A stretch of DNA of 64,000 nt from Mycobacterium sp. Root265 (GTDB lineage Bacteria; Actinomycetota; Actinomycetes; Mycobacteriales; Mycobacteriaceae). Below the pieces are notes generated by a model that had not been told where the DNA came from, did not search any database, and saw only the letters and a list, made by a program, of their open reading frames with translations. Position 1 is the stretch's first letter. Each line of letters starts with the position of its first letter. Location of the stretch: assembly GCF_001428895.1 (NCBI RefSeq), contig NZ_LMJA01000032.1, forward strand, positions 181,809-245,808. The letters are read 5' to 3'. The position numbers and the translations under genes were made by a program. Positions 1 through 64,000 of this stretch are shown here, piece by piece.

Positions 1-446
1 CTGGTGACGTAGCCGCTGACGGCGGCGCCCTGAGAGTAGCCGCCGACGATGATCTCGGTGGAGGGGCAGTTGGCACTGAGATCGAGCAGGCGGTTGCCGG
101 CGTCCAGGATGCCTTCGACGGCCCGGTCGAACTGCAAGGATGCCGGATAGTTCACGGCATGGACGCCGACGACGCGGTCGGGTAGGCGTTCGCGCAGTGC
201 TTGGATGAATGGCTCACCGACCTTGCCCACGCCCGGGTCCTCGAAGGTACCGCGAGCAAAGACGACCTCGACATCGGCGCAGTCGGCGATCGAGGTCGCT
301 GCGGGCTCCCCGTTTGCCTGTCCAGGGGTGGCGCCGATGAACAGTGCGGCGATTGCCGCGCCGACGGCCATCGCGTAGAGCGGCAGGCGCAAAACGTTTG
401 TATCTCCCTGTTGGATAACTAATTTCGAAGGCGAATGCCGTATCAT
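1..446 (-). CDS. Secreted cutinase family esterase (C-terminal part beyond the window)
   Basis: The minus-strand frame stays open to the left edge, so only about the first 148 residues are seen. The N-terminus has a hydrophobic signal-peptide-like stretch (LYAMAVGAAIAALFIG) followed by an Ala/Gly-rich cleavage region. The mature part begins with the cutinase signature CADVEVVFARGT and carries the nucleophile elbow GGYSQGAAV at the edge. Mycobacterial cutinase-like proteins are exported serine esterases acting on esters, lipids or polymers. The catalytic Asp and His lie outside the window. ATG at 446 is taken as start; a TTG about 45 bases downstream, preceded by GGGAGA, is a possible alternative and gives a more compact signal peptide. 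It follows the sigma-factor gene by about 55 bases and is probably cotranscribed with it. Confidence 0.85.
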   Translation of the reverse strand, partial: MIRHSPSKLVIQQGDTNVLRLPLYAMAVGAAIAALFIGATPGQANGEPAATSIADCADVEVVFARGTFEDPGVGKVGEPFIQALRERLPDRVVGVHAVNYPASLQFDRAVEGILDAGNRLLDLSANCPSTEIIVGGYSQGAAVSGYVT

Positions 447-500
447 GGCGATTGTGTCCTTTGGTTCGGTGGCGGTGGCCCCTGCCCGTCGATGTTGGAA

Positions 501-1145
501 CTACCCCGCTTGATTGTGAGCGCCCCTGTACCCACGGTCCGCGGCGATGCCGGCCAACAGCACGCGCAGGCGAGAGCGGCCGCGGTGGATTCGTGACATG
601 ACAGTCCCCAGTGGCGTGCCCATGATCGCGCCGATCTCTTTGATGGCAAGGCCCTCGACGTCGGCGTAGTACACCGCCATCCGAAAATCGGCGGGCAAGG
701 CATCCAGTGCGTTCCTGATGTCGTTGTCGGGTAACAACTCCAATACCTCCACCTCCGCAGAGCGGAGTGCTCTCGGCGAACGGCCGGCGTCGGCAACGAG
801 CTGCCACTCGAGTGTCGTGTCGACCGACAACTCGGCGGGCCGGCGCATCCGCTTGCGGTAATTATTGATGTGGGCATTGGCTTGGATGCGAAAGAGCCAT
901 CCCTTGAGATTCGTTCCTTGCTGGAAAGTCCTGAAACCCGCGTACGCCCGCACCAATGTCTCCTGCACCAGATCCTCGGCGTCAGCGCGCTGCCGGGTCA
1001 GCCGCATGGCTCCACCGAAAAGCGTGTCCAAAAGCGGGATCACGTCACGCTCGAAACGCGCTGCCAGTTCGACGTCGCTCTCGGCCGGGATCGGGGCAAG
1101 GTAGCTCGTGACTTGTAGCGGTGCAGCGCTTTCCAGGTTGGTCAT
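501..1145 (-). CDS. ECF RNA polymerase sigma factor, SigH-like
   Basis: This 214-residue protein has the two-domain ECF layout. Region 2 lies around residues 30-100 ([20 protein letters not shown], then [17 protein letters not shown]). Region 4 follows around 135-200 ([23 protein letters not shown], then [18 protein letters not shown]). These blocks closely resemble mycobacterial SigH, which drives oxidative and heat stress genes and is normally held by a zinc anti-sigma factor (RshA) encoded next to it. No such anti-sigma gene follows here; the next gene encodes a cutinase. The start ATG overlaps the stop of the upstream SnoaL-like gene by four bases (ATGA), so the two should be translationally coupled. 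It is probably a SigH paralogue rather than the housekeeping copy. Confidence 0.9.
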
Positions 1146-1570
1146 GACAACCTCATAGTGCTCTCGGTCAATGTGAGCACCGGCATTCCACTAGCGGGTG
1201 CGAGGCGATTGTGAAGTGCGACGATGGCTCGCATCGGCCGCAGGTGGATTGACAGCGAGGCGACCTTGCCCGCGGCGTTGACCCCGATCAGGTCGATACC
1301 GTCGATCTCCGTTTCGCCGATCCTGATGTTGGTGACGACCGCGAAATATCCATCTCCGGAGATGATGTGGGTGACCGTGAACTCATCGACGACGTCGAGG
1401 ATTTCAGACACCACCTTCGCGACCTGTTCGCGGCCTACGCAAGGCACAACGTCGATCGGGCTCTCGAGGATCACATATTCGGCGAGTTGAGCTGCTGCGC
1501 TTGTGCCATCGCGTGTTTGCAGAGCCGCCAAGAATGCCGATAGTCCTGCTGGAATCTCATCCACAGGCAT
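1142..1570 (-). CDS. SnoaL/NTF2-like protein
   Basis: A 142-residue protein reading from ATG 1570, five bases after a clear GGAGG. The longer reading frame upstream has no such site and its first 49 residues are low-complexity. The sequence ([20 protein letters not shown], then a strand-rich second half with [11 protein letters not shown] and [13 protein letters not shown]) fits the cone-shaped NTF2/SnoaL fold seen in small isomerases, hydrolases and in C-terminal domains of some ECF sigma factors. It sits directly upstream of and overlaps the ECF sigma gene. Separate SnoaL-like proteins beside ECF genes may bind a ligand or modulate the sigma factor; that role is an inference. Substrate unknown. 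Confidence 0.7.
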
Positions 1571-1818
1571 TGACCTCCGTTGATTTCCAGGGCCTCCCGG
1601 GACGTAAGTGTGCTGCTGATCGAGTCGGGAGAACCGGCTTGTCCGTGTCATCAGGTTCGCAGCGAGGACGCCGCCTTCGCGTCGGTGAAGATCCCTTAAG
1701 CAAGCACCGGCGCCCACCGTCGCGGCGGCGTCATCGGTCTTCCTACGAACAGGTAGCGGCGGAACGAACCTCTACCACTGACCGGATCGCGTTGTCCCTC
1801 GCGGAGGGGGACCACCTA
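1571..1818. other. Intergenic gap, nothing recognised
   Basis: About 250 bases between the SnoaL-like gene and the TetR gene, both on the minus strand. It should hold the promoter of the sigma-factor operon. I could not find a convincing ECF-type GGAAC/GTT pair at the right spacing. Confidence 0.5.
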
Positions 1819-2379
1819 TCAGCGCACTCCTTGGAACACGATCTCCAGAACACCGTCGATGTATGCCGGTTCAAGTGGCATCGCATGAACCAGCCGGTAC
1901 TCGACGACTCCGTAGAGCAGGTCGCGCAGAGTCTGCCAGTCGGCGTCGGCGCGCATCTCACCGCGCTGCTGCGCCAAGGCGGTGCGGGCGCGGAAATCTT
2001 CGATATTGGGTTCGATGATTCGTTCGAAGAGGGCGCGCAGGAGGCTGGGGTCGGACTGGCCGGCGGCGATCAGACACCGGTAGGCCGGTCCGAAGCCGGT
2101 GGTCGTAATCAACTCCAGGATCGCCGACAGCTGGGTCCGGATGTCGGCGACGAGGTCGCCGGTGTCGGGGAGCACGACGACAGTGCTGAGGCTTTCGGTC
2201 GCAGCTTCGAGTATCACCGCGCCTTTGGATGGCCACCAGCGGTAAATCGTCTGCTTGCTCACGCCGGCCTGCCTGGCGATCGCTTCGATCGAGATTTTGT
2301 CGTACCCGATCTCGCCGATCATCGACATGGACGCATCGAGGATGGCGCGACGCGATTGCTCATTCCGGTTCGCAGGCAC
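1819..2379 (-). CDS. TetR family transcriptional regulator
   Basis: A protein of about 186 residues from GTG 2379. The N-terminal helix-turn-helix is typical of TetR: ILDASMSMIGEIGYDKISIE, then AIARQAGVSKQTIYRWWPSK. A ligand-binding helical domain follows (LVADIRTQLSAILELI, FERIIEPNIEDF). The frame extends upstream to 2493, but those residues are arginine-rich, cover the palindrome at 2418-2437 and do not look like protein; GTG 2379 starts just before the first TetR helix. The gene is divergent from the LAL regulator at 2598. The inverted repeat about 40 bases upstream of the start is the natural autoregulatory operator and could also control the divergent gene. Ligand unknown. Confidence 0.85.
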   Translation of the reverse strand: MPANRNEQSRRAILDASMSMIGEIGYDKISIEAIARQAGVSKQTIYRWWPSKGAVILEAATESLSTVVVLPDTGDLVADIRTQLSAILELITTTGFGPAYRCLIAAGQSDPSLLRALFERIIEPNIEDFRARTALAQQRGEMRADADWQTLRDLLYGVVEYRLVHAMPLEPAYIDGVLEIVFQGVR

Positions 2380-2417
2380 ATCGCAAACCGTAGACGAGCG
2401 GAGGCCGACTCGGATGC

Positions 2418-2437
2418 AATACGGTGCGGTCCGTATT
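2418..2437. promoter_or_regulatory. Candidate TetR operator, 7-bp perfect inverted repeat
   Basis: AATACGG, six bases, then CCGTATT form a perfect 7+6+7 inverted repeat in the gap between the divergent TetR gene (start 2379) and LAL regulator gene (start near 2598). Size, symmetry and position match a TetR-family operator. A related half-site (GCGGACCGTC) lies about 10 bases to the right. The assignment to this TetR protein is by position only. Confidence 0.6.
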
Positions 2438-2597
2438 GACGTAGGGCGGACCGTCTCATATCGTCGCGGTAGCCGGCGTGGCGCTCCGGCCAAGGCTCAG
2501 ATCACTCTGGTCGGCACGGATCGGCGCCACTTCAGGAAGGAAGCCAGCCGGTGTGTGTCGAACGGGTCGATTCATATGGACAAACCCTGCTGTGACG

Positions 2598-5399
2598 ATG
2601 TTGGAGCAGCCGCCACTGCGGGGGGAGGACGGACTCACCCGAGCCCAGGCTGAGCAAAAAGGTGGGGGTCTACTGGGGCGACGGGCGGAACGTGAAGCGA
2701 TCAGCAAACTTCTGGCCGAGGCGCAGGCGGGGCGCAGCGGGATACTCGTGGTGCGCGGGGAAGCGGGCATCGGAAAGACTGCACTGCTGCAGCATGCCCG
2801 CGAAACCGCGGTCTCCCTGGGGATCCGGGTGGAATCGTCGCTCGGCGTGGAGTCAGAGTCGCAGTTTGCGTTTGCCGGTTTGCACCAACTGTGCGCGCCG
2901 CTACTCGGCCGCACGGAGACGCTGCCAGACCCGCAGCAGACCGCACTCGACGTCGCGTTGGGCCGCCGGACCGGTGCCGCGCCGGACCGGTTCCTGGTCG
3001 GGCTGGCCGTCCTCAACCTCCTCGCAGATGAGGGGCCGATGCTGTGCCTCGTCGACGATGCGCAATGGCTGGACCAGGCGTCCGCGCAGGTTCTTGCGTT
3101 CGTGGCGCGGCGGGTGGCGGCCGAACGGTTGGTGCTGGTATTCGCAGTGCGCGACCCCTGCGAAGGCGGCGGAGACCGGTTCGCCGGGTTGCCCGAGGTA
3201 CGCCTGGACGGGGTGGTCGACACCGATGCCCGAGCGCTGCTGACCACGGCCGTTCGCGCACCGCTCGATCGTCGGGTCCGCGACCGCATCATCGCCGAGG
3301 CGCGCGGTAACCCGTTGGCGCTGCTGGAGCTGCCCGGCGGCGCGCAGTTGGCGGGTGGGTTCGAGCTCCCCGACGTCATGAGCGTGCCGCGCCGCATCGA
3401 GGACAACTTTCAGCGGCGCTCGCGCAGCCTCCCCGCTGAGACACAACTGCTGATGTTGGTGGCTGCCTCCGAGCCGACCGGCGATGCATCTCTGCTGTGG
3501 CGCGCCGCCAACTGTCTAGGGATCGACCGCGAAGCTGCCGCGCCCGCGGAAAGCGCAGGATTGCTCGAGATCGACACCCGGGTGCGGTTTCGCCATCCGT
3601 TGGTGCGCTCGGCGGTCTACCGTGCGGCCACGGCGCCGGAGCACCGTCGGGCCCACTATGCCCTGGCTGCCGCCACCGACCCGCAGGCCGATCCGGACCG
3701 CCGCGCTTGGCACCGCGCGCAGTCGGTGTTGGGTACCGACGAAGAAGCCGCCGCGGACCTGGAACGCTCGGCCGATCGCGCGTTGGCCCGCGGTGGGTTC
3801 GGTGCTGCGGCAGCGTTTCTTCGGCGCGCAACCGATCTGACGCCAGAGCCCGGGCATCGAGCGAGACGCGCACTGGATGCTGCCAACGCCAAGCACTGTG
3901 CCGGTGCGCCCGAAGTCGCCCTGAAACTGCTGGAGAGCGTGGACGCCGGGCGACTGGACGCGCTGCAACGCGCCCGTCTGGAACTGCTCCGCGCCCAAAT
4001 CACATTCCACCTCACCCAAGGCAGCGAGGTGCCGGGGATGCTGCTGGGCGCCGCTCGGATGTTGGCTCCCCTGGATCCTTCGCTCGCGCGTGAGACCTAC
4101 CTGCAGGCTTTCGACGCGGCGACCATCACCGGGAGTTCGGGTCTCGAACCCGGCCTACCCGAGATCGCCGCCGCGGTCAGTGCCGCACCGGTGCCCACTG
4201 GGGAGCCAGGACCGGCGGATTTACTGCTCGACGGGTTGGTGGCCGTACACATGAATGGATTCGAATCCGGTGTGCCCATCCTCAGGCGGGCCCTGGAGGC
4301 GTTCCGCGAGCACGTGTTCCCGGTCGAGACCGTCCGAGTCGGCGACGCAGGCAACTGGCTGTGGCTGGCCACGCGAACGGCAATAGCACTGTTCGAGGAC
4401 GAACTGGTCATCGTGTTGGCCGACCGCTACGTGGGGCTCGCGCGCGAAGCCGGCGCCCTCGCCACGCTGCCCGCTGCGCTGGTAGTTTCGGCGTGCGCGC
4501 GGGTCTACACCGGTGAGCTTCATCTCGCCGCCGAGTTGGTGGACGAGGCTGCTGCGATATCACGAGCGACTGGCGCGATGCCTCTGAGCTTCGCGCAAAC
4601 CTACCTGGATGCGTGGCGTGGGGTCGATTCGGAGGACGTCGATCGATGCGACGCCCGTGACGGGAAGGCAACGGAACGCACGCGGGGTATCGAAGCCACG
4701 GTGTCCATGTGTGCGGCGGCGGTGCTCCACAACGGCCGGGGTAACTATCCGGCGGCTCAGAAAGCCGCTTCTCAAGCATGTGACACGTACGAACCGTCGA
4801 TCAGATGGCAGGCGCTCCATGAACTCGTCGAGGCGGCCTCCCGCGCCGGCGATCCGGAATCCGCCTCTCGCGCAATGGAAGAATTCAGTGCAAGAGCCCG
4901 CGCCAGCGGTACCGAGTGGGCACTCGGTGTTGCTGCGCGCTCCCGAGCGCTGACCAGCACCGGACTGGAAGCAGAAGAGCACTACCGCGAGGCGATCGCG
5001 CGACTGCAAAATTGCCGAATGGGTGCCTTTCTTGCCCGCACCCACCTCGTCTACGGTGAGTGGCTACGCCGTGAAGGGCGACGCCACGACGCACGCGAAC
5101 AACTCCGCACCGCGCACGCGCTCCTGGCTGATATGGGCGCAGAGCCGTTCGCCGCCCGCGCCGCCCGCGAGCTACATGCCACCGGCGAGCATCCACGCAA
5201 ACGGACCGCCCAACCGACCGACGCGCTCACCGCCCAAGAGCTGGCCATCGCGCGACTCGTCGCTACCGGAGCTACTTCCCGTGAGGTCGGTGCGCAACTC
5301 TTCCTGAGCCCGCGCACGATCGAAGCCCACCTGCGGAACATTTTCCGGAAACTCGGCATCACCTCCCGTCGACAACTCAAGGAGCTGCACCCGCCGTGA
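2598..5399 (+). CDS. LAL-type ATPase/LuxR transcriptional regulator (first of a tandem pair)
   Basis: About 933 residues. After a short N-terminus (GLLGRRAERE) comes a P-loop ATPase: Walker A in VVRGEAGIGKTALLQHA, Walker B in MLCLVDDAQWLD. A long helical, TPR-like middle follows, then a C-terminal LuxR helix-turn-helix (LTAQELAIARLVATGATSRE, then SPRTIEAHLRNIFRKLGI). This is the large ATP-binding LuxR (LAL/MalT-like) layout, in which ATP and an inducer govern DNA binding. The frame opens at 2478, but ATG 2598 is chosen because homology to the family begins just after it; no strong ribosome site marks either. The target genes are not evident. It is divergent from the TetR gene and shares its regulatory gap. 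Confidence 0.85.
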   Translation: MLEQPPLRGEDGLTRAQAEQKGGGLLGRRAEREAISKLLAEAQAGRSGILVVRGEAGIGKTALLQHARETAVSLGIRVESSLGVESESQFAFAGLHQLCAPLLGRTETLPDPQQTALDVALGRRTGAAPDRFLVGLAVLNLLADEGPMLCLVDDAQWLDQASAQVLAFVARRVAAERLVLVFAVRDPCEGGGDRFAGLPEVRLDGVVDTDARALLTTAVRAPLDRRVRDRIIAEARGNPLALLELPGGAQLAGGFELPDVMSVPRRIEDNFQRRSRSLPAETQLLMLVAASEPTGDASLLWRAANCLGIDREAAAPAESAGLLEIDTRVRFRHPLVRSAVYRAATAPEHRRAHYALAAATDPQADPDRRAWHRAQSVLGTDEEAAADLERSADRALARGGFGAAAAFLRRATDLTPEPGHRARRALDAANAKHCAGAPEVALKLLESVDAGRLDALQRARLELLRAQITFHLTQGSEVPGMLLGAARMLAPLDPSLARETYLQAFDAATITGSSGLEPGLPEIAAAVSAAPVPTGEPGPADLLLDGLVAVHMNGFESGVPILRRALEAFREHVFPVETVRVGDAGNWLWLATRTAIALFEDELVIVLADRYVGLAREAGALATLPAALVVSACARVYTGELHLAAELVDEAAAISRATGAMPLSFAQTYLDAWRGVDSEDVDRCDARDGKATERTRGIEATVSMCAAAVLHNGRGNYPAAQKAASQACDTYEPSIRWQALHELVEAASRAGDPESASRAMEEFSARARASGTEWALGVAARSRALTSTGLEAEEHYREAIARLQNCRMGAFLARTHLVYGEWLRREGRRHDAREQLRTAHALLADMGAEPFAARAARELHATGEHPRKRTAQPTDALTAQELAIARLVATGATSREVGAQLFLSPRTIEAHLRNIFRKLGITSRRQLKELHPP

Positions 5400-5664
5400 C
5401 CTGAGGCGGACCGAAAAGCTCACTCGCAGAGCCCTTCCGGGAACGGCGGTGCACCGACACTCGATCAGGGCCAAAGAAACACGGCATCGCTGTAACCGCG
5501 CCTCGCACGGGCGATGGATGAGTACTCACGTTGAAGGAGTCCTGTGAACCCCATCCAGCCCAGCGCCGAGCCCCCGGGCTGTAGGCGCCGTTTGGCGCGG
5601 CCCGGATCGTCTGTTGTCGCCGCGTAAAATGACGGGAAATGAAGTCGGAGCAGGCGGTGCGTCC
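5400..5664. other. Gap between the two LAL genes with a possible tiny ORF
   Basis: No conserved gene is seen. A GTG at 5544 preceded by AAGGAG opens a 27-codon frame (begins MNPIQPSAEPPG) that stops at 5627, immediately before ATG 5629 of the next gene frame. The strong ribosome site makes translation plausible, but nothing supports a function. It may be a leader for the second LAL gene. Confidence 0.3.
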
Positions 5665-8445
5665 ATGACACGGGCCGATCCCGCTGTGCCCGTCTTCGGT
5701 CGTGCTCAGTTGGTGGGTCTCACGGTCCGGGTGGCCACCGGCGCCGCCGGCGCACCGCAGGGGGTCCTGCTCGTCGGTGAGCCTGGGATCGGCAAGTCGA
5801 TGTTGCTGCGGCACGCCATGGCGCAGGTACCGAACCCGGCCCGGGTGCTGTTCGCATCCGGGACCGAGCCGCACCACATACCCCCGTTCACCGCGCTGGC
5901 CGATCTCATCCGGCCCATCGCGGATCGGATCGCGGATCTGCCGATCACGCTGCGCGACGCTCTTCACGATGTGATGGGTACGGGCGGGGACTCCGTGACA
6001 CCCGCCCCGGCGGGGATCCAGCAGGCGGTGCTCGCGCTGCTCGTGGCAGCCGCCGATCAGTCGTTGATCCTCGTACTCGATGATTTCGATCGGTTCGAGC
6101 CGGACTCGCGGCAGGTGCTCGCTTATGTGCTCGGCCGGATTCCGCACCTACCGGTGCGGATCTTGATGAGCGCACGCCGACTGGACGTGTTGCGCGGACT
6201 CGATTCCGTGATCACCGTGGCCGATGTGCCCCCGCTGTCGGATGCGGCAGCGACTCAACTGATCGAGGCGCAGTCGGTGATGCCGCACCCAAGCGTGTGC
6301 GGAGAGATCATCCGGTGGTCCGGCGGGAACCCGCTGGCGATCATCGAGTCCGCACGTTTCTACGGCAGATCCGGATCGGAGGTCTTCCGGTACAACCGCA
6401 TGGTGGATGGTGGTTTCGCCCACGCACTGTTCGCCACTCAACTCTCCGAACTCCCGGCCGATGCCGGTCGGCTGGTGCTGTTCGCGGCGACGGGCGCCGG
6501 CTACGAGGATGTCGACATCCTCACCGCCGCTGCGGGCTTCGCTGACGATTTCGCGCGGTGGGAACCGGCCATCGCGGCCGGACTGGTCACGGTAGGTGAG
6601 GACCGGCGGGTGCGGTTCAGTCACCCGTTGATCCGCAGCGTCGCCTACTCCGAGGGCGGTCACGAACAACGCCGTGCGGCGCACATTGCGCTCGCGGAGT
6701 CGTGGTCCCTGGATTTGTTCTGTCGAGCATGGCATCTGGCCGCCGCAGCGACAGGTGCGAACGAGGCGGTGGCCGCAATGCTGGAACAAGCTGCGAAAGA
6801 GTCTCGGCAGCGCGGCGGATATCTGGAGGTGGCTCGGGCACTGCAGCGGGCCGGGGAGTTGAGTGCAGACGGTGAGAACGCGGCCCGCCGGTACACGTTG
6901 GCCGCGGCGGCAGCGAACTTCGGTGGTGACCCGGCCTGGGCGCAGGCACTGAGCGCCGGCGCGGTGCAGAAATCGGCCGACCCGGAGATCATCGGGCAGG
7001 CGGCGCTGACCCGGGCATCCATTCTCGTCCAGGCTGCTCGCCCGGCGGAAGCGTACGGCCTGGTCCGTGGCACTCTGGATGGGGCGGGACCGTCCGACAC
7101 CCGGCTGCGGCTGAGCCTCATGTACGTCGCGGCCTCTGCCGCCTACTACTCCGGTGACCGCATCGAGCGGTCCCACCTACGCCGCTGGCTCGATGAGACC
7201 GCCGAGGACACCCTGTCCGCGTCGGTCTTCGAGATGGCGCTGCCGCTGGAGTCGGCTCCGCTGCAGCGCGCATATATCGCGATGTACGCCGACAGTGCCG
7301 CGAGTGAGCACAGCCGGCCTGCGTCGTGGGACCGGCGCTGGTTGCAGCCGATGTCGGCCGGGATCGAACCGTATCGCCGGCTGATCGTCGGTGAGATGGC
7401 CTATGTGACCGAGGACAGCGCACTGGCAGTTGTCGAACTCCGGCAGGCGGTCGAACAACTGAAGGTGACGGGCGGCCTGCGTGGTTTCACCTACGCCATG
7501 GCGGCCCTGGCATGGTCGCTACTTGACACCGGGCGCTGGTCCGAGCTTCGGGAGTTACTCGGTGACATCGAAACCCTATGCACCGTATATGATCTTGCAC
7601 TTCTGCACACCGAGAGCAATCTCGCGCGCGCCCAGCTGCTCGCCGCAACCGGAGACGCTGATGGCGCCGACGCGGCGCTCGATGACGCCACTCGCATCAT
7701 GGCGGACAAGGGCGGCGCGGCGACCGCTGTGGCAAAGGCCCGGGCGAGCGGATGGAATGCCTTGGCCCAGGATGATTTCGATACGGCGTATCGGTCTTTT
7801 CGGCAGATGTTCGACACGGACGGTGAGCCCGTCCATTTCGTCGTATCGCACCGCGGTATCGCCGATCTGGCGTGGGCTGGGGTGCGCAGCGGGCAGACCG
7901 ATGAGGTGCGGCGCCTGGTCGCGTCCATCGGCAAGCAGCTCGGATCCCGTCCGCCCCTGCGGCTGCGACTGTTGCGTCATCAGGCGCTTGCGCTGACGGC
8001 CTCGACTCATCTCGCCGAACGCCACCACCGGCTGGCGGTCGCCGACCCGGCGGGGGAGCGGTGGCCGATGGAACGTGCTCGCGCACATCTGCATTACGGC
8101 GAATGGCTGCGCCGGGACCGCCGTCCGGCAGAGGCCAGGACGCACCTGGCGGCGGCACTGGCGGTGTTCGAGCGACTCGGGGCGGTTCCCTTCGAACGGC
8201 TCGCCCGCGCGGAACTACGTGCCGCCGGGGTCACCGACTCGGCACCGCGGACCGTCGAGGGCCTGGATTCGCTGACGGCGCAGGAACGTCAGATCGTCAC
8301 CATGGCGGCCTCGGGTCTCACCAACCGTGAGATCGGGCAGCGCTTCAACCTCTCGCCGCGGACCGTTGCCTACCATCTCTACAAGGTGTATCCGAAGCTG
8401 GGGATCAGCCGCCGCCATCAGTTGCGCGACATCATCGACGGCTGA
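5665..8445 (+). CDS. LAL-type ATPase/LuxR transcriptional regulator (second of a tandem pair)
   Basis: About 926 residues with the same order as its neighbour at 2598. The N-terminus reads VFGRAQLVGL, then Walker A in VLLVGEPGIGKSMLLRHA and a Walker B-like strand SLILVLDDFDRFEP. A helical repeat region follows, and a C-terminal LuxR helix-turn-helix (LTAQERQIVTMAASGLTNRE, SPRTVAYHLYKVYPKLGI). The recognition helix differs from the first paralogue (TVAYHLY versus TIEAHLR), suggesting different targets. Starts at 5629 and 5665 are both possible; 5665 has purine-rich sequence before it and leaves the ATPase core close to the N-terminus. The gene converges on the ThDP enzyme gene with a 17-base gap. 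Probably a duplicate of the preceding regulator. Confidence 0.83.
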   Translation: MTRADPAVPVFGRAQLVGLTVRVATGAAGAPQGVLLVGEPGIGKSMLLRHAMAQVPNPARVLFASGTEPHHIPPFTALADLIRPIADRIADLPITLRDALHDVMGTGGDSVTPAPAGIQQAVLALLVAAADQSLILVLDDFDRFEPDSRQVLAYVLGRIPHLPVRILMSARRLDVLRGLDSVITVADVPPLSDAAATQLIEAQSVMPHPSVCGEIIRWSGGNPLAIIESARFYGRSGSEVFRYNRMVDGGFAHALFATQLSELPADAGRLVLFAATGAGYEDVDILTAAAGFADDFARWEPAIAAGLVTVGEDRRVRFSHPLIRSVAYSEGGHEQRRAAHIALAESWSLDLFCRAWHLAAAATGANEAVAAMLEQAAKESRQRGGYLEVARALQRAGELSADGENAARRYTLAAAAANFGGDPAWAQALSAGAVQKSADPEIIGQAALTRASILVQAARPAEAYGLVRGTLDGAGPSDTRLRLSLMYVAASAAYYSGDRIERSHLRRWLDETAEDTLSASVFEMALPLESAPLQRAYIAMYADSAASEHSRPASWDRRWLQPMSAGIEPYRRLIVGEMAYVTEDSALAVVELRQAVEQLKVTGGLRGFTYAMAALAWSLLDTGRWSELRELLGDIETLCTVYDLALLHTESNLARAQLLAATGDADGADAALDDATRIMADKGGAATAVAKARASGWNALAQDDFDTAYRSFRQMFDTDGEPVHFVVSHRGIADLAWAGVRSGQTDEVRRLVASIGKQLGSRPPLRLRLLRHQALALTASTHLAERHHRLAVADPAGERWPMERARAHLHYGEWLRRDRRPAEARTHLAAALAVFERLGAVPFERLARAELRAAGVTDSAPRTVEGLDSLTAQERQIVTMAASGLTNREIGQRFNLSPRTVAYHLYKVYPKLGISRRHQLRDIIDG

Positions 8446-8462
8446 CTCTCAGGTCGGCACAC

Positions 8463-10406
8463 CTAGTGACTGGTCGGATCGGTGACGATCTCGACCAGCG
8501 CCGGCCCCGGGTGACGGAGCGCCTCGGCGATCGCAGGCCCCAGTTCGGCTGCATCGGTCACCCGGCGGCCGTACGCACCACAGTTGCGCGCGTAGGCGGC
8601 GAAGTCCGGATTGTGCAAAGACGTCTGCCACACGGCGTATTCGGCGCCGCGCTGTTCTGCACTGATCTTCGCCAGCTCGCCGTTGTTGAGCAGGATGTGG
8701 GTGATGTTCATGCCGTACTTCACCGCGGTGGTGACCTCGGCGAGGTACTGACCGAACCCACCGTCGCCGGTGATGGCCACGATCGTACGGTCGGGTGCGG
8801 CGGCCCAGGCTCCCATGGCGGCGGGATAGCCGAAACCGATGGAGCCGAGATACCCCGACATCAGCACCGACTGTTCTTTCGTCTCGAAGTAGCGGCCGAA
8901 GGAGTACGCATGGTTGCCGACATCCACCGCCAGTACGGCGTTGTCCGGAACCTGGCGGGCAAGTTCTTCGAAGACGGTCGCCGCGGCCACTCGCCCGCCC
9001 GGCTGTTTGGTGGTGCGTCGGGTCTTCTCGGCTCGCCAGATCGACCACCGGGCAGCCACTTCGGGCCGTTGATCGACCAGGTCTGGATGTTCGTGCACGC
9101 CGTCGAGGATGGCCGCGGCGGTGACGCCGACGTCGCCGAGCACCGGAACCGACACCGGACGGAACCGGCCGAGCATCATCGGGTCGGTGTCGACCTGAAT
9201 GGTCGGCTTGTACGGCGAGATCCCACTGTGGTTGGAGAATGACGCACCGAATACCAGGATCAGATCGGCCTTGTTCATCATCCACGATGCCACCGGGGTA
9301 CCGGAGCGGCCCAGTACTCCGCAGGCCAGCGGATGAGCGTCCGAGATCTGGCCCTTCGCCTTGAATGTGGTCAACACCGGTGCATGCAGGCTTTCGGCGA
9401 GCGAGATCACCGCGGGCATATCGAATTTCGCGCCGGCACCGACGATGACCAGCGGTCGGGTCGAGGAGGCGATCAGTTCGAGGGACTGTGCCAGCGCGGC
9501 CGCCGGCGGTGCCACGCGCAGGTCCGGTATCCGGCCGTCGGGACCCGACGGTGCGCCGTCTGCGTTGGGGAGCACCTGGACCTCGTCGGGGAGTACGAGA
9601 TGGCCGACTCCGCGTTCCAGGATGGCGTGTTTGAGCGCCATGGTCATCAGCTCGGCGTGGTCGGAACCGGCGCGCACCATGGCCGAGTAGACCGTGACAT
9701 CGGCGAACGCCGCGAGGAGATCGATATCCTGGAATGCGCCCTTTCCTGCCACCGAGGAATCGACATTCCCCGAGATCGCGAGTACTGGGGCGCGGTCTGA
9801 TCTGGCGTCGTACAGACCGGTGAGCAGATTGGTCGAGCCGGGCCCGGCGATACCGAAACACGCGGCGGGACGACCGGTGAGTTTGCCGTACGCCGCGGCG
9901 GCGAAGGCCGCTGCACCTTCGTGCCGGATACCGAAAAATCGCAGCTTCCCGGCAGATTCGGCGCGGTGCATCGCGTCCGCGATACCGAGATTCGAGTGGC
10001 CGACCATGCCGAAGACCGTGTCCACACCCCAGTTGGACATCGTCTCGACCAGCACGTCGCTGACCGTCCTGGTGTGTTCGGCCGGCGTCGGCACCTTGAC
10101 GTACACACCGTCGGTGCGCACCTCGACCGGGTAGGTGGGGACGTCGAAATCGGGACCACCCGCGGCCTCGCCGGTGAACGGGTCGAAGTCGAAACCGTGC
10201 CACGGGCAGCGGATCTTGTCGTTCTCCAGCGTGCCCTGCCCCAGCGGGCCGCCCTGATGCGGGCACCTGTTGTCGATGGCACCGTAGCGGCCGTGGAGCT
10301 TGGTCAGTGCCACCGTCTTGATCCCGGCCGGGCACACCGAGACCTCACCCTCGTCGAGGTCGTCGATGTCGACAGCTTTGTGCCAGTGGAATTCTGGATC
10401 GGTCAC
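8463..10406 (-). CDS. Rieske [2Fe-2S] domain fused to a ThDP-dependent enzyme (acetolactate synthase/pyruvate oxidase-like)
   Basis: 647 residues. Residues about 7-105 are a Rieske ferredoxin domain with both cluster motifs intact (C48-x-H50 in CPHQGG, C67-x2-H70 in CPWHGF). From about 112 a full ThDP enzyme follows: activating Glu163 in GIRHEGAAAFAAAAYGKLTG, AGPGSTNLL, and the diphosphate/metal motif GDGGFGQY ending about 26 residues later in NN. Such enzymes cleave or condense 2-oxo acids. Rieske fusion is not part of the standard family architecture and implies electron transfer from the active site, as in ferredoxin-linked oxidative decarboxylation (inference). GTG start overlaps the stop of the upstream Rieske-FMN gene (GTGA), so the two proteins should be made together. 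The substrate cannot be told from sequence. Confidence 0.85.
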   Translation of the reverse strand: MTDPEFHWHKAVDIDDLDEGEVSVCPAGIKTVALTKLHGRYGAIDNRCPHQGGPLGQGTLENDKIRCPWHGFDFDPFTGEAAGGPDFDVPTYPVEVRTDGVYVKVPTPAEHTRTVSDVLVETMSNWGVDTVFGMVGHSNLGIADAMHRAESAGKLRFFGIRHEGAAAFAAAAYGKLTGRPAACFGIAGPGSTNLLTGLYDARSDRAPVLAISGNVDSSVAGKGAFQDIDLLAAFADVTVYSAMVRAGSDHAELMTMALKHAILERGVGHLVLPDEVQVLPNADGAPSGPDGRIPDLRVAPPAAALAQSLELIASSTRPLVIVGAGAKFDMPAVISLAESLHAPVLTTFKAKGQISDAHPLACGVLGRSGTPVASWMMNKADLILVFGASFSNHSGISPYKPTIQVDTDPMMLGRFRPVSVPVLGDVGVTAAAILDGVHEHPDLVDQRPEVAARWSIWRAEKTRRTTKQPGGRVAAATVFEELARQVPDNAVLAVDVGNHAYSFGRYFETKEQSVLMSGYLGSIGFGYPAAMGAWAAAPDRTIVAITGDGGFGQYLAEVTTAVKYGMNITHILLNNGELAKISAEQRGAEYAVWQTSLHNPDFAAYARNCGAYGRRVTDAAELGPAIAEALRHPGPALVEIVTDPTSH

Positions 10407-12052
10407 AGTGCGATGGCTCCTGCGTAGGGGACTCCGGTGAGGTAGGCGAAGTCGCGTTCGAAGGTGACGAGGTCGTCGAGCTCGAAGTCGGCGAGACGTC
10501 GGTGCCCGCAGGCGCGGGCCAGCACGACCATCAGGTCGGCGGTGGCGCGCAAGAACCGGTCCAGGCGCTGGGCTGCCTGCTGCACGGGTAGGCGGGCGCG
10601 CAGGCGTGGATCCTGGGTGGCGATACCGACCGGGCAGGTGTTGGTGTTGCAGGCGCGCATCCCGACACAGCCGATGGCCTGCAGTGCGACGTTGGACAGG
10701 CCGATCGCGTCGGCACCCAGCGCCAGCGCCTTGACCATGTCCGCCGGCGTGCGGATCCCCCCGGTGACGGCGAGGGTGACCCCGTGCGCTTCGCTGCGGT
10801 CGAGATGGCGCCGCGCCCGGGCCAGCGCCGGGATGGTCGGCACGGAGATGTTGTCGCGGAAAATTGTTGGTGCGGCACCTGTTCCGCCGCCGCGACCATC
10901 GAGGATGAGGTAGTCGACCCCGATCTCCAGCGCTGCGTCGATATCCTGCTCAATGCGCTGCGCGCTCATTTTGTAGCCGATCGGGATTCCGCCGGAGATC
11001 TCCCGCACCTGGGCTGCGAACTCGGTGAACTGACCGATCGACGTCCAGTCCGGGAAACGGGCGGGTGAGATGGCGGCGGTACCCGGTTCTAAACCGCGGA
11101 CCTCGGCGATCTTGCCGACCACCTTGTTCCCGGGAAGGTGTCCGCCGGTTCCCGTCTTGGCGCCCTGTCCGCCCTTGAAATGGAAGGCCTGGACATCGCG
11201 TATCCGGTCGAGGCTCCACCCGAACCGGCCGGAGGCCAGTTCGTAGAAATACTTCGAGTTCTCCTGCTGCTCCTCGGGCAGCATGCCGCCCTCACCGGAA
11301 CAGATCCCGGTACCGGCCCGCTCGGCGCCCATGGCGAGTGCGGTCTTGGCCTCCTGCGAGAGCGCGCCGAAACTCATATCGCTGACGAACAGTGGAATGT
11401 CGAGCACCAGTGGCCGTTTGGCCGCCGGACCGATCACCGTCGTGGTGTCCACGGTTTCGTCGTCGAGCAGCGGCAGCCGGGCGAGTTGAGCGGTGACGAT
11501 CTGTATCGAGTCCCAAGACGGCAGTTGATCGCGGGGAACGCCCATCGCGGCCGCCGCGCCGTGGTGGCCGACCTTGCTCAGTCCGTGCTCCGCGAGGTCG
11601 TGGATCGCCGTGACGAACGGTTCCTCGGCGGTATCGGTGGGCTTGATCCACTTGCCCTGATAGCCGTCGTCGCCGTGGGTCTGCGGGTTGGCCCGCGCGA
11701 ACTCGGACACTGCGTCGCGGTCGACAAAGACGTCGTCATCGGAAACCCACACGGGGAACTTCGTCAGCGCGACGGCTGGATTCACCGGGGAGACGCCGGT
11801 GTCGGCGTCGTAGCGCCAGCCGTGCACGCCGCAGACCACGAGGCCGTCCTGCAGCTGCCCGTCCGACATCAGGGCACCGCGGTGGCTGCACCTGCCGTAC
11901 AACGCTGACACTGCGTCGCCGCGCCGAATCAGGATCAGGTCCACCCCCGCGGCCACCACCGGGTATGGCGAACCCTCGGGTAGCTCCGCGAACGATGTCA
12001 GTCTCAGCGCCGTCTGCACGCGCCGACTATCGCGCACCAACCGCGCATGCAC
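10403..12052 (-). CDS. Rieske [2Fe-2S] domain fused to a glutamate-synthase-type FMN/3Fe-4S domain
   Basis: 549 residues. Residues about 15-110 form a Rieske domain (C55-x-H57 in CSHRGA, C74-x2-H77 in CGVHGW). Residues about 170-520 match the FMN-binding synthase domain of glutamate synthase: FVSDMSFGALSQEAK, EGGMLPEEQ, FHFKGGQGAKTGTGGHLPG, LDGRGGGTGAAP, and the cluster cysteines C-x5-C-x4-C in the block ending CPVGIATQD. There is no N-terminal glutaminase domain, so it is an archaeal-type or stand-alone FMN oxidoreductase with extra Rieske iron, not a complete glutamate synthase. GTG at 12052 is used; GTG 12019 is an alternative. It lies 33 bases after ddn and overlaps the ThDP gene, placing it in the fadA5-led transcript. 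Reaction unknown. Confidence 0.85.
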   Translation of the reverse strand: MHARLVRDSRRVQTALRLTSFAELPEGSPYPVVAAGVDLILIRRGDAVSALYGRCSHRGALMSDGQLQDGLVVCGVHGWRYDADTGVSPVNPAVALTKFPVWVSDDDVFVDRDAVSEFARANPQTHGDDGYQGKWIKPTDTAEEPFVTAIHDLAEHGLSKVGHHGAAAAMGVPRDQLPSWDSIQIVTAQLARLPLLDDETVDTTTVIGPAAKRPLVLDIPLFVSDMSFGALSQEAKTALAMGAERAGTGICSGEGGMLPEEQQENSKYFYELASGRFGWSLDRIRDVQAFHFKGGQGAKTGTGGHLPGNKVVGKIAEVRGLEPGTAAISPARFPDWTSIGQFTEFAAQVREISGGIPIGYKMSAQRIEQDIDAALEIGVDYLILDGRGGGTGAAPTIFRDNISVPTIPALARARRHLDRSEAHGVTLAVTGGIRTPADMVKALALGADAIGLSNVALQAIGCVGMRACNTNTCPVGIATQDPRLRARLPVQQAAQRLDRFLRATADLMVVLARACGHRRLADFELDDLVTFERDFAYLTGVPYAGAIAL

Positions 12053-12085
12053 ATCAGTCAGATGACTGGTGGCATCGATACCGAG

Positions 12086-12565
12086 CTAAGCGGGGTCGCA
12101 GATGAGGATCGGGATCTTACGATCGGTGTAGGACCGGTAGTTCGCGAAGTCGGCGTACATCGCGTCGAGCTTGGGCCAGTACTGGTCGCGCTCGGCGTCG
12201 GTGGCCTCGCGCGCCACCAGCTCCAGTCGTTCCTTCTTGGTCTGGAACGTGATGGCGGGGTTGGCCTTCAGATTGAGGTACCACATGGGGTTGGTGGCCC
12301 GGCCGCCCTGCGAGGCGACCAGGACGATGCGCTTGCCCTCCTGCAGGAACAGCAGCGGACTGTCGCGCGGCTCCCCGGACTTGCGCCCGATGGTGGTCAG
12401 GATGCCGACCTCCGCGCCGCGCAGGAATTTGTTGCCGAACTTGCCGTTGGTCTTCTTGAAGATCCAGGTCTGCGCCCGCGACATCCACTTGATGGCGGTG
12501 CCGGTGGACGGCGCATTGAGCCGTTCGACCTGTTTGGGGTTCAGCGGCTTGGGTGTATCGGTCAT
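12086..12565 (-). CDS. ddn: Deazaflavin (F420)-dependent nitroreductase family protein, Ddn-like
   Basis: 159 residues of the split-barrel Ddn family. The F420-binding features are visible: ILTTIGRKSGEPRDSPLLFL, then KRIVLVASQGGRATNPMWYL, then NPAITFQTKKE. M. tuberculosis Ddn (Rv3547) is a membrane-associated F420H2-dependent quinone reductase that activates pretomanid, and lies next to fadA5 (Rv3546), as this gene nearly does. The synteny supports the symbol, but the family is expanded in mycobacteria so the exact activity is inferred. It begins nine bases after the NTF2-like gene and is probably cotranscribed with it and with fadA5. Confidence 0.85.
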   Translation of the reverse strand: MTDTPKPLNPKQVERLNAPSTGTAIKWMSRAQTWIFKKTNGKFGNKFLRGAEVGILTTIGRKSGEPRDSPLLFLQEGKRIVLVASQGGRATNPMWYLNLKANPAITFQTKKERLELVAREATDAERDQYWPKLDAMYADFANYRSYTDRKIPILICDPA

Positions 12566-12574
12566 GAGCAGAAC

Positions 12575-12945
12575 CTATCGGCCGATGAACGGCTTCAGCG
12601 ACGCACGGATGTGGTGGATCCGGGGATCGTCGACCGGGATCAGGAAGGTCTCGTCGACGTGCGAGCACACCCGTCGGCCGAACAGTCGCGGTGTGGTCAG
12701 TACATCGAACTCGGCCCGGATGTGGTCACCGTCGACGGTGAACTTCGGCGGCGTGGTCTGCTCGATCACCTTGAACTGCGGGCCGTTGTTCAGGCTGCGC
12801 CGCAGATGATCTCCCGAGCGTCCGGTCTTGAGGCCCATCTCGATGCGGATGCAGTCCGGCGCGAACGGGACCGCATCGGCCCGATGGGTGGACAGGGCGT
12901 CGATATAGGCCTGTGCGGCAGCGATGCGTTCGGCCTCGGTCGCCA

Positions 12946-12946
<1 letters not shown>
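12575..12946 (-). CDS. NTF2-like small protein in the sterol operon
   Basis: 123 residues, no recognised catalytic motif. The N-terminal helix (RIAAAQAYIDALSTHRADAV), the central strands and the C-terminal DDPRIHHIRASLKPF are typical of the NTF2/SnoaL fold found in small steroid-handling enzymes such as ketosteroid isomerases. ATG 12946 overlaps a TGA that ends a duplicated copy of the fadA5 3-prime end (TGATG), so translation may be coupled to that remnant. Located between fadA5 and ddn, it is presumably part of sterol metabolism or chaperones a ligand; the function is not established. Confidence 0.75.
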
Positions 12947-14173
<1,227 letters not shown>

Positions 14174-14174
14174 C

Positions 14175-14188
14175 TAGAACACGTTTCA
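14175..14188. promoter_or_regulatory. KstR operator in the fadA5-cyp125 divergent promoter
   Basis: TAGAACACGTTTCA matches the KstR consensus TnnAACnnGTTnnA at every fixed position. It lies 10 bases upstream of the fadA5 start and about 135 bases upstream of cyp125. KstR is the TetR-family repressor of cholesterol catabolism, released by a sterol-derived acyl-CoA. The fadA5-cyp125 gap is a known KstR target in mycobacteria, so both operons should be induced by cholesterol. Confidence 0.88.
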
Positions 14189-14322
14189 TTAGTCTGACAA
14201 GCGACGATGCCCCCGTGCCTTTTATCTGCGGTGAAGGCATGTTTCAATGGTTCCTAAGTGGCACTAGAAGGAATTGTTCCCGACCCCGACATGTGCCCGG
14301 ACTTTGCGCAAAGGAGATCTGC

Positions 14323-15576
14323 ATGGCCAGCCCGAACCTGCCCGACGGCTTCGATCCGCTCGACGCGAGCCTGAACCTCGAACGGCTGCCGGTCGAGGAG
14401 CTGGCCGAGCTCCGCAAGACCGAACCCATCCACTGGGTGGACGTGCCGGGCGGAACCGGCGGCTTCGGTGACAAGGGCTACTGGATCGTCACCAAGCACG
14501 CCGACGTCAAGGAGGTGTCCAAGAACAGCGAGGTCTTCGGCAGCTCGCCGGACGGCGCCATCCCGGTCTGGCCGGAGGGCATGACCCGCGACGCGATCGA
14601 CCTGCAGAAGGCCGTGCTGCTCAACATGGACGCCCCACAGCACACCCGGCTGCGCAAGATCATCTCCCGCGGCTTCACCCCGCGCGCCGTCGGCCGCATC
14701 GAGGAAGAGCTGCGCACCCGCGCCCGCAACATCGCCGAGTCTGCTGCGGCCGAGGGTGTCGGCGACTTCGTCGAGCAGGTCGCCAGCGAGCTGCCGCTGC
14801 AGGCCATCGCCGGACTACTCGGTGTGCCGCAGGAGGATCGGGACAAGCTGTTCCGCTGGTCCAACGAGATGACCGCCGGTGAAGATCCCGAGTACGCCGA
14901 CGTGGATCCGGCGATGTCCTCCTTCGAGCTGATCACCTACGCGATGAAGATGGCCGAGGAGCGCTCCAAGAACCCGACCGAGGACATCGTCACGAAGCTG
15001 ATCGAGGCCGATATCGACGGCGAGAAGCTCTCCGATGACGAGTTCGGGTTCTTCGTGATCATGCTGGCGGTGGCCGGCAACGAGACCACCCGTAACTCGA
15101 CGACGCACGGCATGATCGCCTTCGCGCAGCACCCCGAGCAGTGGGAGCTGTACAAGAAGGAGCGACCGGGCACCACCGCCGACGAGATCGTCCGTTGGGC
15201 CACCCCGGTTTCGGCGTTCCAGCGCACCGCGCTGGAGGACACCGAACTGAATGGGGTGAAGATCAAGAAGGGTGAGCGCGTAGTGCTGTCGTACCGCTCG
15301 GCCAACTTCGACGACGAGGTGTTCGAGAACCCGCACGAGTTCAACATCCTTCGGGACCCGAACCCGCACGTCGGCTTCGGCGGCACCGGTGCGCACTTCT
15401 GCATCGGCGCCAACCTGGCCCGGATGACCATCAACCTGATCTTCAACGCGATCGCCGATGCGATGCCCGATCTCAAGCCCGTCGGCGATCCGGAGCGGCT
15501 GAAGTCCGGCTGGCTCAACGGCATCAAGCACTGGCAGGTCGACTACACCGGCGCCGGAACAGCCGTCTCCAACTAG
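14323..15576 (+). CDS. cyp125: Cytochrome P450 CYP125, steroid C26-monooxygenase
   Basis: 417 residues. The I-helix oxygen-activation motif is AGNETT. The haem loop is FGGTGAHFCIGANLAR with Cys360 as thiolate ligand. CYP125 oxidises C26 of cholesterol/cholest-4-en-3-one to the alcohol and acid, the entry to side-chain beta-oxidation. The start is ATG 14323, five bases after AAGGAGA (14311-14317); the frame extends further upstream but that part contains the promoter. It is the first gene of the rightward operon through ltp2, in the same order as Rv3545c-Rv3540c. It is controlled by the KstR site at 14175. Confidence 0.95.
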   Translation: MASPNLPDGFDPLDASLNLERLPVEELAELRKTEPIHWVDVPGGTGGFGDKGYWIVTKHADVKEVSKNSEVFGSSPDGAIPVWPEGMTRDAIDLQKAVLLNMDAPQHTRLRKIISRGFTPRAVGRIEEELRTRARNIAESAAAEGVGDFVEQVASELPLQAIAGLLGVPQEDRDKLFRWSNEMTAGEDPEYADVDPAMSSFELITYAMKMAEERSKNPTEDIVTKLIEADIDGEKLSDDEFGFFVIMLAVAGNETTRNSTTHGMIAFAQHPEQWELYKKERPGTTADEIVRWATPVSAFQRTALEDTELNGVKIKKGERVVLSYRSANFDDEVFENPHEFNILRDPNPHVGFGGTGAHFCIGANLARMTINLIFNAIADAMPDLKPVGDPERLKSGWLNGIKHWQVDYTGAGTAVSN

Positions 15577-15596
15577 AACACCAAGGAGCAGATCGG

Positions 15597-16595
15597 GTGG
15601 ACTTCTCGCCGAACCCGGAGCAGCAGGCTGTCGCCGATGTGGTGACATCGGTGCTGGACCGGGAAAATAGTTGGGACGCACTGGTTTCCGGTGGAGTCGC
15701 CGCGCTCGCCGTGCCCGAGAGGCTCGGTGGTGACGGTTTGGGGCTGGCCGAGGTGGCGACAGCGCTGACCGAGATCGGCCGCCACGGCACGGTCGGTCAG
15801 GCACTGGCCACTCTCGGTCTCGGCCTGGTGCCGCTGCTGGATCTGGCTTCCGAGGCGCAGCAGGACCGCTACCTGGCCGGCGTGGCCGAGGGCGCGGTGC
15901 TGTCGGCGGCGCTCAACGAGCCGGGGACATCCCTGCCGGAGAGCCCGTCGGTCACGCTGGCCGAGGGCAAACTCAACGGCACCAAAATCGGTGTGCCCTA
16001 TGCCGAGACGGCACAGTGGCTGGTGGTCACTGTGGTCGGCGCGGTGGTGGTGATCTCGCCACAGGCACCGGGTGTCACGCTGACCAAGACCCCGAGCTCC
16101 AACGGGTCCGACGAATACGTGGTGGTATTCGACGACGCCGAGGTCGATGGCGTGCTGGAGGGCGCGAGCGTCACCCGGGTGAACCAGCTGGCGCTGGCGG
16201 CCATCGGCGCCTTCGCCGCCGGGCTGGTCGCCGGTGCGTTGCGGCTCACCGCGGACTACGTGGCCACCCGCGAACAGTTCGGAAGGCCGCTGTCGACCTT
16301 CCAGACGGTCGCCGCCCAGCTGTCCGAGATCTACATCGCTTCGCGCACCATCTCTTTGGTGTCCACGTCGGTGGTGTGGCGGCTGACCGAGGGCCTGGAT
16401 ACCGATGATGATCTGGCGCTGCTCGGCTACTGGCTGACATCGCAGGCGCCGCCGGCGATGCGGCTGTGCCACCACCTGCACGGCGGTATGGGCATGGACA
16501 TCACCTACCCCATGGACCGTTACTTCTCTTCGATAAAGGATCTGACCCGGTTGCTGGGCGGGCAAGCGTACCGACTCGATCTGGTGGGAGCGTAA
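15597..16595 (+). CDS. fadE28: Acyl-CoA dehydrogenase FadE28 (ChsE1-type subunit)
   Basis: 332 residues from GTG 15597, after AGGAGCAGATCG. Short N-terminal domain and C-terminal dehydrogenase helices (TREQFGRPLSTFQTVAAQLSE, HHLHGGMGMDITYPM). In M. tuberculosis FadE28 pairs with FadE29 as an alpha2-beta2 heterotetramer that dehydrogenates the three-carbon side-chain CoA thioester of cholesterol; each subunit alone lacks a complete active site. The shorter length compared with homotetrameric acyl-CoA dehydrogenases fits. The stop is directly followed by the fadE29 ATG with no gap, which suits equimolar subunit synthesis. Confidence 0.92.
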   Translation: MDFSPNPEQQAVADVVTSVLDRENSWDALVSGGVAALAVPERLGGDGLGLAEVATALTEIGRHGTVGQALATLGLGLVPLLDLASEAQQDRYLAGVAEGAVLSAALNEPGTSLPESPSVTLAEGKLNGTKIGVPYAETAQWLVVTVVGAVVVISPQAPGVTLTKTPSSNGSDEYVVVFDDAEVDGVLEGASVTRVNQLALAAIGAFAAGLVAGALRLTADYVATREQFGRPLSTFQTVAAQLSEIYIASRTISLVSTSVVWRLTEGLDTDDDLALLGYWLTSQAPPAMRLCHHLHGGMGMDITYPMDRYFSSIKDLTRLLGGQAYRLDLVGA

Positions 16596-17759
16596 ATGTT
16601 CATCGAACTGACCTCGGAGCAGCGGTCACTGCAAGCTGAACTGCGCGAGTACTTCACGACTCTGATCACGCCCGAAGAGGCGGCCGCGATGGAGTCCGAC
16701 CGGCACAACGAGGCCTACCGCACGGTGATCAAGCGGATGGGCTCGGACGGAAAACTCGGTGTCGGCTGGCCCAAGGAGTACGGCGGCCTCGGCTTCGGTC
16801 CGATCGAGCAGCAGATCTTCGTCAACGAGGCCAACCGGGCCGATGTACCACTGCCGATGGTGACGCTGCAGACCGTCGGGCCCACCCTGCAGGTGCACGG
16901 CACGGAGGCGCAGAAGAAGAAGTTCCTGCCCGGAATTCTGGCCGGCGAAGTGCATTTCGCGATCGGCTACTCCGAACCGGAGGCAGGCACCGACCTGGCT
17001 TCGTTGCGTACCAGCGCAATCCGCCACGGTGACGAGTACATCGTCAACGGGCAGAAGATGTGGACGACCGGCGCCCATGACGCCGATTACATCTGGCTGG
17101 CCTGCCGCACGGATCCGGAAGCCGCCAAGCACAAGGGCATCTCGATCCTGATCGTCGACACCAAGGATCCCGGCTATTCCTGGACGCCGATCATCCTGTC
17201 GGACGGCGCCCACCACACCAACGCCTCCTACTACAACGAGGTGCGGGTGCCCGCCGACATGCTGGTCGGTGAGGAGCACGGCGGCTGGAAGCTGATCACC
17301 ACCCAGCTCAACCACGAGCGGGTCGGACTGGGACCGGCCGGCCGCATCGCCGGCATCTACGACGAGGTCTACGAGTGGGCGGCCAAGCCCGGCCCGGACG
17401 GCGTCACGCCGCTCGAGCAGGAGGGCGCTCGCCGGCTGCTCGGCCAGATCAAATCGATCTGGCGGGTCAACGAACTGCTGAACTGGCAGGTCGCGGCCTC
17501 CGGTGAGACCATCGCCGTGGCCGACGCCGCGGCGACGAAAGTCTTTTCCACCGAACGGATTCAGGAAGTCGGCAGGCTCGCCGAAGAGGTCGTCGGCCGA
17601 TACGGCAACCCCGCCGATCCGGAGACGGCCCGGCTGCTGGACTGGCTGGACAAGATGACCAAGCGCAATCTGGTCATCACCTTCGGCGGTGGTGTCAACG
17701 AGGTGATGCGCGAGATGATCGCGGCATCGGGTCTCAAGGTGCCGAGGGTCCCTCGGTGA
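16596..17759 (+). CDS. fadE29: Acyl-CoA dehydrogenase FadE29 (ChsE2-type subunit)
   Basis: 387 residues with the full-length acyl-CoA dehydrogenase fold: N-terminal helices, the FAD-contacting segment FAIGYSEPEAGTDLASLRT, the beta domain (VNGQKMWTTGAHDADY), and a C-terminal helical bundle ending ITFGGGVNEVMREMIAASGL. It is the partner of FadE28 in the heterotetrameric steroid side-chain dehydrogenase; the enoyl product goes to ChsH1-ChsH2. The ATG follows the fadE28 stop with no gap. Symbol rests on sequence family and exact operon order. Confidence 0.93.
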   Translation: MFIELTSEQRSLQAELREYFTTLITPEEAAAMESDRHNEAYRTVIKRMGSDGKLGVGWPKEYGGLGFGPIEQQIFVNEANRADVPLPMVTLQTVGPTLQVHGTEAQKKKFLPGILAGEVHFAIGYSEPEAGTDLASLRTSAIRHGDEYIVNGQKMWTTGAHDADYIWLACRTDPEAAKHKGISILIVDTKDPGYSWTPIILSDGAHHTNASYYNEVRVPADMLVGEEHGGWKLITTQLNHERVGLGPAGRIAGIYDEVYEWAAKPGPDGVTPLEQEGARRLLGQIKSIWRVNELLNWQVAASGETIAVADAAATKVFSTERIQEVGRLAEEVVGRYGNPADPETARLLDWLDKMTKRNLVITFGGGVNEVMREMIAASGLKVPRVPR

Positions 17760-17787
17760 TGAGCGCTTGCGCGAAGAGCAGACGATC

Positions 17788-18786
17788 ATGAGTGATCTGC
17801 AGGCGGGCATCGACGCCATCGTCGCGGCGGGAGGCGGTGAGCCCACCATCGCCCGGGATCCGGTGAATCGCCCGATGATCCACCACTGGACCGATGCGAT
17901 CGGTGACACCAACCCGATCTACGTCGACGAGGACGCCGCCAAGGCGGCCGGGCACGACGGCATCGTCGCGCCACCGGCCATGATCCAGGTCTGGACGATG
18001 ATGGGCCTGGGGCGCACCCGCTCCGATGATGATCCACTGGCCCGGGCCATGAAGCTGTTCGACGACGCCGGCTACGTCGGCGTGGTCGCCACCAACTGCG
18101 ATCAGACCTACCACCGCTACCTGAAGCCGGGTGAGCTCGTCGCGATGAGCGCCGAGATCACCGATGTGGTGGGTCCCAAGCAGACCGCGCTGGGCGAGGG
18201 CTACTTCATCAACCAGAAGATCCGCTGGCACGTCGGTGATGAAGAGGTCGCCGAGATGGACTGGCGGATCATGAAGTTCCTGCCCGCCGCCAACCAAGCC
18301 GCACAGGCTGGGGCGAGCGAAGCGACGGGTAATGTCCCTGCCGCCGAAACGGGTGCTTTGCCAGAGGATCTGGACCCCGACAAGCTGATGCGGCCGTCGT
18401 CCTCACGCGACACCAAGTTCTTCTGGGACGGCATCAACGCCCACGAGTTGCGGCTCCAGCGCCGACCGGACGGCACGCTGCAGCATCCGCCGGTGCCCGC
18501 GGTCTGGGCCGACAAGGATGCCCCGGTCGACTATCTCGTCGCCTCCGGCAAGGGCACGGTGTTCAGCTATGTCGTGCATCATGCACCGAAGGTGCCCGGA
18601 CGCACGCTGCCGTTCGTGATCGCGCTCGTCGAACTCGAAGAGGGCGTCCGCATGCTCGGTGAGCTGCGCGGTATCGATCCTGCAGACGTGAAGATCGGAT
18701 TGCCGGTGCACGCAACGTATCTCGATTTCCCGGATAGTGATGTCAGCCCGGCCTGGAGCCTGTACGCATGGGAGGTCACCGCGTGA
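17788..18786 (+). CDS. chsH2: Steroid enoyl-CoA hydratase/aldolase subunit ChsH2 (MaoC-like + DUF35)
   Basis: 332 residues in two parts. Residues about 10-170 are a MaoC-like hot-dog domain (HHWTDAIGDTNPIYVD, GIVAPPAMIQVWTMMG). After an Ala-rich linker, residues about 205-330 form a DUF35/OB-fold domain. In M. tuberculosis the MaoC half pairs with ChsH1 to hydrate the C22-C24 enoyl-CoA, while the DUF35 half pairs with Ltp2 to form the retro-aldolase that releases propionyl-CoA. The linker sits where that division of labour needs it. ATG 17788 is chosen over the upstream in-frame codon at 17767 because the family begins MSDLQ-like. Confidence 0.92.
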   Translation: MSDLQAGIDAIVAAGGGEPTIARDPVNRPMIHHWTDAIGDTNPIYVDEDAAKAAGHDGIVAPPAMIQVWTMMGLGRTRSDDDPLARAMKLFDDAGYVGVVATNCDQTYHRYLKPGELVAMSAEITDVVGPKQTALGEGYFINQKIRWHVGDEEVAEMDWRIMKFLPAANQAAQAGASEATGNVPAAETGALPEDLDPDKLMRPSSSRDTKFFWDGINAHELRLQRRPDGTLQHPPVPAVWADKDAPVDYLVASGKGTVFSYVVHHAPKVPGRTLPFVIALVELEEGVRMLGELRGIDPADVKIGLPVHATYLDFPDSDVSPAWSLYAWEVTA

Positions 18787-19175
18787 GCGTGACCGTGGGC
18801 ACCAAGCTGCCCGAACTCCAGATCTACGGTGACCCGACCTTCATCGTCTCGACCGCCATCGCGACCCGCGATTACCAGGACGTGCACCATGACCGGGACA
18901 AGGCGCAGGCCAAGGGTTCCAAGGACATCTTCGTCAACATCCTGACCGACACCGGTCTGGTGGGGCGCTATGTCACCGACTGGGCCGGCCCGGCCGCCGT
19001 CGTCACCTCGATCAAACTCCGCCTCGGTGTGCCGTGGTACGCCTACGACACCATCACCTTCACCGGTGAGGTCACCGCGGTCGACGGCGACCACGTGACG
19101 CTGAAAGTGGTGGGCGCCAACAGTCTCGGCAATCACGTCATCGCCACGTCCACTCTGACATTGGGGGACAAGTGA
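18783..19175 (+). CDS. chsH1: Steroid enoyl-CoA hydratase subunit ChsH1 (MaoC-like)
   Basis: 130 residues, matching the 129 of Rv3541c. A single hot-dog MaoC-like domain carries the hydratase histidine motif region DYQDVHHDRDKAQAKGSKD. It is the catalytic partner of ChsH2 for hydrating the steroid side-chain enoyl-CoA. GTG 18783 overlaps the chsH2 stop (GTGA); the 18768 start in the same frame would extend into chsH2 without need. Its own stop overlaps the ltp2 start in the same way. Confidence 0.92.
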   Translation: MSVTVGTKLPELQIYGDPTFIVSTAIATRDYQDVHHDRDKAQAKGSKDIFVNILTDTGLVGRYVTDWAGPAAVVTSIKLRLGVPWYAYDTITFTGEVTAVDGDHVTLKVVGANSLGNHVIATSTLTLGDK

Positions 19176-20332
19176 CGCTCTCCGGCAAAGCCGCCATCGC
19201 CGGTATCGGCGCCACCGACTTCTCCAAGAACTCCGGACGCAGTGAACTGCGCCTGGCCGCCGAGGCGGTGCTGGACGCACTCGACGACGCGGGCCTGTCG
19301 CCGGCCGACGTCGACGGCCTGGTGACCTTCACCATGGACTCCAACCTGGAGACCGCCGTCGCGCGGTCGACCGGGATCGGGGACCTGAAGTTCTTCAGCC
19401 AGATCGGCTATGGCGGTGGCGCGGCGGCCGCGACGGTGCAGCAGGCCGCCCTTGCGGTGGCGTCCGGAGTCGCCGAGGTCGTGGTGGCCTACCGGGCGTT
19501 CAATGAGCGCTCGGAGTTCCGGTTCGGTCAGGTGATGAGCGGCCTGACCGTCAACGCCGACTCCCGCGGCGTGGAGTACAGCTGGTCCTACCCGCACGGC
19601 CTGAGCACCCCGGCCGCCTCGGTCGCGATGATCGCGCAGCGCTACATGCATGAATACGGCGCCACCAGTGCCGATTTCGGCGCCGTGTCGGTCGCCGACC
19701 GCAAGCACGCCGCCAACAACCCGAAGGCGCATTTCTACGGCAAACCGATCACCATCGAGGATCACCAGAACTCGCGGTGGATCGCCGAGCCACTGCGGCT
19801 GCTGGACTGCTGCCAGGAGACCGACGGCGGGGTGGCCATCGTGGTCACCACTCCGGAGCGGGCCAAGGATCTCAAGCACCGACCGGCGATCATCGAGGCG
19901 GCCGCACAGGGCGCGGGCGCCGATCAATTCACCATGTACTCGTACTACCGCGATGAGCTCGGGCTGCCCGAGATGGGTCTGGTCGGCCGCCAGCTGTGGG
20001 AGCAGAGCGGCCTGTCGCCGGCCGATATCCAGACCGCGATCCTGTACGACCACTTCACCCCCTACACGCTCATCCAGCTCGAGGAGCTCGGCTTCTGCGG
20101 GAAGGGCGAGGCCAAGGACTTCATCGCCGGGGGCGCCATCGAACTCGGTGGGCGGCTGCCGATCAACACCCACGGCGGTCAGCTCGGTGAGGCCTATATC
20201 CACGGGATGAACGGCATCGCCGAGGGTGTGCGCCAGTTGCGCGGGACATCGGTCAATCAGGTCGACAATGTCGAGCATGTGCTGGTCACCGCGGGTACGG
20301 GCGTGCCGACCTCGGGTCTGATCCTCGGCTAA
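19172..20332 (+). CDS. ltp2: Steroid side-chain retro-aldolase Ltp2 (thiolase-like)
   Basis: 386 residues, the same length as M. tuberculosis Ltp2. Non-decarboxylating thiolase fold lacking the canonical catalytic cysteine (the equivalent region reads YGGGAAAATVQQA), as expected for the SCP2/Ltp2 aldolase group. C-terminal block reads LPINTHGGQLGEAYIHGMNG. With the DUF35 domain of ChsH2 it cleaves the hydrated C22 side chain, giving the androstane product and propionyl-CoA. GTG 19172 overlaps the chsH1 stop. Last gene of the cyp125 operon; a GC-rich hairpin lies just after its stop. Confidence 0.93.
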   Translation: MTLSGKAAIAGIGATDFSKNSGRSELRLAAEAVLDALDDAGLSPADVDGLVTFTMDSNLETAVARSTGIGDLKFFSQIGYGGGAAAATVQQAALAVASGVAEVVVAYRAFNERSEFRFGQVMSGLTVNADSRGVEYSWSYPHGLSTPAASVAMIAQRYMHEYGATSADFGAVSVADRKHAANNPKAHFYGKPITIEDHQNSRWIAEPLRLLDCCQETDGGVAIVVTTPERAKDLKHRPAIIEAAAQGAGADQFTMYSYYRDELGLPEMGLVGRQLWEQSGLSPADIQTAILYDHFTPYTLIQLEELGFCGKGEAKDFIAGGAIELGGRLPINTHGGQLGEAYIHGMNGIAEGVRQLRGTSVNQVDNVEHVLVTAGTGVPTSGLILG

Positions 20333-20337
20333 ATAGT

Positions 20338-20360
20338 GTGCCGACCCCGGTCGGGGGCAC
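20338..20360 (+). terminator. GC-rich hairpin after ltp2
   Basis: GTGCC pairs with GGCAC, and CCCCG with CGGGG lies inside, six bases after the ltp2 stop and 15 bases before the next start. There is no T-run, which is common for mycobacterial intrinsic terminators. It could attenuate read-through into the secreted-protein pair. Confidence 0.35.
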
Positions 20361-20375
20361 GGTAATCTCGAGCCC

Positions 20376-21476
20376 ATGGGGATCCAGCCCGATGTGAGCC
20401 CATACGGGGGGCAGACGGTGACCGGCCCGGGGTGGCCGAACGTCGATGAGAACGCGCTGGCCGCCGCGGCGGCGCAGTACGAGGCGCTTGCGGCCAAGAT
20501 CAGCGGCACGGTGGTGCCGCAGCAACAGGGCCAGCTGATGAAACTCACCGACACCTGGGAGGGTGGCGGTTCGATGGCCGCCGCCGGTGAGGCCACCACC
20601 ATCATCGGCGGGCACGAGGCCAACGCCGCTCAGGCCGCCGCGATCGCGGCCAAGCTGCGCACCATGGAGGCCGCCGTCATCCAGACCAAGACGATGGCGA
20701 ACATCGTCGCGCAGGAAACCCAGGCAGAGTGCATGGCGATCCAGTCGATGCCGGTCAGCAACACCCAGGCGCTGGTGCAGAGCCGGATCATGCTGGGGCT
20801 CTCGCAGAACTCCGCCACCGTGACGGCCAATGCCGGCACGATGGCCAACAGCATCGGCGCCCCGGCGAGCACCCCCTCCACGGGAACGCCCCCGGTGGGG
20901 CCGCAGCAGGTCGCCGGCCAGGACCCGTCACAGGCGATGCAGATGATGGGTCAGCTGGCCGGGCTGGTCGGACAGATCCCGCAGATGCTCGGCCAGGCGA
21001 TGGGCCAGGTGACCCAGGCCCCGCAGCAACTCGCGCAGACCCTCGGCCAACCGTTGCAACAGCTCACGTCGATGTTCGGTCAGGGCGGCGGCGGAGGGGG
21101 TCTGGGCGGGGTGTCGCCCTTCTCCGCGTTCTCGAACCACCCGCTGGCCGGTGGCGGTGGGGCAGGTGCCGGGGCGGGCATGGTGCGCGCGGCCGGCCTG
21201 CCCGGTGGCGGCGGTGGGTCCGCGCAGTCCCCGCTGATGGCGAGTCTGGTCGGTAACACCCTGCCGGTGTCGGTGGCCCCCGCGCCCGGAGCCGGTGCGG
21301 GAAGTGGCGCGATCGGCGGTATGGCACCGGTGGCCGCCGGCGGTGGCATGGGCGGCGGCATGGGTGGGCCGATGATGGGGCAGCGCGGGAGCAGCGGGGG
21401 CACGACAACCGGTCTGGCGCTGCCCGAGGCCCTGGAATACGACCTGGCCGAAGACGATGTCGACGAGGATTGGTGA
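20376..21476 (+). CDS. PPE/Esp-like type VII secretion protein with WxG motif
   Basis: 366 residues. The first ~125 residues are helical, with the turn motif Trp61-Glu-Gly63 (WEG) typical of the WxG partner in PE/PPE-type heterodimers. A Gln/Ala-rich segment follows (QMMGQLAGLVGQIPQMLGQAM), then a long Gly/Pro/Ala-rich tail. The extreme C-terminus reads YDLAEDDVDEDW, a YxxxE-like sequence with an acidic end. It lacks the N-terminal PPE tripeptide, so it is PPE-like rather than a true PPE. It probably pairs with the YxxxD protein six bases downstream for ESX secretion. In M. tuberculosis the locus after ltp2 also holds a PPE gene (PPE63). Function after export unknown. Confidence 0.72.
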   Translation: MGIQPDVSPYGGQTVTGPGWPNVDENALAAAAAQYEALAAKISGTVVPQQQGQLMKLTDTWEGGGSMAAAGEATTIIGGHEANAAQAAAIAAKLRTMEAAVIQTKTMANIVAQETQAECMAIQSMPVSNTQALVQSRIMLGLSQNSATVTANAGTMANSIGAPASTPSTGTPPVGPQQVAGQDPSQAMQMMGQLAGLVGQIPQMLGQAMGQVTQAPQQLAQTLGQPLQQLTSMFGQGGGGGGLGGVSPFSAFSNHPLAGGGGAGAGAGMVRAAGLPGGGGGSAQSPLMASLVGNTLPVSVAPAPGAGAGSGAIGGMAPVAAGGGMGGGMGGPMMGQRGSSGGTTTGLALPEALEYDLAEDDVDEDW

Positions 21477-21482
21477 GCAACT

Positions 21483-22250
21483 GTGTCGAGTCCACTTCGT
21501 AAACCCGAGGGCATCAGCTGGAGTGCGGCCTCGGTGGAGCTGCCGCCGATGCCGGTCATCCCGCCGGGTGCCGACGCGATGAGCATGACAATCTCGGCGG
21601 TGCTGCCGACGCTCGAAGCATCGATGACAGCCAACGTGACTTCGCTTGCGGCCAAGGAGAATACGTTCTCCGGCAAGGTCGGAGCGGCGCAGGCCGCCTA
21701 CAACGTGGGCGACGAATCTGCCGGTCAGTCGGTGGGTCAGACCGGCGACATGCTGGGACAACTCACCGGTCAGCTGGGTCAGCTGGCGCAGATGCCGCAG
21801 CAGGCGGCCAGCAGCCTCGGCGGTGGCGGCCAGGGGGGTGGCGGTCAGGGCGGCGGCTTCGGCCAGCTGATGCAGCAGGCGATGCAGGCGGCGCAGGGCG
21901 CGGTCCAACAGGGCACCCAGGCCGCGCAGCAGGGGCAGCAGCAGGAACCAGGCGGGTCGGCAGGCGGTCCGCCCCCGGGCGTGCCCGGCGCGCCGACAAG
22001 CGAGCAGCGCGAGAACGAGCAGAACGCACGCGAGGACCAGCAGAACCAGCGCGAAGATCAGCAGGACGAGCGCCAGGCCGCCCAGGACACCCGCGATCAG
22101 CAGCAGGACCAGCGGCAGTCGCAGCTGGATTCGCGCGAGCACGCGGCGGCCGGCCCATCGGCCGGCGGTTCCACCGGGGGCCCGGCACCCATCGCGCCGC
22201 ACGGACCTTCGCGACCGACCGGCGGCGAGGACCTGTCTCGGCAGGTGTAG
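21483..22250 (+). CDS. PE/EspC-like type VII secretion partner with YxxxD motif
   Basis: 255 residues from GTG 21483. The N-terminal ~85 residues form a predicted helical hairpin ending in Tyr73-N-V-G-Asp77, the YxxxD/E export signal of ESX substrates. It is followed by Gln/Gly-rich repeats and, from about 175, a highly charged Gln/Arg/Asp/Glu segment (NEQNAREDQQNQREDQQDE) likely to form a coiled coil. It complements the WxG protein directly upstream, which is the usual division between the two partners of a secreted heterodimer. The order (WxG first, YxxxD second) is the reverse of most PE-PPE operons. No ESX core genes are in the window. Confidence 0.7.
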   Translation: MSSPLRKPEGISWSAASVELPPMPVIPPGADAMSMTISAVLPTLEASMTANVTSLAAKENTFSGKVGAAQAAYNVGDESAGQSVGQTGDMLGQLTGQLGQLAQMPQQAASSLGGGGQGGGGQGGGFGQLMQQAMQAAQGAVQQGTQAAQQGQQQEPGGSAGGPPPGVPGAPTSEQRENEQNAREDQQNQREDQQDERQAAQDTRDQQQDQRQSQLDSREHAAAGPSAGGSTGGPAPIAPHGPSRPTGGEDLSRQV

Positions 22251-22844
22251 TCGGCGTCACCGAATTCCTTTGCTGTCGAGGCCCGGGCCAGTGCTCGGCG
22301 TCTCCGCCTGGAAATCCAATACGCCTCTGCGCAAACATGACTGCCGATCCGTCGGTAGGTGTGCGCTGGTGCCGGTTCGACGCTGGTGAGCGCTGTCCAG
22401 CGCGCTTGGCGGTCTCTGGACCTCGCGACGCAGTTCTAGCGAACTCATGTGCATTCGCCATGGATGCGTGCGGAGGGTTGGTGAAAACCTTGCGAAGTTG
22501 CCGTCGAGTAAATTAACCTCTTAGCTGTCTTGCTACCCCAGTCCCTGGTAGCGCAGGTCTGAACACAGGTATTCGGGGATCTGAACGGTCCGGGCGGACT
22601 GCTGAGACTCCTGGTTCGACGTGCACCGCAGAATTCGCTCACATTCTGGTGAGCTATTGAGCGGGTTGCGGTCGACGGGCGTGAACGGGGCACGCGCACG
22701 TGAGAGGTTCTGAATCGTCGGCGCAGCGGTCGATCACTCTCGCCCGACGGCGAAAATCGCACTCGCACAAAGCCATTCGAGGCCACGCTGGCCTGCCCCC
22801 CACGCCGGGAACTAGTTCCTCCGGTGGCGAGAATTGGATCCCCA
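22251..22844. other. Long intergenic region upstream of the polysaccharide locus
   Basis: No supportable gene. It contains an AT-rich element (GTAAATTA at 22508 followed by CCAGTCCCTGG at 22538-22548) that recurs at 24244-24285. It also contains the palindrome GGAACTAGTTCC at 22808-22819, just before promoter A. In-frame extension of the glycosyltransferase frame through 22700-22918 is arginine-rich and not protein-like. Confidence 0.6.
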
Positions 22845-22880
22845 GACCTATGTACCGGACCCCTCCGCCGTCCGATAGTG
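22845..22880 (+). promoter_or_regulatory. Shared-architecture promoter A (first glycosyltransferase)
   Basis: GACCTATGTACC (22845-22856), 16 bases, then CGATAGTG (22873-22880). GATAGT at 22874 sits at a -10 position with 17 bases to TGTACC. The same arrangement and exact spacing occurs at 25396, 26306 and, on the minus strand, 57823-57788. This copy has the weakest palindrome. It is 38 bases upstream of the ATG at 22919. Confidence 0.65.
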
Positions 22881-22918
22881 AGTCTGTATCCGAATCGTGT
22901 GCAGTGAGAGGGGGCTCG

Positions 22919-24079
22919 ATGAATTCAGCACTGGCGACCACGGTTCTGCGGATGGCGTTGTGGCACCCGGACCGGACCGAGCAGCACGTCGCCGGATGGT
23001 CCTCGGCGTTCGACCTCCACCGGCGCCCCGGGCGTGAAGTCCATGTGAACGGAAACTGGCTGGCGCACAACAGATCATCGACCAGTCGGTACGCCGCGGA
23101 GATGGTCCGGGCGCTCGCGTCGACAGGTCGGTTGCGGTTGGTTCTGCACGTTCCGGCCGATGCGGGTGAAGCAGTTACTGCATGGGCCGAGGAGAACCAT
23201 GTCCAGATCCGGAGATCCAGGTTCACCGGTACCGCATTCGAGCAGATCCATCTCCCATCGGCCACCGCGGGCCGGATACTGCTGAACTTCGAGGGGACCG
23301 CGCCGATCTTCAAGCGCCGGCAGTTGGTGACCATGCACGACGCCGCTCCGTTTCGGCGGCCATCAGGCTTCAGCAGAAGCTACCGGCTGTTCCACTCGCT
23401 GGCCTATCGGTGGCTCGCCCGAACGGCCGACGGCCTGGTCACCGAGTCCGTGTACAGCGCGCATGAGCTGGCCGATGTGCTGAAGATCGATGTCGATCGT
23501 TTCATCGTGGCCGGGGGCGCCGCCGATTCACTGGACGGTGTGCATCCGATTCGACCCGAACTGCCGGTGTGGGGGGACCATTACCTGGTGATCGGCACCG
23601 CGGCGCCGCACGAGAACATCGTTGCTGCCGCGACAGCGATGGCGAGATCGGGGCGCAGGGTGTTGGTCGTCGGGCTACGCAGTTCAGACTTGACGGCGGA
23701 CTCCTCGGTGGTCTGTGCCGAACATGTGACGGATGCCGAGCTGGTGTGGCTGTACCGGCACTGTCCGGCGTTCGTCCTGCCCGCTACCTACGCCGGCTTC
23801 GGACTCTCGGCTGTCGAGGCGCAGGCCATGGGCTGCCCGGTGGTATGCGCGGATTCGGCTGCGCTGCCAGAGGTTTGCCGGGACACCGCGCTCTATTTCG
23901 ATCCCGATGATCCCGACATGCTGACGGCGCAACTGGACCGGCTGGACTCGGAGATCGGTCTCGCCGAAGAGATGCGGTGCCGTGGATTGCTGAACGCGGG
24001 CCGCTATTCATGGATCGACTCGGCCCGCAAGATCATCGACTGGATGGAGAGAACGCAGCGCCCCGTGACACGTTGCTGA
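22919..24079 (+). CDS. Glycosyltransferase family 4 (first gene of the polysaccharide locus)
   Basis: 386 residues from ATG 22919, preceded by GAGAGGGGG. GT-B fold: an N-terminal Rossmann half (NWLAHNRSSTSRYAAEMVRA) and a C-terminal nucleotide-sugar half with the GT4 donor motif GFGLSAVEAQAMGCPVV and the following DSAALPEV. GT4 enzymes are retaining transferases that add sugars to lipid-linked or glycan acceptors on the cytoplasmic side. It stands alone under promoter A, separated by about 415 bases from the regulators that follow. The GTs in this locus total five, consistent with a repeating unit of several sugars. Donor and acceptor cannot be assigned. Confidence 0.85.
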   Translation: MNSALATTVLRMALWHPDRTEQHVAGWSSAFDLHRRPGREVHVNGNWLAHNRSSTSRYAAEMVRALASTGRLRLVLHVPADAGEAVTAWAEENHVQIRRSRFTGTAFEQIHLPSATAGRILLNFEGTAPIFKRRQLVTMHDAAPFRRPSGFSRSYRLFHSLAYRWLARTADGLVTESVYSAHELADVLKIDVDRFIVAGGAADSLDGVHPIRPELPVWGDHYLVIGTAAPHENIVAAATAMARSGRRVLVVGLRSSDLTADSSVVCAEHVTDAELVWLYRHCPAFVLPATYAGFGLSAVEAQAMGCPVVCADSAALPEVCRDTALYFDPDDPDMLTAQLDRLDSEIGLAEEMRCRGLLNAGRYSWIDSARKIIDWMERTQRPVTRC

Positions 24080-24495
24080 CGATAGCCACGGTGTCCGAAC
24101 GTCGCCAAGACTTCCGCGGAGTCGGACCGCCGTCCATTGTTTGTCCGATCAATTAATCATGTCCTTTTGTGCCGTGTGCTGCAGTTTTGGCGAAGACTAA
24201 TTAGTTCGCTGAAATCGCAACTCGGGTTGCATTCGACACGGTCGTAAATTAGCCTCAGCTTCAGCCGTGCAGCCCTAGACCCTGGTTGCAGTAGGTGTTC
24301 TATAGCGCTCAGTCCTTCGGGCGGTCTATGGTCGAGGCGAAGCGGCATTTTGCAGACAGCGCCACAAGTTGTCTAGCAATACTCTTCGCTACGTACTTTG
24401 ACGTCCACGGGGACGCCGCGCTCGATCACCCGCCGGCCATGAGCGCCTCGGCGGGGGGCGTGCAGTTGCCACATTCATTACGCAGGGGGGCGAAG
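24080..24495. other. Regulatory gap upstream of the first LuxR gene
   Basis: Relatively AT-rich, no gene. It holds the palindrome ACTAATTAGT (about 24196-24205), a GCAAC-TCGG-GTTGC stem (24218-24231), and the second copy of the GTAAATTA-to-CCCTGG element (24244-24286). No copy of the TGTACC-N16-CGATAGTG promoter was found here, so the first LuxR gene appears to be driven differently from the second. Confidence 0.55.
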
Positions 24496-24543
24496 ATGAA
24501 GGCATTTGGAGTGTTGGTTCGTGCATCGGGGTGGGTGCTGTGA
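24496..24543 (+). other. 15-codon leader ORF overlapping the first LuxR start
   Basis: ATG 24496 follows GGGGGG by six bases and encodes MKAFGVLVRASGWVL. Its TGA (24541-24543) overlaps GTG 24540 of the regulator (GTGA). The ribosome site precedes the leader rather than the regulator, so translation of the regulator probably depends on the leader. Confidence 0.5.
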
Positions 24544-25349
24544 CCGTGGCCGAGGACGGCGGTGAAGCCTTCGCTGTTGCTTCCGCGGTTCAGCCCGATC
24601 AGTTCTGGTCCCCGGGTGTGGGTGAGGTGTACCGACGGCAGAGTCCCCTCACCCGCGTCGAACGACACTGGGAAGGTGTCGACGGTGTCGGCCAGCTTTA
24701 TGGCGCAAGGGTTCTGATCATCGATGACTGCAAGCTGTACCGCGACTACCTCGTCGCCGTCGTCACCTCACAGGGAGCGGTGACGCCCGGGGTCGCATGG
24801 GACTGGCCCTCATTGGTTGCGGCGGTCGAAGCGATCACGCCGGCCGTCATTCTGGTCAACATGAGAACTCGTGACAGTGCGATGCTGCTACGACAGGCCA
24901 TGCAGTTGAGCCCGAGTTCCCGCGTCGTCGTGCTGGGCGTGTCCGGGGACGACGAATCGGAGATCGTCGGGTGCGCAGAGGCCGGTGTGGCGGGCTATCA
25001 CCTGCGCTCCGAGACCCTGGACGATCTGATCACCGCCATACACAAGGTTGCCGCGGGCGAATTTCTCTGTTCGCCGGCTGTTTCCGCGATCCTGCTGCAC
25101 CGGATCTCATCGCTGGCCGCGCAACGCCAGCCGGCCGCCAAAGGTCTGGTCCTCACGACCCGTGAGGTTCAGATCCTGCGGATGCTCGAGGCGGGTCTTG
25201 CGAATCGGGAGATCGCCGACCAGCTATGTATCGCCGTGCACACCGTGAAGAACCATGTGCACAGCCTCCTGACCAAGCTCGGTGTCACCTCGCGTGCCCA
25301 GGCTGCCGCGCTGGCCCGCACCATCCTTCCCGCCGAGAGCCCCACGTAA
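24540..25349 (+). CDS. NarL/LuxR-family regulator with an altered receiver domain (paralogue 1)
   Basis: About 269 residues. A receiver-like domain (residues ~56-180) begins VLIIDDCKLYRDYL with the acidic pair Asp62-Asp63 intact. The phosphoacceptor position is Asn107 (VILVNMRTRD), and the usual conserved Lys is Arg (GYHLRSE). A LuxR helix-turn-helix closes the protein (LTTREVQILRMLEAGLANRE, HTVKNHVHSLLTKLG). It is probably phosphorylation-independent. GTG 24540 is chosen because the leader stop overlaps it; GTG 24531 is also possible. The paralogue at 25487 is about 137 bases downstream. No histidine kinase is encoded nearby. Likely regulator of the polysaccharide locus and candidate binder of the shared promoter palindrome. 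Confidence 0.85.
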   Translation: MTVAEDGGEAFAVASAVQPDQFWSPGVGEVYRRQSPLTRVERHWEGVDGVGQLYGARVLIIDDCKLYRDYLVAVVTSQGAVTPGVAWDWPSLVAAVEAITPAVILVNMRTRDSAMLLRQAMQLSPSSRVVVLGVSGDDESEIVGCAEAGVAGYHLRSETLDDLITAIHKVAAGEFLCSPAVSAILLHRISSLAAQRQPAAKGLVLTTREVQILRMLEAGLANREIADQLCIAVHTVKNHVHSLLTKLGVTSRAQAAALARTILPAESPT

Positions 25350-25395
25350 CCAGGACTGCGGGGATCTAGTGATCCAGTCCGAAATTCGCTCCATC

Positions 25396-25431
25396 GGTCC
25401 ATGTACCAATCGCCGTGATGCCCCGATAGTG
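25396..25431 (+). promoter_or_regulatory. Shared-architecture promoter B (second LuxR gene)
   Basis: GGTCCATGTACC (25396-25407), exactly 16 bases, CGATAGTG (25424-25431). The 12-mer is a near palindrome (GGTnCATGnACC) overlapping the -35 position; GATAGT is the -10. The 15 bases upstream also resemble promoters C and D (TCGnTC at a fixed distance). A palindrome around CTAG (25362-25375) lies further upstream. Confidence 0.72.
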
Positions 25432-25436
25432 AAGGC

Positions 25437-25490
25437 ATGTCATTCGGTGCAGCTCGCGTCCATCGACCAGCCGGGCCTGTAAGCGCGTGA
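25437..25490 (+). other. 17-codon leader ORF, apparently leaderless, overlapping the second LuxR start
   Basis: ATG 25437 lies six bases after GATAGT, where the transcript should begin, so it could be translated as a leaderless mRNA. It encodes MSFGAARVHRPAGPVSA and its TGA overlaps GTG 25487 of the regulator (GTGA). This is the same arrangement as the leader of the first LuxR gene. Confidence 0.5.
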
Positions 25491-26263
25491 ACCCCGGCGT
25501 GATGGATGACGGGTGGTCGGCCGGCAATGGGCGGCCACCGCCCGAACTGCATTCGGTCGGGGCACCGCGCGACGAGTGGGCCACCGCCGATGATGTCGGT
25601 CTACTGCGCGACCTGCGGATCTTGATCCTCAACGACTGCGCCATGTTCCGTGACTACCTGGTTGCCGTACTCGCATCTTACGGCGCGGAGTCACCGGGGG
25701 TCGCCTGGGATCTGGTGTCGTTGATAGCCGCCTTCGAGACGACACAACCACGAATCATCCTGTTGGACAGTAGAACACGTGACAGCACGATGCTGCTACG
25801 GCAGGCGATGAAACTGAGTCCACACGTCCGACTGGTGGTCCTCGGCGTATCTGAAGAGGACGAGGCCGAGATAGTTTCGTATGCCGAGGCCGGCGTGGCG
25901 GGCTACCACCTGCGCAGCGAGTCGCTCGAGGACCTGCTTGTGTTGATACACAAGGTTGCTGCCGGCGGCTCCCTGTGTTCGCCGAGAGTGTCGGCAATTC
26001 TGCTCCGCAGACTGTCGGCACTGGCCTCACAGGGCCGTCCGGCGGCCAAGGAACTGGTCCTCACTTCGCGGGAGATTCAGATCCTACGGATGCTCGAGAT
26101 GGGCCTCACCAATCGTGATATCGCCGAGCAGCTCCGAATTGCCGTTCATACCGTCAAGAACCACGTCCACAGCCTGCTGACCAAGCTCGGCGTGAGCACG
26201 CGCGCGCAGGCCGCGGCACGAGCCCGAGCCATCCTGCGACCCGAGGGGCCCCCAGGGAACTAG
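25487..26263 (+). CDS. NarL/LuxR-family response regulator-like protein (paralogue 2)
   Basis: 258 residues, clearly a duplicate of the regulator at 24540. The receiver has the phosphoacceptor Asp94 (IILLDSRTRD), but the N-terminal acidic pair is Asn49-Asp50 (LILNDCAMFRDYL) and the conserved Lys is Arg (GYHLRSE). The DNA-binding domain is nearly identical to paralogue 1 (LTSREIQILRMLEMGLTNRD, HTVKNHVHSLLTKLG), so both should recognise the same site. It is transcribed from promoter B, which suggests auto- or cross-regulation. The two paralogues have complementary defects in the phosphorylation pocket. Confidence 0.87.
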   Translation: MNPGVMDDGWSAGNGRPPPELHSVGAPRDEWATADDVGLLRDLRILILNDCAMFRDYLVAVLASYGAESPGVAWDLVSLIAAFETTQPRIILLDSRTRDSTMLLRQAMKLSPHVRLVVLGVSEEDEAEIVSYAEAGVAGYHLRSESLEDLLVLIHKVAAGGSLCSPRVSAILLRRLSALASQGRPAAKELVLTSREIQILRMLEMGLTNRDIAEQLRIAVHTVKNHVHSLLTKLGVSTRAQAAARARAILRPEGPPGN

Positions 26264-26305
26264 TCCTGGAACCGGGCGAAGGTTCAGTTCGAAAATCGCT
26301 CGGAT

Positions 26306-26341
26306 GGTCCATGTACCAATGGCACTGGTTCGCCGATAGTG
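26306..26341 (+). promoter_or_regulatory. Shared-architecture promoter C (glmS and the main operon)
   Basis: GGTCCATGTACC (26306-26317), 16 bases, CGATAGTG (26334-26341). It is identical to promoter B in both conserved boxes, and the upstream 20 bases are also similar. It should drive the long run from glmS through the deacetylase at 48573. The element CTAGTCCTGG (26260-26269) lies upstream, overlapping the LuxR stop. Confidence 0.73.
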
Positions 26342-26387
26342 ATGTGGTGCTTCGGAGTTTACTCAGGACTATTCGGGAGGGTCGCTG

Positions 26388-26468
26388 GTGTTCAACGTGA
26401 CATTGCAGCCGGCTGAATCCGGATTTGCGCCAATAGCTTTCATCGCGCCACGTTTCGGGCAACGTTGA
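26388..26468 (+). other. 26-codon leader ORF ending TGATG at glmS
   Basis: GTG 26388 follows GGGAGG by seven bases and opens a 26-codon frame (begins MFNVTLQPAE) whose TGA overlaps the glmS ATG as TGATG. glmS has no ribosome site of its own outside this frame. An earlier GTG at 26347, at the expected transcript start, gives a 17-codon frame that ends at 26400 and overlaps this one as GTGA. Confidence 0.5.
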
Positions 26469-28255
26469 TGTGCGGCATCATCGCGTGCCGGACAGACCGG
26501 CCGGCGGTCGACTACCTCCGGGTGGGGTTGCGGCGACTCGAGTACCGCGGATACGACTCCGTCGGGGTGGCGCTGCGGACGGCCTCCGGCGACATCGCCC
26601 GGCTGCGGACCACAGGGCGAATCGGCACGCTGGAGAATCTGCTCGACGGCTGGTCCGGTGCAAAGTTCGACGGGATGGGAATCGGGCACACGCGCTGGGC
26701 GACTCATGGTGCGGTGACCGAGGAGAACGCGCACCCACACGTCGATTGCACCGGTCAACTCAACCTGGTGCACAACGGAATCATCGTGAACGCGGACGAC
26801 CTGCGGACCGAGCTCATTGCCGCCGGTCACCGGTTTGCGACCCGGGTCGACAGTGAGGTCCTCGTCCACCTGATCGAGGATGAGCGCCGACGCTGTGACG
26901 ACATCCTGCAAGCAGTACAGAATGCGTTGACCAGGGCCCGCGGGTCGTGGGCACTTGCGGTGCTGGAGCAGCGGTCAAGCCGGATCGTGGTCGCTTCCTG
27001 CGACTCTCCGTTGTTGTTGGCGCACACCAGTCATGGCGACTTCGCGGCCAGCGATATCACGGCGATCGCCGATTGGGCGGATGAGTTCCGTGTCCTGGGA
27101 TCGGGCGACGTGGTCGAACTGACCAGCCGCGACAGGTGGCACCGTGGTGGCGTCAGCGTGGCGCCGCCTGCGCTGACCCGACACCAATGCCGCAGCAGTG
27201 ATGTCGAACTGGGCAATTACCCCGATTTCATGGCCAAAGAGATCGATGAGCAGCCGGAAGCTGCGGCCCGCGTGATCGATCAACTCGCTGATGGGATCGC
27301 GACCGGCGAGGTATGGAACCGACTGGGACTGCCCCCTTTCGAGCGGCTGCGGGTGCTCGGCTGCGGGACCTCGCTGAACGCCGGGAACGTGATCGCCAAT
27401 CTGGCGCGTGGGCTCGGCAGGATCCCGGTGACCGCCACCGTGGCGAGCGAGGCCACCGCCGATGTCCCGGAGCCTGCGCAGTTGTGCCTGGCGCTGAGCC
27501 AGTCCGGTGAAACCGCCGACGTCCTGCGGGCGGTGGACTCATCGATCCTGGGCGGTTCGACACTGCTTGCCCTCACCAACAATCCGTACTCCACGCTCGC
27601 ACGGCAGGCCGACGCCGTGGTGGGATTTCCGGCCGGTCCAGAAATCGGGGTGGCCGCCACCAAGACGTTCATCTGCCAGATCATCGCCGGCTCAGCCGTG
27701 ATGCTCTCCGCGCTGGTGGCGATGAAACGGTTGTCACCCGCGGTGGCCGCACGCCTGGCCGACGACCTGAAACGGCTACCGGATCAGCTCGCTGTCGCCG
27801 GTGCAGTGGCCAATTGCGCTGTACCGGCGATCACCGAAGAAGTCATCGCCGCTTCGGGTTTCATCTTCATCGCACGCGGTTCTGGCCTGCCCTACGCGGC
27901 CGAAGGAGCGTTGAAGCTCAAGGAGCTGACCTATCGGTGGGCCGAGCACTACCCGGCCGGCGAACTCAAGCATGGACCGCTGGCCCTGGTCGAACCGGGC
28001 ACGCCCGTTGTCGTCGTCGACAACGGCGATCCCAAGCTGGCCGCCAACATCGCCGAGGTCGAGGTTCGCGGCGGCCGGGTGATCACCATCGGCTCCGCGG
28101 GGAGCACGATGCCGGTCGTGATGGGACCGGTAGCTCCCTGGGGGCCCATCGCGGCGACCATCCCGCTGCAGGTGCTGGCCCGGATGACGGCCCTCGCACT
28201 CGGTCGCGACGTCGACAAGCCCAGAAACCTTGCCAAATCGGTCACCGTCGAGTGA
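26468..28255 (+). CDS. glmS: Glutamine-fructose-6-phosphate aminotransferase (GlmS paralogue)
   Basis: 595 residues. ATG 26468 gives N-terminal MCGII, so Cys2 becomes the N-terminal nucleophile of the class II glutaminase. RRLEYRGYDSVGVAL and GIGHTRWATHG follow. The C-terminal part has two SIS domains (LGCGTSLNAGN, ALSQSGETADV, GPEIGVAATKTF, AEHYPAGELKHGPLAL). The product glucosamine-6-phosphate feeds UDP-GlcNAc. The segment that reads ASEFRYR in E. coli GlmS is ASEATAD here, so substrate handling or activity may differ. Being inside a polysaccharide locus with a dedicated promoter, it is probably a pathway-specific copy in addition to the housekeeping enzyme. Confidence 0.9.
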   Translation: MCGIIACRTDRPAVDYLRVGLRRLEYRGYDSVGVALRTASGDIARLRTTGRIGTLENLLDGWSGAKFDGMGIGHTRWATHGAVTEENAHPHVDCTGQLNLVHNGIIVNADDLRTELIAAGHRFATRVDSEVLVHLIEDERRRCDDILQAVQNALTRARGSWALAVLEQRSSRIVVASCDSPLLLAHTSHGDFAASDITAIADWADEFRVLGSGDVVELTSRDRWHRGGVSVAPPALTRHQCRSSDVELGNYPDFMAKEIDEQPEAAARVIDQLADGIATGEVWNRLGLPPFERLRVLGCGTSLNAGNVIANLARGLGRIPVTATVASEATADVPEPAQLCLALSQSGETADVLRAVDSSILGGSTLLALTNNPYSTLARQADAVVGFPAGPEIGVAATKTFICQIIAGSAVMLSALVAMKRLSPAVAARLADDLKRLPDQLAVAGAVANCAVPAITEEVIAASGFIFIARGSGLPYAAEGALKLKELTYRWAEHYPAGELKHGPLALVEPGTPVVVVDNGDPKLAANIAEVEVRGGRVITIGSAGSTMPVVMGPVAPWGPIAATIPLQVLARMTALALGRDVDKPRNLAKSVTVE

Positions 28256-28302
28256 CCGAGAACGGCCAGCACACGGTGAGCATTCAGATGGGAGCACGAG
28301 CG

Positions 28303-29871
28303 ATGAGCGATCTTGCGGCGCAAGCGAATGAACCGGGAGTCCTTCTCGAGCGAAACATGGTCTCCTTCGGTGCCTGTTCCGCTGACGACGTGGTGAACGA
28401 CTTCGCTGCGATTGTGCGAGAACAGCCCAACCATGCTGCGCTCATGCACAACGGCGCCACGGTGAGCTATCGAGAGCTCGCGGAGCGCATCCGCCGTCAG
28501 GCATTGCACCTCAGAGTCTTCGGATTCGGTGTGGCGGCACCGTCGCCGTTGATCGGGACGATGGTGTCGCACGCACCTTCGGTCGTCGAGCAGCTGTTCG
28601 GCATACTGCAGGCCGGCGCCGCCTTCTGCCCGATCGACTCGGGACTTCCGGTCGCCAGACAGCAGCAGCTCGCCGAGGTCATGGGACTGGATCGCGTGTT
28701 CAGCTCGGGCAACGAGTCGCTGGTCGGTGACGAATTCGCCGGCGATGTTCAGGCGGCCTTGCCGCGGTGGCGGCCGGACGATCCGGCCTATGTGTTGTGC
28801 ACCTCGGGATCGACGGGGCGGCCGAAGCCGGTGGTGGTGTCGCGCAATGCCCTTGCCGTGACCGTGCGCGCCTTGCGGGACCTCTTCGCGCTGACCCCGC
28901 ACGACCGTGTGCTGCAGTTCGCCTCGCTGGGATGGGACACCTGCCTGGAGGAGATCCTGCCGGCACTGACTGCCGGCGCGACAGTGGTTTTCGACGATGC
29001 GGCCCATTCCCATTCGTTTCCGCGGTTCGTCCGCATGCTGGCCGATCGCGAAGTGACGGTGCTCGATCTGCCGACAGCGTTCTGGCATGAACTGGTGCTC
29101 TTTCTGCACGAGGAACATGTGGCACTGCCGGACAGTGTGCGCCTGGTGGTGATAGGCGGCGAACGGATCGATCGAACCAGGTTTGCCCAGTGGCGCGATC
29201 GGGGAACCGGGAACATCCGGCTGCTCAACACCTACGGATGCACCGAGACCACGATGATCACCCATGCGGTGCAGCTGAGCGGTCCCGGCACCGAATCAGC
29301 TGTCTCGGAAGTCGAGTCGGAGTTGCCGCTCGGGCGCGCGTTGCCGCATGTGCGCGACCATGTCACCGACGAGGGTGAGCTCCTGGTGTCGGGCCCGGCA
29401 CTGGCCGACGGCTACCTCGGGCTACTGGAACGTACTGCGGCCGAATTCCCGGTGATCGACCACGGCGACGGACCGGCGCGCTGGTTCCGTACCGGAGACC
29501 TCGTCACCCGCGGTGAGGGCGGCCTGCTGTATCCGTGCGGGCGAGCCGATGAGCAGGTGAAGGTGCTCGGTGTGCGGGTGCATCCGGCTGAGGTGGAAAC
29601 CCATCTGAGCGCGCACCCCGCCGTGCGGGGCGCCGTCGTGATCGGCGAACGATCTCTGGGCCGCACCACGTTGGCGGCATACGTCGTCCCGATCGGGGCG
29701 GTGACTCCGGGGGAGCTGAAACGTCATCTCCGCAGTCTCCTGCCCAGCCAATTCGTACCCAGCAAGCTGATATTCGTCCGTGAGCTGAGCTACACGTCCA
29801 GCGGGAAAATCGACCGGACGGCCACTCAGCGTGCCGCCGCCGACTACGACAGCAGAGGAGCTGGCCGATGA
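28303..29871 (+). CDS. Stand-alone amino-acid adenylation protein (NRPS A-domain)
   Basis: About 522 residues from ATG 28303 (GGGAG upstream); GTG 28252, overlapping the glmS stop, is an alternative. Core motifs are present in order: A3 LCTSGSTGRPKPV, A4 with Asp in GWDTCLEE, A5 NTYGCTETT, A7 WFRTGDL, A8 GRADEQVKVLGVRVHPAEVE, and A10 YTSSGKIDR with the catalytic Lys. The A4 Asp corresponds to the residue that grips the alpha-amino group, so the substrate is probably an alpha-amino acid. It activates the acid as an adenylate and should load the carrier protein encoded immediately downstream (ATGA overlap). A free-standing A plus carrier pair inside a polysaccharide locus is unusual. The specificity pocket cannot be read reliably by eye. 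Confidence 0.85.
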   Translation: MSDLAAQANEPGVLLERNMVSFGACSADDVVNDFAAIVREQPNHAALMHNGATVSYRELAERIRRQALHLRVFGFGVAAPSPLIGTMVSHAPSVVEQLFGILQAGAAFCPIDSGLPVARQQQLAEVMGLDRVFSSGNESLVGDEFAGDVQAALPRWRPDDPAYVLCTSGSTGRPKPVVVSRNALAVTVRALRDLFALTPHDRVLQFASLGWDTCLEEILPALTAGATVVFDDAAHSHSFPRFVRMLADREVTVLDLPTAFWHELVLFLHEEHVALPDSVRLVVIGGERIDRTRFAQWRDRGTGNIRLLNTYGCTETTMITHAVQLSGPGTESAVSEVESELPLGRALPHVRDHVTDEGELLVSGPALADGYLGLLERTAAEFPVIDHGDGPARWFRTGDLVTRGEGGLLYPCGRADEQVKVLGVRVHPAEVETHLSAHPAVRGAVVIGERSLGRTTLAAYVVPIGAVTPGELKRHLRSLLPSQFVPSKLIFVRELSYTSSGKIDRTATQRAAADYDSRGAGR

Positions 29872-30089
29872 GCACCGGTCACATCGTGCAGATCTTCCGG
29901 CGGGTACTCGGGCCGGTGGAAGTGGCTCCGCACTCCGACTTCTTCGAGCTCGGTGGAGATTCGCTGCTGGCCACCCGGGTGCTCAGTGCGATCGCGCGCG
30001 ACTTCGGCACGGAGTTGTCGTGGGATGACTTCATCGAGAATCCCTCGCCCGACGGGCTTTTCGCCAAGGTCACGGCCGCGGTGCGATGA
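29868..30089 (+). CDS. Stand-alone peptidyl carrier protein
   Basis: 73 residues, a minimal thiolation domain. The phosphopantetheine attachment site is FFELGGDSLLATRVL, with the Ser of GGDS as the modified residue. ATG 29868 overlaps the adenylation gene stop and its own stop overlaps the amine-oxidase start (both ATGA), so the three are made in step. It should carry the amino acid activated by the upstream A protein. Confidence 0.9.
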   Translation: MSTGHIVQIFRRVLGPVEVAPHSDFFELGGDSLLATRVLSAIARDFGTELSWDDFIENPSPDGLFAKVTAAVR

Positions 30090-31516
30090 ACGGGGAAAGC
30101 ATGCGTGTCGTGGTTGTCGGGGCCGGCCTTGCGGGGCTGACTGCGGCCGCCGACCTGGTGGCGGCGGGGGCCGATGTCACCGTGCTGGAGGCGGACGACC
30201 GGGTGGGAGGTCGGGTACGCGGCGTCGAGATCGCCGGCGGTGTCGCCGCCGACGGGGGTGCCGCCTATCTGGGTGTCCGGCACACCGAGTTGCTCGCGCT
30301 GATGCGGGAACAGGGTCTGAATGTGGTCTCCACCGGGATGACGGGCGACAGTACGTTCCTGCTGTCGGGTCGTCGGACGACCACTGCGAGCCGAGTGCCA
30401 CCGCTGGACGCTGTGGCACTCGGCGACCTGTTCGACCGCCTTGAGGAGCTCGTCGCCGCGATCCGGCCGGACAAGCCGTGGCTGAGCCCGCAAGCGGGAC
30501 AACTCGACCGGCTGACCGCCGCGCGCTGGCTTGCCGATGAGATCGAGCATCCGGATGCGAAGACCTTCTTCCCACTCTTCATCGGCGAGATGATGGCGGC
30601 CGATCCTGCCGCGATCTCCGTGCTCCACATGGCCTTCTATCTTCGCTCCGGCGGCGGCATCCGGTATCTGAACGCCTTCGAAGGCGGTGCCCAGCAATGG
30701 CGGATCGATGGCGGCGCGCACCTGCTGTGCCAGGCGCTGGCCGCACAGCTGGGTGACCGGGTTCGGTTGGGACAGAGCGTCTGTGCGATCGATCAGACGT
30801 CCGCCGAGGTCCACGTGCAGTGTGCACCGGGACCCGATGGCACACGACCGAGGTATCGGGCCGACCGGGTGGTCGTCGCCGTGCCGCCGGCGCTGGCGCA
30901 GCGCATCACCTTCCGGCCCGGTCTGCGCAGCCCTCGGGCCACGGCGTCCACCGGCCCCGGATGTGCGGTCAAGGTACACCTGGGCTATCCGGCTCCGATC
31001 TGGCGCGAGCAGGGTCTGTCCGGATGGTCGGTGAGCTCACACGGGCCGCTGCTGTCCACCGTCGATGACTCCCCGTCCGATGAATCAGTCGGTGTGCTCA
31101 CGGGATTCGTCACCGGCTCGGAGGCGTCGACGTTCTCGGCGCTGTCGGCTCGCGAGCAACAGGATGCCGTTCTGACCCATGTGGGACGGCTCTTCCCGCA
31201 GCTGCCGCCGCCGGAGCGGTACTCGGTGACGGACTGGCTCACCGCGCGATACAGCCGAGGCTGCTACGCCGCTCTGTTCGGTCCCGGAGATTGGCTGCGC
31301 CTGGGGCCGACACTGATCACCCCACACGGCCGCGTCCACTGGGCAGGTACCGAAACCAGCATGGAGTTCTTCGGGCTGATGGAGGGCGCCATCCGGTCGG
31401 GCCGACGGGTCGCGACAGAGTTGATCCACCGAGCCACACCCGATGATGTCGGAGCCGACTCGCTTGTCTTCAGCCGTGCGGGTAGCGCACGCGTCAACCA
31501 CAGTTCCGTCGAATAG
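30086..31516 (+). CDS. FAD-dependent amine oxidase family protein
   Basis: 476 residues. The N-terminal dinucleotide fold is VVVVGAGLAGLTAAADL, followed by the family's LEADDRVGGRVR. The C-terminal FAD block is HWAGTETSMEFFGLMEGAIRSGRRVA. Such flavoproteins oxidise amines to imines, and some act on amino acids. The ATGA overlap with the carrier-protein gene suggests it oxidises the carrier-bound amino acid or a derived amine, comparable in logic to pyrrole-forming A/PCP/flavoenzyme cassettes but with a different flavoenzyme family (inference). It could alternatively act on a sugar amine made from GlmS-derived precursors. Confidence 0.82.
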   Translation: MNGESMRVVVVGAGLAGLTAAADLVAAGADVTVLEADDRVGGRVRGVEIAGGVAADGGAAYLGVRHTELLALMREQGLNVVSTGMTGDSTFLLSGRRTTTASRVPPLDAVALGDLFDRLEELVAAIRPDKPWLSPQAGQLDRLTAARWLADEIEHPDAKTFFPLFIGEMMAADPAAISVLHMAFYLRSGGGIRYLNAFEGGAQQWRIDGGAHLLCQALAAQLGDRVRLGQSVCAIDQTSAEVHVQCAPGPDGTRPRYRADRVVVAVPPALAQRITFRPGLRSPRATASTGPGCAVKVHLGYPAPIWREQGLSGWSVSSHGPLLSTVDDSPSDESVGVLTGFVTGSEASTFSALSAREQQDAVLTHVGRLFPQLPPPERYSVTDWLTARYSRGCYAALFGPGDWLRLGPTLITPHGRVHWAGTETSMEFFGLMEGAIRSGRRVATELIHRATPDDVGADSLVFSRAGSARVNHSSVE

Positions 31517-31525
31517 GAGTAGATC

Positions 31526-32512
31526 ATGCGATATCTGGTGACCGGCGCGTGCGGATTCATCGGTTCGACCCTGGTGGATCGTCTGCTGGCCGAAGGCAAC
31601 GAGGTGATCGGGATCGACAATCTCGTCACCGGTGTCCCGGCCAACCTCGACCAGGCGCTGCGTTTCAACAGGATTCGGCCGGGAAAGTTCACTTTCTTGA
31701 AGGCCGATATCCAAGCGACCGAGCTGGTCGGCATCGTCGACGGCGCCAACCCCGATGTCGTCTGCCATCTTGCCGCACAGGTTGACCTACGGGCATCGGT
31801 TTCCGATCCGCAATTCGACGCCCGGGCAAATGTGCTGGGCACGATCAACATTCTGGAGGCCACCCGGCGCGCGGGAGTTCGCCGCTTTGTCTATGCCGCG
31901 TCCGGGGGGTCGCGATATGGAGCGCCGACGAGCCTGCCGGTCGCCGAGACCGCCCCACTGAAGCCGCTGTCGCCGTATGCGGCCGCCAAGGTTGCCGGCG
32001 AAATGTACATCGGCGCGTATGCCGGCATGTACGGCATCGCTCCGATCTGTTTGGGACTGTCGAATGTATACGGGCCACGCCAGAATCCGTTCGGCGAAGC
32101 CGGTGTGATCGCGGTCTTCGGGAGCAGAATGATCAGCGGCAAACCCGTCACCGTGTACGGCGACGGCACCGCCTCCCGTGATTACGTCTACGTCGACGAT
32201 GTGGTGGACGCTTTTGTGCGGGCCGGTCGGGCCCCGCTGTCCACGGTAGGTACCTACAACATCGGCACGGGGCAACAGGCCACCGTCACCGAGGTGCACC
32301 GCGCCATCGCCGCTGTGCTCGATGGGGCGCCGGAGCCGTGCTTCGCTCCGGCCCGGACCGGTGAACTTCACGAGATCGCCCTGGATCCGACAAAGGCAAA
32401 AAGGGATCTCGGGTGGGAACCCGCTGTCGACCTCGTGGAGGGAATCGACCGTACCGTGCGTTGGCTGCGCGCGACCCTCGATCCTGAGCCGGCCCTTCTG
32501 CTGGATGCCTGA
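31526..32512 (+). CDS. NAD-dependent sugar epimerase/dehydratase (GalE-like)
   Basis: 328 residues from ATG 31526, after AGGAGTAGATC. Extended SDR: nucleotide motif TGACGFIG at the N-terminus, HLAAQVDLRASVSDP, and the catalytic YAAAK. The donor-sugar region reads NVYGPRQNPFGEAGVI with YGDGTASRDYVYVDD. Closest in pattern to UDP-glucose or UDP-N-acetylglucosamine 4-epimerases. It supplies an epimerised nucleotide sugar for the repeating unit. Substrate not resolved from sequence. Confidence 0.85.
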   Translation: MRYLVTGACGFIGSTLVDRLLAEGNEVIGIDNLVTGVPANLDQALRFNRIRPGKFTFLKADIQATELVGIVDGANPDVVCHLAAQVDLRASVSDPQFDARANVLGTINILEATRRAGVRRFVYAASGGSRYGAPTSLPVAETAPLKPLSPYAAAKVAGEMYIGAYAGMYGIAPICLGLSNVYGPRQNPFGEAGVIAVFGSRMISGKPVTVYGDGTASRDYVYVDDVVDAFVRAGRAPLSTVGTYNIGTGQQATVTEVHRAIAAVLDGAPEPCFAPARTGELHEIALDPTKAKRDLGWEPAVDLVEGIDRTVRWLRATLDPEPALLLDA

Positions 32513-32551
32513 ACGCAGTAATCGACGGTTTTTTGCGTACTAGGAGGCGAA

Positions 32552-33994
32552 TTGAATCCCATAGTGAGGCGCCGCCTCGAGCAGATTCGGCAACGGTGGT
32601 GGCTGGTTCTGCTGATTGTCGCTGCTGCCGTGCTGTCGGCCGTGCCGGCACTGCTCACCGCCAAACCGACGTACATCGGGACCTCGACCCTCATCCTGGC
32701 CTCACCGGGTCGTAACCCGGTAGACGACGCGACGATGGCCGTCGGGTACATCAGCCTTTTCAACGAACCCGAGATGATCACCCGATTGCGGGCGAACCGG
32801 AACATCCCAGAGGATGTCACCTTCATCGGTCGAACGGTGGCTGCGAGCCCAATTCTCGTGATCGAGGCGACCGCGTCAGATCCAGAGGTTGCCCAGCGAA
32901 CAGCGGCCAATATGGCCGAGGCGTTTCGCGATGACATCAACGCTGTCCGGAAAAAGGGCAACGACAAGGCCATTCTCAATACCGAGAAGCAACTCGACGT
33001 GCTGCTCGACCACCCCGGACCCGACGGTCTGATCAATCCGATGGCGCCTGTCGTGCAGCAGAGGCTGGACAGCTTGCGGTCTGACTCCACGAATCAACTC
33101 CGGGATCTGCAGTTACAGGCCGGCGTCACCGCCATCACCCCGAACGCCCTGTTCGAGTTGGCGTTACGGTGTGTCGGCGGATTGCTGCTCGGTGTGCTTG
33201 CCGCCCTGGGGCTGGCCGCGATGTCCACCCGAATCGCCAACGCCGCAGATCTTTTGGACAAGACCCAGCTGGAACCGCTGGTCGAGGTCCCTGGCGGTGG
33301 TTCGATCGAGCTGAACCGATTGCGAGAGGACCGGCTGCGCACGCTCGCCAACTTCGTCACCCTCCAGGACCAGGCGAAGTCCAAGGTCATCGCGCTGACC
33401 GATTGCCGCGGCGCCCGCGGCGCCCGTGAGCTCGCCGAGGCACTGGCCAGATTGTCGGCACAACAGGGATATCGAACCGTCCTGGTGTACGCCGACAACG
33501 ACGGATCGCAGCACGCTCAGGGCCTCGGTTTCAACGATGCGCTGGTCAATAGTGCGCTGGCCAACGGCTTGCTGAAGGACGGCGCAGTCGATTCGCTGCA
33601 GGTCTTGGGTGCGGGTTCGGTGGTTGCCGACCGGTATTCGCTCGTCGGACGGGACAAGATCGTCGCGGTCCTCGATGAGCTGCGTGCAGGCGCCGACACC
33701 ATCGTGGTCGCCGCGCCTTCGCTGGTCGAGACCATCGAGGCTCAATCAATCTGTGCCGCAGCTGACTTCACCATGGTCGTGGTCGGCAGCCATTCGTCAC
33801 GGGCTGGCGATGTGGCAGCCGCGGTCGATGTGCTCGCCGATGCGCGCGCAGTGCTCCTCGGAGCGGTGCTGATCGACGGTAGACGGCCGCCCCGTCCGCG
33901 GGGAGGCCTGCGTCGGCGGTGGGCGACTGTGAACGGTGTTGAGCACCGGGTGAACGCGGACCGGGGCGAGCTCACCTTTGGGCAGTCCGAATGA
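32552..33994 (+). CDS. Polysaccharide co-polymerase, Wzz-like, with a degenerate kinase domain
   Basis: 480 residues from TTG 32552, preceded by AGGAGG at four bases. Two membrane helices (about residues 16-36 and 204-226) bracket an extracytoplasmic segment with a coiled-coil-like region, the Wzz/CapA layout. The C-terminal half resembles the CpsD/Wzc P-loop domain, but the Walker A site is lost: where GxGKST is expected the sequence reads LTDCRGARGARELAEALARL. There is also no C-terminal tyrosine cluster. It therefore probably sets chain length or assembles with Wzy without kinase activity. Gene overlaps wzy (ATGA). Confidence 0.8.
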   Translation: MNPIVRRRLEQIRQRWWLVLLIVAAAVLSAVPALLTAKPTYIGTSTLILASPGRNPVDDATMAVGYISLFNEPEMITRLRANRNIPEDVTFIGRTVAASPILVIEATASDPEVAQRTAANMAEAFRDDINAVRKKGNDKAILNTEKQLDVLLDHPGPDGLINPMAPVVQQRLDSLRSDSTNQLRDLQLQAGVTAITPNALFELALRCVGGLLLGVLAALGLAAMSTRIANAADLLDKTQLEPLVEVPGGGSIELNRLREDRLRTLANFVTLQDQAKSKVIALTDCRGARGARELAEALARLSAQQGYRTVLVYADNDGSQHAQGLGFNDALVNSALANGLLKDGAVDSLQVLGAGSVVADRYSLVGRDKIVAVLDELRAGADTIVVAAPSLVETIEAQSICAAADFTMVVVGSHSSRAGDVAAAVDVLADARAVLLGAVLIDGRRPPRPRGGLRRRWATVNGVEHRVNADRGELTFGQSE

Positions 33995-35502
33995 CGATGG
34001 TGACCGCGCCGGTCGGCGCCACTGCCGGCGCCGTGCGGGTGCGAGCTTGGTTGCCTTTCGCTGCCATCGCTCTGGTGATGCCTGCGGTGCTGCTGGTCGG
34101 CGCGAAATCCGGCTACCTGCTGGTGCTCGGTGCGGCTGCGGCTGCGGTGGGGGTGTGCATTCTGGTCAGCCCGGTGTTCGGCACCGTGCTGCTGCTCGTC
34201 ACGATGTTCCTGCGGCTGCCTATTCGCGCCCAGGCGGCACTGCCGGTCGAGTTGTTCCTGGTGGTTTTTGCCGGGACCGTCGTTGCGGCCGTGCTATGGC
34301 TGGACCGGACGCGCGAACGCGTGCGCGGTACCGGGCCCATCGAGTGGGCGATGGCCGCATACGTGACCTGCAACGTCTACTCGATGCTCGCCCCACATCA
34401 ATACGGCACGGGTGACCCGCTTCTGGGCACCGACCTGCCGATCCCGAGGTTCATCTTCGTCGGGACGTTGATTCCGTTCGCGATGTACCTGGTGGGGCGC
34501 TACGCCTTCGACCGGGTAGCGACGGTGCGTGCCCTGCTCTGGGTGATCCTGGGTCTGGCGTCCTATTCGGCCGCGGTCAGCATCATGCCGGCCGTCGGGC
34601 TGGCGGGTCAGGTCTGGCCCCGCTACATCGTCACCGATGTCCGCCCGAGCTGGGCCGGTCGCGCCGTGGGGATCTTCAACCAGCCTGTAGGCAACGGGAT
34701 GGTCCTGGTCCTGGGCTTCGCCATCGCCATGGTGCTGTTGCACCGGCGCAACGATCCGACGTGGCAGCGGGCCGCGGCGCTGGTGGTTGCGGTTGCCAGT
34801 GGCTGCGGTCTGTATCTGACCCATACCCGGGCGGTCTGGCTCGCCGGCGTCGTGGTGCTCGTCATCGGCGCCATCCTCGCCAAGGGATGCCGCCGGGGGT
34901 ACATCGCGATACTCCTGGTGCTGGGCGCCACGGTCGTCGTCAACTGGGCGGCATTCACCAGCGCGGACCGGGCGGCCGGCGGAGTGGGCTCCGATGCGGA
35001 GGTCGAGTCACGGCTCAACGACATGCAGACTGCGCTGTGGGCGTTCACGCAGCGACCCATCGACGGCTGGGGAGTGGGCCGCTTTCAGTCGGTCAACACG
35101 ATTCATCATCAGCAGTGGGCTGCCGATGTGCCCTGGGCGAGCGGCTTCGGCGAGGTCTCTCATCAGAACGAGCTGGCGATCCTGGCCGAGTTGGGCGTGA
35201 TCGGGCTCGCGGCGTGGGTCTGCGTACTGGCGTTCATCGCTTACCGCCTGTGGAATGCCTACCGGACACTGCCGGACCAGGACCTGTGTGGCAGGCCGCT
35301 CATGCTGATGGCGATGATGGCCATCGCTGTACTGGTCTGTGCCGGTTTGACGGTCGACCTCCGGTACTTCGACTTCCCCACGGCTGTCATCTTTCTGCTC
35401 GCCGGGGTGGCCGTAGGGTGGTCCGATCGTGGCAGACATCTGCCGGACGCCGGGCATGACGGCCGCGCCGCGAGATTGTCCTACGGCGAGGTGACGCGAT
35501 GA
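33991..35502 (+). CDS. O-antigen polymerase/ligase family membrane protein (Wzy-like)
   Basis: 503 residues with about eleven to twelve predicted membrane helices. The long periplasmic loop near residues 330-395 carries features of O-antigen polymerases and ligases: SRLNDMQTALWAFTQRPIDGWGVGRF and SHQNELAILAELGVIGLAAW. It should join lipid-linked repeating units outside the membrane. ATG overlaps the Wzz-like gene stop and its own stop overlaps the following glycosyltransferase start. The trio Wzz-Wzy-Wzx in one locus defines a Wzx/Wzy-dependent pathway. Confidence 0.85.
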   Translation: MTMVTAPVGATAGAVRVRAWLPFAAIALVMPAVLLVGAKSGYLLVLGAAAAAVGVCILVSPVFGTVLLLVTMFLRLPIRAQAALPVELFLVVFAGTVVAAVLWLDRTRERVRGTGPIEWAMAAYVTCNVYSMLAPHQYGTGDPLLGTDLPIPRFIFVGTLIPFAMYLVGRYAFDRVATVRALLWVILGLASYSAAVSIMPAVGLAGQVWPRYIVTDVRPSWAGRAVGIFNQPVGNGMVLVLGFAIAMVLLHRRNDPTWQRAAALVVAVASGCGLYLTHTRAVWLAGVVVLVIGAILAKGCRRGYIAILLVLGATVVVNWAAFTSADRAAGGVGSDAEVESRLNDMQTALWAFTQRPIDGWGVGRFQSVNTIHHQQWAADVPWASGFGEVSHQNELAILAELGVIGLAAWVCVLAFIAYRLWNAYRTLPDQDLCGRPLMLMAMMAIAVLVCAGLTVDLRYFDFPTAVIFLLAGVAVGWSDRGRHLPDAGHDGRAARLSYGEVTR

Positions 35503-36647
35503 GCGGGCGGCCGATCCGGCTGCTGTTCGTGGTCCCGGATCTGATGGTCGGCGGTGCCGAGCGCCATGTGACCACCTTGTTGCCGCGGATGGATCCAGAA
35601 CGGTTCGTGCCTTCGGTCATATGCATCGGCGAGCAAGGCGGGCTCTTCCCCGACCTGCTGGCCGAGGGAATCGAGGCCCGGGCACTGAATCTGGGCGGAA
35701 AGCACCAAGCCGCCCGGGCCCTGTTCGAGCTCATCGCAGCCGTCCGGGAGCAGCGGCCGGATGTCGTGGTGGTCCGCGGTTACAACGCAGAAACGCTGGG
35801 TCGCATCGCGGCCCGGGTCGCCGGTGTGCCGCACACGGTGATGTGGGTGCACAACATCGCCGATCCCACGCCTCGAAGCACTCTGCGCGCCAACCTCGAC
35901 CGCGCGTTGAATCACTGGACGAGTGCCTATTTCGGCGTCGCTGAGGCACAGCGGGCCTACATGGTCGACGAACTCGGCTATCCCGACGACAAGATCCGCA
36001 TCATCCTCAACGGGGTGGACCCGACATTGTTCGGTACCAACATCGCCCCTGAGGCGAAATCCGAATTCGGCTGGGAAGACGGCGATCCGGTTGTCGGCAT
36101 CGTCGCCGAGCTCAGCCCGGTGAAGGACCACGTCACCTTTCTGCACGCGGCGCGCCTGGTGGTCGACCAGATACCCCGGGCACGGTTCCTCGTCATCGGG
36201 GACGGGGTGTGCCGTTCCGAGCTGGAGGCGTTGTCGGCGGAGCTGGACATCACCGCGAACGTCCGTTTCACCGGTGTGCGTCGTGACGTCGCCCGGCTGT
36301 TCGGCGCGATGGATGTCTTCACGCTGAGTTCGCTGTCAGAGTGCTTTTCGATCGCACTGCTGGAAGCAATGGCGTGCGCCAAACCGGCGGTCTGCACCGC
36401 GGTCGGCGGAACCGCCGAGATCATCGACGCGGGGGAGACCGGCTATCTGGTGCCGCCGAAAGCTCCGCGGCAGCTCGCCATCCGCCTGATCGAGTTGCTG
36501 TCCGACCCGCACACCGCGCACCGGATGGGACGCGCCGGACGCAATCGCGTCCTCACCGAGTTCAGCCTGGACCGCAGCGTCGAGGCGGCCCAGCAGGCCT
36601 TCGAAGGCGTCCTCGCAAACCGGCATCTTTCGATCGGACGGGGTTGA
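35499..36647 (+). CDS. Glycosyltransferase family 4
   Basis: 382 residues, GT-B fold. The N-terminal loop VVPDLMVGGAERHVTTLLPRM is typical of GT4 enzymes of capsule loci. The C-terminal donor site reads SLSECFSIALLEAMACAKPAV, then GGTAEIIDAGETGYLVPP. It overlaps the Wzy gene by four bases (ATGA) and is six bases from the next glycosyltransferase. Donor sugar and linkage not known. Confidence 0.88.
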   Translation: MSGRPIRLLFVVPDLMVGGAERHVTTLLPRMDPERFVPSVICIGEQGGLFPDLLAEGIEARALNLGGKHQAARALFELIAAVREQRPDVVVVRGYNAETLGRIAARVAGVPHTVMWVHNIADPTPRSTLRANLDRALNHWTSAYFGVAEAQRAYMVDELGYPDDKIRIILNGVDPTLFGTNIAPEAKSEFGWEDGDPVVGIVAELSPVKDHVTFLHAARLVVDQIPRARFLVIGDGVCRSELEALSAELDITANVRFTGVRRDVARLFGAMDVFTLSSLSECFSIALLEAMACAKPAVCTAVGGTAEIIDAGETGYLVPPKAPRQLAIRLIELLSDPHTAHRMGRAGRNRVLTEFSLDRSVEAAQQAFEGVLANRHLSIGRG

Positions 36648-36653
36648 GAAGCC

Positions 36654-37931
36654 ATGCGGCACATATTGATACTGGTCGAGAACCTCTCGGTGCCGTTCGA
36701 CCGTCGGGTATGGCAGGAAGCCCGGGCGCTGACCGACGCAGGTTTCAAGGTCACCGTCATCTGCCCGGTCGGCACCGGTCAGGACACCGAGCAGGAGACG
36801 GTGATCGAGGATGTCCGGATCCTGCGCTACCCGCTGCGCGCGGCCACCGGCGGCCCGAGCGGGTATCTGAGCGAGTACACGCTCGCGCTGTTCCACACGC
36901 TGCGCCTCGCGATCAAGGTCCGCCGCGAGGGCCCCGTCGACATCGTGCATGCGTGCAACCCTCCAGACCTGTTGTTCCTCATCGCTCTGGCGCTGCGCCC
37001 GGGCGGCACCCGGTTCGTCTTCGACCATCACGACCTGGGGCCCGAGATGTTCCTCTCCAGGTTCCCCGAAGGAGGACGAATCCTGTACTGGCTCACGCGA
37101 TTCGTCGAACGACTCACCTTCGCCACCGCGGACGCGGTGATCTCGACGAACGAGAGTTACCGCCGCATCGCGATCGAGCGCGGCAAAGTCGCCGCCGAGC
37201 GGGTGACCGTGGTGCGCACCGCACCCGACCTGAGCCGATTCCTGCAGCGGGAACCCGATGACAGCCTGCGTCGTGGCAAGCACTATCTGCTCGCGTATCT
37301 GGGCGTAATGGGCCCCTCGGACGGGGTCGACTACGCGGTGCGGGCGATTGCGTACCTGCGCGATGTGGTCGGGCGCGACGATTTTCACTGCATCTTCATG
37401 GGTGCGGGCGACTCACACGACGAAGTGGCCGCCCTCAGCGCGCGTCTCGGGCTCGCCGACATCGTGGAATTCCCTGGGCGGGTGTCCGATGAGTTCGCGC
37501 AGCGATGTCTTTCCACGGCCGATGTGTGCCTGGCCCCCGACCCGCGCAATCCGCTGAACGACGTGTCGACGATGAACAAGGTGGTCGAGTACATGGCGAT
37601 GGCCCGGCCGATCGTTTCCTTCGATCTCGTCGAGGCGCGGGTGTCGGCTGCCGATGCTGCGGTGTACGTCGAGCCCAACGACGAACTCAAGTTCGCGCAG
37701 GCCATCGACGCTCTGCTCGACGACCCCGAGCGACGCCGGCGGATGGGCGAGTGCGGCTATCGCAGGGTGGCCCGTGAACTGTCCTGGGAGGTGTCCCGGC
37801 GTGCCCTGGTCCGGTTCTACGAACAGCTGCTCGGCCGGGGTGGCTCCAGGCAACTGCCGGCGGTTGCGACCGAAACACTATCCATTCGAAGCGATTTGAC
37901 CAACCGTCCGCACCATTCGGAGGCGAAATGA
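36654..37931 (+). CDS. Glycosyltransferase family 4 (WbuB-like)
   Basis: 425 residues. N-terminus ILILVENLSVPFDRRVWQEA is characteristic of a GT4 group found in exopolysaccharide loci; DHHDLGPEMFLSRF follows and the C-terminal donor region is CLAPDPRNPLNDVSTMNKVVEYMAM. The last ~30 residues are poorly conserved. The stop overlaps the start of the two-domain oxidoreductase (ATGA). Confidence 0.87.
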   Translation: MRHILILVENLSVPFDRRVWQEARALTDAGFKVTVICPVGTGQDTEQETVIEDVRILRYPLRAATGGPSGYLSEYTLALFHTLRLAIKVRREGPVDIVHACNPPDLLFLIALALRPGGTRFVFDHHDLGPEMFLSRFPEGGRILYWLTRFVERLTFATADAVISTNESYRRIAIERGKVAAERVTVVRTAPDLSRFLQREPDDSLRRGKHYLLAYLGVMGPSDGVDYAVRAIAYLRDVVGRDDFHCIFMGAGDSHDEVAALSARLGLADIVEFPGRVSDEFAQRCLSTADVCLAPDPRNPLNDVSTMNKVVEYMAMARPIVSFDLVEARVSAADAAVYVEPNDELKFAQAIDALLDDPERRRRMGECGYRRVARELSWEVSRRALVRFYEQLLGRGGSRQLPAVATETLSIRSDLTNRPHHSEAK

Positions 37932-40150
37932 AGCAGGCCGTGCAGAACTTGAAAACCGGCGAGGTCTCGGTGCGGGAGGTGCCCCCGCCGAAGCTGAACC
38001 GGGGCGGCGCACTGGTGGCCACGCTGTCCTCGCTGATCAGCGCGGGCACCGAGCGCAACAAGATCGAACTCGGTGAGAAGAGCATGCTCGGAAAGGCCAG
38101 GGCGCGGCCCGAATTGGCCAGGCAGGTCGTCGAAAAGGCCCGTCAGGACGGTGTGAAGGAGACTTACCGCACCGTCATGCAGCGGCTGGAAGCGCCCAAC
38201 CTGCTGGGTTACAGCGCTGCCGGCCGGGTGCTGGCCGTCGCGCCCGATGTGCCCGGCATCGAGGTCGGCGATCTCGTCGCCTGTTCGGGAGCGGGCTATG
38301 CGAATCATGCCGAGGTCAACTTCATCCCCAAACATCTGCTCGCCAAGGTGCCCGAAGGGGTCAGTGCGGACGAGGCGGCCTACGGAACCCTGGGTTGTAT
38401 CGCGATGCACGGGGTGCGACAGGCCGAGATCGGACTCGGGGACCGTGTGCTCGTGGTGGGTCTGGGGCTGGTGGGCCTCATCGCCGCCCAACTGGCCAGG
38501 GCCGCGGGTGCGCGCGTGTTCGGTACCGATCTCGATCCCGCCGCGTGTCTGCTGGCGGAGAGCGTCGGCGTCGAGCGGGCCGCGCCGCGGGCGTCCATCG
38601 AGGCCGTCATCGGCGACATCACCGGTGGCGTCGGTGTCGACGCGGTGGTGATCTGCGCGGCCGCCCATTCCAACGATCCCATCGAGCTCGCCGCACGACT
38701 CGTCCGCAACCGCGGGCGGGTGGTGCTGGTGGGTACCGTCGGGCTGACGTTGCCCCGAGATCCGTTCTATATGAAAGAGATCGAACTGCGGTACTCGCGC
38801 TCCTACGGCCCGGGACGCTACGACCCCGGATACGAGGAACACGGACACGATTACCCCATCGGATACGTCCGCTGGACCGAGCAGCGCAACTTGGGGGAGT
38901 TCCTGCGTCTGGTCCACGATGGGCGGGTGGACGTCGGGACACTGACCACGCATCGCCTGCCGGTGGACGACGCCGCCGACGCCTACGCATTGATATCCGG
39001 CAGGTCGCCCGATGCGGCACGACCGATCGGCGTGCTGCTGCAGTACCCGGACGGGCAGGCTGCGGCCGCCCGCAGCCAGATCGCGGTGAAGCCGCGCACC
39101 CGGCTGCCGGCCGAGCGGGTGGGGTTGGGGATGGTGGGAGCGGGGAACTTCGCGACCCGCGTCCTGCTCCCGGCCCTGATGGACACCGGCAAGGTGCAGC
39201 CCGTCGGGATCACCACATCCAGCGGCACCACCGCGGGTCAGGTGGCCCAGACCTACGGATTCGGGCATTCGACGGGCGACGCCGACGCGCTGATCAATGC
39301 CCACGGTGTCGATGCGGTCGTGATCGCCACCCGCCACGATTCGCATGCGGGACTCGCCGCGCAGGCTCTGCGCGCCGGAAAGGCCACCTTCTGCGAGAAG
39401 CCGCTCGCCACCACATGGGAGGACCTCGAGCAGGTCGCGTCGGCATGGACCGAGAGTGGCGCGCCACTTCTGGTGGGGTTCAACCGCCGGTTCTCGCCAC
39501 TGAGCACGAAGCTGAAAGAGGCGCTGCCGCGTGGCGTGCCGAGAGTCATGATCGCCCGCTGCAACGCCGGTCAGATGCCGCCGGACCACTGGATGCGCGA
39601 TTCCATCTTCGGCGGCGGGCGGATCGTCGGCGAACTCTGCCACTTCCTCGACCTGGCCTGCTCGATGGCCGAGGGCCGCCCGCTGCGGGTGTCCGCGGAG
39701 GCCATCGGTTCGCCGGACTCCGCCGAGCTGGCAGACACGATCGTGGTGCAGGTCGCGTTCTCCTGCGGCTCCATCGCCAGCCTGCAGTATCTGGGCAACG
39801 GCGATCCGAGTATCCCCAAGGAGCGCATCGAGGTCTATTGCGGCGGTGTGGTCGGCATCATCGACGACTTCTTCGCCTTGGAAATCGGGCACGCCGGGAA
39901 GCGGAAACGCTCGCGAGGACGCCGCCAGGAGAAGGGGCACCGCGAGGAGATGCGGCTGTTCGTCGACCTCGCCACCGGCGCGGGCGACATGGAAGCTGTT
40001 GCCGAGGACGCCTTCTGGTCCAGCGCACTCACCCTGCAGGTGCCCTGGGCGCTGGCCCAGGGCAGGGCCGTGCTGGTCGACCTGCCCAAGGCGCTCGGCG
40101 GGCGCGGGGCAGACGCCGGGCTGGCCGGAGCCGAGGAACAGCCGGGATGA
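37928..40150 (+). CDS. Two-domain oxidoreductase: zinc-type alcohol dehydrogenase fused to Gfo/Idh/MocA
   Basis: 740 residues. Residues 1-365 are a medium-chain dehydrogenase (GYSAAGRVLAVAPDVPGIEVGDLVACSGA split by position, with the cofactor motif VVGLGLVGLIAAQLA). Residues ~395-720 are a Gfo/Idh/MocA domain (GLGMVGAGNFATRVLLPAL, CEKPLATTWEDL). The catalytic-zinc ligands of classical alcohol dehydrogenases are not obvious. This fusion recurs in bacterial exopolysaccharide loci next to a heparinase-like gene, as here, but its reaction is not established; C-epimerisation or reversible oxidation of a sugar ring is plausible. Overlaps the next glycosyltransferase by four bases. Confidence 0.85.
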   Translation: MKQAVQNLKTGEVSVREVPPPKLNRGGALVATLSSLISAGTERNKIELGEKSMLGKARARPELARQVVEKARQDGVKETYRTVMQRLEAPNLLGYSAAGRVLAVAPDVPGIEVGDLVACSGAGYANHAEVNFIPKHLLAKVPEGVSADEAAYGTLGCIAMHGVRQAEIGLGDRVLVVGLGLVGLIAAQLARAAGARVFGTDLDPAACLLAESVGVERAAPRASIEAVIGDITGGVGVDAVVICAAAHSNDPIELAARLVRNRGRVVLVGTVGLTLPRDPFYMKEIELRYSRSYGPGRYDPGYEEHGHDYPIGYVRWTEQRNLGEFLRLVHDGRVDVGTLTTHRLPVDDAADAYALISGRSPDAARPIGVLLQYPDGQAAAARSQIAVKPRTRLPAERVGLGMVGAGNFATRVLLPALMDTGKVQPVGITTSSGTTAGQVAQTYGFGHSTGDADALINAHGVDAVVIATRHDSHAGLAAQALRAGKATFCEKPLATTWEDLEQVASAWTESGAPLLVGFNRRFSPLSTKLKEALPRGVPRVMIARCNAGQMPPDHWMRDSIFGGGRIVGELCHFLDLACSMAEGRPLRVSAEAIGSPDSAELADTIVVQVAFSCGSIASLQYLGNGDPSIPKERIEVYCGGVVGIIDDFFALEIGHAGKRKRSRGRRQEKGHREEMRLFVDLATGAGDMEAVAEDAFWSSALTLQVPWALAQGRAVLVDLPKALGGRGADAGLAGAEEQPG

Positions 40151-41268
40151 GCGCGCGCAGCCGGCTCACGGTCGCCCTGGTGGGGCCCTTCCCCCCGCCG
40201 TACGGCGGCATGGGTGTCTACTTCTCCGCCGTCGAGGCGGGCGTGCGGCAGCAGGGCATGGTGCCGTTGCGCGTCCCGGTCCCGTATGCCGCGGTGGGCG
40301 GTTGGTGGCGCGACCTGGGCAGGGTGGTGGCCTTCGCGCGCGCCGCCCTGACGGTGCTGCGCACCAGACCCGATGTGGTGCACTGTGTGACGGGCAGCCA
40401 GCCGAACCTGATCGGCAACATCCTGCCGCTGCTGGCCGCCGGGATGGCGCGTAGGCCGAGCGTACTGTCGATCGCCGGTGGTGAGTTTCCGGCCGCGGTC
40501 ACCGCGTACCGCGGTGCCCGCAGACGGCTGGTCCAGTTCATCCTCACCCGGCCGCAGCTGCTCATCGCGTGTACCGACGAGATCGCCGAGGCGCTCCTGT
40601 CGGTCGGCGTGCCGCAGTCCCGCATCGTCGTTCTGTCAAATGCGTTGCCGCTCAATTTGGATCCGCGCGCCGATCAGGTGCTCCCGCCCGAGGTCGCCGA
40701 CTTCGCCGACACCCATGCACCGTTGATCGCCTCCATCAGTGGCTGGTACGAGCTCTACGGGAGCCAGGATCTCGTGGCGGCCGTGCGTGAGCTCCGCGTG
40801 ACGAACCCCGAACTGGGCCTCGTGCTGATGGTCAAGGCCGGCGGTGACGCCGCATTCCGCGCCGGACTGCTGGAACGTGTCTCCCGCGACGGCCTGGCCG
40901 ACGCGGTCATGGTGCGCGAGGACGAACAGGCGGTGTTCCCGATCCTGCGCAGGGTGGATGCCTTCGTGCGGACCCCGCACCATGAGGGTGACGCGATCTC
41001 GGTGCGCGAGGCATTGGCCGTCGGAACACCCGTGGTGGCCAGCGATGTCGGATTCCGACCGAGCGGAGTCATCCGCTACCGCCCCGCCGATCCGGGAGAT
41101 CTCGCGGCCAGACTCGCCGACACCATCGCCCGCCGGGCCGCCGGAGTTGCGATGAACGATCGCGACCCCGCTGAAGGAGAACGAAACCTGGAGTTCCTGC
41201 TTTCGTCCTACCGGCGCCTGGCCGGCGTGGGCGTAGCCGACCGGGAGGCCCAAGATGCCCGAACTTAG
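40147..41268 (+). CDS. Glycosyltransferase family 4
   Basis: 373 residues from ATG 40147 (ATGA overlap with the oxidoreductase). N-terminal nucleotide fold VGPFPPPYGGMGVYFSAVE with the Gly-rich acceptor loop. The C-terminal site is FVRTPHHEGDAISVREALAVGTPVVASDVGF, with the GT4 glutamates. The end overlaps the heparinase-like gene by 14 bases. Confidence 0.86.
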   Translation: MSARSRLTVALVGPFPPPYGGMGVYFSAVEAGVRQQGMVPLRVPVPYAAVGGWWRDLGRVVAFARAALTVLRTRPDVVHCVTGSQPNLIGNILPLLAAGMARRPSVLSIAGGEFPAAVTAYRGARRRLVQFILTRPQLLIACTDEIAEALLSVGVPQSRIVVLSNALPLNLDPRADQVLPPEVADFADTHAPLIASISGWYELYGSQDLVAAVRELRVTNPELGLVLMVKAGGDAAFRAGLLERVSRDGLADAVMVREDEQAVFPILRRVDAFVRTPHHEGDAISVREALAVGTPVVASDVGFRPSGVIRYRPADPGDLAARLADTIARRAAGVAMNDRDPAEGERNLEFLLSSYRRLAGVGVADREAQDART

Positions 41269-43423
41269 CTGGTATGCCGGTCGGGCAGCCACCATGTCAC
41301 CGCGTGAGATGGTCTGGCGGGCCAAGAAAATGGGCGAGACGCTCATCCGTCGCGACGTGTGGCTGGAGCCGATCGATTCCCGGATGCTGCGGCGCCCCGC
41401 CGCCGACTGGGACGAAATGCGGCAGCGCTTCGCCGACGGCAAGGGGCGACCGGTGCTGCTCGATCAGGAGCGGGCCCGCCGGATCGCGGCGGAGCACCCG
41501 GCGATCGTGCGCGCGGTCCTCGGCGATGCCGATCGGTGCATCGCCGGCGAACGTGCCTATTTCGGATACCCGAGTGTGAACATCGGTCGGTTCATCGACT
41601 GGAGTTACGACCCGATCACCGATTTCCGTTGGCCCGAAGCCACCAGTGGCAGGATCGACCACCAAGAGGCGGTCAGCGACCCAAAATGGATCTGGGAACT
41701 CAACCGCCTGCAGCATCTACCGGTGCTGGCCCAGGCATGGCTGTTCACCGGTGAATCACACTATGCAGAAACCGCTTTCGAACATCTTGACTCCTGGCTG
41801 GACCAGAACCCGGCGGCCACCGCGACCATGTGGCGCAGCCCGTTCGAGGTGGGGCTGCGGGCGATCTCGGTCGCCGTTGCGCTGCAGGGACTCCGCAATT
41901 CCCCCGCGATGACCACGCAGCGTTACCGCCGGGCGGTTCGGATGCTCGATGCGAGCGCCCGTCACTGCTGGCACAACCGATCCCGGTTCAGTTCGGCCAA
42001 CAACCACCTGGTCGGCGAACTCACCGGGCTGGTGACCGTACACCTGTTGTTCCCGGAGCTGGCCGCACCCGCGGCGCTGAAAAGGCGTGCCATCACTGCG
42101 CTGAGTGCCGCCGCGGATCAGCTGATCCTGCCCGATGGGGCCGGCGCCGAGCAGTCGATCTCCTATCAGATATTCACCGCGGAGTTGTTCGCGATCTTGG
42201 TGGCATTGTGGCGTCTGTGCGGCGATCAGGTACCGGCCCGCATCGCTGCCGCACTCGAGCGCAGCACCCGGTATCTGGTCTCACTGGTCGGCTCACACGA
42301 CCCGGATCCGCGGTACGGGGACGACGATGACGGCTTCGCGCTGAGACTGGGCGCCGAGCCGAAGCGCACGGTCCGTGCCCATTTCGGCATCGTGGCCGCG
42401 ACGACCGGACACGAGAGCGCGGCGCGGTACGGCGAGATGACGCCGGCCGCCGCCTGGGTCGCAGCTGCGCTGGGCACACCGCTGCGTGCGATCGGTGCCG
42501 GAACGGGTCTGGACGGCGCCGACTCGAGCATGTACGCACCGAGCGGCGGATTGGTGGTGCTGCGACCGGGCCGCAACCGGTTGACCATGGACGTCGGTCC
42601 ACTCGGTTACCTCTCGACCGCGGCCCACGGTCACGCCGACGCGCTGGCGGTGACGCTCAGCGACCGGGACGGAGAGATCATCGTGGACCCGGGGACCGGC
42701 AGCTACTGCATGAATCCGGACTGGCGAACAGTGCACCGCGGCACCCGCGCGCATCCGACTGTGTGTGTCGACGACGTCAACCAGTCGGTGATCGGTGGTC
42801 CGTTCTACTGGCGGCGGCACGCCACCACCACCGTGCGCTCGGTCGATCTCGAACGGGGTGTCGTCGACGCCGAGCACGACGGCTACCGCAGACTCGACGA
42901 CCCTGTGACGCACCGGCGTTGGCTGATCGCCCCGCCCGGCGATACGACCGTGATCGTGGTCGATCTGCTGGATGGGAAGCGGACACACGGCATCGCGGTG
43001 TCCTGGCCCGTGCATCCTGCGCTGGACTGGCTTCCCACCCAGGACGGTCACATGGTCTCCCGGGACGGTGTTCCGGTTCTGCAGCTGTGCTATGCCGCAA
43101 CGACGCCGGTGGAAACCGGCCAAGTCCGGGGCGACACCGATTCCGGCCTGGGCTGGTGGTCGGATCGACTGGAGGGCAGGGTGCCCGCATGGCTGCTCAC
43201 CGCGCGCACCGGGGCCGGCCTGCCGGTGGCGCTGCTGTCGCTCCTGCACACCGTCGACTCCGGTTTGATCGCCCTGCCCGAAATCACCCGTAGCGGTGAG
43301 GTACTGGCCGTCAGCTGGTCCCAGGACGGCATCCGGCGCGCACTGACGATCGACACCAGTCGGTCCGGGGCCGTGGCGACCGTGTCCTGTCCGTCGATCG
43401 TTTCGTCAGCACGAGGGTGGTGA
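41255..43423 (+). CDS. Heparinase II/III-like (alginate-lyase superfamily) protein
   Basis: 722 residues. An N-terminal alpha/alpha toroid (WSYDPITDFRWPE, SANNHLVGELTGLVTVHLLF, EQSISYQIFTAELFAI) and a C-terminal beta-sandwich with HGHADALAVTL and the conserved Tyr/His environment of heparinase II/III and alginate lyases. These enzymes cleave uronic-acid polymers by beta-elimination. No signal peptide is seen, so it should be cytoplasmic or exported by another route. In exopolysaccharide loci such proteins travel with the two-domain oxidoreductase found two genes upstream and may modify rather than degrade the chain. Its presence supports a uronate-containing product. Confidence 0.83.
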   Translation: MPELSWYAGRAATMSPREMVWRAKKMGETLIRRDVWLEPIDSRMLRRPAADWDEMRQRFADGKGRPVLLDQERARRIAAEHPAIVRAVLGDADRCIAGERAYFGYPSVNIGRFIDWSYDPITDFRWPEATSGRIDHQEAVSDPKWIWELNRLQHLPVLAQAWLFTGESHYAETAFEHLDSWLDQNPAATATMWRSPFEVGLRAISVAVALQGLRNSPAMTTQRYRRAVRMLDASARHCWHNRSRFSSANNHLVGELTGLVTVHLLFPELAAPAALKRRAITALSAAADQLILPDGAGAEQSISYQIFTAELFAILVALWRLCGDQVPARIAAALERSTRYLVSLVGSHDPDPRYGDDDDGFALRLGAEPKRTVRAHFGIVAATTGHESAARYGEMTPAAAWVAAALGTPLRAIGAGTGLDGADSSMYAPSGGLVVLRPGRNRLTMDVGPLGYLSTAAHGHADALAVTLSDRDGEIIVDPGTGSYCMNPDWRTVHRGTRAHPTVCVDDVNQSVIGGPFYWRRHATTTVRSVDLERGVVDAEHDGYRRLDDPVTHRRWLIAPPGDTTVIVVDLLDGKRTHGIAVSWPVHPALDWLPTQDGHMVSRDGVPVLQLCYAATTPVETGQVRGDTDSGLGWWSDRLEGRVPAWLLTARTGAGLPVALLSLLHTVDSGLIALPEITRSGEVLAVSWSQDGIRRALTIDTSRSGAVATVSCPSIVSSARGW

Positions 43424-43428
43424 GCAGT

Positions 43429-44766
43429 ATGAATGCACAGCAATCGTCAGCTGTCAGTGTTTTCGGTCTCGGCTATGTGGGTTGCGTGAGTGCGGCATGT
43501 CTGGCCTCCCGCGGTCACCGTGTCATCGGCGTGGACGTGAATCCGGCCAAGCTGGACGGGCTGCGCCACGGCAGGTCACCGATCGTCGAGAGCGAGATCG
43601 GTGAGCTCACCGCCGAGGTTGTTGCTGCAGGCCGTCTCACGGTGTCCGCGGACGCGCACGCCGCGGTCCTCGCGTCCGACATCTCGCTGATCTGCGTCGG
43701 CACGCCATCGACCAGCGGTGGCGGCTTGACCACCCGGTATCTCGAAGAGGTCACCTCCGAGATCGGTCTGGCGATCCGGGAGAAGAATCGGCACCATGTG
43801 GTCGTTTATCGCAGCACCATGGTGCCGGGTACCTGCGAGACGCTCCTGATACCGCTGCTGGAACGGGTTTCGGGCAAGCGCGCGGGGATCGATTTCGGCG
43901 TATGTGTCAATCCCGAGTTCCTGCGCGAGGGAACCAGCGTGCGGGACTTCTTCGCACCCCCGAAAACAGTGGTGGGAGCGACAGATCCGGCGAGCGGTGA
44001 CAAGGTCATCGGCATCTATGACGGCCTTCCCGGTCCGGTCTTCCGGGTGCCCATCAGGGTCGCGGAGATGACGAAGTACATCGACAACAGCTTCCACGCC
44101 CTCAAGATCGGCTTCGCCAACGAGGTCGGCGCCCTGTGCGCCGCGCTGGGCTTGGATTCGCATGCCGTCATGGACATCTTTGTGGCCGACACCAAACTCA
44201 ACATCAGCCCGGCCTATCTGCGGCCGGGATTCGCCTTCGGTGGCTCGTGCCTGCCCAAGGATCTGCGCGCGCTCACCCACACCGCGCGGCGTAACGACGT
44301 CGACCTTCCCTTGCTGTCGAACCTTTTGGTGTCCAACGAGGTTCATCTGCGGCGGGCCCTCGATATGGTTGTCGCCCACGGGCGGCGCAAGGTGGGGATC
44401 TTCGGCATGTCGTTCAAGCCGGGAACCGATGACTTGCGTGAGAGCCCGATGGTAGAACTTGCAGAGCGCCTCATCGGAAAGGGATTCGACGTCAAGATCC
44501 ACGACGCCAATGTCGTGCTGTCGAGGCTTCTCGGCGCGAACCGGGCCTATATCGACGAGCGGCTGCCTCATGTGGGCGACCTACTGACCGACGATATCGA
44601 CGCCGTGCTCGAGCACGGCGAAGTTCTGATCATCGGATCGTCGGCACCCGAGGTTGTCGAGGCGGTGTCACGCGCCGGCGCGCAGCGACTGATCATCGAC
44701 CTGGTGCGACTGCCCGACGCCGCGCAACTGCGCGGAACGCCGACCTATCAGGGCATCGGCTGGTAG
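43429..44766 (+). CDS. GDP-mannose 6-dehydrogenase-like (AlgD-type) nucleotide-sugar dehydrogenase
   Basis: 445 residues. The N-terminal NAD fold is VFGLGYVGCVSAACLASRGH, then SDISLICVGTPS. The catalytic cysteine lies in PGFAFGGSCLPKDLRALT. The order and wording of motifs (SPIVE, NPEFLRE, KLNISPAYLRPGFAF, KVGIFGMSFKPGTDDLRESP, terminal QGIGW) resemble AlgD of alginate producers more than UDP-glucose dehydrogenase, and a separate Ugd is encoded at 56330. The expected product is GDP-mannuronate. GTG 43417 and 43420 are alternative starts. Assignment between GDP-mannose and UDP-hexose substrates is by resemblance only. Confidence 0.82.
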   Translation: MNAQQSSAVSVFGLGYVGCVSAACLASRGHRVIGVDVNPAKLDGLRHGRSPIVESEIGELTAEVVAAGRLTVSADAHAAVLASDISLICVGTPSTSGGGLTTRYLEEVTSEIGLAIREKNRHHVVVYRSTMVPGTCETLLIPLLERVSGKRAGIDFGVCVNPEFLREGTSVRDFFAPPKTVVGATDPASGDKVIGIYDGLPGPVFRVPIRVAEMTKYIDNSFHALKIGFANEVGALCAALGLDSHAVMDIFVADTKLNISPAYLRPGFAFGGSCLPKDLRALTHTARRNDVDLPLLSNLLVSNEVHLRRALDMVVAHGRRKVGIFGMSFKPGTDDLRESPMVELAERLIGKGFDVKIHDANVVLSRLLGANRAYIDERLPHVGDLLTDDIDAVLEHGEVLIIGSSAPEVVEAVSRAGAQRLIIDLVRLPDAAQLRGTPTYQGIGW

Positions 44767-44769
44767 CTC

Positions 44770-46299
44770 ATGTCCGTCTCGTCGGAAAGTCAGGGCATCG
44801 CGCAAGATGGGCTCAGCGGGGTGCTCAAACGCGGAGTGGGGTACTCCGTGATAGGAGTGGCCGTCTCCCAGGTCGTGGTCATCGTTCAGACGATCGTGCT
44901 GGGCCGGTTGCTCGGTCCGGTGGAGGTGGGTGTCTTCACGGCAGGCACGGTGTTGATGGGTTTCCTGCTGGTGTTCTCGCAGGGCACGCTGGCCCAGGCA
45001 CTGATCAAGCGCGAGGGCGACATCGAGGACGCGGCCAACACGGTGCTGGCCGCCAACGCTGCGACCGGTCTGCTGTTCGGAATCGGAGTGCTGGCTTCCG
45101 CGCCCCTCATCGGGCACCTGTTTCACGACCCCCGGGTCGGCCACATCGCGGCCGCAACGTCGGGTCTGGTGCTGCTCTATTTGTGTCTGAGCGTGCCAGA
45201 GGCACTCATGCAGCGCACATTTCAATTCAAGCAACGAATGATCATCCAGCCCGCGGCAAAGATTGCGTTCGCCGGCGTTTCGACGGTGTTCGCATTCCTG
45301 GGATTCGGCGCGTGGTCCATGGTCTACGGTTCCTACGCGTCGATCACCGTCCTGCTGGTGCTGAGCTGGTGGATGGCGAGGTGGCGTCCGTTCCGCGGTC
45401 ACATCTCGTTCCGGCTCTGGCGCGAGATGGCGACCTTCTCGCTGCCCCTACTCCTGGACAACGTCGCACACAGCATCCGGGAGACGTTCCAGCAGGTGCT
45501 CCTCGGCCGTCGGCTCGGGACCGGTGACCTGGGCCAGTACCGCTACGGCTACCAGATGGCGGGCATACCGGCGGCAGCCATCGTCGATGTGTTCGGGTAC
45601 CTGTTGTTTCCCGCGTTCGCGAAGCTCTCCACCGACCGCGACCGGTTCAGGGGCGCGTTCCTGCGCGCTCTGGGCTGGACCTGGTTTGTTGCCCTACCGA
45701 TCGGAGCTCTGTTGGTGGTGCTCGGCGAGCCGGTCGCGGTGCTGCTTTTCGGCGACGAATGGCGGCCGGCCGGTTCGGCGGCCATGGCGATGGCGGGAGT
45801 TGCGGTGGGGGCCGCGCTCAACGCACTCGGCGTGACGGTGATCAAGGGCGGCGGCCGGGTGTCCCTGGTCAACTGGTTGAGTGTGCTCGGTCTGGTTGTG
45901 CATCTGCCGCTTATCGTGCTGCTCTTACCCTTTGGCCTCATCGGAGTGGGTATCGGGCTGTCGGTCACCTATCTGCTCGGCGGCTGCGCAAGTATCCTGA
46001 TCGCCCGCTCGGTGGTCGATGTGCCGTTACGCGATATCGTGACGAGCCTGGCTCCGATCACGTTTTCGGCAGTGGTGGCCTTCGTCGTGGCTTTTCCCAC
46101 CGAGCACCTCGCCCTCAGATCCGATCAGCACGTCGAGCCGATAGGCCTGACCTTGGTGTTGGTCGATTGTGTGGTCTTCGCGTTGGTATATCTCGGCGCA
46201 CTGCGTCTCTTGTCGCCGAGCAGATTTCGTTCGGTCCGAGGCTTCGCAGAACGTACCGCGGTCAAGTTGATGGTCCCGCTCGGAGGCGGGCGAAAGTGA
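44770..46299 (+). CDS. Lipid-linked oligosaccharide flippase (Wzx/MATE-like)
   Basis: 509 residues, about twelve to fourteen predicted membrane helices in two similar halves. The start SGVLKRGVGYSVIGVAVSQ and LGRLLGPVEVGVFTAGTVL are typical of Wzx/polysaccharide transporters of the MOP superfamily. It should flip the completed undecaprenyl- or decaprenyl-linked repeat to the outside, where Wzy polymerises it. It starts three bases after the AlgD-like gene. Confidence 0.88.
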   Translation: MSVSSESQGIAQDGLSGVLKRGVGYSVIGVAVSQVVVIVQTIVLGRLLGPVEVGVFTAGTVLMGFLLVFSQGTLAQALIKREGDIEDAANTVLAANAATGLLFGIGVLASAPLIGHLFHDPRVGHIAAATSGLVLLYLCLSVPEALMQRTFQFKQRMIIQPAAKIAFAGVSTVFAFLGFGAWSMVYGSYASITVLLVLSWWMARWRPFRGHISFRLWREMATFSLPLLLDNVAHSIRETFQQVLLGRRLGTGDLGQYRYGYQMAGIPAAAIVDVFGYLLFPAFAKLSTDRDRFRGAFLRALGWTWFVALPIGALLVVLGEPVAVLLFGDEWRPAGSAAMAMAGVAVGAALNALGVTVIKGGGRVSLVNWLSVLGLVVHLPLIVLLLPFGLIGVGIGLSVTYLLGGCASILIARSVVDVPLRDIVTSLAPITFSAVVAFVVAFPTEHLALRSDQHVEPIGLTLVLVDCVVFALVYLGALRLLSPSRFRSVRGFAERTAVKLMVPLGGGRK

Positions 46300-46309
46300 G
46301 GATCTCGAT

Positions 46310-47473
46310 ATGGGGATGAAAATAATGATGATCGGTACGTACCCACTGGAGCCCGGGGTGGTCGTCGGTGGCGTCGAGTCGGCGATGAGCGTCCTGGTGC
46401 CGGCCTTGGCGGAGCGGTCCGACGTCGACAGTGTCACCGTGCTGCGCTTCCATCACGGCGAGGCCTCGACCGCTTACCGACGCGAATCTCAGAAGGTTGA
46501 AATCCACTATGTGCGAGGGCAGTACAGGTGGCGGATGCTCACCGGAGGGTTGCTGGACCTGCGTAAGGCGCGGGAGCTGTTCGCGACACTGAACCCCGAT
46601 GTGGTGCACGGCCAGGGAATCGGTCTGAACAGCGATATCGCAGCACGCTGCAGCCCGAACTGCGTGGTGACCGTGCACGGCATCAGCTATGTCGAGACCC
46701 ACTTCTATGACGGGCCGGGCCTTCGTACGACCCTGCGGGCCAAGTTGTTGGAGTACGTGGCCCGCAGGGTTCTGCATCGCGCCAAGGTGGTCATCTCGAT
46801 CTCGAAGTACGATGCCGGCGAACTCGACGGGCACACCCGGGGAACGCGGGTCAGCATCGCGAACGCGACCGCAGCGGAGTTCTTCGAGCTCGCGTCATCT
46901 GCGCCCACCGCGCCCCGCCTCCTGTTTGCCGGCGGACTCGTCCCCCTCAAGAACCCACTGGGCGTGGTGAATGCCTTCGCCAAGGTGCACCGAAGTGTTC
47001 CCGATGCCCGCCTGGTGCTGGTCGGCCCGGAACCGGATGCGGTCTACGCGAAAACCATTCGAGATCGGGTCGCGGCTCTGGGCCTCGACGATCACGTCGA
47101 GTTCGCCGGCTTCGTGGACAACGAACGGATGCGGCACGAAATCGCGATTGCGCGAGCCATCGTCGTGTTCTCCCGCCAGGAGAACGCGCCCACCATCATC
47201 GCGCAGGCGATGGCGGCAGCAAAGCCGGTCGTAGCCGCGAGGGTTGGCGGGGTACCGGAGATGGTGGACGACGGTGAGTCCGGATTCCTGGTGGAATCCG
47301 AAGACGAAGATGGGCTGGCCGACTGTCTGACAAGAATTTTGGACGATCAGCCGCTATCTCTGCGGATGGGCCGGCGCGGGCATGACATTGCGTTGGAGCG
47401 TTTCACGCCCGAGGCAGTCGCCGAGATGACCGTCGATGCATATCGGACCGCCCTGATGAGGAGCTATGTGTGA
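46310..47473 (+). CDS. Glycosyltransferase family 4
   Basis: 387 residues. N-terminal MIGTYPLEPGVVVGGVESAMS with the glycine-rich acceptor loop. The C-terminal donor site is FSRQENAPTIIAQAMAAAKPVV, then GGVPEMVDDGESGFLVE. Its stop overlaps the deacetylase start as TGATG. Confidence 0.88.
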   Translation: MGMKIMMIGTYPLEPGVVVGGVESAMSVLVPALAERSDVDSVTVLRFHHGEASTAYRRESQKVEIHYVRGQYRWRMLTGGLLDLRKARELFATLNPDVVHGQGIGLNSDIAARCSPNCVVTVHGISYVETHFYDGPGLRTTLRAKLLEYVARRVLHRAKVVISISKYDAGELDGHTRGTRVSIANATAAEFFELASSAPTAPRLLFAGGLVPLKNPLGVVNAFAKVHRSVPDARLVLVGPEPDAVYAKTIRDRVAALGLDDHVEFAGFVDNERMRHEIAIARAIVVFSRQENAPTIIAQAMAAAKPVVAARVGGVPEMVDDGESGFLVESEDEDGLADCLTRILDDQPLSLRMGRRGHDIALERFTPEAVAEMTVDAYRTALMRSYV

Positions 47474-48573
47474 TGACGGACGCAACACCCGGTCGAGCGC
47501 ATCGCGCGCAGGTCAAGTTGATGGCGGCCCGCATTCTCTGTGCGGCAGGTGTGCCGGCACTCGCGCGTTGGCGGAACTCGCAGCGACTGGCGATCCTCAT
47601 GTTCCACGGGGTGGAGGGTAAGCCGCTGTCACCCCCCTGCGACTACGTGAATGACGCAGACACCCTGCGGCGCGAGCTGAAGTACCTGCGTAGGCACTTC
47701 ACTGTGCTGCCGTTGCAGGAGGCACTGGAGCGGCTCCATGACGGCACGCTACCCCGCCGCGCGGCGACGCTGACCTTCGACGACGGGACGCGCAACCTCG
47801 CGATCCATGCGGCGCCGGTCCTGCGGGACCTCGAACTGCCCGCCGCGGTGTTCCTCGCGACCGGGCCGATGGGAACAACGGAAGCGCTGTGGCCCGATCG
47901 GCTGTGGATCGCCTTCGCGGGAACGACAGTGCCCGAGATCGACCTCACAGCCATCGGTTTCGGGATGCGTTCGATTCGGAACCCCGATGACCGCGACCAC
48001 ACGCGGAACATGGTCGTCCAGCACTTCAAGCAGCTCCCGGATGCGGAGCGCATCGCACGGGTCGACCAGCTGGTCGCCGCACTCGGGGCAGATTGCGACG
48101 CAGGCGGCGGACCATTCGAGATGCTGTCCTGGGATGAAGCCCGCGTTCTCGCCGGCGACGGCCGGGTGTCGCTCTACCCGCACACCGTCACACACCCGAT
48201 ACTCGCACGCTGCTCAGATGAGAAGGTCGAGTTCGAGATCTCCGAGTCGTGTCGGACAGTGGCGCGCGAGACAGGCAGCGCGCCGACGATTTTCGCCTAT
48301 CCGAACGGCGGCGAAAGTGACTTCGATCAGCGCGCGAAGGCAGTATTGCAGCGCAATGGCATTCCCTGGGCGCTTTCGACGACCCACGGCTTCGCCGACC
48401 GCCACTCGGATCCGCTTGCGCTGCCACGACTGGCGGTCGGGCCCGACCCGTCGTTGGCACTGTTCCGGTTGAAGATATCCGGATTCAACCTGCGATGGGT
48501 TCACCTCCTCGCCGACAGGGTGTTACGGCGGGAACGCGTCGAAGCGACCAGCGAGGTGGGGGCCTGCGGCTAG
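47473..48573 (+). CDS. Polysaccharide deacetylase (NodB-like, CE4)
   Basis: 366 residues from ATG 47473. Metal-binding motifs of the NodB fold: LTFDDGTRN and PHTVTHPIL (H-x3-H). FAYPNGGESDFD is equivalent to the later family motif. It removes N- or O-acetyl groups from a sugar; a GlmS/GlcNAc-derived residue in the repeat would be the obvious target. No signal peptide is visible, unlike cell-wall deacetylases, so it may act on the lipid-linked intermediate inside the cell. Its stop overlaps the stop of the convergent lyase gene in a shared CTAG. Confidence 0.87.
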   Translation: MTDATPGRAHRAQVKLMAARILCAAGVPALARWRNSQRLAILMFHGVEGKPLSPPCDYVNDADTLRRELKYLRRHFTVLPLQEALERLHDGTLPRRAATLTFDDGTRNLAIHAAPVLRDLELPAAVFLATGPMGTTEALWPDRLWIAFAGTTVPEIDLTAIGFGMRSIRNPDDRDHTRNMVVQHFKQLPDAERIARVDQLVAALGADCDAGGGPFEMLSWDEARVLAGDGRVSLYPHTVTHPILARCSDEKVEFEISESCRTVARETGSAPTIFAYPNGGESDFDQRAKAVLQRNGIPWALSTTHGFADRHSDPLALPRLAVGPDPSLALFRLKISGFNLRWVHLLADRVLRRERVEATSEVGACG

Positions 48574-49385
48574 AGAGACAGTGCGCTACCGGCGGCGCGA
48601 AAACCGGTGTGGTAGACGATATCGGTGGAAGACGTGGGCTCCCGGTACACGCCTTCCTTGTAGTACACCTCAGTCGTACCGGGAATCAGGGTCCGAACGA
48701 AGTACGTGTCGTCGCCATTGGCAAGAGTTTGCTGTACCCCGTTGAGCCACAGCCGGACCCACCCGCGATCATCCGATGATGACCAATGGATCGCCATCAT
48801 CACGTCATGCCACTGGCCGACGTCCAACGGCGTGTCGAAAATCGACAACTGCCCAAGATATTCGTCCGGTGCGGACTGTTTCTCTATGGTCAGCGACCAG
48901 TACCCGTTCTTCATGCTCGTGGTCCAACTGACCGGTGGGCTGCCGCCGGCATAGGCGTGCCACTGATTGGTGACCGCCCATCCGAGATCCGCATGATTCG
49001 CCGGGTACGAAGGATCGAACCTGGTCGAGAATCGATACCACCTGGTCTGTCCTTCGACACCGCCGGACACGGTGCCGCCCTGCACCTCTGAGCGTTCACC
49101 GCCTCCGAACGGGGGCACGTCGCCCGGGCGGACCTCGTAGCGGGCGACCTGGCCCTTGTCGGGGTCCTGCACGACCCGTGCGGAATACGTGGGCACGTAG
49201 TCGCTCGCACTGTCGTTGTATCCCCTGGCCTGTACGGTGGGCCACTGGGAGAAGTTTCCGGTGGAGTAGTCGCCGACGAACAGCGGGGCCGCGGACACAT
49301 TCGGGGCGAGTGACAGTGCAATGGCGACGGCCGTCGTGATCGGGGCGACTGCGCGTGAAACGCGCACGAAGTGCCTTCGGGTCAT
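48570..49385 (-). CDS. Secreted polysaccharide lyase-like protein
   Basis: 271 residues with a clear signal peptide (charged start, then VAPITTAVAIALSLAPNVSA and a cleavage after SAA). The mature part is a beta-jelly-roll resembling heparin-lyase I/PL20 glucuronan-lyase type proteins: GDYSTGNFSQWPTVQ, GERSEVQGG, WYRFSTRFDP, NQWHAYAGGSPP, GQWHDVMMAIHWS, YYKEGVYRE. It probably trims or releases the acidic polysaccharide outside the cell. It is the last gene of the left-going arm and overlaps the convergent deacetylase by four bases. Confidence 0.78.
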   Translation of the reverse strand: MTRRHFVRVSRAVAPITTAVAIALSLAPNVSAAPLFVGDYSTGNFSQWPTVQARGYNDSASDYVPTYSARVVQDPDKGQVARYEVRPGDVPPFGGGERSEVQGGTVSGGVEGQTRWYRFSTRFDPSYPANHADLGWAVTNQWHAYAGGSPPVSWTTSMKNGYWSLTIEKQSAPDEYLGQLSIFDTPLDVGQWHDVMMAIHWSSSDDRGWVRLWLNGVQQTLANGDDTYFVRTLIPGTTEVYYKEGVYREPTSSTDIVYHTGFRAAGSALSL

Positions 49386-50149
49386 GAGGGAAGAAAAAGG
49401 AAATTGTTCACGTATCCGTGAGGCATGGCGTGCGGTACGAATTCGTCCGTCAGATACCTCAATTGGTCTCGCTCCAAATCGAAGGCCGCGATCGGATGCG
49501 TACCGTCCTCGTCGAGGAAGAAACAGTCATAACCCACCTCCACCAGCCGCCCGATCAGGTCCATCATCGGCGTTGCACGGTGCCGTTGCTCTATCTCGAT
49601 GGCCAGCACCGGGCGGTGGCGCTCGATGGTCCGCCAGCCGCCGTCGACTACCTCGTCCTCGTGGCCTTCGACGTCGCACTTCACGAAGCTCAGCGCCTGT
49701 TCTTCGCGCTGCATCAAGCTGTCGAGTCTGCGCTTCTGCACCTGAATCTGGACGGAATCGTCATCAATGCCGGCGCGGAGACTGGCCAGGGCATCGATGG
49801 CCATCCGGTGGTATCGCGGAACCCGCAGAGTTGCCTCGCCGTCACTGTCGGACAGCGCCACCGGATGTACGCTGATGTTGGGTCTGCTCATCGACAGTGT
49901 GGTCAGACGCTCGACGTTCCCGGGATACGGTTCGAACGAATGAACGCGGCCATCGGTTCCGACCTGCCGAGACATCATCCAGGTATAGACACCGCGGTTG
50001 GCTCCGATGTCGAGAACCGATTGGCCGGGCCGCACGAACCTGCGTACGACATCACGGAGCCGGTCGCGCTGCAACTGCAATTTGAGTCCGCGCAGTTTCA
50101 CACTCAGCCGTGGGTCAATCGTATCGACGCGTCGTTCAAGGAGATTCAT
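49382..50149 (-). CDS. FkbM family methyltransferase
   Basis: 255 residues. The SAM-binding motif is VLDIGANRGVYTWMMSRQVG, followed by HSFEPYPGNVERL and FVKCDVEGHEDEVVDGG, all typical of FkbM O-methyltransferases. In glycan loci these methylate sugar hydroxyls. It overlaps the lyase gene by four bases (ATGA) and the preceding acyltransferase-like gene by 14. Confidence 0.9.
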   Translation of the reverse strand: MNLLERRVDTIDPRLSVKLRGLKLQLQRDRLRDVVRRFVRPGQSVLDIGANRGVYTWMMSRQVGTDGRVHSFEPYPGNVERLTTLSMSRPNISVHPVALSDSDGEATLRVPRYHRMAIDALASLRAGIDDDSVQIQVQKRRLDSLMQREEQALSFVKCDVEGHEDEVVDGGWRTIERHRPVLAIEIEQRHRATPMMDLIGRLVEVGYDCFFLDEDGTHPIAAFDLERDQLRYLTDEFVPHAMPHGYVNNFLFLPS

Positions 50150-51401
50150 GTCTGGCGCCTCCGGCCGGTTGTGGTTTGGGGGACGAGCTGCTGCTCGTCA
50201 CCACTTCGTAGCGAGACGTGGCCGACCGTGACCCGCCCAGCGCCCTCCGTTCGACGCGAAAGCGGAGGCGAGGCTTCTGGATGACCGTCCACGTGAGCGT
50301 CTCGGTGTGATTTCCGAAGCTGCGCTTCAGCCGGTTCTCACCGGCCATGAAGTCATAGGTTTCGGCGCCTTCCTGCCACGCTCGTTTGATGGCGAGCGCA
50401 TGAGCGACGACACCGGGCCGCTCGTGTGCCTCCGGCTGGATGAACCCGCTCTGGTAGGCGTACACGCGATTGCCGCGCCGGAAGTTGTAGAGGACACCGA
50501 GCGTGCGGTCGCCGCTTCGAAGGCGTAGCAGCTGGACGGCTCCTTCGGCGAACGCCCGCTCGATGAGGCGTTCATGGAAGTGTTCGAAGAACGGGTGGAC
50601 AAAAGCGTGTGGCAGGTTGCGCCGCTCCCACCAAGGGACGTGGAGTTCCTTGAGAGTCCGGAAGAAGGCGAGCGCCTCGGTCTCGTCGGCTGCCGCTTCG
50701 AGTGTGACCGGTTCCAGCTTGCGCATTGCGCGCCGTAGCTGCGACCGGGCGTTGGCGCTGAGAATGGCGGTGATGTCACCTTGACTGGCCGACAGGGGGC
50801 GCAGGTCCACCGCGAAGGAAACCTCCGGGGCCTCCTCCCGGACCAATCCCAGCGCCTCCACCTGGGAAACCGGCGGAGGCGCCGAAATCCCGGGGAAGCT
50901 GATCTCATCGACTTCCTTGGTGGCGCAGAAGGCCTGCATCAGCCCCTCCCAACCGACCTCCGGGTCGGCCAGCAATCCGTTGTGTTCGAGGAAGATGCAG
51001 TCCAGTCGTGGATCTCCGGTGGCATTGAGGATCCAGCGGCGTGCTCTGACTATCCGGTGCCGGCGTATCTGGGCATCTCCCAGTACAGCCAGCGCCACCG
51101 TCCGTCCATCCGCCGTGCCCCGTAGGAGGTGCGGCCGTGCGTCCGCAGGGACCGTTTCGAGCAGGGTGCCGATCCAGTTCCAGGTGAGGAAGAACGACGG
51201 TGATGCCTGGATTTCGAGTCGGCGCCATTCCCGCTCAAGCTCGTCGAGTGCACCGATGGGCTCGATGTTGAAGACGACGTCGCTCTGCCCCGTCCTGCGG
51301 ATGCTGCACTGGAGGATTCTTAGCGGTTGCTCGCCGGGCGCCGTTGTCCGTTCCGGGCTCGACCCTTGCGGGTATGTTCCCCGGCTCACCAGGGCACACA
51401 T
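50136..51401 (-). CDS. CelD/BcsL-type acyltransferase (GNAT/FemAB-like)
   Basis: 421 residues. N-terminal strand-rich part with SPSFFLTWNWIGTLLE, and a C-terminal GNAT-like domain (LSANARSQLRRAMRKLE, GDRTLGVLYNFRRGNRVYAYQSGF, YDFMAGENRLKRSFGN) typical of the CelD/BcsL family found with bacterial polysaccharide synthesis. Related folds include FemAB aminoacyltransferases. It could transfer an acyl or aminoacyl group to the glycan; with an amino-acid activation cassette in the same locus, aminoacylation is a reasonable guess. ATG 51401 is used; GTG 51389, overlapping the upstream stop as GTGA, is equally likely. Confidence 0.75.
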   Translation of the reverse strand: MCALVSRGTYPQGSSPERTTAPGEQPLRILQCSIRRTGQSDVVFNIEPIGALDELEREWRRLEIQASPSFFLTWNWIGTLLETVPADARPHLLRGTADGRTVALAVLGDAQIRRHRIVRARRWILNATGDPRLDCIFLEHNGLLADPEVGWEGLMQAFCATKEVDEISFPGISAPPPVSQVEALGLVREEAPEVSFAVDLRPLSASQGDITAILSANARSQLRRAMRKLEPVTLEAAADETEALAFFRTLKELHVPWWERRNLPHAFVHPFFEHFHERLIERAFAEGAVQLLRLRSGDRTLGVLYNFRRGNRVYAYQSGFIQPEAHERPGVVAHALAIKRAWQEGAETYDFMAGENRLKRSFGNHTETLTWTVIQKPRLRFRVERRALGGSRSATSRYEVVTSSSSSPKPQPAGGARHESP

Positions 51402-52291
51402 GCCAGCTCGCTGTACAGGTAGTCGATCTGCTCGGGGGCCAGGCTGGTACTGAGGTACAGCTTTGGCCAGCCGTCGTACTTGACTGACAGATAAGGCTTG
51501 TAGTCCACCAATCGCAGCTCGGCCAGCGTCGCCACGAGTCGGTACCGAAGCAGCAGATGACGGGCCAGCGGGAACAGCGAACGATGGAACAAAGTGGGAT
51601 TGCTGACATGCAGGATCTGCGCCACCGGCTTCCTCCCATACGTCGCCTCCCGCCAGATGACGTAGCAGTAGTCGTCATCGCGTATCAGCACGAGGTGGCG
51701 AGCGGCCATGGCTTTCGCGTGGTCGCCATAGAGCGCCAGTTGGGTTCCGGTGAGCGTCCGGCCGATGACAACGGGGTCGGCACTCACCTTCGTCTGCCCC
51801 GGAAGAGCCGGCCAGGGCACGTTGGGAATGACCGCCGCGGTCGTGTCGAGGGCGCGGAATCCCAACCAGGCGAGGATCTCCTGTGAACCGGTGTCGGGCG
51901 TCAGGACGGTGAAGCTGTAACCCTCCTGGCCCAGCAGTGCCTTGAGTAGGGATATGCTCCACGACCGATAGTCCGGCAGCACGCACCACGAACCCATGTT
52001 GCAGAACCGCTCCGACCGTCCGCTCACCAGACGTTCCGAGTAGAGCGCCAACAACGCACCGACGACACGCTGTCCGTCGCGCAGCATGAATCCGTGATTG
52101 GGTGCTGCCACATTCCATGGCATCGGCGCGCATGCCTCGGCCCAGGGCACCTGGTCGTTGAGATTCGCCTGCAGGAAGTCGGCGACCTCCGAAAGGTCTT
52201 CGGCCGCGATCGGTTTCATTTCGACCGCACCTCGAATCCCTTTGGCCAGCAGCGCCGCCGGCCGACTCACATTTCCGTGGATCTCGTCCAT
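51386..52291 (-). CDS. GNAT-like acyltransferase
   Basis: 301 residues. The first half has a GNAT-type core (HGFMLRDGQRVVGALLALYS, NMGSWCVLPDYRSWSISLLK, then a strand and LAWLGFRALD). The second half is unassigned, with YCYVIWREATYGRKPVAQIL. It is divergent from well-known families and the acyl donor is unknown. It precedes and overlaps the CelD-like gene, suggesting that the two act together. Start at ATG 52291 is the only good candidate in frame. Confidence 0.65.
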   Translation of the reverse strand: MDEIHGNVSRPAALLAKGIRGAVEMKPIAAEDLSEVADFLQANLNDQVPWAEACAPMPWNVAAPNHGFMLRDGQRVVGALLALYSERLVSGRSERFCNMGSWCVLPDYRSWSISLLKALLGQEGYSFTVLTPDTGSQEILAWLGFRALDTTAAVIPNVPWPALPGQTKVSADPVVIGRTLTGTQLALYGDHAKAMAARHLVLIRDDDYCYVIWREATYGRKPVAQILHVSNPTLFHRSLFPLARHLLLRYRLVATLAELRLVDYKPYLSVKYDGWPKLYLSTSLAPEQIDYLYSELACVPW

Positions 52292-52341
52292 ACCTGGCTG
52301 GTTCCCCTCTCCGACTGTTAGGGCTGGATGTGTGCGAGCCG

Positions 52342-53799
52342 TCAGGCCGGAAGGTCGATCTCGTGATGCCCGCGGGTCACGCTGATTGCCGGTTCCTCAC
52401 CGGGTCCCGGCGTGGGTGCATCGCAGTTGGCACGCCACCATGCCTGCCCGGATGCCGGCAGGCTGCCGATCGGATCGTAGAACGGGTAGACGCGGCTCAA
52501 AGCATCGGCATCGGACTGATCCAGCCCGGTGCGGTAGTTCTTGTTCCAATACGAAATGCCGAGTTCGCGATCGTATTTCACCATCTGATGCACCCAGCGC
52601 TTGCCCACGTAAGGCACGTCGCACACGAGTCGAGGAGTGGCGAAACCCGGCAGATAGCCCATGATCGCCAGTTGCAGCTGCTGGGCCTCGCCCAACGAGG
52701 TGCGCCAGTGCTCCGCGTGCGGGATCATGTCGCAGAGGTAGAAGTAGTACGGCACGATGTTGGCCTCGCCCTGCAGGGCAAAGCACAGATCGAGCAGGTC
52801 GTCGGCGGTGGCGTTCACGCCCCGCATCAGCACGCCCTGGTTGCGAACGTCCCGTAGGCCGGCGTCGATCAGAGCCCGCGCCGCCGCCGCGACCAGAGGC
52901 GTCACCGACTGCACGTGGTTGATGTGGGTGTGCAGCGCCAGGTTCACCCCGCGAGCCGCCGCCGTCAGTGCGAGACGATTGATCCCGTCGACGACCTTGG
53001 GTTGCAGCCAGTGTTGCGGGAGGGCGGCCAGCGCCTTGGTGGCCAGCCGGATGTCGCGGATGGTGTCGATCTCCAGAAGCTGCGCGATGAACGCCTCCAG
53101 GCGCGGCCAGGGGACATTGGCGAGATCCCCACCGGACACCACGACATCACGCACGGTCGGTGTGACCCGCAGATAGGTGAGCATGCGGTCCTGCCGGTCG
53201 GCCGACAGTAGGGGCAGGGTGGACTTGGTGACCGCCGGCGTGGACTTGCCGACCAGATCCATGCGGGTGCAATGCCCGCAGTACTGCGGGCAGGTGGACA
53301 CCAGCTCGGCGAGTACCTTTGTCGGGTACCTGTGGGTCAGTCCCTCCACCACCCACATATCAGCCTCGTGCAGCGAGTCACGTTCGGCGTAGGGGTGTGA
53401 GACCCATTCCGGATCGCGGTCGCTGAGTACCGGCAGCATGTAACGCCGGATGGGATCGGCATAGAAGGCCTCGGTGATACTCCAGCGTTCCGGTCCGCAG
53501 TGCGGAGCCATGGTGTTGAGCATCTGCGGAGGCAGCAACATCTGCATGGTGGCGCGCTGTTGCTGGTCGGCAATCAGGTCCTCATAGAAACGATCGTCGA
53601 GCAGATGCCCCATCACAGCCCGGAGTTGCGCGATGTTCTTGACAGAATGTGCGCGCTGCCATTGCGGATCCTGCCACTGTGCCTCGGTGACCGCAGCCCA
53701 GCCCGGGTAACGACGCCAGTCCGGTTCGGCCAGCTCCTTGCGGGTGTAGACATACGGCTGATCGGTTGCGGCGGTGAAGTGCGCTGTTTCGCTGGACAT
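52342..53799 (-). CDS. kamA: KamA-family radical SAM enzyme, probable lysine 2,3-aminomutase
   Basis: About 485 residues from ATG 53799 (GGCGGGG upstream); ATG 53817 is an alternative. The radical-SAM cluster motif is Cys170-x3-Cys174-x2-Cys177 in TCPQYCGHCTR. The PLP lysine is Lys400 in CDVPYVGK. The two substrate-carboxylate/amine Asp positions known from clostridial lysine 2,3-aminomutase (293 and 330) correspond to Asp357 (YYFYLCDMI) and Asp394 (VCDVPY), with the same 37-residue spacing; glutamate 2,3-aminomutases replace these. The likely reaction is L-lysine to beta-lysine. Placed between an initiating sugar transferase and two acyltransferase-like genes, it may supply a beta-amino acid for polysaccharide decoration or for the NRPS nearby. 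Confidence 0.83.
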   Translation of the reverse strand: MSSETAHFTAATDQPYVYTRKELAEPDWRRYPGWAAVTEAQWQDPQWQRAHSVKNIAQLRAVMGHLLDDRFYEDLIADQQQRATMQMLLPPQMLNTMAPHCGPERWSITEAFYADPIRRYMLPVLSDRDPEWVSHPYAERDSLHEADMWVVEGLTHRYPTKVLAELVSTCPQYCGHCTRMDLVGKSTPAVTKSTLPLLSADRQDRMLTYLRVTPTVRDVVVSGGDLANVPWPRLEAFIAQLLEIDTIRDIRLATKALAALPQHWLQPKVVDGINRLALTAAARGVNLALHTHINHVQSVTPLVAAAARALIDAGLRDVRNQGVLMRGVNATADDLLDLCFALQGEANIVPYYFYLCDMIPHAEHWRTSLGEAQQLQLAIMGYLPGFATPRLVCDVPYVGKRWVHQMVKYDRELGISYWNKNYRTGLDQSDADALSRVYPFYDPIGSLPASGQAWWRANCDAPTPGPGEEPAISVTRGHHEIDLPA

Positions 53800-53800
53800 T

Positions 53801-55339
53801 TCAGTACGCCCCGCCATGCCGGAACACCGCGCGCAGGGTCTTGGTGATGATCAGGAGATCGCCGGCCATCGACCAGTTGTCGACGTAGGAGAGATCAAGG
53901 CGGATCGCGTCCTCCCACGCCAGATCGGATCGGCCGCTTACCTGCCAGAGCCCCGTGATACCAGGCTTGACCAGCAGTCGGCGCAGAGAATCACTGTCGT
54001 CCTCCTCGTCCTGAATCCAGAAGAGGGGCCGCGGTCCGACCACGCTCATGTCGCGGCGCAGGACGTTGATGAACTGTGGCAACTCATCGATGCTGAACCG
54101 TCTGAGTATTCGCCCGACCGGCGTCACCCGCGGATCATTCTTGATCTTGAACAGCTGCCCGTCGCACTCGTTGCTTCCCATCAGGTTGACGAGCTTCTTG
54201 TCGGCGTCCTGCACCATCGTCCGCAGCTTCAGCATGCGAAATGATTTACCGGCGAATCCGATTCGTTCCGACGAGTAGAAGACAGGTCCGGGACTGGTCA
54301 CCTTGATGGCGGCCGCCGCGATCAGCAGGACCGGCAGCGCGGCGGTCAGCGCGGCGGCGGCAAAGCAGAGATCGAAGGCCCTCTTCTGGAAGCGTTCGGC
54401 ACCCCGATACTGCGGCTTCTCGATGTGCAGCAGCGGCAGGCCGGCGACGGGCAGCATGGTCAGCCGGGAACCCGCGACATCCGTCACTCCCGGGGAAACC
54501 AGGAGCTCGACGCCGAGGGGCTCCAGCTTCCAGATGAGCTTGCGAATCTGCTGAACTCCGAGATGCTCGGTGCCGACGACCGCCAGTGTGTCCGCGCCGT
54601 ACGAGCGGATCAGTGTCTCCAAGGTGGCCAGATCACAGCTGCCGCCGCCGACGATGGGTATCTGTTCGCCACGGACCAGCAAGTGCTGGTCGGGGAATGC
54701 CCGGCTGCCCGGAATGCAGGCACCCACGAAACGGAATCCGTCCGCCGGGCGCCGGGTGAGTTCGTTGGCCAGGTTGGTGACCGCCTCGGTGTTCCCGACC
54801 GCGAACACGGTGTTCTGGTAGCTGCCATCGGTTCGCTTGCGCGCCACGTACCGCCGCGCCAGCCACCTGCTCAGCACCAATCCGAAAATGCCGGCCGGGA
54901 GTGCCACCGCGAGGTAACCGCGGGCGATCTCGAGGTGGAAGATGTACTCGGTCATCGCGATGGCCCCGAATGTCCAGATGGACGCCTCGACGGCGCGCCG
55001 GTACTCCTCGAGACCCCTGCCGATGATCCGTGTGCACCTGGCTCGGAATCCAGCCAGCAGCGACAACCAGATGATGACGGTCAGGACTGAACACGCAGTG
55101 GCATAGCGATTCTCGTGTCCGGTGACGAAGGGCGGCAGGCCGAAGCGGACGTACTGCGCGAACGCCACTGCAACGCACACCACGATGGCATCGGTGATGC
55201 GCAGATTGGCGGCGTAACGCTGTTGCCAGCGCGGACGCGTGAGATCCGTGGCCGGCGACCGCTCGGCGTCGAGATCCGCGCCCTGCCTGCCGTTGATGAC
55301 CTCGACGCGCTCATCGGCGGTGCTTCCCGGCATACTCAT
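53801..55339 (-). CDS. Polyprenyl-phosphate sugar-1-phosphate transferase (initiating enzyme, CpsE/WbaP type)
   Basis: 512 residues. Four to five N-terminal membrane helices, a cytoplasmic CoA-binding-like domain (TVFAVGNTEAVTNLANEL), one more helix and the C-terminal catalytic bacterial sugar-transferase domain: YRGAERFQKRAFDLCFA, SERIGFAGKSFRMLKLRTM, RRFSIDELPQFINVLRRDMS, VVGPRP, VKPGITGLWQVSGRSDLAWE. It attaches the first sugar phosphate to the lipid carrier and so starts each repeat. ATG 55339 overlaps the stop of the UDP-glucuronate decarboxylase gene (ATGA), which argues against the upstream start at 55375. Confidence 0.92.
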   Translation of the reverse strand: MSMPGSTADERVEVINGRQGADLDAERSPATDLTRPRWQQRYAANLRITDAIVVCVAVAFAQYVRFGLPPFVTGHENRYATACSVLTVIIWLSLLAGFRARCTRIIGRGLEEYRRAVEASIWTFGAIAMTEYIFHLEIARGYLAVALPAGIFGLVLSRWLARRYVARKRTDGSYQNTVFAVGNTEAVTNLANELTRRPADGFRFVGACIPGSRAFPDQHLLVRGEQIPIVGGGSCDLATLETLIRSYGADTLAVVGTEHLGVQQIRKLIWKLEPLGVELLVSPGVTDVAGSRLTMLPVAGLPLLHIEKPQYRGAERFQKRAFDLCFAAAALTAALPVLLIAAAAIKVTSPGPVFYSSERIGFAGKSFRMLKLRTMVQDADKKLVNLMGSNECDGQLFKIKNDPRVTPVGRILRRFSIDELPQFINVLRRDMSVVGPRPLFWIQDEEDDSDSLRRLLVKPGITGLWQVSGRSDLAWEDAIRLDLSYVDNWSMAGDLLIITKTLRAVFRHGGAY

Positions 55340-56283
55340 GATGCGCGGATCTCCTGCATCGTGGCCATGTGCCACTCGATGGTGCGGGCGAGCCCGTCCT
55401 CCAGCTCCACCTGAGGGTTCCAGCCGAGCAGGTCGCGCGCCCGGGTGATGTCGGGCTTGCGGCGCGTCGGGTCGTCTTCGGGTAACGGGTGCCGCTCGAT
55501 GGTGGATGACGAACCGATGAGTTCGCAGACCAGCTCAGCGATCTGGCTCACGGTGAGCTCGGCCGGGTTGCCGAGGTTGATCGGCCCCTGCAGATCCGAG
55601 TCGAGCATCGCCACCAGGCCGCGGACCAGGTCGTCCACGTAGCACAGGCTCCGGGTCTGAGTACCGTCTCCGAAGACGGTCAACGGTGCGCATCGCAGTG
55701 CCTGGTCGATGAAGTTGGTCACGACCCGTCCGTCGTCGGGGCGCATCCCCGGGCCATAGGTGTTGAAGATACGCACGATTCCGGTGTTCACCCCGCATGC
55801 GGTGCGGTAGGCGGTGGTCAACGATTCCGCGTAGCGCTTCGCCTCGTCATAGACACTGCGCGGGCCGAGTGGATTGACATTGCCCCAGTAGTCCTCGGAC
55901 TGCGGATGCACCAGCGGGTCACCGTAGACCTCGCTGGTCGACGCCAGCACGAAGCGTGCCGATTGTGCCAGGGCGAAGTCGAGCGCGTTCCGGGTGCCTT
56001 CCGAGCCGGTACGCAGGGTGAAGATCGGCCGCTCCAGGTAAGCCGGTGGTGAGGCCGGGCTGGCCAGGTGCACGACCCCATCGACATCGTCGATGATGGA
56101 GATCGGTTCCAGCACAGTGCCTTCGATGAAGGTGAACAGGGGTGAGGTGAAGAGGTGTTCGAGGTTCGTGCGCCGCCCGGTCGACAGATCGTCGATGCAG
56201 TACACGGTGTCCCCACGCCCGATCAGTACGGTGCACAGGTTCGATCCGAGGAACCCGGCTCCTCCAGTGACGAGAATCCTCAT
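55336..56283 (-). CDS. UDP-glucuronate decarboxylase (UDP-xylose synthase-like SDR)
   Basis: 315 residues. Extended SDR with TGGAGFLGSNL, HLASPASPPAYLERP, STSEVYGDPLVHPQSE, the catalytic YDEAK and RIFNTYGPGMRPDDGRVV. These blocks are hallmarks of UDP-xylose synthases. With Ugd immediately upstream, the pair converts UDP-glucose to UDP-glucuronate and then UDP-xylose (or UDP-4-keto-pentose). A pentose is therefore a probable constituent of the polymer. Confidence 0.9.
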   Translation of the reverse strand: MRILVTGGAGFLGSNLCTVLIGRGDTVYCIDDLSTGRRTNLEHLFTSPLFTFIEGTVLEPISIIDDVDGVVHLASPASPPAYLERPIFTLRTGSEGTRNALDFALAQSARFVLASTSEVYGDPLVHPQSEDYWGNVNPLGPRSVYDEAKRYAESLTTAYRTACGVNTGIVRIFNTYGPGMRPDDGRVVTNFIDQALRCAPLTVFGDGTQTRSLCYVDDLVRGLVAMLDSDLQGPINLGNPAELTVSQIAELVCELIGSSSTIERHPLPEDDPTRRKPDITRARDLLGWNPQVELEDGLARTIEWHMATMQEIRAS

Positions 56284-56329
56284 GAGTGTTGTCCTCTGCT
56301 GTCCGGATGGGTCCGATCATTGAAAGTCG

Positions 56330-57649
56330 TCATTGGCAGCCCAGACCGCGATAGGTCCAGCCCGCTGCGCGCCAGGTCTCGGGATCGAGGCAGTTACGCG
56401 CGTCGATGATGCATCGGGATCTGGTGACAGCGGCGAGTTCCTGTGGCTGGAGCCGGCGGAACTCTTCCCACTCGGTGAGCACGAGCACGGCGTCGGCCTC
56501 CATACAGGCCTCGACGGCCGAGAACGCAAAGTTGAGTGCCGGGAACGACTTCCGGGAATTGTCCATCGCCTTGGGGTCGTACACTGTGACATCCGCGCCC
56601 TCCGAACGGATCTGGTCGGCAACGGCCAGTGCGGGTGAATCGCGGATGTCGTCGGTGTTCGGTTTGAACGCCGAGCCCAGAATTCCGACCCGTGCCCCGG
56701 CCAGCGATCCGCACTCCTCCCGGGCCATGGCGACGACCCGGGTACGGCGCCGGATGTTGATGTTGTCGATCTCGCGCAGAAAGTTGAGGGATTCGCCTAC
56801 GCCCAGTTCGGTGGCGCGGGAGATGAACGCGCGGATGTCCTTCGACAGGCACCCGCCGCCAAATCCGAGCCCGGCGTTGAGGAAGCGACGTCCGATGCGA
56901 TCGTCGTACCCGATCACGTCGGCGAGCGATGTGACGTCAGCCGACGCAGCCTCACACACTTCGGCAATCGCGTTGATGAACGAGATCTTCGTGGCGAGGA
57001 ACGCGTTGGCCGCGACCTTCGCCAGTTCGGCGGTTTCGAGATTTGTCACCAGGAACGGGATGCCCTCCTGCAGAAGTGGGGCATACAGCTCCCTGATGGT
57101 CTCCTCCGACCGGAGATCGTGGCGATCCTCCAGGCCCAACACGATCCGGTCCGGATGCAGGGTGTCGTTGATCGCGAACCCCTCCCTGAGGAATTCCGGA
57201 TTCCAGGTCAGCCTCACATCGTCACCGGCAGGAGCGGTCCGGCGCACACGGTCTGCCAGCCGTTGGGCTGTTCCGACGGGCACCGTCGACTTGCCGACGA
57301 TGAGCGCGGGCCGGTTCAGGTGGCGGCACAGGGAGTCGATCGCCGCGTCGACATAGGACAGGTCGGCACCCGCGTCCCGCTTGTTCTGCGGAGTACCGAC
57401 GGTGATGAAATGGACATCAGCGAATTCCGCTGCCTCAGCGAGTGATTCGGTGAATCCGAGTCGGCCTGAAGCCATACCTTCTTGAACGAGGGCGTCCAGT
57501 CCCGGCTCGAAGAACGGCAGCGCGCCGGATCGGAGCCTGGCCACCTTGTCCGGATCGATATCGGCGGTCAGCACGCTGTGCCCGAGTTGTGCCAGGCATG
57601 CGGCATGTGTCGTCCCCAGGTACCCGGCTCCGATTACGGCGACCTTCAC
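56330..57649 (-). CDS. ugd: UDP-glucose 6-dehydrogenase
   Basis: 439 residues from GTG 57649, six to seven bases after GGGGGAT. The family starts with KVAVIGAGYLGTTHAACLA, so the in-frame extension to ATG 57760 is probably untranslated leader. Motifs: VGTPQNKRDAGADLSYVD, STVPVGT, NPEFLREGFAINDT, the catalytic cysteine in GLGFGGGCLSKDIRA, and GSAFKPNTDDIRDSP. It oxidises UDP-glucose to UDP-glucuronate. First gene of the left-going arm, about 140 bases downstream of promoter D. Confidence 0.93.
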   Translation of the reverse strand: MKVAVIGAGYLGTTHAACLAQLGHSVLTADIDPDKVARLRSGALPFFEPGLDALVQEGMASGRLGFTESLAEAAEFADVHFITVGTPQNKRDAGADLSYVDAAIDSLCRHLNRPALIVGKSTVPVGTAQRLADRVRRTAPAGDDVRLTWNPEFLREGFAINDTLHPDRIVLGLEDRHDLRSEETIRELYAPLLQEGIPFLVTNLETAELAKVAANAFLATKISFINAIAEVCEAASADVTSLADVIGYDDRIGRRFLNAGLGFGGGCLSKDIRAFISRATELGVGESLNFLREIDNINIRRRTRVVAMAREECGSLAGARVGILGSAFKPNTDDIRDSPALAVADQIRSEGADVTVYDPKAMDNSRKSFPALNFAFSAVEACMEADAVLVLTEWEEFRRLQPQELAAVTRSRCIIDARNCLDPETWRAAGWTYRGLGCQ

Positions 57650-57787
57650 GTCAGATCCCCCATTCAGGCCGCGGCTCGGATACCGGTACGGATTCCGAAC
57701 AGTGAGGCGGCCGATCAATGTCAGCAGGCTGGCTGCACGAACGCCCGTGACGAACACCATGTCGAGTCATTCCGTGAAGCACATGCT
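57650..57787 (-). other. ugd 5-prime leader region
   Basis: About 140 bases lie between the -10 of promoter D and the ugd GTG. An ATG four bases after AATAGT gives a five-codon frame (MCFTE, stop), and ATG 57760 is in frame with ugd. As with glmS and the LuxR genes, small ORFs at the transcript start precede the real gene; translation of the 37-residue extension cannot be ruled out. Confidence 0.4.
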
Positions 57788-57823
57788 CACTATTGTTTGC
57801 TGGCCGCCGGCAGTACATGGACC
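57788..57823 (-). promoter_or_regulatory. Shared-architecture promoter D (ugd arm)
   Basis: On the minus strand: GGTCCATGTACT (57823-57812), exactly 16 bases, CAATAGTG (57795-57788). Two single-base differences from promoters B and C. Upstream bases also resemble B and C (TCGnTC at the same distance). A CCAGTCCCTGG element (57854-57864 on the plus strand) lies about 37 bases further upstream. Confidence 0.72.
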
Positions 57824-58267
57824 ATAGGAACGATATTTCCGATGAATCGATGCCCAGTCCCTGGATTAACCTGCGCAGCCCTCGTGTTCTCCGCCGTCGT
57901 GGCTGTGGCGGCCTCCGGTGCAGGTTGTGCAGACGTTTCCTGGGCTGGTGTGACGCTTTAAGCGCAGTTGCGCGCTGATTCGAGGGTCCAGAGCCGGCCC
58001 ATCCCGGTGGTCTTGAGGAACTAGACCCAGTGGTAATCGAGAACTAGCCCTCGATTCACCGGTGGGTGTTGCGGGACCTTGCGCGAACCGCGATGTCGGC
58101 GAAAACGCCTATACGCGTTCCTGTTCCGCGATCAAGGCACTAGCGAAACTCGCCGCTTCCTCGTACTCTTCGGGACAGAAGAGACTTCTCATCGATCTTC
58201 GACCCGTGTGCAGGCCATGCCAATTAGTCGGCACACCAACATAACCGGACGTGGGGGCGGCCATCCG
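57824..58267. other. Divergent regulatory gap between ugd and the polyketide synthase
   Basis: No gene supported. It contains CCAGTCCCTGG (57854-57864) and two GAACTAG direct repeats 23 bases apart (58018-58024 and 58041-58047), the same heptamer found before promoters A and C. The polyketide synthase frame extends back to 58079, but this stretch is not protein-like. No copy of the TGTACC-N16-CGATAGTG promoter faces the polyketide synthase. Confidence 0.55.
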
Positions 58268-61200
58268 ATGTACTCCGACGCTTACGACCCGCTCGACGGC
58301 ATTGCGATCATCGGCATGGCCGGACGCTTTCCGGACTCGCCGAACGTCTCCGCGCTGTGGCAGAACCTGCTCGCCCGCCGCGAATGCATCACTCACTTCG
58401 GTTCCGATGATCTGGAACGCCCTCGGGGCGAAGACGCGGAGGCGCAGACGCGCCCGAACTACGTGCGTGCGCGGGGTGTATTGGGCGGCGTCGATGAATT
58501 CGACGAGGAGTTCTTCGGCTTCACGCCGAAGGAGGCCGCGATCGTCGATCCGCAGCAACGGCTGTTCCTGCAGGCCGCCTGGGAGGCGATCGAGCAGGCC
58601 GGCCACGACGCCCAACGGTTCAGTGGTCCTATCGGTGTCTTCGCCGGCGCCACGACCAGCAGCTATTACCTGCAGAATCTGCTGTCGCGCAACGACATAA
58701 CCGATCCGCTCGGCCCGATCATGGTCATGCTGGGCAACTCGAACGACTACGTCGCGACGCGGGTGTCCTACAAGTTCGACCTCAAGGGACCCGCCCTGAA
58801 CATCCAGAACGCCTGCTCGACCTCATTGGTCGCGGTGTGCACCGCGGTGCAGAGCCTGCAGACCTATCAGTGCGATATGGCGCTCGCGGGTGGGGTGTCG
58901 ATCATGCTGCCGCAGCAGCGCGGTTATCTGCACGAGGAAGGCTCGATCCTGGCCGCGGACGGCCACTGCCGACCGTTCGATCGCGATGCAGCCGGCACGG
59001 TGTCCAGTAACGGACTCGGCGTCGTGGTGCTCCGCCGGCTACGCGACGCGATCGAGGACGGCGACACCATCTATGCGGTCGTGAAGGGATCGGCGCTCAA
59101 CAACGACGGAAACGCCAAAGTCGGCTTCACCGCGCCGAGCGTCGACGGACATGCCCGGGTGATCTCCATGGCCCAGATGCTCGGCGGTATCGATCCCGCG
59201 ACGATCTCCTACGTCGAAGCCCACGGCACCGGCACGGCGCTCGGCGACCCGGTCGAGATCGCCGGGCTGACCCAGGCGTTCCGCGCGGGGGGAGCCGAAG
59301 AGAACGGTTTCTGCGCGATCGGTTCGGTCAAGTCGAACATCGGTCACCTGGATGTCGCCGCCGGTGTCGTGGGACTGATCAAGACAACCCTCGCGCTACA
59401 CCACCGGGTACTGCCCGCGAGCATCAACTTCGAATCGCCGAATCCGAAGCTCGGCATCGAGAGCACGCCGTTCTTCGTCAACGCCGATGAACGCCGCTGG
59501 CCCGAGGGGCCGACGCCGCGTCGCGCCGGCGTCAGCTCGTTCGGCCTCGGTGGGACCAACGCGCACGTCGTGCTCGAGGAAGCACCCGGCGCGCAACCGG
59601 TGCCACCGGCTTCCCGCCCCGCGCAACTGGTGGTGTTGTCGGCACGCGATGCGCAGGCCCTCGACCGGGCCGCACAGAATCTCAAGGACTACCTCGAACA
59701 GGACACGGGCGCCGATCTCGCCGACATCGCGTACACCCTGCAGGTCGGGCGGCGGCGCTTCGGCCACCGGCGCGCAATGGTGTGCCGCGACCGCGACGAT
59801 GCGATCGCCCTACTGAACTCCGCCGATCCGCGGCGTGTGCACGACGTCAGCGGACACGCCGAGGCATCGGGTGGGGTCGCTTTCATGTTCCCGGGTCAGG
59901 GTTCGCAGTACGTCGACATGGGCCGTGGGCTCTACGAGTCGGAACCGCTGTTCACAGAGACGATGGACGGGTGCGCGCGGGTATTGCGGTCGGAGACCGG
60001 AGTCGATCTGCTCGGGGTGCTGTACCCGCCCGACTCGGATCGCGACGGCGCACACGCGCAGCTGAGCCAGACCGCCATCACGCAGCCGGCGCTCTTCGCG
60101 GTCGAATACGCGCTGGCGCAGGTATGGATGTCCTGGGGTGTGCAGCCCACCGCGATGATCGGTCACAGCATCGGTGAACTCGTCGCCGCCTGCATCGGCG
60201 GCACCTTCTCGCGCGACGAGGCACTGCTGCTGGTGGCTGCCCGCGCGCGCCTGATGGGCAGCATGCCGGCAGGAGCGATGCTGGGTGTGCGTGCACCCGC
60301 GGATCTGGTCAGCGCCGAGCTGACTCCCGATGTGGCGATCGCGGCGTTCAACGGACCCAGACACACCGTGGTCTCGGGCCCGCATGACGCCATCGCCGCC
60401 TTCGAGGCGAGGCTGGCCGCGATCGGTGTCGCACACCGGCGTCTGCACACCTCACATGCGTACCACTCGCCGATGATGGAGCCCGCGGTGCAGCCGTTCG
60501 CCGACCTCGTCGCCGGGATATCCCGCACGGCACCGACATTGCGCTGGATCTCCAGCCTCACCGGCCGGCCGATCACCGATGACCAAGCGTGCGATCCCCA
60601 CTACTGGGCACGGCAGTTGCGCGAACCGGTGCAGTTCGCGAGCGGAGTGGGCGCGCTCGTCGATCCGCGAATCGCGCTCCTCGAGGTCGGTCCGGGCCAG
60701 ACGCTCACGATGTTGGCTCGCCAGCATGAGCGACGACTGCCCGAACAGCTGATCACCACATCGCTGTCTCCCGGTCAGGACTGGGAGTCGGACACCGAAT
60801 GCCTGCTTGCGGCCGCGGGGCGGCTCTGGTCACGTGATGTGGACATCGACTGGCAGCGTCTGCACGGAGGGCCGCGTCGGCGCGTACCGCTGCCCACCTA
60901 CCCCTTCCGGCGCCGTCGGCACTGGGTCGATCCGAGCCCGGACAGCGAACCGGCCCGGGTCGTCGCGCCGCGCAGCCCGGCACCGAATCCGACTGCACCC
61001 CTGGTGGTCCCGTCTGGCCCCGGGAATCGGGCGGCCACCCTGCTGGCCCATCTGCGCACGGTGTTCGTCGAGCTCTCCGGGGTCGACCGGTCGGATCTGA
61101 CGCCGGGAGCGAGCTTCCTGCAGATGGGCTTCGACTCGCTGTTTCTCACCCAGGCCGCCAACGCATTACAGAAGCAGTTCGCGACGAAGATCACCGTCCG

Positions 61201-62602
61201 CACGCTGGTCGAGGAGGCGCCGACGTTCGACCTGCTGGTCGAGCACATCCTGCCGGTGTTGTCCGATGACGCGGCAGAACTCACAGCCGCGCCCGTCACA
61301 CCCGCCCCGGTCCCGGCACCGGTACGCGCGCCGGCGGTGGGGATGACCGATCAACAACAGCACCGAATGGCGGCGCTGATCGAACGACACCATTGGCAGG
61401 AGACGGCCGGTCCGGCCATCCCGGTGCATTCCTCGGGTGCGTACCTGCAGGATGCCGGCGGGCGGGATCACATCGACCTCACCAACGGCGGCGGTGCGAT
61501 CCTCTTCGGCCACAACCCGGCCTTCATCCGCGGGGCCATCGAGCGCCAGTACGATTCCTGTGGCGACGGGGGACCGGCGGGGGCATCGGCGACCGAGGTC
61601 GCGGAGCTCGTGTGCGGGATGGTCGGAATGCAGCGTGCTGCATGCTGCCACAACGAATCCGAGGCCATTGCGGCCGCCGTCCGGCTGGCGCGGTCGCGGT
61701 CGGGGCGCGAGACGATCGTGACGTTCACCGGCGCCGACCACGGAGCGGCTGCCGGGCACAGCGGTGACACGATCATCCTCGAGTACGGCGGCGCGGAGAC
61801 GCTCGACACGATCCGGTCGTTGAACGGGCGGCTCGCGGCGGTCCTGGTCGAGTCTGTACCGGGGCGCAGTGGCGGGCTCGTGTCACGGGAGTTCCTGAGC
61901 GGCCTGCGCGAGGTGACCGAGGAAACCGGTACCGCGCTGATCCTCGATGAGATCCTCTCGGGATTTCGCACCCATCCGGGCGGCACCCAGGCGCTGTTGG
62001 GTGTGCGCGCCGATATCGCCGTCTACGGCGGGGCCGTCGGCGGCGGCCTGCCGATCGGGATCGTCGCGGGCAGCGTTCGATACCTTGACGATTCGTCTTC
62101 CGGTGGCTCTCCACTGGCCTTGGCGGCGGCACGCGCGGTACTGCAACGACTGCACGAGGACGGCCCCGCGCTGCAGCGCGAACTGAACCAGCGCACCACG
62201 GCTTTCGTCGATCGGCTGAGAAGCGTCATCGCCGAACTCGGTGCGCCGGTGGTAATCCGGCACTTCTCGTCATGGTTCGACGTGTCGTTTCCGTCCGAAC
62301 TGCCACTCGCACCGCTGTACCACGCCCTGATGCGGGCGCGCGGTGTGCACACCCGGGAAGGCCGGCCAGGATTCCTGACGCTCGCGCACAGCGATGCCGA
62401 TCTCGACGGCATCGTCGCGGCCTTCGGGGAGAGCCTCACGGAGATGCGGGCCGCCGGTCTCCTGCCCGAGCGTGCCGCGAAACCGCGCAAGGGCCGCGAT
62501 GCCCGCGGCCGGGAAGCGTGGTTCGTGCCCGATCCGGACCGTCCGGGCAAATATCTGCAGGTGGTCGGTCCCAGTATCGGGGAGGAGATGACGCATGAAT
62601 GA
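58268..62602 (+). CDS. Type I polyketide synthase, KS-AT-ACP-aminotransferase, with a degenerate aminotransferase
   Basis: 1444 residues from ATG 58268. Ketosynthase first (~10-430): Cys183 in NACSTS, EAHGTGT, GSVKSNIGH. Acyltransferase next (~545-850): FMFPGQGSQY, Ser634 in GHSIGE, and HAYHS at the selectivity site, which suggests malonyl-CoA. Then an ACP with Ser957 in GFDSLFLTQ. From ~1040 comes a class III aminotransferase-like domain (ALILDEILSGFRTHPGG, YGGAVGGGLPIG). This order is that of the beta-amino-acyl modules in iturin/mycosubtilin and microcystin synthases. Here the PLP lysine expected before the VGGG motif is Gly1255 and the segment after the ADHG motif is shortened, so transamination is doubtful. 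It overlaps the NRPS gene by eight bases. Confidence 0.88.
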   Translation: MYSDAYDPLDGIAIIGMAGRFPDSPNVSALWQNLLARRECITHFGSDDLERPRGEDAEAQTRPNYVRARGVLGGVDEFDEEFFGFTPKEAAIVDPQQRLFLQAAWEAIEQAGHDAQRFSGPIGVFAGATTSSYYLQNLLSRNDITDPLGPIMVMLGNSNDYVATRVSYKFDLKGPALNIQNACSTSLVAVCTAVQSLQTYQCDMALAGGVSIMLPQQRGYLHEEGSILAADGHCRPFDRDAAGTVSSNGLGVVVLRRLRDAIEDGDTIYAVVKGSALNNDGNAKVGFTAPSVDGHARVISMAQMLGGIDPATISYVEAHGTGTALGDPVEIAGLTQAFRAGGAEENGFCAIGSVKSNIGHLDVAAGVVGLIKTTLALHHRVLPASINFESPNPKLGIESTPFFVNADERRWPEGPTPRRAGVSSFGLGGTNAHVVLEEAPGAQPVPPASRPAQLVVLSARDAQALDRAAQNLKDYLEQDTGADLADIAYTLQVGRRRFGHRRAMVCRDRDDAIALLNSADPRRVHDVSGHAEASGGVAFMFPGQGSQYVDMGRGLYESEPLFTETMDGCARVLRSETGVDLLGVLYPPDSDRDGAHAQLSQTAITQPALFAVEYALAQVWMSWGVQPTAMIGHSIGELVAACIGGTFSRDEALLLVAARARLMGSMPAGAMLGVRAPADLVSAELTPDVAIAAFNGPRHTVVSGPHDAIAAFEARLAAIGVAHRRLHTSHAYHSPMMEPAVQPFADLVAGISRTAPTLRWISSLTGRPITDDQACDPHYWARQLREPVQFASGVGALVDPRIALLEVGPGQTLTMLARQHERRLPEQLITTSLSPGQDWESDTECLLAAAGRLWSRDVDIDWQRLHGGPRRRVPLPTYPFRRRRHWVDPSPDSEPARVVAPRSPAPNPTAPLVVPSGPGNRAATLLAHLRTVFVELSGVDRSDLTPGASFLQMGFDSLFLTQAANALQKQFATKITVRTLVEEAPTFDLLVEHILPVLSDDAAELTAAPVTPAPVPAPVRAPAVGMTDQQQHRMAALIERHHWQETAGPAIPVHSSGAYLQDAGGRDHIDLTNGGGAILFGHNPAFIRGAIERQYDSCGDGGPAGASATEVAELVCGMVGMQRAACCHNESEAIAAAVRLARSRSGRETIVTFTGADHGAAAGHSGDTIILEYGGAETLDTIRSLNGRLAAVLVESVPGRSGGLVSREFLSGLREVTEETGTALILDEILSGFRTHPGGTQALLGVRADIAVYGGAVGGGLPIGIVAGSVRYLDDSSSGGSPLALAAARAVLQRLHEDGPALQRELNQRTTAFVDRLRSVIAELGAPVVIRHFSSWFDVSFPSELPLAPLYHALMRARGVHTREGRPGFLTLAHSDADLDGIVAAFGESLTEMRAAGLLPERAAKPRKGRDARGREAWFVPDPDRPGKYLQVVGPSIGEEMTHE

Positions 62603-64000
62603 GGTGCTGGATCGCTACGAGCTGTCACCGATGCAGGAGAGCATGCTGTTTCAGGCTCTGAGTGCACCCGGAGATGGCGCCAATATCGAGCATGTCGTCA
62701 TCACGGTGAGCGAGGAACTCGACGTCGCGCTGTTCGAACAGGCCATGGCGCAGGTGATGCAGCGACATTCGGTCATGCGCACCCGCTTCCGCTGGGTGGA
62801 TGTGGGGGAGCCGTGCCAGGAAGTGCTGGCGCATGCGCCGCTTGTCGCCACCACCGCCGACTGGCGGGATGTGACGCCCGAGGCGGCCGACCAGCGCTTC
62901 GACGCACACGTGCGTGCCGACAGCCGCCAGGATTTCGACATGTCGCGGGCGCCGATGATGCGGCTGTTCGTCGCCCGGCTGCCCGCGGGGAAAACCCGAA
63001 TTCTGTGGACGTTTCACCACGCGCTGCTCGACGGGCGCTCCTACATCGTGTTGCACGAATGGTTCGCGTTCTACGAGGCTGCGCAGCGTGGGGAATCGCT
63101 GTCATTGCCGCCTGCGCGCCCGTACCGTGACTACATCGAATGGCGTCGATCGATTGATTCCGTTGCTGCCCAGAAGTTCTGGCAACACCGGCTGGAAGAC
63201 TTCTGCACATCGACACCGTTCGGGATCGACGCAGCACGTCCCGTCGAGGACAGCGCCGCACCCGCTGGCACCTGTGAGCAGCGCCTGCCGAAGGCCCTGA
63301 CCGATCAGCTACGCGCGGCGGCACACCGGGCGGAAGTCTCGATGAGCACGATGTTGCAGGCCGCCTGGTCGGTCTTGCTGCACCGCTACTCCGGGGAGAC
63401 CGACATCGTGTTCGGCGTGACCCGCGCGGGCCGCATCACCGGCTTCGATGACGCCGACCGGATCACCGGCCTGTTCATCAACACCCTCCCGATGCGGGTG
63501 GGCATCGATGACAACGCGGAGATCACCCCGTGGCTGCGCTCGCTGCGTGCTCAGCAGAGCGCACTGCGCCCCTATGAACAAACCCCACTTGCCACCGTGC
63601 AGGCCTGCTCTGGGGTCGCGCGTGGCGCGCCGCTGTTCGAGAGCGTGATCGTCTATGACCACCACACCCTCGACATGCAGATCCGGATGCCCGGAAGGCA
63701 TTTCGAGTATCGGGGGCAGACCAGCTTCCCCCTTGCGCTGATGGCCTACGGGGATGACGGCACCGGCGCGATGCTGCTGCGACTGGACTACTCGGCCCAG
63801 CGTTTCTCCGGCGTGGCGATCGAGCGCATGCTCGGCCACCTGATTCATCTGCTGGCGCAGTTCGCCGACGAGGACATCACGCTCCTGAATGAACTCGATC
63901 CGCTGAGTGCTGCTGAGCGGGTGGTGTTGGTGGGTGATGGTGGGGTTCCGGTGGTGGTGACTCGTGATGTGACGTTGCATGGGGGTTTTGCGCGTCAGGT
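62595..64000 (+). CDS. Non-ribosomal peptide synthetase (condensation domain, start of adenylation domain; runs off the window)
   Basis: 468 residues are visible from ATG 62595, seven bases after GGAGGAG inside the polyketide synthase 3-prime end. Residues ~5-430 are a condensation domain: YELSPMQESMLFQAL, RHSVMRTRFRW, catalytic HHALLDG (His142, Asp146), and a late motif YRDYIEWRRS. The last residues, LSAAERVVLVGDGG to TLHGGFARQ, are the entry to an adenylation domain. The condensation domain should join the polyketide synthase product or another acyl chain to the first amino acid. From about 63900 the codons shift to T-ending forms, unlike the rest. Confidence 0.92.
   Translation, partial: MNEVLDRYELSPMQESMLFQALSAPGDGANIEHVVITVSEELDVALFEQAMAQVMQRHSVMRTRFRWVDVGEPCQEVLAHAPLVATTADWRDVTPEAADQRFDAHVRADSRQDFDMSRAPMMRLFVARLPAGKTRILWTFHHALLDGRSYIVLHEWFAFYEAAQRGESLSLPPARPYRDYIEWRRSIDSVAAQKFWQHRLEDFCTSTPFGIDAARPVEDSAAPAGTCEQRLPKALTDQLRAAAHRAEVSMSTMLQAAWSVLLHRYSGETDIVFGVTRAGRITGFDDADRITGLFINTLPMRVGIDDNAEITPWLRSLRAQQSALRPYEQTPLATVQACSGVARGAPLFESVIVYDHHTLDMQIRMPGRHFEYRGQTSFPLALMAYGDDGTGAMLLRLDYSAQRFSGVAIERMLGHLIHLLAQFADEDITLLNELDPLSAAERVVLVGDGGVPVVVTRDVTLHGGFARQ

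Follow-up and report, generated by a model that had tools for sequence, protein, structure and literature searches.

A conserved promoter element beside genes for LuxR/NarL-type pseudo-receivers in a mycobacterial polysaccharide locus

RcsB/RcsA, CsgD and VpsT are NarL-type regulators of surface polymers, some of them with atypical receivers, and the Dev box consensus of DevR is a 20-bp palindrome. RcsB/RcsA control the capsule, and BldM and WhiI of Streptomyces are orphan atypical response regulators that use a non-palindromic site in one class of targets, as stated in the available part of PMC4125116. DevR/DosR uses packed upstream sites, the proximal one of which overlaps -35 (available part of PMC3029386). 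Leaderless coupled small ORFs of mycobacteria have RTG at the transcript start, and the ORF ends at the next start (available part of PMC4633059).

In this study, we analysed a window of 64,000 nucleotides from Mycobacterium sp. Root265, in which four copies (A to D) of one promoter element stand in a polysaccharide locus with two NarL-type regulators, LuxR1 and LuxR2. The locus resembles DevR/DosR in its type of regulator, the closest solved chain to LuxR2 being DevR (3c3w, E 9.8e-20, aligned over residues 44-257), and in the packing of its putative upstream sites, the proximal one overlapping -35. Unlike in DevR/DosR, the box has another sequence, the receivers mostly lack the phospho-acceptor, no kinase was found among 30 locus proteins scanned, the sites were found in a single island of the host genome, and leaderless relay ORFs are predicted. 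BldM/WhiI differ in their motif and their developmental regulons, whereas here arrays of paralogues stand in polysaccharide islands, most members being followed by their own promoter copy. In contrast to the exopolysaccharide regulators, the CsgD model scored weakly here, at 62.5 and 59.3 bits (E 4.1e-17 and 3.9e-16) against a cut-off of 250. The leaderless coupled small ORFs share the predicted RTG start and the short reading frame that runs up to the next gene, but here these are tied to one promoter class across many species, and the junctions before glmS are mostly TGATG rather than RTGA.

The promoter element in the window and in the host genome

The earlier note had described one architecture before genes of both arms of the locus, and the re-check of the sequence bore this out for 4 of 4 copies in sequence, coordinates and spacing. 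The left box is GGTCCATGTACC in copies B and C, GGTCCATGTACT in D and GACCTATGTACC in A; in every copy an interval of exactly 16 bases then leads to CGATAGTG (A, B and C) or CAATAGTG (D; Table 1). The right box does hold the -10-like GATAGT, and TCGnTC stands upstream of the box in B, C and D as claimed, at a distance of 10 bp; copy A has TGGATC there.

Table 1. Features of the window. R1 is the element model, and its bits and E values are from the scan of the window; +1 positions and short ORFs are predicted.
Feature	Position (strand)	Box	-10 block	R1 bits; E	Predicted +1	Remarks
Copy A	22806..22893 (+)	22845-22856	22873-22880	35.8; 2.7e-10	22886, GTA, no start codon	Precedes GT4-type glycosyltransferase gene
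Glycosyltransferase (GT4-like)	22919..24079 (+)					Downstream of copy A; Pfam Glyco_trans_1_4 / Glycos_transf_1
LuxR1	24531..25349 (+)					NarL-type pseudo-receiver, Asn at phospho-acceptor position; GerE
Copy B	25360..25455 (+)	25396-25407	25424-25431	52.9; 1.2e-15	25437, ATG
Short ORF B	25437..25490 (+)					Predicted leaderless, 17 aa; TGA overlaps luxR2 GTG (GTGA)
LuxR2	25487..26263 (+)					NarL-type, GerE; Asp at phospho-acceptor position
Copy C	26255..26359 (+)	26306-26317	26334-26341	58.9; 1.7e-17	26347, GTG
Short ORF C1	26347..26400 (+)					Predicted leaderless, 17 aa
Short ORF C2	26397..26468 (+)					23 aa; start on C1 stop (GTGA), stop overlaps glmS ATG (TGATG)
glmS (glutamine-fructose-6-phosphate transaminase)	26468..28255 (+)					Downstream of copy C; NCBIfam glmS above cut-off
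ugd (UDP-glucose dehydrogenase)	56330..57649 (-)					GTG 57649 as re-set start; heads the left-going arm
Short ORF D	57651..57782 (-)					Predicted leaderless, 43 aa; stop ends one base before ugd start
Copy D	57764..57862 (-)	57823-57812	57795-57788	49.5; 1.5e-14	57782, GTG

The left 12-mer alone, with up to 3 mismatches, occurred about as often as chance predicts (55 matches against 54.3 expected). The two-part pattern TGTAC-N19-ATAGT matched 4 times in the window, against 0 in 100 shuffles, and 5 times across the 6.67-Mb genome, which is not the chance frequency that would have spoken against the motif. Four of these 5 matches lie in the window, a clustering of about 4e-9 for a region chosen after the fact. 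The exact pattern of the earlier note was also searched genome-wide and occurred 3 times, always in the window. A held-out model, trained on 53 copies from species other than the host and excluding the window, M. bacteremicum and M. aurum, returned copies A to D and nothing else from the complete genome at E<=10 (35.9-58.9 bits). The four-copy promoter observation is thus confirmed.

The full element is about 110 bp long, of which the earlier note had caught about one third, and 98 unique copies were collected. Its order is GAACTAGnCC near -77, AAAWTSGCTC from -55 to -46, GGTCCATGTACG, a spacer of 16 or 17 bases, CGATAGTG, and then ATG or GTG at the predicted +1; GTTAGCTC near +13 and GRTCGCTGG near +35 follow in part of the copies only. 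The box near -77, the conserved AAAWTSGCTC, the RTG at the predicted +1 of B, C and D, and the boxes after +1 had all been overlooked. Upstream conservation reaches about -78, and TTAGCTC (up to one mismatch) is found after the start in 40 of 97 copies.

The spacer is 16 bases in 77 copies, 17 in 20 and 18 in 1. The second -10 position is A and the sixth T in 98/98 copies, an invariance inflated because the copies were found with the ATAGT pattern or a model derived from it; the first base is G in 81 copies, A in 11, C in 6 and never T. The commonest -35 is TGTACG (42/98). Compared with the consensus of the main sigma factor, the A and T of the -10 and the distance of 16-18 bp from -35 agree with a SigA-type promoter, and the first T of the -10 and a TTGACA-like -35 are missing. 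These deviations fit activator dependence.

The left 12-mer had been read as a near palindrome for a dimeric protein. This reading was rejected: positions 1 and 12 are complementary in 19/98 copies and positions 4 and 9 in 5/98, and variants such as CCATATACG occur without compensation. Because the palindrome is not conserved, a symmetric dimer site at the 12-mer is unlikely. The GGAACTAGTCC-like box near -77 is partly palindromic, and the box from -41 to -30 is not. As inverted-repeat symmetry upstream showed up only faintly, around -71 and -68, we do not claim a clear 7-2-7 inverted repeat.

The LuxR regulators and their association with the element

Both LuxR1 (E 6.8e-19) and LuxR2 (E 2.2e-17) match GerE (PF00196) above the cut-off and carry the C-terminal helix-turn-helix of NarL/FixJ regulators. 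In Pfam Response_reg, LuxR1 scored 22.9 bits against a cut-off of 30.2, and LuxR2 has no listed match. An alignment of 101 LuxR proteins showed that the acidic pair of the receiver is kept in most of them, while the phospho-acceptor position holds Asn in 71, Ser in 17, Asp in 6, Thr in 3 and another residue or a gap in 4, and the conserved Lys is replaced by Arg in 92. LuxR2 is one of the 6 that keep Asp, with Arg at the Lys position. The family therefore mostly lacks the Asp and Lys of phosphorylation-dependent response regulators. The recognition helix HTVKNHVH is nearly invariant across the 101 proteins.

In dozens of related species, the element is again found next to a regulator gene of this kind. 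Among 397 genomes of the genus, 54 had both the element and the LuxR family, 330 neither, 10 LuxR only and 3 the element only, and on this distribution the two LuxR paralogues, named as candidate binders by the earlier note, are the leading candidates. The positive half of this test is partly circular and the invariance of the core inflated, because the R1 training set consisted of copies beside LuxR relatives picked by TGTAC...ATAGT, several from genomes of the same sample; genomes without LuxR and distal copies stand outside this circularity. The 10 LuxR-only genomes hold distant family members without the element, and visual inspection of the 190 bp following the stops of the distant relatives L082-L095 showed no diverged element. 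The host genome also has a third LuxR family member without the element. Taken as a test of conservation, the exact pattern of the earlier note is misleading: it is present in 1/98 genomes and seems private to the host species because position 12 of the left box is G in 65/98 copies.

On the same contig, 129/139 element matches lie within 50 kb of a LuxR match, and a LuxR gene ends at most 160 bp upstream in 83/98 unique copies. Seen from the regulator, a copy directly follows 81/101 unique LuxR genes and is lacking behind the other 20. The LuxR gene that opens an array never had a copy within 700 bp upstream (0/62), the element of locus L075 lying 740 bp before its LuxR gene and thus beyond this limit, and 19/64 first genes have no downstream copy either. 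Later LuxR genes of arrays have an upstream copy in 23/37 cases. In the window, the R1 scan found no element upstream of luxR1.

Predicted leaderless short ORFs

RTG stands at +7 after GATAGT in 70/97 copies (next best offset, 17) and is missing there in 27/97, copy A among them; leaderless mRNAs are therefore predicted, and transcripts appear to begin on the ATG or GTG of a small relay ORF. For a transcript start 7 bases after GATAGT, this RTG position is indirect support only. In 21/29 glmS copies the stop of the short ORF coincides with the start codon of glmS (TGATG), with 0 and 2 in the control frames, and 3 more are reached through a second short ORF. An RTG at the predicted start together with an ORF ending at the next gene, as in leaderless coupled small ORFs, was thus found. 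In the window, a relay ORF is present at B, C and D and absent at A. The glycosyltransferase gene, luxR2, glmS and ugd do carry copies, as the earlier note had held, but glmS and ugd would be served through short ORFs and not directly.

This arrangement has counterparts in other species. The overlap of short ORF B with luxR2 is also found in M. bacteremicum, and chains like C1-C2 in M. bacteremicum and M. aurum. Copy D is retained in both species, on the strand opposite to their copies B and C and at a distance of about 32 kb, and counterparts of copy A align before the same gene (27.1 and 29.8 bits, respectively). The mRNA of the GT4-like gene is probably leadered, because a purine-rich stretch precedes its ATG. 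For ugd, the Pfam UDPG_MGDP_dh domains were found on the longer ORF.

Many copies read M-x-x-x-L-A...L-A-N, and a conserved leader peptide was considered. TCGCTGG lies in all three reading frames (16, 7 and 5), which makes a nucleotide signal likelier there, while TTAGCTC falls largely into a single frame (33, 3 and 3) and may have a peptide part. No conserved RNA structure was predicted in 21 leaders picked by eye from 97, and Rfam gave no match at E<=0.1 in 22600-27000.

Proposed mechanism, alternatives and significance

We consider it probable that the copies represent a class of activator-dependent promoters recognized by LuxR proteins with pseudo-receivers, in which LuxR1 feeds forward to LuxR2 and translation is relayed into luxR2, glmS and ugd. 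Each copy would be read by the LuxR/NarL-type pseudo-receivers encoded nearby, which may bind upstream, at GAACTAGnCC (near -77) and along the unbroken stretch GAAAWTSGCTCCnATGGTCCAT between about -55 and -35, and recruit RNA polymerase to the weak -35 (TGTACG) and to the -10 GATAGT, which has the key A and T and lacks the usual T in first position. Transcription is predicted to start 7 bases after GATAGT, mostly on ATG or GTG, giving a leaderless mRNA; the ribosome would start on the short ORF, and the stop of this ORF meets the regulated gene's start. We infer that LuxR1, which has no element, acts before LuxR2 as the input and drives luxR2 through copy B. Both would then activate, rather than repress, glmS (C), ugd and the left arm (D), and the glycosyltransferase gene (A), a feed-forward switch that could match sugar-precursor supply to polymer assembly.

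A heterodimer of LuxR1 and LuxR2 on an asymmetric site is rather unlikely. The asymmetry of the element, the two paralogues with atypical receivers and the BldM-WhiI precedent (PMC4125116, available part) speak for it, but the same element is found in the genomes G077, G119, G128 and G138 with a single close family member (one match each, E<=1e-45). Two members are therefore not generally needed, and we rated the heterodimer lower.

Promoters for an alternative sigma factor, such as one of the ECF type, with the LuxR proteins as mere passengers of the same islands, would explain the two well-kept boxes, their mostly 16/17-bp spacing and a first -10 base that is T in 0/98 copies. We also counted for it a SigD-type consensus that we take to be somewhat similar. 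However, 4 sites genome-wide are few for a sigma regulon, conservation extends upstream to about -78, and no sigma gene was found among the 30 locus proteins scanned, a match to sigma region 4 below the cut-off falling on the helix-turn-helix of LuxR2 itself. The 16-17 bp spacing and GATAGT are compatible with the main sigma factor plus an activator. We regard this alternative-sigma explanation as improbable.

LuxR-bound operators that silence the island seem quite improbable too. GTTAGCTC and GRTCGCTGG past the start would suit a repressor, and the TTSGCTC/TTAGCTC pair lies 64 bp apart, about six turns, which could suggest a loop. However, the downstream boxes are absent from many copies, the main conserved block is located where class II activators bind, and the weak -35 with the off-consensus -10 suggests that activation is needed. 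Chance similarity or a recent segment duplication is hardly credible: LuxR1 and LuxR2 are paralogous, so that B and C could stem from one duplication, but spacers differ between copies, D is a lone copy on the opposite strand, at a distance of 31 kb, and is retained in M. bacteremicum and M. aurum, the element is kept across many species despite diverging flanks, and the model from other species, run as a test, recovers A-D.

As a tentative extension of the activator reading, in which we have less than even confidence, a pseudo-receiver luxR gene with the promoter behind it may be a modular cassette that became amplified in the polysaccharide islands of mycobacteria. In each locus, the one to four LuxR genes would form a cascade, each driving the next and the last driving glmS, with control at the promoter and at the conserved boxes inside the relay ORF, GTTAGCTC and GRTCGCTGG, the latter in all three frames.

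We found no prior description of these element and regulator islands among the open-access papers searched, and the R1 model can be used to locate them. Transcript starts are predicted to the base, the starts of glmS and ugd are re-set, and the predicted short ORFs of the window, 17 to 43 codons long, are such as annotation could miss. Loci with one to four LuxR genes offer a natural series for the switching of response regulators that lack the phospho-acceptor. The element and its regulator, present together in 54/397 genomes of the genus, would provide a regulatory code by which a variable class of surface-polysaccharide islands in mycobacteria can be read.

Four promoter copies in the window and in its genome

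Copies A, B, C and D of the promoter element, which stand before a glycosyltransferase gene, luxR2, glmS and ugd, respectively, were all found with the sequences, places and spacing that the earlier note had described. The left 12-mer by itself (up to 3 mismatches) occurred at chance level in the window. TGTAC-N19-ATAGT had 4 matches in the window compared with 0 in 100 shuffles, and 5 matches in the whole genome (6.67 Mb; the window lies on contig C29), 4 of them inside the window. The strict pattern proposed for a genome search had 3 matches in the genome, all within the window, and 0 in the other 97 genus genomes searched. R1, a sequence-only model of the element, was trained on 53 copies, none of them from the window, M. 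bacteremicum or M. aurum; on the whole genome (E ≤ 10), its matches were precisely A, B, C and D. At window 58016-58050 (+), a solitary box of the upstream type (GGAACTAGACCC), without -35 and -10 boxes, scored 6.2 bits with R1 (E 0.48), possibly by chance; the gene that directly follows it encodes a PKS-aminotransferase and is divergent to ugd.

Anatomy of the element and a predicted leaderless relay

Relaxed copies of the element were found at loci of LuxR2 relatives (76 loci from named genomes, plus further genomes), mostly directly behind LuxR genes. R1 gave 113 matches over 97 sources, and 98 unique copies were left after 15 repeats were dropped; these were used for the anatomy and 62 strict copies for the flanks, with positions relative to the predicted start. 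At up to one mismatch, GAACTAG was present in 78 of the 98 copies, with peaks at -77 (34) and -78 (24). AAAWTSGCTC at -55 to -46 was followed by GGTCCATGTACG at -41 to -30, by a spacer of 16, 17 or 18 bases (77, 20 and 1 of the 98 copies, respectively), and by CGATAGTG, whose ATAGT hardly varied; the constancy of TGTAC and ATAGT is overstated, because the search for copies used that pattern or a model derived from it. The near palindrome formerly seen in the 12-mer had to be given up: the box is asymmetric, pairs 1-12 and 4-9 were complementary in only 19 and 5 of the 98 copies, respectively, and one-sided changes were unmatched opposite. Downstream, 40 of 97 copies had TTAGCTC (one mismatch) at +6 to +26, with 39 of the matches at +12 to +15, and 29 of 97 had TCGCTGG within +27 to +47, compared with 2-6 of 97 in other position ranges. 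Where the downstream box is present, TTSGCTC (-52) and TTAGCTC (+13) resemble direct repeats at a distance of 64 bp, or about six helical turns; the pair was seen in window 26306-26412 and in other copies. In alignments of the window's species with M. bacteremicum and M. aurum, the element was the best-kept stretch of every promoter, and the leader of copy C was well kept too. No RNA structure was predicted in 21 leaders chosen by eye out of 97.

In 70 of 97 copies (one of the 98 was too close to a contig end), ATG or GTG stood exactly 7 bases past the final T of ATAGT; no other offset between 1 and 30 had such a codon in more than 17. In 21 of 29 glmS copies with an exact start (one further copy was dropped), the ORF from that ATG or GTG, 13 to 114 codons long, stopped on the start codon of glmS, forming TGATG; the two other frames did so in 0 and 2. 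These 2 came from the window and from M. bacteremicum; in both, a second short ORF continues the chain, and M. aurum has a like chain. Among the remaining five, two stopped 2 bases before ATG and one reached the reading frame of GlmS via an overlapping GTG; the glmS copies of loci L045 and L156 did not fit. In the window, the short ORF of copy B overlaps luxR2 as GTGA, copy C forms the chain C1-C2-glmS, and that of copy D ends one base before ugd; copy A has GTA at the predicted start and no relay. One study presents the -1 junction (TGATG) as a recognised arrangement among closely spaced genes (PMC12548453).

Gene content and layout of the loci

By domain and family models, the window locus contains glmS and two UDP-glucose dehydrogenase genes. 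Other products are Wzx- and Wzy-like proteins, a priming sugar transferase, several glycosyltransferases, a heparinase II/III-like protein and a polysaccharide lyase. The pairing of the last two with glmS and two ugd genes may mean a polymer with uronic acid and amino sugar.

Further genes of the window locus
Feature	Window position	Strand	Remark
Thiolase-like gene	19172-20332	+	83-98% alike in relatives
Amino-acid-adenylation-like ligase	28255-29871	+	
Amine-oxidase-like protein	30086-31516	+	
Heparinase II/III-like protein	41255-43423	+	
Polysaccharide lyase	48570-49385	-	
Lysine-2,3-aminomutase-like radical SAM protein	52342-53817	-	Under family cut-offs

Gene layout was compared over 19 stretches, each of at most 40 kb and some cut. 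GlmS was present in 17, and so was a window-like thiolase gene, close to the LuxR genes as a fixed island edge would be. The AMP-ligase, amine-oxidase-like and aminomutase-like genes kept company with LuxR and GlmS in 12, 12 and 9 stretches, respectively, a recurrence that may point to decoration of the polymer with an amino-acid-like group; glycan genes were variable.

A LuxR gene ended at most 160 bp upstream of the element in 83 of the 98 copies. When the next gene within 700 bp was assigned by its best match among the window proteins, it was GlmS in 30, LuxR in 23, and others or unassigned in 45; a domain scan of 10 unassigned next ORFs gave glycosyltransferase domains in 4 (one also polysaccharide deacetylase), an oxidoreductase domain in 1 and nothing in 5. 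Within 700 bp upstream of the first LuxR gene of an array, the element was found in 0 of 62 cases; it preceded 23 of 37 later LuxR genes. Copies A-D were all kept in M. bacteremicum and M. aurum, where D is on the opposite strand and separated from B and C by about 32 kb, and genome G186 had four matches arranged likewise.

Association with the LuxR family

By LuxR2, the closest relative is M. bacteremicum (92%), and the named relatives are Mycobacterium/Mycolicibacterium. Among 397 genus genomes, some of which had supplied R1 training copies, R1 (E ≤ 0.01) matched in 57, a LuxR2 relative (E ≤ 1e-45) was present in 64, and both were present in 54; stricter filters apply in searches of more than 40 genomes. 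The 10 LuxR-only genomes held only distant relatives (best E 1.4e-55 to 1.5e-47, 42-51% alike), yet G403, with a relative of equally distant rank (1.1e-55), had the element. Of the three element-only genomes, G311 is 58% complete and the other two had weak matches (E 0.0011, 0.0084). The 139 element matches lay within 2 kb of a LuxR match (99), at 2-50 kb (30) or on contigs without one (10). In 151 genomes drawn from the taxonomic family, only the genome of the window and one other (E 0.0028) had matches.

A third family member of this genome (L163, G000:C20:5272-6147) is 56% alike to LuxR2, and no element was found on its 8.9-kb contig. The distant LuxR clade L082-L095, mostly from metagenome-assembled genomes, was without the element; by eye, the DNA behind most of its LuxR genes looked similar, and it may contain one common convergent gene. 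Locus L054, on a contig titled as an Acidobacteria MAG, had two element copies; the title is probably a matter of binning or naming, since identical match places recur in genus genome G377.

Across 101 family proteins, the phospho-acceptor position had Asn (71), Ser (17), Asp (6), Thr (3) or another residue or a gap (4), the usual Lys was replaced by Arg in 92, and HTVKNHVH, the recognition helix (residues 221-228), was nearly invariant. That the paralogues have this helix and the element in common fits a single protein-DNA code used by all of them. The closest solved relative of LuxR2 is DevR, whose sites overlap -35 according to a published account (PMC3029386), which makes the block at -55 to -30 a plausible class II site. 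The parts of the element resemble known things, namely DevR-type promoters and leaderless coupled small ORFs; a search of open-access papers gave none on this combination. We infer that the LuxR proteins would bind the element and activate transcription from the predicted start sites; there is good support for the promoter class and for its tie to the LuxR family.
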